This document shows, in pieces, positions 1-64,000 of a DNA stretch of 64,000 nt (position 1 is its first letter; every line of letters begins with the position of its first letter). A program made the translations under genes and the position numbers. Source of the DNA: Siphonodentalium dalli. Lineage: Eukaryota; Mollusca; Scaphopoda; Gadilida; Siphonodentaliidae. The stretch covers positions 19,826,134 to 19,890,133 of the forward strand of contig CP136065.1 in NCBI GenBank assembly GCA_032622095.1, given 5' to 3'. The notes under the pieces are model-generated. The model worked only from the letters and a program-made list of their open reading frames with translations. It searched no databases and was not told the origin of the DNA.

Positions 1-456
1 TGTTTTGTTATTATTATACAATATGTACTATCATTATTTCATATTTGATCGCTGGTTCTTAAAGACATGTTATGGACTTGTTCGGGTGGTTTATACTGTT
101 AAGTTAGTATTCAGGCAGTATGTCAACTGGGGGAATATAGCATTCTACTACAACGCCGTAAATCTCAAGCAAATCGACCTACCACTTCATAGAAAACTAC
201 TACTCCATGTGAACTACTCTCAATTGTAAATATTTACTTCTCGATTCGGGACGTAGCTATCGCTGATATATTAACGAAAACAATTTCGCCATCGAGGGTC
301 ACTGAATTTAATTAATATATAATAATGTTGGTGTTTGTTGTTAGTTTGGATTGTAAACATAACTACTGTGAGCAAGATTATCCTCCATTTCTATTTGATC
401 ACCTTACCGGCGTGTTTCACATCACTTTAAAGATTGACATTCCTTATCTGTTTCAG
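1..456 (+). other. Intron sequence upstream of first visible exon
   Basis: No frame here contains the RN..P.F or A.D.D landmarks of an A exon, and the stretch ends with the tttcag acceptor of the first B exon. The A exon of unit 0 must lie left of the window. AT-rich; nothing else recognised. Confidence 0.7.
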
Positions 457-588
457 GCACCTTATAATACTGTTAAGTTCAGCATTGTTGGTGACATCAT
501 TGCTCAGTCTTATTTCCAAGTGGGACAGGACAGCGGAGAGATCAGATTGAGATCGTCACTGCTGCAAGACTCCAGAAATTCTTACACG
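457..588 (+). CDS. Unit 0, B exon only (457-588)
   Basis: Forty-four codons opening APYNTVKFSIVGD, followed by SYFQ, a G.I turn (SGEIRL) and the closing NSYT. This is the middle strand set of a cadherin domain whose start lies outside the window. The donor is gtgagc. It ends in phase 0 and joins the A exon at 1373. The LDRE position reads LLQDSRN, so the DRE calcium motif is absent. Confidence 0.88.
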
Positions 589-3500
589 GTGAGCTATGGC
601 TTAAAATTACCAGTACTCTCGCAGATATTTCAGTTTTTCACAGCTGGAAATTTGAAGATTTTATGCTACTGATTTGCATTTGTGATAAAAGAGACATCTT
701 TTCGTAACTATAGGCAATGTTGGATTCCAATGGGAGATAATAAGTGATAAGAAATTACTAGTAGGTGATATTTTCTTTCACAGAAAGAAATATTTCTAAA
801 ACGTAAATAAAATCATAGATAAGTTATCCTTGTCAAATGCCTCAAAAATGTTATTGTTAGATGTAAAAATTCTTATTTTGCAGCAAGAATTATAAAATTT
901 AATGTATTAAATTTAACCCTTCCATGGTTGGAGATTCCTGCAATTTTACGAAAACCCTGTGCCGCCGATGCATTCTCTTATAAGAGAATGCATTAGCCTA
1001 ACAATATTTAACTTGACCTTGTAAGCCTGTGCATTCTCTTATATATGTGAGGCTCACTATGTGATACTAGCATATATAAGAGAATGCACTGGCACAAGTT
1101 CTTTAATGCTGCACCTGCGCAGCTCCCATCATGCAAGGGTTAAAGGGGTACTATACACTAAATCTGGCCTTTTATGGAACCATCTCCTATTATACTCAAC
1201 AGAATATATGCAACAAATGAATAAATTTGAGCCATGGATTAGTGCAAAATACACTCATGCGCTCTATGCACGATGCAAACAACATGGTAATTATAATGAA
1301 AATTAAGTTATGACTCCAGTCATCTTTAAAGGTCAGGCTTAGACCATTTAACTGATGTGTTTGTTTCTACAGGTGAAAGTAAAAGCACAAGACCAAGCTG
1401 TGCCACCGAAGTCTGCACCGACTGCAACGATCACTGTGTTCGTGCAGAGAAACACCATAGAACCTTACTTCACCAAGAGCGTTTACATCAAAGAGATACG
1501 AGAGGATACCAATGTTAACTCAGACATCTTAGATGTTGTCGCCTCTGATGCTGATACCTCTGTGAGTTAACTACATGTAGATAAAGAACACGCACACTGA
1601 AAATATGCCGGACATGAAGTCCCCAGAGGGTGAATTTAGTAATGCTATCCTGCACAGTGGGCTAGCATCACTAAATTCACCCTTTTAGGACCTCTTTCTG
1701 CTTTGGCCTCGTCTCTCTGTCCAGAAAGTATCTTTAATATAAAATTAATAAAAAAAATTTAGTAGCAACTTCTTCAGAAAGATTATCTTTCACTCTTGAG
1801 TTTTTCAATGACCCCAAATTGGCAGATGACACATTTCATAATTGGGGTGCCCAATTGGTGTACATCACAATAATCTTCATCTGGGAACTTAAATCTGAGT
1901 CTAGGTCTCCCATAGTAGATGAGGCCGTACATATTTAGGTCCCCAGCTGATTAATTGACTGAGAATACTCTATCTCTCTGTTTCTGCCGTAACATTTATT
2001 ATCATATAAGATATATAAAAATGCAAAATAGGAGAAAAAATTACTATTTATAAATCAACTGATCATCCTCCATCCATAATTTGGGAACATCTGTAATTGC
2101 TGTGACTCATGTTATTCTTATTATAGAAATTGAAGTTAATTCTAATTATAAATAAATGTAAGTAACATTTATCAATTGTTTTGCAGTCTGGCTTCAACAT
2201 AGTGAGATACAGAATCCTTGGCGATGAATCGGCTCCCACTCTGTTCTCAATTTCATCAGGTGGTAGAATTCGGCTCATGCGATCACTGAGGAACACACCA
2301 GAGACATCTTACAAAGTAAGTTTTCATTACGTTCTAGATAAATCAATCATATATTAATCGCCATTTTGTTAAATTTGATCTACAGTTCCTTACAATAGGA
2401 ACTGATCTTATTATCACTTGGGAGTTGTTAACAATTCATGTTTCACTTGTGATATACATCAAAATATTGACCAACCATGTTTTGCTCGTCAAACTGAATG
2501 ACTAGCTTTAAGTGGGAGAAAATTGGTTAACAAATATTTCTTTTTAATTTCATCCCTTGCCAATGAAATTTGTAATTATTATAAATAACTATATTGTTAG
2601 GTTTGAGATTGTTAGCATTGAGATATATTTATTCTCTTCAGTAAACATTCTATTATATTGGAATTTCATAACTTGATCAAGTTTTAGATTGATTTAACAC
2701 AATATTATCTCATTATTCTAGCTCTGGGTTGAGGCATATGACAATGGTGTACCGTCAAAAACCAACACGACTGTTGTGACCATAAACGTGAACAGAAACC
2801 TTCACACTCCAGTGTTTGCTGACGTGTATCGAGTAGTCTCTCTGCTGTCTAATGTTGCTCTCGGCAACACTGTAACCACGATGAGCGCCTCTGATAATGA
2901 TAGACACAGCCCGTACAATACTGTGAGGTACACTATGACTGGAGGCAATGGTTCAAGCTACTTCACCATCAACCAAATATCAGGAGAAATATCCGTCATC
3001 AAATCACTCACTCTGAACACTGTCAATCAAGAGAGGAACAATATATTCATGGTAAGTCTGAATTGATTTCTGAAAATAAATCACGTGTTGGATAGCTAAG
3101 GTAATGATTTATCACCAGCCCAAATTTTCCAAATTAGGACTTGAGTAGTGATTCAAAATTTAGAAACATAATTTTACGGAATATAATCTAAATTAAGAAT
3201 TGGCCAAATTTGCATATTTGAAGTGATTTTCAATTTAATGTATTTTCTGTAAAATTTTGTTTCTAAAATTTGGCATGGTGATAGATTTGTCAAGTTGGAA
3301 CCAATAACTTGTATTCAGTGCTGCCGTTATTACATCTTTTTTTGTTTGTTATAAATTAGACCACAATCTTTTGGTTAGCTAAATACCAGTGAAGATCCTT
3401 GGACATTTTCTTGTCAATATCTTCTATATTATTTTTAGTATCCCTCCAGATATGCTAATATTATTACAATGAATAAGTCAAGAAATTGTCATCTATCAGC

Positions 3501-6500
3501 GGATATATTTATTGCCTTAACCCTTTACCCAACAGAACGGCCCTGGGCCAATGCATTCTCTTATATATGCGAGTCGACCATAGGTCGCCTCGCATATATA
3601 AGAGAATGCATTGGCTTAACACATTAAAAATTATAAAATTGTTAAAGAATGTAAGAAAAAATGGTAAAAAGAGTTAAAAAAAGATTTTTTTTAGGCCAAT
3701 GCATTCTCTTATATATGCGAGGCGACCTATGGTCGACTCGCATATATAAGAGAATGCATTGGCACAGGGCATAACTGTAACTATCACAATGTGGTCAAGG
3801 AGCCGGTTCCAATGATATCCATATTTGTATGGTTCTATTGAGACAGACCGAAGATATTTTAGGCTGTTGAAGCTTTATTTGCCCGGTTTTGCCCGGTTTT
3901 GGCCGGTTTGGTGGGTAAAGGGTTAAGTTCTCAACTCAGAATTTTTATTTAAATTAATGTCGACATGGAATAAGTTGGTGTCCTGAATAGGTCTTCAAAA
4001 TCACAATTTATCCTTGAAAAATTCTCATATTTTATACAATATACCAGTCCTTAATTTTCAATTTTTTCCACAGCTCGACGTTGACACCCATGACTTAGGA
4101 GTGCCATCCAGAGTAGCCTTGCAACAAGCTACTGTTATCTTCAATGTAACGAGGAATGTCGGTAGACCGTATTTCGTGGGCTCACCATACAGAGCAGTCA
4201 TAGATGAAACTCATCAACTGGGATCACTCGTACATAGAATCATTGTCGCTGATCCAGACAGTGTGGTATGTATAAAATTCAGACATCTCAAAAATATATA
4301 CAGACTCATGAGTAGAGTTCAGGCAATGGAATTTATAATTCATTTGATCGAGAGGTTTTCATATTGATAGTTCATTTTACAAATATTTGGTTATAAAAAA
4401 CAACATAATTTACTGATGCTTTTCACTTAAAATTTGGTGCATAAAATAATAAGTTTGAGTCAAAAATAAAATTTGATAAAAAAAATTTGTATTGTTAAAT
4501 AGCAGTGTTTCTAATTTCTACATATCTGGTTTTAAAATTTCGAAGAAAAACATGTTTATAAAAAATAAGGCCCTCCATTTGTTGCGGTTTTTCACAGAGG
4601 CTTTAGATGATAGAAATCATTGCTGGTTATTAAATGAAAAATTGATGCTAGTTTAACTGAGAGATACAAATGTTAGTGTCATTGACTATTCTAGATTTAG
4701 TTGATTCGTAATTTATTAAACATTGAGGTTACCTTTATTTCTTTCAGACTCCATTTGGTGTAGTGCAGTTGAGGGCCATCGGAGATGATACAGCGGTGAA
4801 TTATTTTGCCATTGACTCTCTTGGCAATGTTTCTGTTATTAGAGATCTACGACAGGACACTCTGTCTCATTATAGGGTAGGTTTTACTGATTGTTTGCAA
4901 ACATAATTTTGATAGAGTACACAGCTAGCTTGTTATTGAAAGACCAATTTACAGACATATTTTCCCAGAGCATCAGTCTTTAGAGACAAAGCACCAGTAA
5001 CCATCTAGTACAGCATTAAATATAATTTATTATTCATATTGCGCTGTTATTAGAATTTGAAGATTCACTCTGAAGCAAAGCCATGTTCAAATGGATAACA
5101 GTCTACTATTAGTTGGTGAAATGCTCTATTTTCAAGGAAGCATTAAAAAATCTGGGGTGAATTTCAGTAAGAATTGTGAAGCCTATTAGCATATATTTAC
5201 TGCTGAAGTGACACAAAAACTCCATCCCATCATTACAATGAACAGCAAATGCTGACTTTTGCATTTTTTAATCATTTTCAGATGAGAATTGAAGCAAGAG
5301 ACGGCGCTTCACCGCCCCTGAGTGCCACCACCCTGCTGGATATTACTGTTAGAAGAAACCTGTACAGACCTCAATTCATTCAGCAACAGTACGAGGTCAC
5401 CATTATGGAGACACATCTGCTACATACTGAAATCATTCAGGTAGCGGCCACAGACATTGATGATAAGGTGAATAGCAATCTCTATGTACAAGTAACACCT
5501 CTCCATGTGAGAAATTGCCTTTTGTTTGAAACTGTTCTTTATTATATGTCGTTAATAAATATTATGCAAATTGGTTTGTCTCCACTCTTTAAGTTTTGTT
5601 CTTTCACATCAATTTCCAGATTTTCCATGTTCCAATAATAGCAATAACAATCTCAACAAAATTAAAACTAAAAGGGCATGAAAGATTATGACTAATTAGA
5701 TGGAATCCTTAGAATTTTTTTTAATATATTTCTTTCTCTGATTTATCAATGACTTCTGTTTTTTCCACAGGCTCCAAATAATAGCACATCATACTATATT
5801 GTGCATGATCTGTCCAGGAATCATAACAATGGTTACTTCACAATCGATGAATCTAGTGGAAGAATTTACCTAAGGAAAGCTCTGCTGAATGACCCACTGA
5901 AAACACAACAATATGTGGTAAGTGCAATAATTATGTGCTATACACAATTTTTTTTACAGAAGAAATATCCGTGTTCAGTTTAGATATTATTCATTTTCAT
6001 TTGAATTGCATAAATTTGGTTAATTGTATTGCAAATAGTAAATAGTTAATCAACATCATTCAAATCATATGTCAATTCTTGATCCTATGTAGGATTTGTC
6101 AGCACCTCACTGTGGCCTCGGTGTGAAATATATGTGGCTGCATGCTGAATTAATATTATATCGGTTGCTTGGAGCAATGTGTGGGGATAATATTGTAATG
6201 TTTCGTTCTTGTCTGTCAACTCTACATCATGATAATATGATCATTATTATTATTAATTTACCGTACTTCTTATTTTGCAGCTGAATATAAGAGCTAAGGA
6301 CTTGGGTGTGCCTGTCTTGACAGCGCTGATTCCAGCCACCGTTACCATCAATGTTCTCCGCAATCTTTTCGAGCCATTCTTCGTGAGCACCAGTGTTGAG
6401 GTCACTCTCAACAGAACTGAGCCCATAGGAACATTGGTGCATGAAGCTACAGGCAATGACTTGGACACAGTGGTTAGTATCTGAAAACTAAGATTAAGCT

Positions 6501-9500
6501 TATCACTCACCAAGTTTTGAAACTTTGGCCTTCACAGTTGATATAAATTTTTAAGAGGAATGCAAGTGCAAAAATAATTTTACATTAACGCATGGCTTTC
6601 AAATTCTACAGGTTTTCATAATTTTAAATTTAACCATTTCATGACTGAAGCTTCCTGAAAATTTGCGGAAACCCTGCGCCAATGCATTCTCTTATATATG
6701 CGAGTCTCCCATAGGGAGCCTCGCATAGATATGAGAATACATTGACCTGACAATATTTACCTTGACCTTGTGCATTCTCTTATATATGAGAGGCTCCCTA
6801 TGAGAGACTCACATATATAAGAGAATGCCTGGCACAGGATCTTAATGCTGCTCCGTCATCAAAGGGTTAAGGATGTTTGGATTTTTATTTTTTGAAATTC
6901 TTTACATCAGGCAGCATTAAATTATTATTTGCTTCTGTGGGGCCCTGATAGCTCATTTGTTGAAGGGTAACAAAACTGACTTTGTCATAATAATGCCATA
7001 GCTGCTTAAAATGATTTAAAATTTTCATCTATTTCTACTTTGATATTTCATGTTGCATGCTGTTATTTTTCAGGATCCATTCAACCGACTGTCATACTTT
7101 ATACTCGGTGATGATGATGCACCAGTCGTGTTTAGTATTAACCAAGGGACAGGAACGATAATAACCAAGCAGTCATTGGACAACACCGCAAGGACAGAGT
7201 ATTATGTATGTATCCAGTATCTTTACCATATTATTTGTTTGTAATAATGTCTGTAAGGCAATTAAAATATAATATCTGTATTCTCAGGCAATTAGATCTC
7301 AATTATGAAATGAGGGAGAGAGGCTATTTATTTTTATTTTGTTCTCAAAATCTGGAAAACATACTTCAGAAAACAAAATAATCGTCATTCAAATCCAATA
7401 TTTCCAACTGAAAATATTGAAAAAAATGTTTGAAAGGGCTTTTTAAAAGAAAACTTCAGTGACGAGGGAAGTGCCTCAGAACACACAATTTTTATTTATT
7501 TGGCCTAATTGGACAAATTTAAATGACAGAATCTGGCCAAAATACCTGTAGCGTATCATTACCCATTAACACAGAAAAATCCAAGATAAAAACTTTGACA
7601 AAAATTCATCACTTGACTACAGACATAATCAATGCAATTCTTGGGCCAAAATTACTTTGCATTGGCACAAAGATGTTGGTATAATATTTAATGAGGTTAT
7701 TGCTGTTTTTCATCAAATTTTTCTTGAAGCTTATCTTGCTTGAGTCCAGTATTGACTCACAAATTATTGGAACTCACAATGTTCAATGCTTGAAGTCAAT
7801 GCGTTATTTAAAAGCTGTAAAATTGTCACAAAAAGTTATATACAGTTATTATTTTTTCTTTTTTGTAGATTCGAGTAGGTGTTCAAGATGGTGGAACTCC
7901 CCCAAAACAAGGCATCGTTGTCATTACGGTCAACATCAACAAGAACTTGTTTGCTCCAGTCTTTGTCAATCCTCAGTACACCAGAGTCATCACTGAGGTC
8001 ACTGTACCGGGCACTCTGTTGTTCACACTGATGGCTAGAGATTTCGATCAAGAGGTTAGTTTTATGTGCAGAAATTCTGTTGTTTCAATGTAATTTAAAG
8101 CTAAATTAGACTATTCTGAAATCTACTGAAAATACGTTTTGATGTTGGTGCTGAGATGAATATGTTTGCAACTTATTTTATTTAAAGCCACATTGTGTTC
8201 AAACATTTAGTATAACAATTTATAGCCTAAATTACTACTGAAGTTGTAATGTATCTGCAGTGTAAAAGAGAAACATAGATTCAAAACTTTCACCAATAGA
8301 AAACATCAACTAGTTAAGTTCAATATATCTATGTTAATTTTTTGAGTTTCAAAATGTCTCATAATTAATTTTTTTCTTTTATTTTTAGGCACCTTTCAAT
8401 CAGTTGAGATATTTCTGGAACTCTCAGACTGATTTATTCTATCTCGAGGAGAGTACAGGTCGGATAACTGTGAATAAGGATTTATATGGATCCAGCCAGA
8501 CTGAATTCAACGTGAGTAGTCACTATAGTAGAACAATAAAACTGGATGTACTTTATAACACATATATATTATTATATTATTACTGCTCATTGATATTTCC
8601 TTATGCTAGCATAATTACTTTGATATAAACTTAAAAGATGGAGTTGGAATAATGAGTTGAGTTTCTTATAAAACTGTGTAAATATGACGACATTTTACAG
8701 AAAAATAAACTTGTATATATGGACTTGTCTGCAACAAAAACATTGAGATCTGACTTTCTAACTCAGCTAGTTTAGGAGAAACCTGGCACTGAACTGAAAA
8801 AGTGATAATATTTTGACACCTAGATGGGTAGTTACTTAACTCGTAGTCATTAATTAAAAAGTTGTTCAGCAAACAATTTGCTCAACTTATTATCTGAACA
8901 TACATACAGATGAATGAATGAGCCACCATAACTAGATTCATTTGTCGTTACTTGATTCCCATTCATTTATTTGTAAAGATGTTCAGCTTATAAATTCAAC
9001 AAACATTTCAACTTGTTTTCTGAACAGTCCTACAAATGAATGAATGGGAATCTGGGGTGTTCCTCTACCAAAAGTTGGCTCAGTATTATCAGAACATCGC
9101 AAAAATGCAGAATAAACCATTACAATGTACAGTAATGCCAGGTAATGCCCTAAATAATCGACTCCTTAACCACAGCAGAATTATGTGAGAGCTTTCCGTT
9201 GAATGGCAACAAGCCATATTTCCGACTAAATCCTCAAAAATTACCGATAATTCTGCTGTGGTTAAGGAGTCGATTATTTAGGGCATTACTGTATACTTAC
9301 AGTAACTGAATGGGAGAATTAATTCAGACCTGAATGGGTTGGGGTTATTGGTTTGCCGATTCACTGACCTTTACTCTTGTTTATTCCAGTTTGAGGTGTA
9401 TGCACGTGACATGAATGGTGTTGGCTACAGCAGTCAAGTGATCCCTGTTCAGATTACCGTCGTCAGGAATGTCCATGCTCCTACATTCATAGATGAACCT

Positions 9501-12500
9501 TACACTACACAGGTCCGATCAGCCATCTTTAATGGTCAACAGCTGCTGGCCGTCCGAGCAACCGATGCAGATGTGCAGGTAAAATTCTAATTGAATTAAA
9601 ACATTATGTGAAACACTCATCAACACAGGCAGTGATATTTCTCAATATCGTTATTTTCACAAATATTACCAGTCATGTCTAAATCAAAGTCACTCTCATT
9701 TTCATTATTGTGGAGAAAAGACAAGCGCTATTTGGATATATGGCCACAGTACAGCACAGTATACTAATTTTCGTTTTGTTGCAATCTCGATAAAAAAAGT
9801 TGTCCCTTATTGCTGACCTTAAGCTTGATGTTCTTTCAGTGATACATGATTCTCATTTCTCTTCAGGCACCGTTTGGAGTTTTGCTGTATTCCATCATTT
9901 CGACTGATCCAGAGACTTCACTATTCAGCATTGATTCTAACAGTGGAATTATCAGACTCAGTGGTAACCTTGACAACCATGTTGCTGACATATTCAGGGT
10001 GAGCATTTAAACATTATAACCTAAGGTTAATCCTTCCATGACTGGAGCTTCCTGAAATTTTGCGAAAACCCTGATCCAATGCATTCTCTTATTTATGTGA
10101 GTCTCCCATAGGGAGCCTTGCATATATAAGAGAATACAGTGGCTGACCTAATAATATTTACCTTGACCTTATGGGAGACTCACATATATAAAAGCACTGC
10201 ACTGGCACAGGATCTTTAATGCTGCTCCCGTCATGGAAGGGTTAAAGATATATTGTGCACTTATTTTAGTGAATAAACCTGGTGGGTCACCACTACCAAT
10301 ACAAAATAGAAGAAGATTGCTATCAACTAATATTTGTGAAAATTTCCAATGACTGAACTCTGCACAATTGTAACTATATACTCCTTTATTCAGGGTGATT
10401 TATTTGGTAATAAGAATGATGTTATGTGCTGCCAAGTTGATATAAAATTTATAAGATTAACTACTTTTCCTATATACACACCACCAGATATACATGCTCA
10501 AATGTTTTCCAATAATGTCTTATAGAGAACTTCTCAGCTTAACAATGTGAAATAAGACATTTGTAACCTTGGTGTTCTCTTTTTAGGTGACTGTTCAGGT
10601 ACAGGATGGTGGATCTCCAGCGTTGACTGACGTAACTACTGTCTACATAAACATAACTCGTAACCTGTTTGCTCCGTCATTTATCCAGACTCAGTATTCA
10701 TTCACGCTGCTAGAATCACAGGCTTTAGGTGTGTCTATTGGCAAGGTGCTGTGCAGTGATAGCGACACTGTGGTAAGTCTATTCTTTGAGTATCTGAAAG
10801 AAAATAATCATCCAAAAATAATAGACCATCCTTGTTTTAACCCTTTCTATACTGAATGGATTCTCCCGCTCATTTATAAAAGTATACATTGGAATGGTCT
10901 ACTATTCATTTGGATGTTAAGGATATATGAGCAACCAACAGCCAGACAAAATGATAATACAATTGTGAAAGAATTCATATTCACTGTTGGTTATTGTTTA
11001 GATAATAAGTTCAACAAACGACCTATGGTTGAACTTATTATCTGAACCTTTCATAGAAAGGGTAAAAAGCAAATTATGATTTTGAAAGCCAATCATTTTT
11101 GCTTTTGTTCATTTCTCAAAACTAGGTTAACAATTTATATTATACACTATGCATCAATTATGAAACATCATTGTGTTTCCTTTTGTTATTGATTGGTATA
11201 AATTTGATATAACTATGTTTCAGCGCTAAGGTTGCTTACACTTAAAATACAACCATGTTTATCTGTTTTCTTGTAGGGCTCAAATGGCGAGGTTGTATAC
11301 TACTTGACCAGTCCTCCAGCTAATTCTCCTGTAGATAACGGCAGATCTCTGATTACCATCAGTCGATCCACAGGCGTTCTCTCTATATACAGACCTCTGT
11401 ATGAAGGATCAGATGCTGTATATACTGTAAGTACTATGTTCATCTCCAGTATCTACATCTAAAAGAACTTTTTATATATCGATACCCGTGTTAGCGGCTG
11501 AAATAATTCATTGTGACCTGTTGTGACAGACTTATTTTGCTATTTCCTGATAAACAAGCATTGTATATCACTGTCCACTGGAGTCTCTTTAAAAAGATTA
11601 TGATAATCCTAACGGATGTACATCTCTAGATATGTCTACTAAATTTCATTTCTACAAAGACGCGGCATTCCCAACATGATGTAATAAACCATTTCCAAAT
11701 ATGGAGTGCATTCCTGGCGTTTTGTGAGAATCGTAGTATTTAGAAATAGTTATAAATACAACAAGATGCGAAAGAATAATCAGTAACAAATATCGTTGAC
11801 TGATAAAAACTCGAAGATGATGTCTCCTATATTGCGATGAGTAAAATGAGTTATGGATATATCACCTGTATTTAACAATAGTTGAGTTTGACAATGTGTG
11901 GGAAACTTGTCAACATGACATTGACCTCTGATCTGTGAAGCGATCTGTTATGCCATAAACCAATGTAATCACGCTCATGCTTCGCCACTCTCCAATGATA
12001 TTGAGGGAATCACATCAAATCAGTAACTGATAATGAATGAGATATCCAGAGACATAAGTATTGTAAAATGTTCATCAGCTTTTTAAAGATACTGTGTTCA
12101 CTGACAGTCACTCTCTTTTCCATTATTATATAAGGAAATTTAAAGAGGGCATCACAAGTCTTAGAAACCTACAGACAACAATTTTTCAGCAATAAGCCAA
12201 TTTTTATGGTAAAATATTGAGTGCTTACTTTGTCACTGGAAGATTTCTGAATTTTGAATCATATTTTTCAGGTTTATGTTGCATGCAGGGACATGGGTTT
12301 TAACTCACAGGTGGCTACAAACATAGCTTCAGTAAGAGTGTTTGTTACAAGGAATAACAATTCTCCATCATTCCAATTGTTACCATACAGGACAACAATA
12401 AGACGTGATATTCAGACAAGCGCTAACATCTATACTGTTTCTGCGACAGATGCTGACACCACCGTGAGTTTGAAATTCTACTTAAGAGGTATCTTTTGTT

Positions 12501-15500
12501 TTGATTAAATATTTGAAGTTTTTTATTAAAATAGTAATTTTATTACTCGATAAAAAAAAAAAAAATCTGTTTCAACTTAGTTAGGTATTTTTAACTAGGA
12601 TATCTTATTTTAACTTGTATAAAATTTATATCATAATGTGTATGTGTTTAATTTATCTATGTATTTGTTTTACAGTTGGTCAAATAGCTCTTCAGAGCCT
12701 GTGTTTTTAACGTTTTTTTACCTCTGACTTTAAATAAAATTTATCTTATCTTATCTTAGTTGTAACTGTATAGTTTGGAGAAATTTCATACCATGTTACA
12801 GTAAATTCACCTTCAAACTTTGAAAATAGGAGGAAACTATCGGAACTGATATCTGACATTTTATTGTTTAATGTCATGCTGTTTCTGTTTTAAAGTAAAA
12901 AACATGATGTTGCTTTTCCTTTTCAGAGTCCATATGGTGATGTATCATTGAGTATTATTGGGGACGGATCTGCACCGTCACTGTTCAGGTTGGAGCAGAA
13001 TGGAGCTGTGTTCGTTCGAAGTTTGTCAGATCTGTTAGCTGATGGAAACTCTGCATACAATGTAAGGCATCTATGAAATATATTAATTTATTTTAAAATG
13101 GTCTTTTAAGACAAATTAATTTTTCTTATTATCTTTGCTTTCTGAAACCATTAACACTTTCAGTGCCAAGTCCGATTTTTGTATCAACCCATATTTCCTT
13201 GATCATTTTTCAAATTTATTGATTATAATAATGTGATACATTGATGGAAAGAGCTCTACAGTCTTATTTGTGTCTCAAATTTGTTTCTAATTTCCATATC
13301 TTTTGTTTAGTGTTAACCACACAAGATCTTTATAACATTTAGCAATTAGGTTAAACAATTTTGATTGTTTAACATAAGTTCCCATGTCATATTTATTTAA
13401 ACCTTTAAATATAAAAAACAAATTTATATTCCAGTTGAGAGTATTGGCCGTTGATGGTGGCTTTCCACAAAGAAGTGCTACATCAACCATCGAAATAAGT
13501 TTCATCAGAAACATTCATGCCCCAATTTTCGAGAACCAGAATAGTATCAGCATACCTTTGCTTGAGGGAGAACGCATTGATGCACTGATCACACAGGTCA
13601 AGGCCACCGATGCTGACCCTGAGGCTCCGAACAATGAAATCAAGTACACCATCATTGGAGAGGGTGATGCTGCTAGCTTCTTCTATGTTAATCCACTCAA
13701 TGGAAAGATAACTCTATTGAGGTCTCTGTCAGAAACACAGGCTTCGGGATTCAGGGTGAGTATGTTGTTCAAAGGGTCCAATTCTTAAGCATAGCTCTTA
13801 TGTTTTAAAAATCTGTAAATCATTTTAGTTTATTATGGACATGCTCAAGTCATTTAATTTTGGCTATTGCTTAGGGGACAAAATATCTTTGGTCCAATGA
13901 TATTTTTATGAATAAAATTGATTTCAACGATTTCAACATGATATTGTGAGTTTTTTATCACTGAGGTAATTTTACTCATCACACAAGTAGACTAAGAAAT
14001 TTCACTAGATATCAGTTTTGAATTTGTTTCTAGTATCTGAATTTTAGAACTAAATTGGGTTTTGTTGCATATGTTAATTTATTTTTGAATTTTGTATTGA
14101 CAGATTCATGTTGAAGCGAGAGACAATGGATTACCTCAGCTAGTTGGTCGTACCTTTATCGATGTCACAATGATAAGGGATGTATCCAGTCTACAGTTTT
14201 CATCTGCCATGTACACTGTCGAGATCTCAGAAAGCAGGACTCGTGGAACGCAAGTCATCACAGTTACAGCACAGCCTGGGGTAAGTTTAGCACAATTTAT
14301 AGAATCATTATCAGTGATTGAGTGATCCATGGGAGGGTTGTTCTTCTATCTCTGTTTGGCTATTGATTATAATAAATGAATTTGGTTGGCTGATACATTC
14401 TCTGTACAAGGCTTGAATGGAAGGAAAAAGCACACAATTATTTCTTAGACTTGTGTGAGAAATTAGTGATATTTCCGTATGTTGTACCGCTGGGTCTAAT
14501 GTTACGATAAAATCCACAACAAACGTAAATTGGGTTCATAAAGTGTATTGCGTATAAAGACATTCGGCACAGCACAGCAGCTAATATAAAAGATAAATCT
14601 GTAAAATGAAATTCGAAATTAAAATTTAAGTTGTTTTTCATGTTGTTTAGATGAAGGCTTCCCTTATGACTTCTCTCGAATTAGCTGTATAATTTAAGTT
14701 GTTTTTCATGTTGTTTAGATGAAGGCTTCCCTTATGACTTCTCTCGAATTAGCTGTATAATTTAAGTTGTTTTTCATGTTGTTTAGATGAAGGCTTCCCT
14801 TATGACTTCTCTCGAATTAGCTGTATAATTTAAGTTGTTTTTCATGTTGTTTAGATGAAGGCTTCCCTTATGACTTCTCTCGAATTAGCTGTATAATTTA
14901 AGTTGTTTTTCATGTTGTTTAGATGAAGGCTTCCCTTATGACTTCTCTCGAATTAGCTGTATAATTTAAGTTGTTTTTCATGTTGTTTAGATGAAGGCTT
15001 CCCTTATGACTTCTCTCGAATTAGCTGTATAATTTAAGTTGTTTTTCATGTTGTTTAGATGAAGGCTTCCCTTATGACTTCTCTCGAATTAGCTGTATAA
15101 TTTAAGTTGTTTTTCATGTTGTTTAGATGAAGGCTTCCCTTATGACTTCTCTCGAATTAGCTGTATAATTTAAGTTGTTTTTCATGTTGTTTAGATGAAG
15201 GCTTCCCTTATGACTTCTCTCGAATTAGCTGTATAATTTAAGTTGTTTTTCATGTTGTTTAGATGAAGGCTTCCCTTATGACTTCTCTCGAATTAGCTGT
15301 ATAATTTAAGTTGTTTTTCATGTTGTTTAGATGAAGGCTTCCCTTATGACTTCTCTCGAATTAGCTGTATAATTTAAGTTGTTTTTCATGTTGTTTAGAT
15401 GAAGGCTTCCCTTATGACTTCTCTCGAATTAGCTGTATAATTTAAGTTGTTTTTCATGTTGTTTAGATGAAGGCTTCCCTTATGACTTCTCTCGAATTAG

Positions 15501-18500
15501 CTGTATAATTTAAGTTGTTTTTCATGTTGTTTAGATGAAGGCTTCCCTTATGACTTCTCTCGAATTAGCTGTATAATTTAAGTTGTTTTTCATGTTGTTT
15601 AGATGAAGGCTTCCCTTATGACTTCTCTCGAATTAGCTGTATAATTTAAGTTGTTTTTCATGTTGTTTAGATGAAGGCTTCCCTTATGACTTCTCTCGAA
15701 TTAGCTGTATAATTTAAGTTGTTTTTCATGTTGTTTAGATGAAGGCTTCCCTTATGACTTCTCTCGAATTAGCTGTATAATTTAAGTTGTTTTTCATGTT
15801 GTTTAGATGAAGGCTTCCCTTATGACTTCTCTCGAATTAGCTGTATAATTTAAGTTGTTTTTCATGTTGTTTAGATGAAGGCTTCCCTTATGACTTCTCT
15901 CGAATTAGCTGTATAATTTAAGTTGTTTTTCATGTTGTTTAGATGAAGGCTTCCCTTATGACTTCTCTCGAATTAGCTGTATAATTTAAGTTGTTTTTCA
16001 TGTTGTTTAGATGAAGGCTTCCCTTATGACTTCTCTCGAATTAGCTGTATAATTTAAGTTGTTTTTCATGTTGTTTAGATGAAGGCTTCCCTTATGACTT
16101 CTCTCGAATTAGCTGTATAATTTAAGTTGTTTTTCATGTTGTTTAGATGAAGGCTTCCCTTATGACTTCTCTCGAATTAGCTGTATAATTTAAGTTGTTT
16201 TTCATGTTGTTTAGATGAAGGCTTCCCTTATGACTTCTCTCGAATTAGCTGTATAATTTAAGTTGTTTTTCATGTTGTTTAGATGAAGGCTTCCCTTATG
16301 ACTTCTCTCGAATTAGCTGTATAATTTAAGTTGTTTTTCATGTTGTTTAGATGAAGGCTTCCCTTATGACTTCTCTCGAATTAGCTGTATAATTTAAGTT
16401 GTTTTTCATGTTGTTTAGATGAAGGCTTCCCTTATGACTTCTCTCGAATTAGCTGTATAATTTAAGTTGTTTTTCATGTTGTTTAGATGAAGGCTTCCCT
16501 TATGACTTCTCTCGAATTAGCTGTATAATTTAAGTTGTTTTTCATGTTGTTTAGATGAAGGCTTCCCTTATGACTTCTCTCGAATTAGCTGTATAATTTA
16601 AGTTGTTTTTCATGTTGTTTAGATGAAGGCTTCCCTTATGACTTCTCTCGAATTAGCTGTATAATTTAAGTTGTTTTTCATGTTGTTTAGATGAAGGCTT
16701 CCCTTATGACTTCTCTCGAATTAGCTGTATAATTTAAGTTGTTTTTCATGTTGTTTAGATGAAGGCTTCCCTTATGACTTCTCTCGAATTAGCTGTATAA
16801 TTTAAGTTGTTTTTCATGTTGTTTAGATGAAGGCTTCCCTTATGACTTCTCTCGAATTAGCTGTATAATTTAAGTTGTTTTTCATGTTGTTTAGATGAAG
16901 GCTTCCCTTATGACTTCTCTCGAATTAGCTGTATAATTTAAGTTGTTTTTCATGTTGTTTAGATGAAGGCTTCCCTTATGACTTCTCTCGAATTAGCTGT
17001 ATAATTTAAGTTGTTTTTCATGTTGTTTAGATGAAGGCTTCCCTTATGACTTCTCTCGAATTAGCTGTATAATTTAAGTTGTTTTTCATGTTGTTTAGAT
17101 GAAGGCTTCCCTTATGACTTCTCTCGAATTAGCTGTATAATTTAAGTTGTTTTTCATGTTGTTTAGATGAAGGCTTCCCTTATGACTTCTCTCGAATTAG
17201 CTGTATAATTTAAGTTGTTTTTCATGTTGTTTAGATGAAGGCTTCCCTTATGACTTCTCTCGAATTAGCTGTATAATTTAAGTTGTTTTTCATGTTGTTT
17301 AGATGAAGGCTTCCCTTATGACTTCTCTCGAATTAGCTGTATAATTTAAGTTGTTTTTCATGTTGTTTAGATGAAGGCTTCCCTTATGACTTCTCTCGAA
17401 TTAGCTGTATAATTTAAGTTGTTTTTCATGTTGTTTAGATGAAGGCTTCCCTTATGACTTCTCTCGAATTAGCTGTATAATTTAAGTTGTTTTTCATGTT
17501 GTTTAGATGAAGGCTTCCCTTATGACTTCTCTCGAATTAGCTGTATAATTTAAGTTGTTTTTCATGTTGTTTAGATGAAGGCTTCCCTTATGACTTCTCT
17601 CGAATTAGCTGTATAATTTAAGTTGTTTTTCATGTTGTTTAGATGAAGGCTTCCCTTATGACTTCTCTCGAATTAGCTGTATAATTTAAGTTGTTTTTCA
17701 TGTTGTTTAGATGAAGGCTTCCCTTATGACTTCTCTCGAATTAGCTGTATAATTTAAGTTGTTTTTCATGTTGTTTAGATGAAGGCTTCCCTTATGACTT
17801 CTCTCGAATTAGCTGTATAATTTAAGTTGTTTTTCATGTTGTTTAGATGAAGGCTTCCCTTATGACTTCTCTCGAATTAGCTGTATAATTTAAGTTGTTT
17901 TTCATGTTGTTTAGATGAAGGCTTCCCTTATGACTTCTCTCGAATTAGCTGTATAATTTAAGTTGTTTTTCATGTTGTTTAGATGAAGGCTTCCCTTATG
18001 ACTTCTCTCGAATTAGCTGTATAATTTAAGTTGTTTTTCATGTTGTTTAGATGAAGGCTTCCCTTATGACTTCTCTCGAATTAGCTGTATAATTTAAGTT
18101 GTTTTTCATGTTGTTTAGATGAAGGCTTCCCTTATGACTTCTCTCGAATTAGCTGTATAATTTAAGTTGTTTTTCATGTTGTTTAGATGAAGGCTTCCCT
18201 TATGACTTCTCTCGAATTAGCTGTATAATTTAAGTTGTTTTTCATGTTGTTTAGATGAAGGCTTCCCTTATGACTTCTCTCGAATTAGCTGTATAATTTA
18301 AGTTGTTTTTCATGTTGTTTAGATGAAGGCTTCCCTTATGACTTCTCTCGAATTAGCTGTATAATTTAAGTTGTTTTTCATGTTGTTTAGATGAAGGCTT
18401 CCCTTATGACTTCTCTCGAATTAGCCGTATAATTTATCTTACATTCTTCTTCTTTCCAGCCTTCAGTAACTTACAGGATGACCGGCGTGAGCGATGCTCC

Positions 18501-21500
18501 TGAATATTTCGATGTTGATACTATTACTGGAGTTATCAGCCTCGCTAAAGATCTCAAGTTGGATTTGAACAAGAAGCCAAATTATTTGGTGAGACATTCT
18601 CAATTTCTTATGTAGAAATTTCTGTTTCAGACTAAAGAAATTATGAATATTTTCAATTACAGATTACATCAGTTTAGAGTATCTCAGGACGCTAAGCATA
18701 TTGAATCATATATATAATTTCATATAGGCACAAACTCCTTTTATATCAATATTTTCATTACTACTATAAAGTTAATAGTTCCCCACTTTGAACCAGACCT
18801 TATATATGGCCTTCCTTTTACTGACAACTCACAACAGTTGTGATATAGCCATAGATGCTTAAAACTATGTAAAACCTTAATATTCACATGGCACCCAAAT
18901 TATAAAATATGGTAACACCTGAGACACATGATCCAAAATTTGTCGAAAATAAACTGAATATTTTTATCTTCAGGTTGAAATTGTTGCCTCAAAATCATTC
19001 ACATCTGGTATAAAAACGGCTACAGCCATGGTGAACATCACAGTATCCAGGAATATCAATTCTCCTGTCTTCTCTGAGAGGGTTTACACTGTGGATATAT
19101 CCGAAACATCTACATTCGGAACACCTGTAGTGGCGGCCACAGCAACTGACGCAGACAACCACGACACACTGACATATACCCTAGAACAGATCGCTGGGAA
19201 TTCTTTGGGTGACAGGTTCTATGTGGGTCCAGCCAGCGGCCTCATATCAATAAAGAATCTGCTGAATGGTCTCGGTGGACGTACTGCTCAGGTAAGTCCA
19301 GGCAATTTTTTTTTATGGAATTTCACATTTTTTATCATCTCCAGTAATAATATCAAATCAAGCATGACATTTTAGAACTTTAATTGACATCAAAACATCA
19401 GCTTTCAAGTTCGATTGCATTATGGGAAATTAATGTAAGGAATCAGTTGCCTGGAATGATATATCGAGTGAAAAGCAATCTGTCGGGGAATGTCATAAGA
19501 CTTTGACAGCAAAATTGGAGTCAGATAGAAAAGTTGTAGGAACCAAAACAATTGGACTATTCTAGTTTTCAGTAGGTAATTTCATAGTGGAATGATATCA
19601 CAAAAAGAATGATGATATCAAATAAGATCCATTGCTGACTGATGCGTTCTATTTTATAATATTTGCCTGATATAAACTTCTCACCCAGCCAGACCAGGAC
19701 CTAAAATCCTGATTTTTTTATATGGCAAAATGCACAAATATTATAAAAAGAGTTTTCAAAGTTATATACTATGTTATTATAAGTTAAATTAAACAAAATC
19801 CTTTTTTTCAGTTCTTCGTTGTTGCAAGTGATAACTCACGACCAGAAAGAACAGGGAAAGCCACTGTTATTGTGAACGTCTTGACTGATATTGCTCCAAC
19901 TTTCTCCAAAAACATTTACAATGCCGTCGTGTCTGGAAACCAGCAGATCGGTGACCTTGCTCTGCAGGTCACAGCCACTGATGCTGACCTCCAAGCATCA
20001 CTGGTCTACAAAACAACTGGCTACCTGTCTGCTACCAGCTACTTTGGCATTGCTAATAATGGTAGAATTGATGTCATTAATGATCTGGAAACTGATGAAA
20101 CACTTACATATACTGTAAGTTTTTGTACTTATTTAATAACTTTTAATTGTTCTTAAAGGCAACATAGCTTTATGACAATTTATTAAAGATTATCATTCAC
20201 ATTATCAGTGTGAAGAAAAGTTCCAATAAGTACAATTGGAACACATGTTTAAGTGTTCAGTGAAATTATATTAACTCAATGATGGTTCATTATACTGAAG
20301 CAAGCAAATATACAAGTTGGCTGAGGTCAACAAATGATGCAACATTAATCGTTACCTGTTGAAATTATGGGTCTTCCTTTCAAATATTATGCAGAAATTT
20401 CCAGACTATCCCAAATTTAGTTTTATTCTGACAAGGATTTATATAATTTGGAATCCATTGTGTGTGCCATTTCACCTGATAATATTCATGCTATTTTCGC
20501 TGATAATGACTGTGTATGCCGTTTCACCTGAATCGATTGTGTATGCCATCTTACTTGATACATATTCCTCAAAATTGCAGCTCGGACTTATGGTTTATGA
20601 CAGTGCAAGGCCACAGAAAATAGCAACAGCAAATGTGACAATTAATGTTGTCAGGAATCGCTTCTCGCCCAGATTCGCGCAGACGACATTCTCACTGACC
20701 ATCCCCGAGAACAATCTGCTGGGAACAGAACTCCTCTCTGTTACATCTACTGACCAGGATAATGTATGTTAATATATACAAACATATGAAAAACATCTCT
20801 GAATTATTTTGTTTTGGACACATTATTCAGTTAAGTTATTTTGTCTAGTGTTGTGAGGTTTGGTTGTTATATTAATATATAAAATATTAATATATAAAAA
20901 TTCATGAAAAATGTCTCTGAATTTAGGATTTATTTTAGAAACAAGGTTCACTTAAGTTATTTTGTCTTGTGTTGTCATTTTTGGTTGCTACAAGGTTTGC
21001 ACTTCAGTAGAATATTGCCTAATGAGCTTCTCATTTTTATGATAGTCAACAAAGGATTTTCTATTGAAGTCTATGACAAAATAATGTGCTATTCAATAAT
21101 ACACTCTTTTCCTTGTTTGTGGATTGAATTTTTTTCCAGATGCATTATTGTATCCCAGCATCCCAACTCATTTGTTTTGTCTTCGGCATGGCATATAAAC
21201 TGAAATCTCCATTTGAACAGAAGAAATGATTTATCATTTAAAAATAACAAAAATTTTGAACAAAAGATTTGATTTATCATTTAAAAATAAATACACAAAT
21301 CTGTAAATATTTTTAATAAATTATACAGGACGAAATCCGATACAGAATCAGGAGTCAGACGACAGATGCTTCAAACTTCTTTAACCTGAACACAGAGACA
21401 GGCAGATTGTCCGTAATCAGACCACTCACATTGACCACACAGAACTCATTCACGGTGAGTAGTTGATCACTGGTTTAAAAGTATGATAATTTGTTGTGTT

Positions 21501-24500
21501 AAATTCCTGTAAGCTTTCTGATGAAACAATTTAGCTTCCAAATTGATAGTGTGGAAACGCACTGATTTTTTTAAATGTGTCATTTATTACTTGTTTGGAA
21601 TTCAAATTCATTATAAGTTCTTTCATTAGAACACTTTGCTTACTGCTGTTTTGGTTAAACAATGCCCTGATGTAAAACCATACATTAACCTTTTCTATAC
21701 TAAATACTCATTGATGAGTTCACTTAGGAAATGTTCAGGTAATAAGTTCAACAATAAACTTATTAACTGAACATTTCCCATCTATGAATGTGAATCATCT
21801 GCTTTGTATTATCTGTTTTTCTGTTTCTCATCTGATTTAAATGTAACCTGAACACCCCTCCAAATTAATAATAGACCATTTCAATGTATACTTTTATGAG
21901 TGAATGGGAGAATCCATTCAGTATAGAAAGGGTTAAAATTTGAAGTCTTTACCACCCTTATATGTTAAAAAAAATTATCAGCACCAGTTGTCTCCTTTTA
22001 AACTTGTTTTCTGTCTCCTTCTAGATAACGACCACATCCTATGATCTCGGAACACCAAGCCTCTCAAGCCAGGATGAAGTGAGAATATTCATCACCATCA
22101 TAAGAAACGAGAACACACCAGTGTTTGTAACCGGACCATACAGAACAGAGATACCGGAAACAGAAGCTGTCAGCTCTTTAGTGATAACTGTCTCAGCGGC
22201 TGATAGTGACACCACTGTAAGCTTCCTCAACCATAAGGTTGTTAGAAATTCTTGAAGTCAAACATTCACTTTATCTGACCATTATATATTTTCACACCAT
22301 ACTGCTTCCTGTGTTTACAACTAACTTACATAGAGTTATCTTACATGTTCACATTTCTCAGAAGAAATGTGGCCACGAAAACTAGCCGAGTTGCGATACA
22401 TCATTACAAACACATTGTGTATATAACACGTTTATCTACCATTCGTGTGACCGAATTCACCACACAAATTACATTTTATGAGTTTTTTAAATGCCAAAAT
22501 CGTTGGATTTGTTTTTGATGATTAGCTTTCTAGAGTAAATTCTCCCACCTGTAAATGTATCAGTGTCACATGATTAGCTCAATTTGCTAAAATTCTCCCA
22601 ACTAGCAAGTTCATGCGAATATTCCCTATGGAAATTGAATTCAATGGACACTTGCATTTTTATATAATTATATAATAAATACTAAAAAAATATGTATCAG
22701 TTATTTTGTGATATATTTTACCATAATACCCATAATGGGAGGTTATCAAATAATGTTAAAACCTAGGAACTATTTGTTTGTAGCGCGTAAGAATATATGT
22801 TGGAATGTTGTTTTGATTTGTCATGCTATTGATGTGACGTCAGTTAATTCATGATTTTGAACTAGTCAATGACGTCATGCACATCTTGTACTGTAACTGC
22901 AGTAATGATACAGATGTTTTTATTGCCAATTCCTTATTGCCAATTCCTTATCGCCAATTTTATCAGGGAATTTCATAGGAAATGGTATATAACTTTTATT
23001 ATTTCGGTATCTTTCAGAGCACATTTGGTGATATCACATACAGATTGACTGGAGATGGGAACGCAACCACATACTTCAGCATTGACTCACAAACCGGTGG
23101 CATTTCTGTGAGAACCGCCCTGACGACCGATATTGCTGGCACATATCATGTAAGTTTGTTTCAAATATAAAAAGTCAAACTGAAAATATTGTTAACACTG
23201 CCTCTTCAATAGTTCTAGCTGCATACCTGTACAAGTATGAGATACAATGTGGTTTTCCAAATCGGTTTATGTCTTTTGTGTTTTCTGAATTATTGTCTCT
23301 AACTGTCAGGTATTTTTAAATTGTTTTCTGTTATTCCCTGTTTTTCTCTTCTATAATTGTAATTTATCACTAAAAAATTTAAAATAATTTGATAATTTAA
23401 TTCTGGCTTAATTTTTAATGTTATTTTTATTAAGATAGGGAAGTTATCTTAACATTTCTCTCTTTCAGGGACGAGTTATTGCCCATGATGGTGGATCTCC
23501 TCAGAAGACGGCGACAGCTATGGTGGTCATCGATGTGATTCGTAACCTGCACAGACCTATCTTCTCACCAAGAATCTATACAGCAACCATGGATGAAACA
23601 GCTGGCATTGGAGCCAATATTCTGAGAGTTTCTGCAAATGATAGAGATGTTAGGGTAAGGATACCTATTAAAAAGAAACCTGGGTTCTTGGGCATTTCTT
23701 ATTATATTTTATAAGACATGTCGCAGTCTTTTCAGTTTTTAACCTGAACTCAAAAGCAGGTGCCCAGCCTGCTCTGTGGAAGATGTTCACAGAAAATAAC
23801 ATCTTGAGCCGCACAAACATAAACAAATATTTTCCCATTTAGATATTGTTGTGCAGTAAAATCAACTTGTGTAAATATATGTAAGTCAATTAGGCAGTAA
23901 AATGTAGGGCTATCATTGGTTATTTGAATAATTATCAGCTAGTCATTAAGTTGACTAGAGTGTTTTATTAATTGACTATAATTGATTATTGTTTATTTCA
24001 GAGACCATTTAATGAAGTCAGATACAAGTTGGGTGAGCTTAACACCGCAGCCAGCACATTCTTCCAAATCGATGTCCTATCTGGAATTATATCTGTCCGA
24101 CTGCCACTAACATTGGACTCATCAGATGCATTGTCATATACTGTAAGTCAGTTTTTTTTATCATGTCTAAAAATATGTTATATCTGTATTTAAGCGGTCT
24201 ATGACACCAAATAACCTTTATGAAAAAAAATAATATGGGTAGAACTTGAGTATAAATAGTTTTTCTATGTATCATTGAAATTTGTTTTAGCTGTGGCAGA
24301 ATACTATCAGGACAACATATGTTGGTGCCACATATACCATTAGTTTAAGCCAGAGTTCTTCTGCAGATGAGGTGATAATTGTGTTTTCAATAAAATATGG
24401 TTGTTGCATATCCTGGAAGTTGGAGCATTAACTCTATCAATAAAATCATATAACATAAGATCATGTAACAAGAATGTTCTTTGCCTCTTTTCAGTTCCCA

Positions 24501-27500
24501 GTTCATGCTTACGACCTTGGGTCAAGTTCACTGCAGTCAGACATCCCAGCTGGAATCACGATTAATGTTAACAGGAACTTGAATCCACCACAATTCCAGG
24601 ATGAACCATATAATAAATGGATTAATTTCAACGAGAATGTGGGTCAAACTGTATACAGTGTGCGAGCCAACGACATTGATCAGGTATGCATATAACATAA
24701 CTACATGAGACCAAATTGAATTTATTTCCTTGAAACTTTCCTCATTGATTTATAAATATTTCTTAATGTATTGATTATAAAATATTCGCAAAGTTCTTAT
24801 AAATGGCATCTGAACTTTTTCAAGACAAAAAAGAATTGCAAATTGTTCAAACCAAAAATGATGCGGGAAGGGTATTAACCCTTTACCCAACAGAACGGCC
24901 CTGTGCCAATGCATTCTCTTATATATGCGAGTCGACCATAGGTCGCCTCGCATATATAAGAGAATGCATTGGCTTAACACATTAAAAATTATAAAATTGT
25001 TAAAGAATGTAAGAAAAAATGGTAAAAAGTGTTAAAAAAAGAATTGTTTTAGGCCAATGCATTCTCTTATATATGCGAGGCGACCTATGGTCGACTCGCA
25101 TATATAAGAGAATGCATTGGCACAGGGCATAACTGTAACTATCACAATGTGGTCAAGGAGCCGATTCCAATGATATCCATATTTGTATGGTTCTATTGAG
25201 ACAGACCGAAGATATTTTAGGCTGTTGAAGCTTTATTTGGCCGGTTTTGGCCGGTTTGTTGGGTAAAGGGTTAAATAGCCAGCTCTTTATATTATCTGAA
25301 ATGTAAAAGTTGATCCATTTGCCTTAACCCTTTCATGATGGGAGTTGCGTTGGTGCAGCAATAAATATCCTGTGCCAGTACATTATCTTATATATGCGTG
25401 TCTTCCCATAGGGAGCCTCACATTTATATAAGAGAATGCATTGGTTTAAAAGGTCACGTTCTGATTACTATTCATTCATTTATAGTGATGTTCAGCTAAA
25501 TAAGTTCAATGAATAGCTTGAACAAAGCTTGTTTTCTGCCTATCAGTTACTTATTTATGATAGATATATCATATTTATGGAGGCACGGACTCAGTATAAG
25601 TGTTCATTGCTTTAAATGTGCTTGCTTCAAATTCTCATGTCTTTTGTTTTTTCCATTTCAGTCACCCTACAACATAATTCGTTACACAATCATCGGTGAC
25701 GATGAAGCTATGAGCATGTTCAATATTAACCAACAGACAGGGGTGATCATTCTAGCTGAACCAATTAGGGATGTTAACGCCCTGGTATACACTGTAAGTA
25801 CAACCTTCAATCTATTATAAATTGATGATGTTATTATTATCAGATATAACTTTAGAAACAAAAAGGTAAAGATCTTTGTTACTGTTTGTTAAAATTCCAT
25901 TTTAGAGGAAGCTACTCATGACACAAAGCCATTGATCTTATGAAAATCCTGTAGTTCAGGGGACTATGAAAATACAAATGAAAATTACATCTCGATACTC
26001 AGCTAATAAAAGTAATGACTGTTATTGCTACTCTAGTCCCAATGACACAATTTTCAGATGCTTCATTCCCATGACTATGAGATAGGGAGAAGTTTGTTGA
26101 GAAAAACTGAGAAAAAACTATTTCTCTTGAGTGACTTGTTATTAAGGTATCAATCTACCAGATAATTATGCTATCAATCTCATATACAAATATAATTGTT
26201 TTTTTTTTATCAGATTCGAGTTTTGGCTACAGACAGTGGAACACCTTCATTAGTTGACACATCAGTCGTAACAGTACACATCCAGAGAAACCTCCACAAA
26301 CCCGTCCTGCTTCAACAGAACTATACTTTCTCGGTGTTAGAGAATGAGGACTTAGGGGTGTCTGTCCATCAGATACTGGCCACCGACTCTGATGCTGCTG
26401 TGAGTACTGGATTTTAACCCTTTACCCAACAGAAGGGGCCCTGTGCCAATGCATTCTCTTATATATGCGAGTCGACCATAGGTCGCCTCGCATATATAAG
26501 AGAATGCATTGGCTTAACACATTAAAAATTATAAAATTGTTAAAGAATGTAAGAAAAAATGGTAAAAAGTGTTAAAAAAAAGATTTTTTTTAGGCCAATG
26601 CATTCTCTTATATATGCGAGGCGACCTATGGTCGACTCGCATATATAAGAGAATGCATTGGCACAGGGCTAACTGTAACTATCACAATGTGGTCAAGGAG
26701 CCGGTTCCAATGATATCCATATTTGTATGGTTCTATTGAGACAGACCGAAGATATTTTAGGCTGTTGAAGCTTTATTTGGCCGGTTTTGGCCGGTTTGTT
26801 GGGTAAAGGGTTAAAGATACGATTGTTCATCCTTTCACTATTTATATAGCTTCCAGGCTTTAAACCTTCCATGACTGGAGCTTCCTGAAATTTTGCAAAA
26901 CCCTGTGCCAATGCATTCTCTTATATATGCGAGTCTGCCATAGGGAGCCTCGCAATATATAGGAGAATACATTGGCCTAACGATATTTACCTTGACCTTG
27001 TAAACCAGTGCATTCTCTTATATATGCGAGGCTCCCAATGGGAGCCGATATTGTTTTAGTAACTCAGTTGAGGAATTTAGATGGAAAAATCCCTCATTTT
27101 GTTCACTTTTTAGTTGAATATGAGGGACACCATATATTTCACACATGTTTTTGGGGAGGTAGTAAATGTCAAAACCAGTTTCATTATCAGTTATATTTTG
27201 TTGGTAGTAAGAATCAACATTGTTACTTCTCAGTATTATTCTTACAGATCCAATTTAACACAAATCATTTTTTTCAGGCACCATACAATTCACTTCACTA
27301 CATTCTACAAGAGTGGAGCAACCAAGCCACCGTTCCCGGTTACATTACAGAATACTTTGGAATCAGTGTTTCAGGATTTATATATGTGAAAAAATCATTA
27401 ACACAGATACAAGGAGTTTTCACTATTTATGTAAGTTTAGGGTATTTTCAGAGAATTATGTAGTAATGAAAAAATTACAAAAAGAAAATCATGTCAATAC

Positions 27501-30500
27501 AATATTTTGGTGTGCTGAAGAAATGTTTCAAACTATTTCACTGTCAGGAAATATTTACAATGACTTATTATCTGAAAATCCATATAAATATCAGTTAGTT
27601 TGTTTTCCATTGTGCATTTTTTCTCTAGCTTTCCATGTTTTATTCTATGATTTATTATTTTATCATTTAACCTCAGTTTTGTGAATGATGTGGATTCTGG
27701 ATTTCAATTTGTTCAAAGTTTTCGAAAAATAGCCAATCAAATTCCGAAATGGCAAAATTTTTGACCAAATGATTTTTCTGACCAGCACAATCACTGGTTG
27801 TAAAGGATGTATGAAATTATAAAGACTTCCATTCTCACAATCAAGAATATATATATTTTTTTTCTCTCCACAGGGTAAACTGACCGTGAGTGATGGAGGC
27901 AGCCCAGCTCTCGTGGCTGATGATAAGTCATACATCACTATCAACGTTATCCGGAACCAGCACTCTCCAAAGTTCCCTCGCGATTTGTACTTAACTGACC
28001 TTAATGAGAACACGCAGTCAGGAAGTAACATCATCCGCGTCGAGGCAACAGATGCTGATCCAGTCGTAAGTGGAGTCTTTATTTATTACACACCCATTGC
28101 CCTATTCCTTCTGGTCTTCTCTTTGAGCCATTGCGATCTTCTTTTTGAGTTTACCAGCTGCCAGATTTTCTGTTACTTTTTTGCAGAATGCTTGTATGTG
28201 ACTCCTGATTTTTTGCAAAACATACCATAAATATTACTTTATCTTTGGACTTGTATCTGGAACCGTTTGAAGATTTTGCGATGCTCGAATTACTGCAATA
28301 TAACATGAACAATGAACACACCAGATAAAAACTGTAGACCGTTTGGCTACATGCGAAAAAAGAATAGAAGCCTCTACATATGGAGAATTTGAAGGTGAAT
28401 GTGCATGTTTTGTTTGTTCCCAATTCAAGAAAGCAGCCAGAAAAGTTCCCAATTTAGAGAACTCCATAATAATTTACGAACTTTTAAATGTCTGACATTG
28501 TTAGGTGTCATAATATTTTATGAACTTTTAAATGTCTGACATTGTTAGGTGTCATATTCTCATCATATGTTCTATTTCCTCACAGAGCACACCTTATGGA
28601 CAGATCCGTTACTCGATAATCGGTGACGACTCAGCTCCAATCTTCTTTAGCATCCAAGAAGTTACAGGAGAGATAACAATCAAACGCTCACTAGTATTAG
28701 AAGATGCTACTAGCTACAAGGTAAAATTATTTTTATCGCTATTTTATTTATTTTTTATTATCTAAACCTGAAAATTAATCTGGTTTTGTTTTTAATCTGT
28801 GTAAATGTGCGTAATACAATGCAAAGATTTTCCCATTCAATCTCGGGTGAAATCAGCATCTCTGTTTGTGAGAGAATGTTGAATTCTGTCCACAGTTCTA
28901 AGTCCATAAGGCTGATATTTCGTGCTATTCATATTTGTTTAATAATTGGAGTCTTTTTTTCTCCATGTCAATTAAATCATGTAATAGTATACTACTAGTA
29001 ATTGAACTGTAAAATTACATGTAGGCGCACCACGCATGAAATAAATAAGCCTACTGATATTTTATCACTATAGTTGGACGACATGGCCATGACACTTGTT
29101 TTCTATCCATATTCTTTCATTTTAGATAAGAGTGGAGGCCCGTGACCTTGGAACACCATACCGTTATACCACCACCATTATTGTGGTTACTGTGACTCGT
29201 AACTTCAGAAGTCCAATATGGAGCCAATCAGAATACACCAGCACGGCGATATTAGAATCAACGTCTCTCGGTTCAGTTGTTCTGAGCATTGCAGCGACAG
29301 ATTCAGATCCTATGGTATGTTTTCTCTCTTCCATGATTCATCAGCCATTCTCATATTCAAGCAATGAATATCGACAACTTCAACTGGGGAACTTCAATCT
29401 GATCCTGGTCTCCCAGCAGTTGAATCCTATGCAGAAAGACATCCCCAGATGGTGAATTTGGTGACGCTACTCCACCATATGGGATATGCTCATTTTATAT
29501 CTCTGTAACATTTGTATATAAAATTTATATCGTGAGCATAATTAATCCATCTGATAATATCCATGAATATTTGTATGTGTTCGGCTAACCCAATGTTTAT
29601 ATAAAGATCAGTGACTCAGCACAATTCTCGGCTGCACTGAATACAAATATGGTTGAAGGAATCATCTTGTGCTTGTCATGCATGAAGGGCGTGATTATTA
29701 TATGTGTAATGTGTATCATATTTGTGTAGATAACTAAGCCATTATTGCACTATATATCCTATATGGTCCATGAATTCATCATCTTTAAATTTCTTGTTCT
29801 ACAGCCACCAAACAATGTCGTACATTACTACATGCAAGATGGCGAGGATCCAAACGGCTGCTTTATTCTGAATACATTAACTGGTGATTTGGCCTTGAGT
29901 AAATCCCTGCTATATAACCCATGCAGATCTACATTCTTTAGGGTAAGTAACTCTATTCATTTAATTTTATTTCTTTTAATTTATGAAGACAAATCTCATA
30001 AAAATATATTCTATGAAATTCCATGTAAAGAATACTAAAACATTTTTAGCTCAACTTGACGAGTATGTGCTATTGACATGGGTTGGCATCAGTCGTCCAT
30101 GCGTCTGTCAACAATTTCCTTTGACACACCTTACAGGCCACATCCCTCATCCAATCATCACCAGACTTCATATGGATCTTCGCGGTGACCTCTAGATGGG
30201 AGCCATCGATTTATTCCCAAATTCATTAAAAAACATGGCCACCAGCAGCCATCATGGATTTCAAATTTGAATCCATCGGCACACCCTGCAGCCCCCATTT
30301 ATTGGTGAAATGTTTGAAATGAAAATAATTTCATCTTCTCGATACAAACACTTTACTGTAACTTTTTGACTTTCCTTCTTCTTTATCATTCTATTCATTG
30401 CTCAGCAAATAATTGGCTCCTCCCCAAGTTGAGATACAGTGTCATTGACAAATTCATTTTCCTATGCTTTCTGCATATGAAAACATCACTGCAATGAATA

Positions 30501-33500
30501 ATAAACCATTCCAATGTATACTTTTAACTGAATAGGAGAATCAGTTCAATAATGAAAGTGTTTATTCATCACAGATGTTAGCTGTAGCCAAAGACCAGGG
30601 AACGCCACAGAGAAGCAGTGTACTTGTTAACATGACAGTGTATGTAGCACGGAACTTAAATGCACCAGTGTTCCAGAATGGTGGAGTGTCATTGTTTATT
30701 GATGAGGACGTTCTTCAGAGAAGCAATGTTTACACCCTCACAGCAACAGATGCTGATGTCACGGTACGAATAATTTAACAGAAACCCACTTATTAAAGGT
30801 GTGGTCTTTAAATGCCTTAAATTGGTCAAAATTTGTATTATACCATGTTTGAAATATTGTGTGAATTAGCTGTTATAGCTTCCAGGTCTTCTGTTTACAT
30901 CCAGTTTGTTATGCCACACAAGGTTAATTTTGTTCATATTTCAATATTTTTAACTGAGTCCCAGTCAGTGAAATTAGCTCATGTTTTTAACAGTTTTCTA
31001 CAATGACCCATTTGAATCAGGATTTTATATTTTTTCATTTAAAAAAATGAAGATGTCTATAATTTTAATTTTGCTGTAATTAACTGTTTGATAACTAAAC
31101 ACTCTCTGATGAGTAGTTACTTGATTGTAATATATACTTTTACAACGGAATGGGGGAATCCATTCAGGGATAAGACAATTGAGTTTGAGCAACAAATTTC
31201 TGACATTCATTTATCTGTTTTCATAGGCACCATACAATACCTTATCTTACTCAATGATTGGCGATGAAAGTGCATCTATGTACTTTGGATTGAACAACAC
31301 AACGATCTTCATGAAGAGTACTGTTGCCATGGATATTGAAACACTCTATCGAGTAAGAGTTATGGTCATCGACCAAGGTGTTCCACAGCTGTCCTCAACC
31401 ACAGTCATCAACATTAATGTAAACAGGAACCTCAACCAGCCAATCTTTAATCCAGTCAACTATGAAGAAACTATCTTTGAAACACAAGATTTGGGACAAG
31501 TCCTCATACGGCTCACTGCTACCGATGCTGATAAACTGGTTAGTAGAGCTTCATTTTAGCTTGTTTTTATTTTTCATACCAACAACCCTTGGATAACTGA
31601 ATACTCAATGATAAGTGGTTGTTTGATTCCCATTCATTCATTTGGGAGAAGCATCATCTAATAAGTTCAGTAACCAGTTTTAGGCTGTCACAGCTCATTG
31701 TATCTTATTGTACAGTAATGCCCTAAATAATCGACTCCTTAACCACAGAAGAATTATGGGTAACTTTTCGTCGGAAAGCTCTCAGTGAGCTTACCCTTAA
31801 TTCTGCTGTGGTTAAGGAGTCGATTATTTAGGGCATTACTGAACATTAATTGCTCATTTCACATAGAGAAGTATACCCTGTAGCCCTCCATATTCACCCA
31901 TTGAAGAAGAAACTAGTCTTCCTCTAATTCAGTTTTTCGATTTAACAGCAACCTGACCAAAATGAACTATCTCTTCTCAAAAAACTATACAACTGTATCA
32001 TAACATCGTATAGACTCTCAAGTCTCAGCCTGGTACACATATAATATTAATTACCAGCTCAACTCAATATAAACTTGGTCCCGATTTAAAGTAAAGTATT
32101 AGGAACTTGTGGTAAAGTTACATGCATAGGATTAATTATCTGTTCTTAAGGACTCTTATGATTTTTGAGTCATTTTATATATCTGGTGAACTGTCAATAA
32201 GTCTCTTGACAAATCAATATTTTCTAATATCTTGTAATATTTGTTTCAGAGTCCATTCAGCACCTTCAGATATGAAGCTCTAGGCTCTAACGAGGCGCTT
32301 GAGTACTTTTATGTTGATGAGGTATCAGGAATAATTTCTCTGAAGAAGATGCTCACTGCTTCTGCACAGAAAACAACCAGATATGTTGTGAGTAGCTCTG
32401 ACATGGTTTTATTTACTAAAATCAATTTCACATAGTGGTGTTCCGAGGGATGTCAATAAATGTGCTCTTTGTAACAGCGTTTGACATTGTGCCTTCTTAA
32501 ATTGCTCTTTTGTGAACCAAGAACTACATGATGGTCAATAGATATACATACTTAAATCAACAATATAATAGTAGATATTCCTACACAACATTAATGTTAT
32601 TCATTTTTATATTTTAATACTAATTTTGTGGCATGTCAAAAGAAAGGCATTGTATGGAATAATTGTGAATCTTTTGCCTTTTTATACGCCTGTTTTGCCA
32701 TTTGCTTTTTTATATGTCTGTCTAGTCGTTTGCTTTTTTTCATTTCCGGATCATCACATTAGTAAGTCTGAACTGAATGGAATGAAACTGGTATGTGGTT
32801 TTACTAGCACAAAATACAGGTTAAGTTCGAACAATTTTCACTAGAATTATGGCCCTTTTTGTTGGAATGTGCTCTCATTTTTTTGGTTTCCAGATAATAA
32901 TTTTAGTAAGACGGAACTGAATATAATTAAATTTGGTATTTGAGTTTAATAGTCAACTTTACAGGTCAAGTTCGAATTTGGGTTCCGCCCGCCAATATTT
33001 ACCTGAGTTATGGCCCTTTATTGAAATTACCACAGGCACATTTTGCCATGCCCTTGCGATGTTCCTGTTGATGTTTGAAATTCAGGCAAGTTTAGATTGA
33101 GAACTTCTAACTTCAATCACTGTTAGATACTTGGATGAGTTTATGAAATGTTAACTGTATTTAATTTTGTTGTATATTTCTGATTTTCCTTCTGTTTTTC
33201 TTCTTACAGCTCACCATTCGAGCAAGGGATTTAGGAAATCCACCGAGAGTCAGCGGTCAAATCGCTACAGCTGTTATAAATGTCATCAGGAACGAAAACT
33301 GTCCCGTGTTCACCAACCTACCATCATCCATCACGATATCCCAAACGCAATCTCCGACAGTCGAGATACATGAAGTAACATCTAGAGATGATGACGGAGC
33401 AAACGTGAGTTAACTTTAATTAAAAAAAATCCAGTCTCATTTGCTCTATATTTTTCCACAAACTTACATTGATCTGTCCAATTAATTTATTAATGCCCCC

Positions 33501-36500
33501 ATAATATTATATAATGACTGGAATAGTAATCAGTTGAGTGAATATTTGACACATTCCAGATATGCTGTCAACAAAATACATTACTTTGGTTTTATGCTTA
33601 TTTATGTCATAATTCTCACTGATAATGATGTTAGCTTGGTGCACTTATTGGTCATTAAAAGTCTTGTCAAAAGTTATTTTTAAGTTCTGGTCTTGTGATT
33701 GGCTTCCTTTATCACTATGTAATATTATTCAGTTTTTAATTTACAAGTTTTATTCGGGAATCTCCCAATATTTGACCATCTGTGTAAAACAGTAAATAAT
33801 TATTCATTGTTTAATTTTCAGAATTTTGGCACAGTTCGATACGATCTGTTGGGAGAAAATGGAGCTCCAAATTATTTCACAGTTATTGCTAACAGCGGCA
33901 GTGTCTTTGTGAGGAACGCTCTTTACAGTCATGATGCCTGGACATATCGGGTAGGTTAACTCTTACATATCTGGATGGGTAAATATGCCGAGTATTTTAC
34001 ATACATAATGCTAGTCTTATTTACATTTAATTATTTATAGATGTTTTAGGAGATTTTCGTGATGCCTGTGTGAACTAAATGACAATGATTGGAAGTAAAT
34101 TTAATCATGCAATTTTGATTAAATGTATGTCAAATTAGATGGAAGATACTGCAATATAACTCGTCACATTTAGTTGATAAATTTTTTTTTTAATTAGAAA
34201 TTTGAGTTGAACCTTATTCAAATAAGTGATATTTGTTTGTTTTATAACTTAAGTTTCATACTTTCTTCTAGCTTTTGATCCGAGCCAGAGATGGTGGCTC
34301 TCCACCATGTGAGAGATACAGCGCTCTGAATGTCAAGGTCACCAGAAATGAACACAGCCCAATTTGGACTAACGGAAATAATTGGGAAACACGTATCTTG
34401 GAAACCCACAGCATAGCAACGTCCATATATAGAATCGGGGCCACAGACACTGACAGAAGGGTATGTAGAATGATGCTTATGCATAAGTACAGCGTATTCA
34501 TTTTTGTCAGGGAATAAAAACAAAACTACAAAAACAGGTAATATATTTTTCTCTTGGGGACAATATAACAATGCTGTTTTAGCTGATGAATGAGACATTT
34601 TTTACCATTTGCCCCCCCCCCCATGGAAGGAATGAGGGACAGTTGTCCCCCTCTGCCCACCTGCTCTAGTGTCCCTGAATGTTTTTTGCTAAAACACCCA
34701 TTCTAATTGGTCGATAACTGATAACACCACCATTCTAATTGGTCGATAACTGATAACACCACCATTCTAATTGGTCGATAACTGATAACACCACCATTCT
34801 AATTGGTCGATAACTGATAACACCACCATTCTAATTGGTCGATAACTGATAACACCACCATTCTAATTGGTCGATAACTGATAACACCACCATTCTAATT
34901 GGTCGATAACTGATAACACCACCATTCTAATTGGTCGATAACTGATAACACCACCATTCTAATTGGTCGATAACTGATAACACCACCATTCTAATTGGTC
35001 GATAACTGATAACACCACCATTCTAATTGGTCGATAACTGATAACACCACCATTCTAATTGGTCGATAACTGATAACACCACCATTCTAATTGGTCGATA
35101 ACTGATAACACCACCATTCTAATTGGTCGATAACTGATAACACCACCATTCTAATTGGTCGATAACTGATAACACCACCATTCTAATTGGTCGATAACTG
35201 ATAACACCACCATTCTAATTGGTCGAGAACTGATAACACCACCATTCTAATTGGTCGATAACTGATAACACCAGCATCGACTGATGATGTGTGGACAATT
35301 GAATGAAGAACATTGCGACTGATGACCAATACACTTAAAATACATCATCGATTATATATAATTTATTTTATAAATGAAGATAGATATTATGTAGAAATAA
35401 TGTATCATGGTAATAATGTATCATGGTAATAATGTATCATGGTAATAATGGATCATGGTAATATTGGATCATGGTAATAATGGATCATGGTAATAATGGA
35501 TCATTATAATGATTGGGCACAAATATTTTAATCGGGTGTAATCTATATTATATAATTATGTCAGATATCAGTATTGCCTATGTTTTGGTTTTATCATTCC
35601 TCAAAGTTTTAGCTATATTTTCTGTTTCATCTTCAGCAACCAGATAATATGGTACGGTACACTGTCAGTCCCATTACGGGAGACACAGAGAGACAACTCT
35701 TCCAAATCAATGAAATTACAGGAGAAATATCTTTAAGAATGAGTCTCATCGGAACATCGGGAGCTCAATACAAGGTTAGTTCTCAGAAATATCTCAAATG
35801 TTTCTCACGGTATATTGTCAATGATTTTAATACTTTCTGTACTATTTTTATTTAATCTATTTCTAATACTAAATACTGATTGCTTCAAACTAATAACAAT
35901 CTTAGTTTATGAAATGTTTTGATATGCTAGTCATCAATGGAAGCATAGTGGTTAGCATAATTTGCATTATTTAATAATATTAACTACTACACATGTATTG
36001 CCTTCAGTGACCAATCTTAAGCTTGTGCAGTAACAATTGACTTCTTCTAAATATATGTTTATCTTAAACACATTTAGAATACATTGATTTGCTCTAAATC
36101 TCTCAATTTTCTTAAAAATGAGATTGATAATCACATGATTTAAATTCTTTGGTTTCTGAATTTACTGATTAATCAAATTGTTCATACAGGTTAATCTGAT
36201 AGCACATGATCTTGGAGCTGAACAAAGGGAGAGCATTCTGTCCAACTTAACAGTTAATGTGATAAGGAACGATCATGCACCAGTATTCAATAATGATCCA
36301 TATAACATCACTGTGAGGAAGGATATTGCTGTCGGGACAGTAGTATATGAGACCTCAGCTACAGATAATGACCAAACAGTATGTATTCCTCAATAAAGTC
36401 AATTGTCTTGATATAATTGCATTTAGATGAAGCAACAAAGATTAAATATAAGTATATAGGTATATTTCTTCTAACTTGCTGGACATAGAATCCAGTCAGT

Positions 36501-39500
36501 ATATCAGGAGAATGCGAGAATCTCTGACCAAGTGTTAGTCAACACCTAGATAGTCATTACTATTATTCATTGCAAATAGGCGAGTGAACCACTATTGAAG
36601 CAAGAACACAATCCTATTGACCAAATTGCAAGTTTCATCTGTCTATATTCATAGCTCCCTATTTGGTGTTGAATTTCACCCTCATAATCAAATCATCATC
36701 ATTAATTAGAAAAGCCTTTGTTAAAATGTTTACATGATCTGCCTGATGTCTTCAAGGAATTTCATTAAAATTCTATTTTTCTTGTAGAGTCCATTCAACA
36801 CACTGAGATACAGTATCATCGGGGATGACTACGCACCAACATACTTCCGCATCAATGAAATCACTGGAGATATTTTCCTGAAGAATACAATTTCTCTTGA
36901 TGACATATCTACATATGTGGTATGTATAGCTTTATATCTCTAAAATAGTTTTGCCACCTCCTGTGAAATAATCAATATAGTTGCTCATGATTTAAATAAA
37001 AAGATTAGTGAGACCCTCAACAATCATGAGGAAATTCCTTAACCCAACAGAAGGGCCCTGTGCCAATGCATTCTCTTATATATGCGAGTCGACCATAGGT
37101 CGCCTCGCATATATAAGAGAATGCATTGGCTTAACACATTAAAAATTATAAAATTGTTAAAGAATGTAAGAAAAAATGGTAAAAAGTGTTTTTTTTAGGC
37201 CAATGCATTCTCTTATATATGCGAGGCGACCTATGGTCGACTCGCATATATAAGAGAATGCATTGGCACAGGGCATAACTGTAACTATCACAATGTGGTC
37301 AAGGAGCCGGTTCCAATGATATCCATATTTGTATGGTTCTATTGAGACAGACCGAAGATATTTTAGGCTGTTGAAGCTTTATTTGGCCGGTTTGTTGGGT
37401 AAAGGGTTAAAACAAATGAACATTGTTAGGGATTGTCATAAAACAAAAGATTATTTTTTACCTCGTATTATTGCTGGAGTTTTTATCCTATGCTGTTGCT
37501 TCTATTGGCTTTTGTCAAAATATGGTTTTACAAACATCTTAATCTTTTTTAGATTCGAATCAGAGTGCAGGATGGAGGAAATCCAAAGCTTGAAGATGTC
37601 ACAACTCTCAGTATCAACGCTTACTTCCCCAATGTAAAGATACCGACATTCAGACAGACTGTTTACAACAGGACAATTTACGAAACTCAACATATCGGAT
37701 CTTTGGTTGTTGTAACATCCGCTGTTGATAACGACAGATTTGTAAGTATCCAGCTTGTATATATACATTAACGCATTATATCCCTTCAGATAACAGTTTC
37801 AACAACCTTCTGAACTCTCTATTATCTGTCGTCTGCTTATATATCCTGAGCATTCCTCCAAATATATAATAGACCATTCAAATGTATATTTTTATAACTG
37901 GATGGATATTAGTATACATAAGAAAAAAATGATAAAAAATTGTTAAAGAATAAGAAATAATGATAATAAAATGATAAAAATTGTTAAAGAATATAAGAAA
38001 AAATGATAAAGAATGCAAGAAAAAATTATCAATAATTATTAAAAAATGTTAGAAAAAATGATAAAATTGTTAGGCCAAGGCATTTTCTTATATAGGTCGC
38101 CTCGCATAAGAGAATGCATTGACACAGGGTCATTAATGTTGCGTCAGCGCAGCTCCCAGCATCAAAGGGTTAATTGTTAACATGATATTTTCTCATCTCA
38201 GGCACCAAACAATAAGATAGTATACACCCTCGATGGAGACGTCACTGATGAGGAATACTTCAGAGTTGAATCACAGACGGGAAACGTGCATCTCAAGAAG
38301 ACATTAATGGTCGACCTATCCAAGGTTTCCTTCAGGGTGAGATATTTGAATTGGTTCTATTTTTCGTGCTGTTATTCTTTTTTGAAATAAAGTGCATCCG
38401 AGCTCATAGTTACCATGTTTGCATCCTGGGGATGAAACATAAGAACCCATAAGTAGCCCATCTTAATGTCAATACTGTACATGGTTGATTTTGAATTCAG
38501 CTTCATTAATTTTGTGGTATTCTGTCAAACTTTACTGTAGCTTACAGTTAGCTTTTTAAATTATCTTTTTAATTTAACAACAGGCAACAATTATTAACAG
38601 ATGTTAATTTAATGAATATGCCAATTGTTCATTAATAAAAAATCTAATTTCACTTCAACAAATATCAGCTAAATAACTGTGAATTTGTTGTCGTGTTTCA
38701 TTGTATTGTTTCCAGTCAAGTATCTGTAATTGCTACAGACATGGATCACCAGCATTCTTCCAGTGTTCTGTGCACTTTACAAACTGAGCCACTATTTCCT
38801 ATAACTCCTTGTGTTTTTTTCCATTGCAGTTCACTATTATTGCCACAGACATGGGCTTACCAGCTCTCTCATCCACATCTACAGTGTTCATCAACATCCT
38901 GAGAAATCAGCAAGCTCCAAGGTTTAAACGGGAGCCTTACTCTGCAACCATAACTCAAGCAACACCAACTGGTCAAGTTGTAGAACAAACCATTGCTGAA
39001 GACCTGGACATTGTTGTAAGAATTTATAATAAACTGAAATTGAAATGCTTCTGAGATCAGATTTTACTGCTATCCATTGACACTAATAATATAATAAAAA
39101 CAAAAGAAAAATGTACAAAAATACATTTGTTTAGGACATTAGTTGCCTCATCTTTTATTTGTTTTGGGATTCTTGCACAAATCTCAGAAACGTTGTGGGT
39201 GCCAGAATCTCTAATCAGATCCAGGTTATAGAAACTTATCAAATATACCGGTATGTTCCAGCGTAACAGACATTTTTAACCCACATAATTTGGATTATCG
39301 AAAATCCATTTCCAACATTTGTTACATCTGTTTGATGCTAATTGTAAACAGATTATGTATTGCAAACCAAAAAAATTTGTTATGCCTTTAATTCTGCAAG
39401 TAAAAATTTGTGTAACTTTATTTTATATTCATGGTATAATTTGTAAATATTATTCCTCTCTCCGTTTACAGGCACCATACAACACGCTGACATACGAGAT

Positions 39501-42500
39501 GATCGGCGATGATAAGGCCACATCACTGTTCTATGTCGATTCACTTGGCGCGGTCAGAGTTAGGAACAGTCCTGATCTAATTGCAGACAGAGATGTCAAA
39601 TACACTGTACGTATTAACGCTTTCATTACTGGAGCTTCCTGAAATTTTGCGAAAACCCTCTGCCAATGCACTGGCACAGGATCTTTGACGCTTCTCCATC
39701 ACAGCTCCCGCCGTGAAAGGGTTAACTCCTTAATTCCTGAATGCATTCTATAATTATTTGATAAAAAGATTTCATCCATGAGCCTAATCTTCATTTGAAG
39801 AAATGTTTAGATAATAATCCTTCAGCACTTGTGTTATATTTTCATCATACTGTTGTCTGCTCTATTTTCCTGAACACCCTTCCAATTCCCATGTATATTT
39901 TTATAACTTAGTGGGAAAACAAACCCATTTAGTATAGAAATGGTCAATGAACAAATCTTGATCTATTTTAGGTTCGTCTTACTGTTAGAGACGGTGGTTC
40001 CCCTGCTAAAACTGCCACAGCTCTGGTATACATAACCATCATCAGAAACATGTTCTCACCGAGGTTTAACAACTCTGCAGCCATTGCGCTGAGGGTACCA
40101 GAGACAATGCCAGGTGGCTCGTATCTCACCACAGTCTTCGCAACCGATTCTGACACAACTGTAAGTAAAAAGAATTCTCTTAAAGTCATAAATCATATTC
40201 AAAACATTATGATACTAAGCCTTAGGACAACTGTTTTGTTTACTATATGTATATGTTATAATGTATGAGGTCGAGTATTATGTGACCATTTGCTTCATAT
40301 TTGCGTGAATAAATAATCATTTCTCAGATTAAAACAACAATATTCTATAGAATACATTGAAATGTAGACTTTTTTGGCATGAGATTTTCGACATACACTT
40401 TTACTTGCTTAATTCTTGAATTCAAAATAAATGCTGAGAAGACAGACTCAATGCCACAGAATTTTCCAAAATTAAGTTCTGGTTTCAATTTGCTTCACTA
40501 AGCACCTATTTATGTTATGAGATTGTATATAATGTGCAGACTCTCTAGTCTCTTTATCTATATCTACATTTTTAAATATTTTTCCAGGCACCAGAGAATG
40601 AGATAACATATGCATTGGGTAACAATGAGGATTGGATGTTTGTTAACCCATCGACTGGCGTCATCACTCTACTCAAAGCAATCAGCACTCTCACTGCTGA
40701 CTTCTACAGGGTAAGTTTCATGTTTCGTTTCCACATGCAACAGGTTTTGTCAACTGATATTTTCTAGAATTATGGAACCTAGAGCATTAAATGCAATCGC
40801 CTTTACGTGTAGATAGTAACTTCTAATCATATTCATTGCAGGCTAGATTAAGACATCTTTCAGTCACCTCAGATAATATATACTCTCAGCTAAAGACCTC
40901 TTTGCAGGGGATATGCCGTGCTGTGCATTTATTATTGTTGGGGGTAGGTTTTAACCTTTTAATGTCCATGACATGCCAGCGTTATATCAAGGTTTTTCCT
41001 GGTATATATGAATATTTTATAAGGAGTCTCTTTGTTATTTTTCCAGGTGATTGTAACAGCTACTGATGCCGGTTATCCAATGCGATCCACGACGACAATC
41101 GTTGACATAACGATCATCCGAGATGAGGGTCAGCTTAGGTTTGCACGCTCACCATACAGCGTAAGGATAAGCGAGAACACGTTAGTCGGAACACAGATAA
41201 TCGCTGTGCTAGCGCAGCCTGGTCAGGCAACATACAGAATCCTAGGGGTGGAGCCAGCTCCTCAATACTTCATGATTGACAGCAACTCTGGAGCCATCAG
41301 TGTGAAATCTCCGCTAACAGATGACCAATCAAAACTTACAAGCTATAAGGTTAGTTTTGTATGTAAAAACATCAAGGTTTTTTGTGATATATTTGAAAAA
41401 AATAAAAATTTATTCATTTTTATGCCTGTCTTCAATTTCCAAGTTTTACGAAACATTCTGCTTTTAATTTGGATTTAATAACATTTTGGAACTGATCATC
41501 TTGAAGTAACAATATTGTTTGATATAGAATTTTTTACTCATTCTATAAATTTTCATTGATTCAGAGGGAAACTAACAGTTACATCATTAATATAACTGTA
41601 CAGTAAAAATGATGAAATGTGATTTGACATTATTAGCTTGGGAAAAGCCAATTGTGATGTAAAGTGATTTTAAATATAATATAATCTTGACGTTTTCACC
41701 TGATCTATTTCAGCTTTTGGTTGAAGCTACAAGTCAGTTTGCTGTTACGCAGCAGATAGTGGAAGCCTATGTTAACATACAAGTCATAAGGAATGAATTC
41801 GCACCTCAGTTTACTGCAGACACATACAATGCAGTGATCTGGGACACTACCAAACTGGGAACACTGGTACAGTCGGTATCAGCTCAAGATAATGATAATG
41901 TGAGTACATAATAAAAAATGAAGTTTGCTCATCTGTATCAATTTTTTGGATAATTTTTATTAAATTCTAATAAACTATTTGTAGTTATGCCAGCATCCAA
42001 CCTGAATTTAGGCTTCTATATGCTTGTAGTTTTAAAATTATTTTTAGTTTCATACACCAGCCTACACAACATTATTTAAGTGCTCGTCTTGCCAATTATC
42101 CTTCCAATTTCTAAAATGAAAGAGTTTAAAGATGGATATATTAATTTAAGAATGTTCATTAATTTTTTATAAAGAAGTATAAATGAACCTAAACTGAGCA
42201 TTGTTGATAGCTAATTTTTCATGCAATAAATTTATTTGCAGGATGAAATATACTATTCACTTACATCGCGACAAGGATTTGACCAGGGAAATATGACTGA
42301 GTACTTCTACCTGCATCCATACACCGGACACATCTCACTCAAACGTCTTCTTCATGTCGGAAGTCCAAACTTTTTCAGGGTAAGTGTAATGTACTCTATA
42401 GAATCATATACCTTGGCCATTGTGGTTCATTGTGTTTGCCATTTTGCAGATTGAATAAAATATTTTCTATTCTAAATACTCATTGATGAGTAGTAGTTAT

Positions 42501-45500
42501 CCCATAGGAAATGTTCAGATAATAAGTTCAACAAACGACCATATTCCCACCAATGAATATGAATCCTTTTGCACTTGTATAATTTTTTCGGTTAACTGGA
42601 CACCCCTTTCAGATGAATAATAGACCATTCCAATGTATTTCTTTATAATTGAGTGGGAGAATCCATTTAGTATAGAAAGGGTTAATATGACATGAAACAA
42701 AACAATATCATCGTTCTTTGAACTTCGGTGATTGGGAGTAATTAGACCAAAGCTGGGTGTAAATGTTATATGTTAGACAAACAGTTAGTTTCTTTGCAAG
42801 ATTGAAATATACTCAATTGACTCAAAATTGAGATCTAATTGCCTGAGAACACAGTTATTGTAATGAAATTAAAATTCAATTAAACTAAGTTACCATTTCT
42901 TGTTTCAGTTTACCATCAGATCATCTGACCAGAGGACGGTTGAAAAAGTTGATGATGCAGTTGTTAGTATCAACATTCTGCGTGACAGTGCAGTGCCGGA
43001 GTTCCAAGACACGCCATATATAACTTCAGTGTCGGAGAACCTGGCTAATGGAGCACGAGTATTCACAGTTTCAGCCAGGGATACAGACATGCAGGTGAGT
43101 CACAAATAGACACAAAACCACACTTCATAATATTTGAATTGAGAGTTTCCTCATGAGCCAATATTTGTATTGTATTCAAAGAGAATTCCAATGAAAACCT
43201 TTAAGCCTTTACCCAACAAAACGGCCCTGTGCCAATGCATTCTCTTATATATGCGAGTCGACCATAGGTCGCCTCGCATATATAAGAGAATTGGCTTAAC
43301 ACATTAAAAATTATAAAATTGTTAAAGAATGTAAGAAAAAATGGTAAAAAGTGTTAAAAAGGCCAATGCATTCTCTTATATATGCGAAGCGACCTATGGT
43401 CGACTCGCATATATAAGAGAATGCATTGGCACAGGGCATAACTGTAACTATCACAATGTGGTCAAGGAGCCGGTTCCAATGATATCCATATTTGTATGGT
43501 TCTATTGAGACAGACCGAAGATATTTTAGTCTGTTGAAGCTTTATTTGGCCGGTTTGTTGGGTAGAGGGTTAAGGAAAACTTAGCATGTTTGAGAATGTA
43601 AGTTGTAATTTAATTAACTATGTAGTTTTGTCATGGCTTTGTTAAGTGGAAGCAGATTTTATGATTATTCTTGGTTTTGCAGGGAACAATGAAGTATGAA
43701 ATTATCAGCGGTGGAGTGGCTCCAGCTTTCTTCCAAATTGGATCAGACACCGGAATTATACGCCTGTCAGATGTCAACGCTATGCGATTCGACAAACATA
43801 CAACATATGACGTGAGTATCTCTTCTCTACTTGATTTAAGGACAAATATTCCATTTTTGTTTGGCATCTTTTTTTCCCTAAAGTTACAATGTGAACTTTG
43901 TATTAAAGCTCTCCTCATATTTGCATTCCTGCTTATTTTATCTCTTCTTAAGTTGGACTAGTACTATTAAAATAAATTGAAGCTTTTTATAGCTGTTATT
44001 ATTAGAAGTTTATTGTCTTTAACCCTTTGAGTGCCTACAAAATAAGTCTGTTAAGAAAAAATGTTAGGCCAATGCATTCTCTTATATATGCGATGTGACC
44101 TATGGTCGACTCGCATATATAAGAGAATGCATTGGCACAGGGTATATGGGTTGATACAAAAATTGGACCTGCCACTCAAAGGGTTAATTGCCATTATTCG
44201 TTATATTCCCATTTGGCTGTTGACTTTATAGATAGAGATTCTCAAACATTAATCAACATCTCTTGACTTTCAGTTGGGTGTAGTTACTTACGACTCAGCA
44301 TACCCAGCCATGCAGGATACTGCCACGGTTCAGATATCTGTGTTACGGAACGAGCATTCACCACAATTCATCCCGGGATCAGCTTCCATTCAGATCAGGG
44401 ATACTCATACTCTCGGAGATATCGTGTACCACGTTAATGCTACAGACGCTGATGTGGTTAGTAATCTAAAATTCATAGAATACCTCATGTACAGTAAAGC
44501 CCTAAATAATCGACTCCTTAAGCACAGCAGAATTATGGGTATTTTTTCAGGATTTAGTTGGATTATTTAGGGCATTACTGTAGTCTTGTTAATTAGTATT
44601 GCCTTTCTAGTGAGCTGACACAAAAATATTTTGCCCAGCTATTTTTTTATCCAAAGTTACTGATGAATATGTGCAATGTTTGTACAAAATTGTCCAATTT
44701 TTGTACAAAATTGTATCAAATTACTGTATGAATTATATTGCTGTCAAGCTATGCTTAGTCTGCAAACAACATAAATGGATAGTTGTTTAAAAGAAAGTTT
44801 GTAGTCACTATGAAGGCCATCATGAATATTGGCTATATTAAAACTCACTAATCAGCCTATTTTAAAACTCACTAATCAGCCTATTTTAAATAAAGTTTCT
44901 ATATATGAATAGCTTGCTATGTATCTATCTGTAGCTTACAATATTTTGTTACTATAATTATAAGCTTAAAACTGATTCAAATGAACATTTACATAACTGG
45001 TTGATTTTTATTTCATTCCAGGATAAGATTACATATTCCATTGTTGGAGATTCGAGAGCGATGATGTACTACTTCATCAACCCAGATACAGGAGTGATTT
45101 CTCTTAAGAAACTCCTCACATACAGTTCCCAAGATTCAGATAGAGTAAGTTGTTTCTATTCAATTATCTGTTATATTGGCATGTGGTTAACTTGATTTTT
45201 TGACAATTTTTTTACTGGCTGTATAATTATCTCTATAATTCTTGCATCAGGGATCCTTTGTGGCTCAGTCAGAAAGGTGCATCAAAACATTGTCCCAATG
45301 CATCATTCTTGCATTAATGGTGCCTGGTGGCTAAGTCAACAAAGTGCATCAAAAAATTTCATAAACAAAATTGCCTTGATACTAAGTGTGCCTTTAATAT
45401 ATGTGCCTTTAATGTGTACCTTAATCATTAATAGCATAATAATAATGTTTGAGAATTAGAATTTAGCTGGTATATCATTTATTATCTAGATGTTAATATT

Positions 45501-48500
45501 CTACAGAGTGACAACGAGTATAGTTAATTAGACCATATTTTTGGTAATATCCCGATAGAATTCAGTTTCGTCAATGTCTTTTCTCTTTTCATAGGTGAGG
45601 GTCGTTGCTAATGACAACAGCTTTCCACCAAGAACCAGCGAATTCATACTGATCATATCAATACTGCGTGACCGCCTGGCTCCTTATTTCTTCAAGTCTC
45701 AGTACACAGCAACATTACAGAGAGACACTCCCGTCGGCAGTAATGTCATTATCACCATGGCAGCAGACGATGACTTACTTGTAAGTGCTGTAGTAGATCA
45801 CTAAATAATCCCTTCTATAAACAAAAGTTACAATTTTGTTTCTTGTATATCGGATAATCTTTTAAACATATCAGAATTAAGAAATTTGTCAAACAAGCTT
45901 GCTATATGTGAAAGGATGTTTCATGATAACTTGTGTGGAAATATGCCATTCACAAGTTTGATAAAAGATTCTTGCTCTTCGATAAGAATTTCATCCAGGT
46001 AGAATCAACCGTTGTTAATTTTAAGTAATAATCATGATATGATATTTTTCAAATAGTGAATATATGGTAACTACTCTCATTATTACTGAAAGTGGGAATT
46101 TGATTTCATTTATAACCGTATTGTTACAGGGAATTCGATTTCATTTATAACCTTATTGTTACAGGGAATTCGATTTCATTTATAACCTTATTGTTACAGG
46201 GAAATCTTCAGTATGAAATCACTGGAGTATACCCAGCAGAGACGTTCTTTGCTATAAATAGAACAACAGGACAGATTACTCTCACCAGGTCACTTGCATT
46301 GGACAGCTTGCTGAATATTCAGTACACGGTAAGTTGCAATATTCCAACATAATCTTCTGTCGACAAATGCCAGCTAATTCCAAAGTGCGGCATATTTCTG
46401 TTTCTTTACCATCACCAATATTTTAATGTGCCTGATTTTTTTTTCTATAGCATGTCATGATGTTACATGTGGAGGACATATTTTTCCTGTCTAACTGATT
46501 TATTTGTGTTGTTTTATCATAAAGTAATATGATAATCTACAGATTGTTTTCCCGACTATCATCATACCAATATGAATTGCTCGAGTTTTTTTTATCCATA
46601 TCCAATCTATTTTTCCAGGCAACTATTAAATTGAACTTTGCAGAGGGTTTACTGATGGAGTAATATCTGATATAGGGACCACAGCCACAATTATAATACC
46701 ACGATCGCCTATCTTACTATATAAATAAAGCCATCTGTTTAAATTTTACATTTAATCAACACCTGTTGATTAAACGTGCCTACAGTACTGTTGATTAAAC
46801 TTCGCAGAGTGGATTAAACTTTCTCCATACAATTTGAACGGAAAAGTGTTTATCCATCGCATTGTAAAGATCGTGGCATAAACTTCGCAGAGTGGATTAA
46901 ACTTTCTCCTTACAATTTGAACGGAAAAGTGTTTATCCATTGCATTGTAAAGATTGTGGCATAAAATTCGTTGAGTGGATTAAACTTTCTCCATAAAATT
47001 TGAACGGAAAAGTGTTTATCCATCGCATTGTAAAGATCGTGGCATAAACAAAATATACGCATAGTGTTTCTGAATAACAAATTTAATCCACGAGTGGGAT
47101 TGGCGATTTACACCACTCGCTGAAGCTTGTGGTGTAAATCGCCAATCCCACTTGTGGATTAAATTTGTTATTCAGAAACACTATGCGTATATTCTATATA
47201 TAATCCACTTGAAAGCTACAATCACATTATTATTTTGTATTTTCCAGCTTGACCTCATCACATATGACTCATCATATCCGAATGTTCATGGAAAATCTCG
47301 TGCGATAGTTGGAGTTAACAGGAACCCAAATGCACCTGTATTCCTTTCTAACTTCTACCAACGGACCGTGTCAGAGAGAATACCTATCGGCACCGTGCTG
47401 TTCAATGTGACCGCCACAGATGCTGATGGGGTGGGTACATTATATCTTTGGAATCCTTCAAGTGAAACTTTTGATATCTTGTCTTCAGTTGATATAACTC
47501 TTTCTGCACATTTGTCAATAAACTGATTCTGCAGTATCAGATGTTTCTTTTTGTATTGAAACACTTCTTTGTATAATTGTAATTACACTCAAAGCCGGTT
47601 CTGAAAATTTAAGAATGGTGTTAATCTGTTATATACCATGTTCATTCAAACAACTTACTCTGATAAAATATTAATTGTTAATGAGTTATTTTCCATCCAT
47701 ATTTTACATTCAAGACATTAAAAAAGACAATTCACATTCAAATCATCAAAATAAAAAAGTTGAATCCAAAAAATATTATTTAGACGAGATTAGAATCAAT
47801 ATTGTTTGTCTATTAGCCCTATCATTATAGCTATTAATTAATTATTATTTATTAATGTATGAAATTTTTATGCTACAGGACAACATCAGATATTCCCTGA
47901 TAGGAAATGCACAGGAGCTGTCATACTTCTACATACAGCCCGAGACTGGTCTGATCACGCTCAGCAAATCTCTCGGAGAGTCATCCATCGCTCAATTCAC
48001 CGTAAGTTTATCCTTCATTCAATGCTTATATTCTAAACAAGTGAATTTATGATGGTTGCAATTTATTGTTATCATCTGAAGCATTGTCAAATGTCACTTA
48101 TACACATCATTGTCCATTGTTGGTTTTACAACAGAATATTCTTATTATAAGAACATTTGTTCGCATAGTAATACACTTTCCCAATGAAAATAGATGCTAA
48201 AATGATATTTGTTTCAGAAAATTAAATCTTCTGCTGCCTGGGATCTGGTTGTTGTCTGGGTGAATTTCAGGAGATTTCAAAAATGGGCCAATTAGCCTTC
48301 GCTATGTTATTTTGCCATGCTGCTTTCCGAACCATATTAGCCAGAAATTCTGTTTATGTTTCTCTTTTCTATTGTATTTCATGGAATGAATGTTCTTTTT
48401 CTCGTCTATAGATGTCGGTGCTGGGAGATGATCAGAGTAACCCACGACTAGTGAGCCGAGTGGACTGTATTCTCACCGTGGAGAGGGATATCCAGATACC

Positions 48501-51500
48501 GAGGTTCTCCAGCGATGTATACAATGTAAACATTGTCGAAACAGATTCTATCGATACTGTTATTCTGACAGTCACAGCTATGGACCTTGATCTCATGGTA
48601 AATAACTCTTCTATATTATCTAGATTTCAAGTTATCAGAGGACTTGAAATTAATAGGCATAAATAAACCACAGCACTCACATTTTCCTGCAAAAATTTAA
48701 ATAAATTTTCTGGAAAAGAATCTTGACTTTCCTTTCATACAATAATTTTAGAAACTTGGAATTGCGATGATATACATGATGAACCTATGTACTAAGCTTC
48801 CTTTTTTTATCGTGTTCTCTGTGTTTTAGAGCCTGTTTTAACCCTTTACCCAACAGAATGGCCCTGTGCCAATGCATTCTCTTATATATGCGAGTCGACC
48901 ATAGGTCGCCTCGCATATATAAGAGAATGCATTGGCTTAACACATTAAAAATTATAAAATTGTTAAAGAATGTAAGAAAAAATGGTAAAATGTGTTAAAA
49001 AAAGATTTTTTTTAGGCCAATGCATTCTCTTATATATGCGAGGCGACCTATGGTCGACTCGCATATATAAGAGAATGCATTGGCACAGGGCATAACTGTA
49101 ACTATCACAATGTGGTCAAGGAGCCGGTTCCAATGATGTCCATATTTGTATGGTTCTATTGAGACAGACCGAAGATATTTTAGGCTGTTGAAGCTTTATT
49201 TGGCCGGTTTGTTGGGTAAAGGGTTAACATTAAGACCCATCAGAAATATTCAATATGTTCTAGCTCTTCTGCTACCTTTTCATATCTTCAAATCATGTTT
49301 TTGTGTGTACTCAGTATCATTTGTTCACATTCATTCTTATTGTTTCAGGGAGCACTGAAGTATGAGGCTTACGGAGAGTACTCCGCGACATTCTTCTTCA
49401 ATATCGATATAAGCAGTGGTGTGATCAGAGTGAGAAATAGCCTTACTAATGAACTGGCTGATCTGTACAGAGTACGTATATTTCCTAATATTTGACCACC
49501 ACAAAAATAATAAAGAAATATTAATTGTTGATTTATTTATAAATAATTTGAAGCAATCAATCTCATTCATTGAATTCAGTAATAATTAAAAAAATTAATG
49601 ATTGTCCTTATCATTAACCTTTTGGCGGGTGAGTACGTATCCATGGGTGAATATAGTTTTGCAAATATACAGAGGGTAATATGTAACAATCGCCAATTTA
49701 ACAAATAAGTCATACAAACAACATTATGAAAAGCACGAATCAATGTAAATAATACAAATAGTATCAATCCACATTATATCCATAAAAAGTGTCCTTTTTG
49801 GAGATGATTTTTCAAAGTTATTAATTAATAACATTATATTACCCAAAAACTACTGTAAACAACATAAATATCATTCCATCCGCCAACCGTATGGTGACAT
49901 ATGTGTTGTTTTACCCACCAAATCAACGATGCTGTTCTTACTGGGGACAGAACATAAAAATATAAAAAGCCTACCTGCCACATCAGAACATAAAATTGAG
50001 CGATATTGCTTGAGAAACAAACTGATGAATAACTTATATTTTACAGCTGAGGATTAGGGTTTATGATGATGCTAACCCAGAAAATGTGGGAACTGCTTTG
50101 GTTAACATCAACGTACTGAGAAATCCCAATGCTCCTCTGTGTGCTCAAAATGACTACGAGGTTACAATCAGCGAGGCTCATAAACTCGGAACACCTGTGG
50201 TCGATATAGATGCTACTGACAATGACGGCGTGAGTATTATTATTTTATAATCTAAATCAAGATGTTTGGTGCATATACAGTTTCATAGTTTTGGCATAGA
50301 TGACTTTGGTATTGTTGAATGTGTAAGACACTCGGTCAGTATGAGGTATGTATTGCTTCATAATATATGATATCAAATAGATGTCCATCAACTCAGTTTT
50401 AGAGTTTGAAAATTAGTCCCAATTTGTTGTCCATGTTATGCGATAGAGACCCTTATTAAAAATTTATTATTTTCTACAGAAATTGAATATCCAATCTTTC
50501 CTTTCTATAGATTCCATATTGAAATGTTTTCATAGATAATTCTATTTTTCCATAGCTCTCATTCTTAATCTTATTATTGTTTTAGGATACTGTGACATAC
50601 AGCTTAGTGAGAGCATCTGCATCCGTAAAAACATTAGAACATTTCTTCATTGTGGGAACAACGGGACGAATTTATCTGTCAAATCCATTGAAAGCTGATG
50701 AGGATAGAACCCTAGTATACACCGTAAGTGAATCTCAAAGCTTTATTATTCCAAAATTCCAAAATGATTCTTTGACTCTTTTATCGGTGACTAAGGTCAA
50801 TTTGGACTATTATTTGGCTTCCAAGGTTGTCGTTTTTTAATGTTCTCAATATTATCATTATCAATTGTTCTTATTCAAATTCCTTTCTTTGATATCGTTT
50901 TGTGTGAAAAAGAAAATATAATTGCTTTTAGATAGCCATTTAAAATACTTATTAGAAATCTTTCATACATGACAAATTGTTTTTCGGATTAAAAAAAAAA
51001 TAAGCCGATGTTTACCTATTTTTTTGCATTTATTTCAGATGAACGTCAAGGCTTCTGACAGAAGAAATCCACCGAAGACAGATGTTTGTTCTGTTAGGAT
51101 CATCGTCAACAGAAACCGATTTTTCCCAGAATTCCAGACTCCTTCATACTCTGTTACCATCAGTGAGAATACAGTTGTCGGAGCAACAATATTCACTGGC
51201 ATACAAACAATAGATCGAGATCTCGAGGTAATGAAACTTCTAATTGTGTTTGCCACATTATTCCACTCCCAAGTTGTTTGTACTGATGTCTTTTTTCAAT
51301 TAATTCTGGAAATCTATTTTCAGTTTGCTAATAATCTTTCTTGGAACTTTGAAATGTTTATAACATGAATGTAAATAGCATAAGATAGCAATTGAAGAAC
51401 TGATTATGATGTGAACTTTCTTTAAAGGCACACAATTTTCAAATCACCGATTATTTTTTTTATAGTGCCTTGATATACGGTTTTAATAACAATCTATGCC

Positions 51501-54500
51501 ATATAATATGATTAAAATACTATAATTCATCACCATTTGAAACGTCTGTGTCTCAGAAGATGCTCATAGAGAAATAGAAAACAGCTGAAATCAAAGAAAG
51601 AAACTTAAGCACAAAAACATGTTGGTAACTCAACAAAAAAACAACATGTTCACAGTTTATTACACCGGATAAGTTGATAATACAATATTTTGCAGCTTCT
51701 TCTTTTAAATGGTATATAATATGGCATATATTTTATGTATGTGATATGGGGTTTCGAAAATTAAGTGGGCCTTTAATTGTGACTGTTTTCTCATTACTAT
51801 TTATTCAACTGTGTAATTAATGGATAATTTTCTTTCTTGCAGGGATTTATCTTATACAAGACTAATGGAGATGAATCCGGACCATACTATTTTAGCATTA
51901 ATGAAACAACAGGTCATATACAGCTCCGCAACAATTTGAAGACTGATGGGAGATTCAGCTATGTGGTACGTACATGTCTTATTTATAACACATACATATC
52001 TCAGCAATAATGTGAAGTCTTATACACCAGTTATCGTTTTAGCATAAATAGAAAACCGCATCAATTGAAGTCTAAAGATCAATGTTCTGTGCCGCATGCA
52101 CAATAGATCTGTTGATTGGGAAGCCAAATTTGCTGGTGAATTTTAATATGCTAGATTGGATTATTTTAATAAATTCTGAATGTTACTATTCCATGAACTA
52201 AGATTCAATCATTGAAAGCGGTTATTGGCTGCATAAATTGAATCTTATTAATTATGAATTTATTTTGACTATCGTTTAACCCTTTACCCAACAAACCGGC
52301 CAAAACCAGCCAAATAAAGCTTCAACAGCCTAAAATATCTTCGGTCTGTCTCAATAGAACCATACAAATATGGATATCATTTGAACCGGCTCCTTGATCA
52401 CATTGTGATGGTTACAGTTATACCCTGTGCCAATGCATTCTCTTATATATGCGAGTCGACCATAGGTCGCCTCGCATATATAAGAGAATGCATTGGCCTA
52501 AAACAAAATCTTTTTTTAACACTTTTTACCATTTTTTCTTACATTCTTTAACAATTTTATAATTTTTAATGTGTTAAGCCAATGCATTCTCTTATATATG
52601 CGAGGTGACCTATGGTCGACTCGCATATATAAGAGAATGCATTGGCACAGGGCCCTTCTGTTGGGTAAAGGGTTAACAGATAAGAATATGGAGATCATTA
52701 CTCAGCTAGATGTATATATGTTTTGTTTGATTTTACTTTAGCTTACTGTTGCTGCTTATGACTCGACTCGTCCTAGCGAGGTATCGGAAGTTGAAGTGAG
52801 AGTGTTTGTTACGAGGAACGAGTTCTATCCGGTATTCAGCAGTGCGAGATATGTGGTTGTTATCAACGAGACAAAGCCAATTGGATCGCTCATACAACAT
52901 GTAACTGCCACGGATCAGGATGGTGTAAGTATAATATATATCTTTTGTTCTCATGATCTCATCTCAACTATTAGCCCTTTCTATACTAAAGCATTATTGA
53001 CGGGTAGTTATCCAATAGGAAATGTTCAGATAATAAGTTCAACAAACAGGTCATTGAACATTTCCCTCAATAAATAGGGCTCCTTCTGCACCGTTATTGA
53101 TCTCTCTACTACTTTTATCATCTTATCATCCCTCCAAATCAATAATAGACCATTCCGATATACACTTTTTAACTGACTGGGAGAATATATTTGGTAAAGA
53201 TAGGGTTAACTGAAATAACACACAAATTCTTGTTCTGATACATAATCAAATTATAGTCTATTTTAAAGGGTAGGGTCTAATGTGAATGTTCAAACTGGCT
53301 TAAAATAAATATCATATATACTGTCAGTAACTATGATGGGAAATGGATTTATATGGCTAACTACTTAAATCACTCTGAAAATTTGTATGATGAAATGATT
53401 ATTTTGTTTATTTAATACATATTTTTTGCTAACCATTTTCTTCTCAATCCAAATTCTGAACGTGCGGAAACCATGTACTGTGATTTATATAAATCTTCTT
53501 TGTAGGATCGAATAACATTCTCTGCAATCGGTGAAGCAGATGCTGTTGATTTGTTTTATCTTGGTACCTCAAATGGAGAAGTGACTGTCCGCAGACCTCT
53601 GTATCTTGCCATCAAAGGCGAATACAGGGTGAGTTCATTTCTAATATTAGATGTATCTGATTTATATCTTAGTATTGATGACGCTTGACAACATAAAGTG
53701 TTTATATATAATTGCTAAATTGTCATCTACAGCTTTTGAATATGGCATTTTTCTTCCACTGCATTACTTTAGAATTGCATTAACCCTTTACCCAACAAAC
53801 CGGCCAAAACCGGCCAAATAAAGCTTCAACAGCCTAAAATATCTTCGGTCTGTCTCAATAGAACCATACAAATATGGATATCATTGGAACCGGCTCCTTG
53901 ACCACATTGTGATAGTTACAGTTATGCCCTGTGCCAATGCATTCTCTTATATATGCGAGTCGACCATAGGTTGCCTCGCATATATAAGAGAATGCATTGG
54001 CCTAAAAAAATCTTTATTTAACACTTTTTACCATTTTTTCTTACATTCTTTTAACAATTTTATAATTTTTAATGTGTTAAGCCAATGCATTCTCTTATAT
54101 ATGCGAGGCGACCTATGGTCGACTCGCATATATAAGAGAATGCATTGGCACAGGGCCATTCTGTTGGGTAAAGGGTTAAATTCTATATTGGTATCTTCAG
54201 CTTTTTCTACGGCATTGTCTTTTGCCATAGCTAATTTCGAGATCTGCTTCTATACCACTGTCTATACAGTTAATTCAGAAGTTATTGTAACCATCTTCTG
54301 TAAAATCAGCTTTGTTGTTTCTCTCCTTTTTTCTTATTTCATATCAACGATCTGATATGCTGCTGTGCACAAGATGGTGTTCTTTGTCAAAAGAACAGAC
54401 TAGACTGATTGATATGTTCATTTCTCTTACAAAATTTAGCCAAATGATTTTAGTAGATAATATTATCTAAATAAAGGGAATATTTATTTCATTGGATTAT

Positions 54501-57500
54501 GCTAAAAAAAAACATTTTGAGGAAATCTTACATAGGCATGAATACTATGAATATTTCTATAACTTTTTCTAAATATTTTTAGATGGTTGTTCAAGCGTCG
54601 GACAACAGTAATCCACTGAAGACTGCAGTGGCTGATGTGATCATCCAGGTGATAAGAGACCAGGAAGGTCCTCTATTCCAGCTGCTCCCATACAACGTTA
54701 TCATTCACGAGAATGCTGCTGTCGGCACAACAATCACCAAAATCTCTGCTACAGACAACGATCTTGTGGTGAGTGTATATTAAGAGTTTTATTAGGAGTA
54801 ATGCGCAGTAGTACTTTAAATTAGTTATATGCTCTTTACTTATTTCAGCACTGGTGTTCACATAATTTATAGTTGGTCTTTTTCATATAATAACAGATTG
54901 GCTTAGATAAATCACTGTCCCTCACAAGTCATTATTTTCTCTGTTAACAGAACATACAACTGAAAATTAAAATAGTCAGAAATCAAAATTTCAGATAATT
55001 TCAGTATGGGATTTATCTACTTTGAGGAGTCTATCACACCATTCCGTAAAATAATGGGAATAACATGGGATTTATCTACTTGCTGCAACCAATTCTAGCT
55101 CGAATGTTACTGTGATTCTCGTAGAAGTTTTAGGAAATAATTTTAAAAAAAACATTTCTCCACCGATATCGTCAAAGAACATACTCCTTAATACAAATAA
55201 TACAGGAACCAGGTCATTCCATTCATTGCCCATTGTAATTTCATTACCCATTGTAGTCGAGCCTAATGAAAGGAATCACCCTAACGTGTTTCATCCTGAA
55301 TAAAGATAACATTTGAATGTTATTTCGTGTTTTACAGGAGAGAATACAATATGAAATGACCGGTGATTTTAATGTTATTTCGTGTTTTACAGGAGAGAAT
55401 ACAATATGAAATGACCGGTGATTTTAATGTTATTTCGTGTTTTACAGGAGAGAATACAATATGAAATGACCGGTGATTTTAATGTTATTTCGTGTTTTAC
55501 AGGAGAGAATACAATATGAAATGACCGGTGATTTGGCTGCGAGGACTTTCTTCACACTAGACCAGCAAACAGGAGAGATAACTCTACTAAGAAGCTTCAA
55601 GACTGACGGACAGTTTAGAGATACATATATGGTGAGATATTAGACTGCCTTTTTAATATTATTTTCTGGCCTTCGATTCATATTCATGTAGATGTTTGTG
55701 TCAAAACTATGCATGATGATACCCCTAAAATTTACATTCATAGATTGCATGATGATACCCCTAAAATTTACATTCATAGATTGCATGATGATACCCCTAA
55801 AATTTACATCCATAGATTGCATGATGATACCCCTAAAATTTACATCCATAGATTGCATGATGATACCCCTAAAATTTACATCCATAGATTGGCCATAAAA
55901 GACAGCTTTTCTCAGCTCCTTAGTCTGTCCCACTTGAATGTTGCCAATAATCTAGTAGTGAATTTTTAATGTTGTAAATTGGTTTGTTTTTGCAATTTGT
56001 GTTTGAATGATTGTGTAGAAGGAATATTGTTGTCTGAATTGGTGGATAAATTTTTCCTCATACCCAAAGTTAAAAAAATTAAATCCGCTTTGATTGCTTT
56101 TTAGATACAGCACATAGAGAATTTGATAATTAATTTATGACTATTGTTTATTTTCAGGCCATGGTGATTGCATACGACACAGCCAGACCAACCAATGTTG
56201 CCTCAGCTTCAGTTGTTGTGAATGTCAATCGTAACATTAACAGACCGAAATTCACCCGAGCCTCATCATATGTGGTGACGATCCCTGACACCACATCCAT
56301 CGGGTCAGCTGTCATGAACATCACCGCCACGGATGACGATCTAGGGGTAAGCTTCTCATTTAACCCTTACTATGCTAAATACTCATTAATGACTGAATAG
56401 CTCCCTTGTTCAGATAATAAGTTCATCAAACAGCCATGAATAATATACTTTCAATATGAATCATACGTGACACATAGTGGAGCAACCACACACGATGTGC
56501 CTCAAATTTGCTTTATATCGACAACATAACGCTAATAATAATTTATGTACAGCACACACGATGTGCCTCAAATTTGCTTTATATCGACAACATAACGCTA
56601 ATAATAATTTATATACAGCATGCCATGCCCCGGTGGAGACGACATGGCAAATATTGTCATGGATTCTGCAATCTTGTCTGGATTCTGGCCTGCAAAGCCA
56701 ACATGACGTAAATGACGTCATGAACCATGTCATAAAGTCTTCTCTGGTTTCCTTTAAGCTAACTAACGAAATTGGTCTAAATGAAATAATATGCCTAAAT
56801 CACATCACCTTGAATCTACTGGAGCATCAGATCAAGAGGCGATAAAATGAGAGGACCCAAACAATGAGAATGTTATATCTTTGTATGACAGCATGTTTAA
56901 CTTAGAGTGGGATACAAACAGACTACATAGAGATTCGACAAAGCTACATTGATTAATTCAACAAAGATAATGTTATGTTGAGTTCTATAATAAGTATGTT
57001 TATATCCTTACTTCAGGATGTGGTAACCTACAGTATAACGTCTCAGCAAACATCTCCAGTAACACTGATGACAGCCACAAACGACTTCTTCATCGATGGA
57101 ACCACTGGAGTCATCCACCTGCGACAAGATCTCATTAATTTTAATGTGGATGAGTACAGAGTAAGTCTCTGTTCACAAATACTAACACACACACTAAAAA
57201 CACATTTATGCTATTCATTTTTTAGAAGTAGTGTTTTATTCAAATATTAAACATAAAATAAATTTTTATCATTTGTCCATCTGACATTTAACCCTTTGGC
57301 AGGTAGATCAACATTTTGACTTTGAAAAATCATATTTACATTGATTCGTGCTTTTAATAATATTGTTTGTATAATAAATTTGTTAACGTCATATATGACG
57401 TACTCACCCGCCAAATGCTAACTATTGTAATGCGACTGAAGCTTTTTCCGAGTGATAATACTAACAGCGTTATGTCTCTTGTCACAGCTTCAGATTCGAG

Positions 57501-60500
57501 CGTATGACAGTGGAAACCCGCAGAAATCTGCAGACATAATCGCTCGGGTGCTGATCACACACAACATACACATTCCTGTGTTTGGCCAGTCTTCATACGT
57601 GAAGCAGATATCTGAAAGAACCAGCGTCAAATCTACAGTACTCCAAGTTAACGCAGTCGACAGGGATCTAAAGGTTTGTCTGAAATCTTGGCGTACTCAC
57701 TTAATTTACGAAACTGGTTCGACTTTGCTTTTATTCAGATTTATTTATTTATTTGCTTTCCTTCAAGTGAATCTACAACAAAATATCATTTCAAAGATGT
57801 AGGTGAAAAATTTAGCTGAGAACAAATAAAATTAAATCTGTTAGATCGAACGTTGAATAGCAGAGGCACATTCAACATCAAATTGAATCTCTAAGCTTCG
57901 CAGGCTGTTAGATGTTTCTAACTAGATTTCTAATGCTATTTTCAGGGTGACATTGTCTACAAGATGTTACTACCAGGGTCACCATACTTTCAAATCCACC
58001 CAAATACAGGAGAGATAACTCTGCAGACAACACTGTTGCTTGGAATACAGTCGACCTTCACAGTAAGTAGTGAAATTATAAATGTCTCGTTAGATAAGTG
58101 CATGTGCAGCATTAAAGATCCTGTGCCAGTACATTCTCTTATATAAGCGAGTCTCCCATAAGGAGCTTCGCATATATAAGAGAGTGCACTGGCTTACTAT
58201 GTCAAGGTGAATATTGCAAGGCCAATGTATTCTCTTATATATGCGAGGCTCCCAATGGGAGACTCGCATATAAGAGAATTCTTTGGAACAGAGTTTTCAC
58301 AAAATTTTGGGAAGCTCCAGTCATGAAAGTGTAAAGGGGGATATCTGGACTAGCTTTGTCCATACTTGTTCTACCTTTTATTCCTTCTTTTCTTTTTCAA
58401 ACATGGAACAAATATTTACCAATAAGGGAACTAGTGTAACTGCGATTGTGAAATTAGTCAGATTTAAAAACTTTTCATTACCACTTCTCTTTCAGTTTGT
58501 TGTTAAAGCATTTGACACCAAGGATCAAGGCAGACCAGGTTTTGCTAATGTCACCATCTTCGTCGTGAGAAATCCAAGTGGACCTAGCTTCATTCAGGAT
58601 CCATACGAGATCACGATCAGAGAATCATTCGAGCTCGGTCATACCGTCATCAATGTACAGGCCCAGGATCCAGATAATGTAAGCATTAGTTTGTTACTAT
58701 CCATTAGGGCCATGCGAAGCTTCTATTCATGAATTGGGCTGTCGATTCAATTCGATCATAGGATTTGAATATTTTATTTCTTGTGGGTGAAAAAGAACAA
58801 GAGGTTGAAGATGTTAAATATCAATATCTCACTTGATCAATCAAATGTAGGGAGTAATTGGGAAACATTAAAATATTTCACAAATGCACACAGTCTTGAT
58901 TAATAAAACACAAACTGTTTTATGCTGACTATGACTGCGTTTGTTGAATGGTATTAGCAGAGGTGATTTAAAGATAATTGTTTGGATAATTTGTTAACTC
59001 AGGGTATATCCTGCCCGCTATGTGGAAACCATGACCGATTCTTATTAATTTTGTGTTATTTTATCTCTATTTCTAGTATCTGTTTTGAACTGTTAGGTAA
59101 AATGTTTCAAAATCTAATAGCCATTCCTTCACCATAGACTGACATTTTGTTGCAGGATGTTGTGAGATATTATATTGCAAGCAACGATTTGGCCAGAGAT
59201 TTCTTCCATATTAATCCAGAGGATGGAAACATCACTCTCATCAAACCACTGACTGGCAACAGCGTGCCACGATTCACTGTAAGTATAAAGTTATGATATA
59301 GGTCATTAAAAACGATCTGCTCTGAGGTAATTTGCCAAAAACAGTTTGATGAAGCAATACTTTTCATTTTTTATTTTATGTAAGCCGGAAATCATATCTC
59401 AGAATTAATATTACACCAAACATGTTATACTACAGAATTATTCAAATATTCCATTAAGCATTGATATAATTTATTTTGTTGTTGGTGCTGCTTACTTGGC
59501 AATATTATTTAAACTGGTCATATTTAGTCATATGTTACTTCTAATATAATACACCGTTATGTTGCTTTTTAAACTTGGAAACAATTCACTTGAACATAAG
59601 AATGTGTTTATTTCAGATGCGAGTGTCGGCTTCAGATCAGAAACTGATTGAGAAGGAAGGTAGTGCTAGTGTCATCATTAACGTCCTACGTGATCTTAAC
59701 CGTCCCTATTTCACGACATCTCCCTATAGAAAGGACATTCATGAGGAGACTGACGCCAGCACCGTTATTCTCACCATCGAGGCTAGGGATGATGATCTTA
59801 GGGTGAGTCTCCTTATATATATATATTTTTTTTATTCAAATGGTTGCAATAAAGAAGCTATTTCCAAGCTAGAATGCATTATCAGCTAACTGCAACCTCC
59901 TATCGTGTATCAATTATTATAAAAATTAGACAATAAAGACTCAGTGTTATTGCATATTGAATAAAGGTGTGTGATATATTAGTGTACAGTAATGCCCTAA
60001 TTAATCAACTCCATAACCACAGAAGAATTATGGGTAACTTTTCAGGATTTAGTCGGAAATATGGCTTGTTGCCATTCATCGGAAAGCTCTCCCCGAGAGC
60101 TTTCCGATGAATGGCAACAAGCCATATTTCCGACTAAATCCTGAAAAGTTACCCATAATTCTGCTGTGGTTAAGAGGTCGATTAATTAGAGCATTACTGT
60201 TTATATATTTGGTATTCAAACGATTGCAATAAACAAGCTATTTCCAAGCTAGAATGCATTATCAGCTAACTGCAACCTCCTATCGTGTATCAATTATTAT
60301 AAAAATTAGACAATAAAGACTCAGTGTTATTGCATATTGAAACTTATTGCTTTATTTAATAATGGTGTGTGATATAATACTGTACTTCTGTTACTTGGGA
60401 AAATCATGTAAACCAAGTAACGCCTGAATGGATTTTTCCTATTTTTAAATTTCTAAAGAAATACATTGGAATGATGTATTTTTTTCACTTGTAGTAATGT

Positions 60501-63500
60501 AGCAATGATAATATCAGTAGACATCTGGAAACTCTATGGATTTTGAGGCTGTTTGTTGAACTTATCACCTGATCTTCCCTACAAATGAATGAATGGGAAT
60601 TAAGAAACTACCAATCCGTGTATCCAGTTATCAAAGATTAACGTAATGCATGTTAATTTATTTGCAGGGTGAGATTCGATACCAAGCCACAGGTATATAC
60701 CCAGCACAGAGCTTCTTTGACCTTGACCCTGTAACTGGTCTGATAACTCTCCTGAGGAAGCCATCAACAGATGCCCTAGAGCTCGGATCTTACACGGTAT
60801 GTGCTATCTTAAATCAGTTTAATAACTTTACTTGTATGAAATATTATCAGTTCTTTCACATGTATTGCTGTGGTCAGTTTTTGGGAGTAGGCATGGAAAC
60901 ATTATAGTTAGATATGTAACATTATAAAAATATTTGCAATTAAACTATGGAAGTACAAACTTAATTGGTCTTTAAGTGCATGATGTTCAATATTCTCAAT
61001 TAATTGTTTTCTTGGTGACAACTTACTTGAAAAAATAGATAAAGTACCTGGTACTGATTCAATGGGAATCAAATAACTTTTCACCAGCAGCTTTCAGTAT
61101 CAAAGGGCAAATATTAATATTCATAATTAATTTCTCATTGTATATCATTACAGTTGAGGGTTGCAGCATATGACACAGAGTATCCTGACAACAAGGTGTA
61201 CGAAGACGTCATCATCACCATTCTGCGTAACGTTAACAGGCCAGTGTTTCAGCCATCAGCAACGTATGAGCGAAGCATAACAGAGTCTGCGTCAATCAGC
61301 ACAGTGATTCTCACTGTCGGTGCTAAAGATCTCGATTCTAAGGTTTGCAATCTTGTCACTTTTACCATCTTTCCCAACCCCATATTTCAGGGCTTACTTT
61401 TCCACACAAATCGCTGAATAGAATCGCGTAAAGATTCGCATGACCAACTCTGGCTAGAATAAAAACTGATTCCTGCAATTTCCAACATTCGCGTAGACTC
61501 TTTTTCTTGGAATAATATTAGCTGTAATTTGGCTGTATAAAAAATTTCATAAAAGGGAGACAGAATTGTCCTTTATTCTTGATAATAGACAGTACTGGAT
61601 CTGAAAATATATTATGCTCAAGTAAATAATTAGAACTTTACTGTAGAACACAAAATATCAAGGACATTTTTGGAGTTGAAATCATTTTAAGGATGATGTA
61701 TCTGGGTTATAATGAGTTTCTCTTTGATTGTGCATTATGAATTGAGACTGCATCATATGTTAAATAGCACACTATATTTGTATTGACACTGGCGCCGTTA
61801 AGTATCCTATCTTTATATTTTAATTATTTCTGACTTGCAGGATACAGTTTCATTCGGAATGTACAATTGGACATCTGAAGTGACTAACTTTTTCTATTTG
61901 GATGGAGCAAGTGGTGCTATTACAGTGAGACATGATCTCACCACGGCTCCAGTCAACACTTATGATGTGAGTATGCACTGATCACCCTTAAACACTCTTA
62001 CATTTATAACTATCAGTTGTTTGAACACTCAAGGAAACAAAATGTGTGAAAATGAAAAATATACTTCTCAGCTTTCAGTTTTACAAGCTTATAACAATAG
62101 TGATTAGAAAAATGGAAAGAATAATTTCAACATGTTGAAAAAAGCAGCCAAAGATTCATCTAGATAGAGTCATTGCATGCAAAACTACATATCGAAGAGT
62201 ATGAAATGAATTCCCAGAAAATAATCATTTTCTGTAGGAGAAAAGTTTCCACAGCAAGAATGTTATTACATTTGAAATTATTTTCAGATGTTTGTTGCTG
62301 CCCTCGATGGAAGAGGTAAAAAGGCGATAGCATCAGTTAGAATAAACATCAACCGTGAATTCGACCACCGTCCAGTTTTCCAACTCAACCCGTACAAAGC
62401 GACAATAACATACAGACAAATGGTGAACAGCACAGTTCTGACAGTCCGAGCCACGGACAGGGACCTGCAGGGCGCACTGCTGTACCGAATCACTGGATAC
62501 TGGCCAGCTACGGAATATTTCGGACTATATCTAGTTAACGACTATGCACAGATCTATCTTAAGAAATCGGTCAGCAGTGATACATTCAGGTCTTTGCTCT
62601 ACATGGTGAGTTTAACTGAGTTTACCCTTTGAGATACAAACTGTACAATCAGACAACAGGCAGATAAACATTTTTTGGATTCATTTATAGGAATATTCAG
62701 CTAATAATGCTGTTTGTTGAACTTAATAGCTTAACTAACTAATTGCATTGTCAATATTAGTGGCATTTTAAGAAATACTGGATAAACATCGCTGTGTAGA
62801 AAAAGTTACTTAACAATAATGTCTTACTAGTACATCTGAATAATATCTTTACTGAAGAAAACCAAATTTTATCACCAAATTAATACTGGTTATATGAATT
62901 TTGTTATCTCTACAGATTCACCTTGAAGCTTATGACAGTGCCGCACCACAACTCACAGGCGAGAGTGTCGCAGAGATCACAGTAAACAGAAATCCGAATG
63001 CACCTCTGTTCACAAAACAAGTGTACCAGCTTACCATATCAGAACTCGTGAAGCCTGGCTCCCTGGCTGTTACAGTTACGGCTAACGATCAGGATGGGGT
63101 GAGCATTATTATTATTACTTTCAAAAGGTTGCATCTATTATTATGATTAAATAAGTAATTACATCGAAAAAAAACTTAGACACTTTCCCTAATCTCTTTC
63201 CCAGCCTATGACATTGATCAAGATGCTGACGAAATCAAAATCCTATCCCATACTTTTGTTATAGTACAGTTTACTGATATAGATAAACAATTTATAGTGA
63301 GCGATAACTAATAGGGATATCTTTCTTGAATGGCTGATGAGTCAAAATTGACTCAGTCCAGGTTTTCTCTCCAAATTGAGTTTTGAGATTTATAATGAGA
63401 AATTGAATTTCATTTGATTATGTTTTACTCTCTTGACTTATATAAACTATTTATTCGTACAGGATGTACCGAGATATGAGATTGTACAGAATGCTGAAGG

Positions 63501-64000: not shown

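Follow-up and report, generated by a model that had tools for sequence, protein, structure and literature searches.

The 64,000-nucleotide stretch analyzed here (hereafter the window, C5:19826134-19890133, in a genome of 2.23 Gb in 9 contigs) lies in the middle of a single + strand gene that encodes a giant membrane cadherin of about 85 EC repeats (an estimate for the whole protein), in which 74 consecutive linkers deviate from the canonical cadherin pattern in the same manner. Judging from the ligand columns, the loss is selective: calcium sites 1 and 2 have been taken apart, but the side chains of site 3 are kept. The explanation that we consider probable, if far from assured, is that each of the 74 modified joints would hold one calcium ion, at site 3, with an arginine probably taking over part of the role of ions 1 and 2, and that the array would serve as a spacer. 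A previous reading of the window from its letters alone (the sequence-only reading) had predicted fewer calcium ligands and a separate signature, both of which are supported by the sequence comparison, and a rod with weakened calcium binding and flexible joints, which appears too simple because the site 3 side-chain ligands are intact in 68 of the 74 linkers.

The profile-guided exon model of the window comprises 87 exons with GT-AG junctions, which are in phase 0 at both ends and free of stop codons. Two exon types alternate: A exons (about 62 amino acids) encode the end of one repeat, the linker and the start of the next repeat, and B exons (about 43 amino acids) encode the repeat middle. 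Full A exons with a linker number 46 and B exons 47, with seven exons being fusions of the two types (six A+B and one B+A) and the last exon cut by the window end. Every repeat is split by introns, and no frame holding two whole repeats was found in the gene region. Two pieces of the encoded protein, together 1,649 of the 4,963 residues in the window, were scanned against Pfam, where PF00028 matched nine stretches in the first 1,017 amino acids (E 1.6e-103) and six stretches in one 632-residue piece, scoring 339.8 and 198.8 bits, respectively, against the curated cut-off of 28.8. The span of 1373-63594 previously given for the array is correct in that the first A exon begins at 1373 and the last B exon that is complete ends at 63594, but the array itself continues past both ends of the window. 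When 30 kb upstream and 40 kb downstream were added, the run of 74 consecutive modified linkers extended from window coordinate -12798 to 87422, bounded on both sides by repeats with canonical-type linkers. In the flanks, exons correspond to profile matches whose ends were simply extended and are modelled less carefully than those of the window; no match accounted for the B exon expected between 71911 and 73006. The array as a whole, its ends in the window and fused exons are:

457..64000, + strand: cadherin array, 87 exons, 4,963 residues (exon model, Pfam PF00028)
1373..1561, + strand: first A exon, with linker V-Q-R-N-T-I-E-P-Y-F at 1442-1471 (exon model)
2722..3051, + strand: fused A+B exon without an intron between A and B; linker VNRNLHTPVF (exon model)
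13435..13755, + strand: fused A+B exon; linker FIRNIHAPIF (exon model)
31227..31538, + strand: fused B+A exon, with repeat middle and end, linker VNRNLNQPIF and the start of the next repeat in one frame (exon model)
62916..63098, + strand: last complete A exon, with linker VNRNPNAPLF at 62982-63011 (exon model)
63463..63594, + strand: last complete B exon of the window (exon model)

The consensus of the 74 linkers is [V/I]-x-R-[N/D]-x-x-x-P-x-F. The spacing previously proposed, with two residues before the proline (V.R[ND]..P.F), has no match in the six frames of the window; over the entire array, 69 of the 73 linkers counted have three residues from N/D to P, as in canonical DxNDN. A six-frame search of the window with [VI].R[ND]...P.[FW] produced 36 matches on the + strand and one on the - strand, compared to averages of 0.0 and 0.1, respectively, over 20 random sequences matched to the window in dinucleotide frequencies. 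The replacement of canonical DxNDN by RN or RD, the central observation of the sequence-only reading, holds: D.ND[NH].P.F has no match in any of the six frames, of the 46 linkers in the window, 42 have Arg at the motif position and 45 have N or D immediately after it. Across all 74 linkers, a basic residue is present at this position in 71 (R 66, K 3, H 2), with one T, one P and one linker lacking the motif. Linkers of the window that depart from the consensus include:

7869..8054, + strand: A exon, Lys instead of Arg (INKNLFAPVF; linker alignment)
19812..20114, + strand: fused A+B exon, Thr instead of Arg (NVLTDIAPTF), an Asp-type linker one residue shorter before P (linker alignment)
37553..37741, + strand: A exon without the R[ND] motif (NAYFPNVKIPTF; linker alignment)
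57488..57673, + strand: A exon, His instead of Arg (LITHNIHIPVF; linker alignment)
62288..62605, + strand: fused A+B exon, linker INREFDHRPVF of canonical length, with Arg at the first-Asp place and Asp further on (exon model, linker alignment)

In the profile alignments, the modified linker is one residue shorter than the canonical one, the shortening falling before the Asn. The Asn of DxNDN thus keeps its usual spacing to P-x-F, with the Arg directly beside it. In an alternative reading that is less in line with these alignments, which anchor the Asn, Arg would have replaced the first Asp of DxNDN outright; the two readings differ solely in which residue was deleted. The linker at 62288 differs from the neighbour-Arg pattern in both its length and the place of its Arg. 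In its conservation, the Arg column comes close to the Asp, Pro and Phe columns of the repeat. Since the linker Arg is written with all six of its codons across the 74 linkers, and pairs of repeats average 26-30% identity, this residue is old and held in place.

Linker columns were assigned to calcium sites 1-3 using E-cadherin numbering. This assignment draws also on passages of PMC5120219 and PMC8691648. Among the 71 scored linkers, the acids of sites 1 and 2 are present as follows: XEX in 57, the Asp of DRE in 5, the Glu of DRE in 38, the first Asp of DxNDN in 4 and the second in 9. No linker has all five, and the maximum is three, in 4 linkers. The claim that the LDRE site had been lost thus stands for the Asp column, which is acidic in only 5 of 74 B exons (3 of 47 in the window), but only in part for the Glu column, which is acidic in 39 of 74, 37 of these being Asp. 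In the window, the latter count depends on the anchor: 22 of 47 B exons when anchored on the preceding Leu, 14 of 45 on the closing Tyr, where the column is blurred, and 15 of 42 with a cruder pattern. Canonical repeats of the same genome, picked by pattern (n=20), have an acidic residue at the DRE Asp in 18 cases and at the Glu in 17. Given the XEX acid in 57 and the DRE-Glu acid in 38 of the 71 linkers, a partial site 2 is also possible.

For site 3, the side-chain ligands scored were the linker Asn (here N/D), both Asp of DXD and, in the repeat that follows, the XDX Asp. The 68 linkers mentioned above have the complete set (44 of 46 within the window), and two linkers (84740 and 87422) are not scorable. 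Column by column, the XDX Asp is found in 69 of 73 linkers of the array, the first DXD Asp in 71 of 73 and the second in 70 of the 70 aligned there; in the window, both Asp of A.D.D and the Asp of A.D.G are each kept in 44 of 46 linkers, in agreement with the retention of these acidic sites previously noted. The remaining four linkers (14104, 41047, 73006 and 82283) lack the XDX Asp and a full DXD together, and none loses just one of the two; at 82283, the first DXD Asp is kept, the second is lost and Ala stands instead of Asn. The exons 73006 and 82283 terminate right there at GTGAGT donors. If the losses were independent, the chance of such joint loss would be 1e-6 over 72 linkers and 0.001 for the two window cases alone. 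The linkers 14104 and 41047, although separated by 18 repeats, match each other better than any other, and their losses may represent one single event. The window exons involved are:

14104..14280, + strand: A exon, RD linker MIRDVSSLQF, with AQPG at the DXD place and Lys at the XDX Asp of the next repeat; site 3 lost as a block (column tally)
18974..19291, + strand: fused A+B exon, Lys at the XDX position (VASKS), partner of the loss at 14104 (exon model, column tally)
41047..41349, + strand: fused A+B exon, RD linker IIRDEGQLRF, with AQPG at the DXD place and Ser at the next XDX; site 3 lost as a block (column tally)

The joint loss of DXD and XDX is, in our assessment, the strongest evidence that the two still form a working cross-domain site. 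It bears directly on the possibility of flexible joints with little or no calcium, in which DXD and XDX would be kept only for the folding of the repeats. Such a protein would account for the incomplete set of site 1 and site 2 acids in all 71 scored linkers; however, each of the four linkers without a full DXD also lacks the XDX Asp of the same repeat, which is encoded by a different exon some 50 residues downstream, and both are present in 68 linkers, so DXD and XDX, lost or kept together, behave as one site. Furthermore, according to passages of PMC5120219, the calcium-free linker EC9-10 of PCDH15 has lost XEX, DRE, DxNDN, DXD and XDX alike, whereas the linker N/D, DXD and XDX are intact in 68 of the 74 linkers of the array. 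We therefore regard calcium-free joints as unlikely, although deserving serious consideration.

Under the preferred explanation, with sites 1 and 2 dismantled and the site 3 ligands kept, each joint would hold one calcium ion, and the basic residue, Arg in most linkers, would sit where ions 1 and 2 would be. Cadherin rigidity is attributed to the calcium ions at the linkers. The Arg probably assumes part of the role of ions 1 and 2 by pairing with the remaining acids in putative salt bridges, with the XEX Glu as a partner, often joined by an Asp at the DRE-Glu column or by the linker Asp, never by both. The array as a whole, largely built of two-repeat super-units, would be a long spacer between the membrane and a tip whose linkers are of the canonical type.

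The repeats resemble canonical EC repeats (PF00028; Fat, Dachsous, CELSR and protocadherins) in the A.D.D and A.D.G acids and the P-x-F start, and the best PDB sequence matches are CELSR1 chains. They differ in having x-R-N/D-x-x instead of DxNDN, in the loss of the DRE Asp and in the incompleteness of the site 1 and 2 acids in every linker scored. Fat4 (34 EC) and Dachsous1 (27 EC) likewise carry very long EC arrays on a membrane anchor, but in these two proteins as many as three calcium ions are bound at most linkers according to passages of PMC9935876, whereas in the present gene the middle repeats have the RN linker. Loss of calcium ligands, leaving a linker wholly or partly calcium-free, has been described for PCDH15 EC9-10, DN-cadherin EC2-3 and PCDH24 EC2-3, in each case at single linkers, and calcium-free linkers are characterized in passages of PMC5120219 as lacking a common sequence motif; here, in contrast, 74 linkers in a row share one motif and keep the site 3 ligands (68 of 74). 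In a simulation described in passages of PMC8691648, rigidity persisted in a linker that has only sites 2 and 3, so the loss of sites need not mean a floppy joint. Among the deviant linkers of these passages, some retain sites 2 and 3 and the others have none of the three, and a lone site 3 is without precedent there. A search of the open-access literature did not find the RN/RD signature as a described family, and the RN joint looks like a new kind of cadherin joint. The array supplies a recognizable motif where calcium-free linkers have been described, in the passages of PMC5120219, as motif-less; moreover, 74 joints that drop the ligands of two of the three sites alike, with a conserved basic residue, amount to a natural experiment on which ions are essential.

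The two linker types are not distributed at random with respect to the DRE-Glu column. Over all linkers, D or E after the basic position never co-occurs with an acid at DRE-Glu (0 of 14, vs 38 of 57 Asn-type linkers, p 3e-6). In the window, where the pattern was first seen, the counts are 0 of 9 vs 21 of 36; in the flanks, they are 0 of 5 vs 17 of 21 or, without 63938, which had been seen earlier, 0 of 4 vs 17 of 21 (p 0.006). Because the DRE-Glu column is non-acidic in 19 of the 57 Asn-type linkers, its acid is not a universal partner for the Arg. From 41714 to 78268, 30 linkers alternate, with the Asn type in 15 of 15 in one slot and the Asp/Glu type in 12 of 15 in the other, as exemplified by the following exons:

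42909..43094, + strand: A exon, RD linker, DRE-Glu column non-acidic; first Asp-type linker of the alternating RN/RD stretch (column tally)
45595..45780, + strand: A exon, RD linker, DRE-Glu column non-acidic (column tally)
48412..48597, + strand: A exon, RD linker, DRE-Glu column non-acidic (column tally)
54583..54768, + strand: A exon, RD linker, DRE-Glu column non-acidic (column tally)
59617..59802, + strand: A exon, RD linker, DRE-Glu column non-acidic (column tally)

In each of two successive blocks, the first 36 exon pairs and the 30 that follow, repeats at even lags resemble one another more than those at odd lags (0 of 2000 permutations equally extreme in either block), and the last seven pairs lack a two-repeat period (468 of 2000), so that the period covers the first 66 of 73 pairs. 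Because RN and RD alternate within a two-repeat super-unit, the 14 linkers are not 14 independent events and the exclusion is confounded by descent; it fits both one movable acid near the Arg and two inherited repeat types. Best-matching repeats are often separated by even distances, e.g., 16-26 repeats, which suggests later block duplications.

Comparison with other cadherin sequences of the same genome sets the signature apart. Among 39 other cadherin linker matches at 13 loci (L038-L050), 35 have D.ND, the exceptions being NNNIP, AANLN and NHIP (two of these three at a match edge) and ALND. For the loci picked beforehand as canonical (L047-L050), the count is 26 of 29; for L038-L046, classed only after the linkers were seen, as was the split of L031-L046 into RN-type and canonical loci, it is 9 of 10. 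The linker DRNDN of L040 was examined as a transitional form and rejected since, once placed in register, it proves to be canonical, its Arg occupying a free position. The array L047 (C1:189691200-189693850) is canonical with two deviant linkers, RSNNNIPQF, in which Arg stands at the first-Asp place, and EAANLNRPAF. On contig C5, the cadherin matches listed include numerous reading frames that are open over about 900 residues, a protocadherin-like size.

A second giant gene with the same signature (L011-L030) occupies C5:106897900-107143800 on the minus strand, about 245 kb, and the 22 linker exons sampled from it have R in 19, H in 2 and S in 1. Dispersed RN-type loci account for 8 of 8 matches at seven places on C1, C3, C4 and C6:

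L031-L037, dispersed RN-type A exons (TRNNAAPVVVGTYPG or close): C6:199413850, C6:199038070, C1:29838647, C1:91259937, C3:156632404, C4:211753998 and C4:211645970

The second gene and the dispersed loci were drawn from the 150 matches listed for a query that itself carried RN, so this sample leans to RN; the same query also returned canonical linkers among these matches. The dispersed copies share 80-97% DNA identity with the query copy (C6:199413850), and the sequence beside that copy, which matches at least 34 further places, is probably an interspersed repeat.

These comparisons are relevant to the view that the RN/RD signature is functionless and was merely inherited as a two-repeat ancestor expanded. 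The even-lag likeness of the first 66 exon pairs is what such an expansion would leave, but the preservation of Arg in 66 of 74 linkers, with six codons and despite the low average identity of the repeats, argues against inheritance alone, as does its recurrence in the second gene (19 of 22) and at the dispersed loci (8 of 8, with the RN bias of the query); we consider this view improbable. Complete calcium sites rebuilt from other residues, with normal binding despite the altered motif, appear quite improbable too. Glu or Asp does occur at the second-Asp position in 9 of 71 linkers, and the last DxNDN residue binds via its backbone whatever its side chain, according to passages of PMC8691648; however, no new column among those tallied is acidic in most repeats, and the new conserved residue, basic in 71 of 74 linkers, should disfavour calcium at sites 1 and 2.

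The two ends of the gene lie outside the window, and their exons were read from open frames, with the predicted signal peptide and membrane anchor identified by hydropathy only. Upstream, a hydrophobic N-terminal stretch is located near C5:19796600. Eight further linkers on this side, read by eye, include four of the D.ND type (DDNDN, DVNDM, DINDN and DMNDF), three that are partly acidic (DGDDL, QVNDF and DKQDA) and one, SGGNT, that is not; inspection by eye of an additional 30 kb upstream revealed no more clear exons. Downstream, a linker VEDQNDNSPTF is followed by a transmembrane stretch (21 residues, mean hydropathy 3.05) and tail-like frames with two candidate C-terminal ends, NPVYEE-stop and TTTTL-stop. 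That the locus consists of decayed or misassembled fragments rather than a working gene is very improbable, given the 87 window exons that chain in phase 0, stop-free and with splice sites, and the hydrophobic N-terminal stretch, transmembrane stretch and tail-like frames at the expected ends.

The termini point to a possible relationship with Protocadherin-15 (Drosophila Cad99C), with which this gene shares a single transmembrane stretch. The second linker of the gene, DGDDLGPAF, is identical in its first seven residues to the second linker of PCDH15, DGDDLGPMF. Among the PDB matches of the N-terminal query, the best six of seven were all PCDH15, albeit weak (best E 0.017); with longer N-terminal queries, CELSR1 came first by summed score, and in one of them only PCDH15 chains had a stretch that passed alone. 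The membrane-adjacent candidate exon near C5:19917726 produced no Pfam match and no convincing PDB match. The gene possibly belongs to a PCDH15-related subfamily, although PCDH15 has 11 EC repeats according to passages of PMC5120219, whereas the present gene is estimated at about 85, with 74 RN-type linkers alone. Protocadherin-15 is reported absent from one mollusc in passages of PMC10734073; speculatively, such genes might have been overlooked inside giant arrays.

More tentatively, and going beyond the preferred explanation, the RN joint might constitute a new joint class with a built-in cation, in which the Arg would stand in for ions 1 and 2 and form salt bridges with the XEX Glu and a movable acid (Asp at the DRE position or in the linker), and the single site 3 calcium would act as a switch. 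More than 60 such joints, some of them in the alternating RN/RD arrangement, would form a rod whose stiffness responds to calcium weakly or over another concentration range, in a descendant of a PCDH15-type ancestor whose array grew. With 4.5 nm per EC repeat, the length of this putative rod would be roughly 0.4 micrometre.

Several repetitive elements lie beside the exons. At 55311-55534, a 55-base unit is present in 4.1 copies (99% matches) and contains the splice acceptor and the start of B exon 55503; the acceptors are accordingly repeated in tandem and near-identical, and the exon model takes the last one. Directly after this exon, at 55710-55891, a 36-base unit occurs in 5.1 copies and is open on the minus strand. 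Introns across the window contain an interspersed element, e.g., at 3549-3761, 24907-25119, 26447-26660, 52431-52644 and 53935-54147. A 21-base pattern for the frame QCILLYM of this element occurs 38 times, on both strands (expected 0), and its copies often form inverted pairs 44 bases apart.
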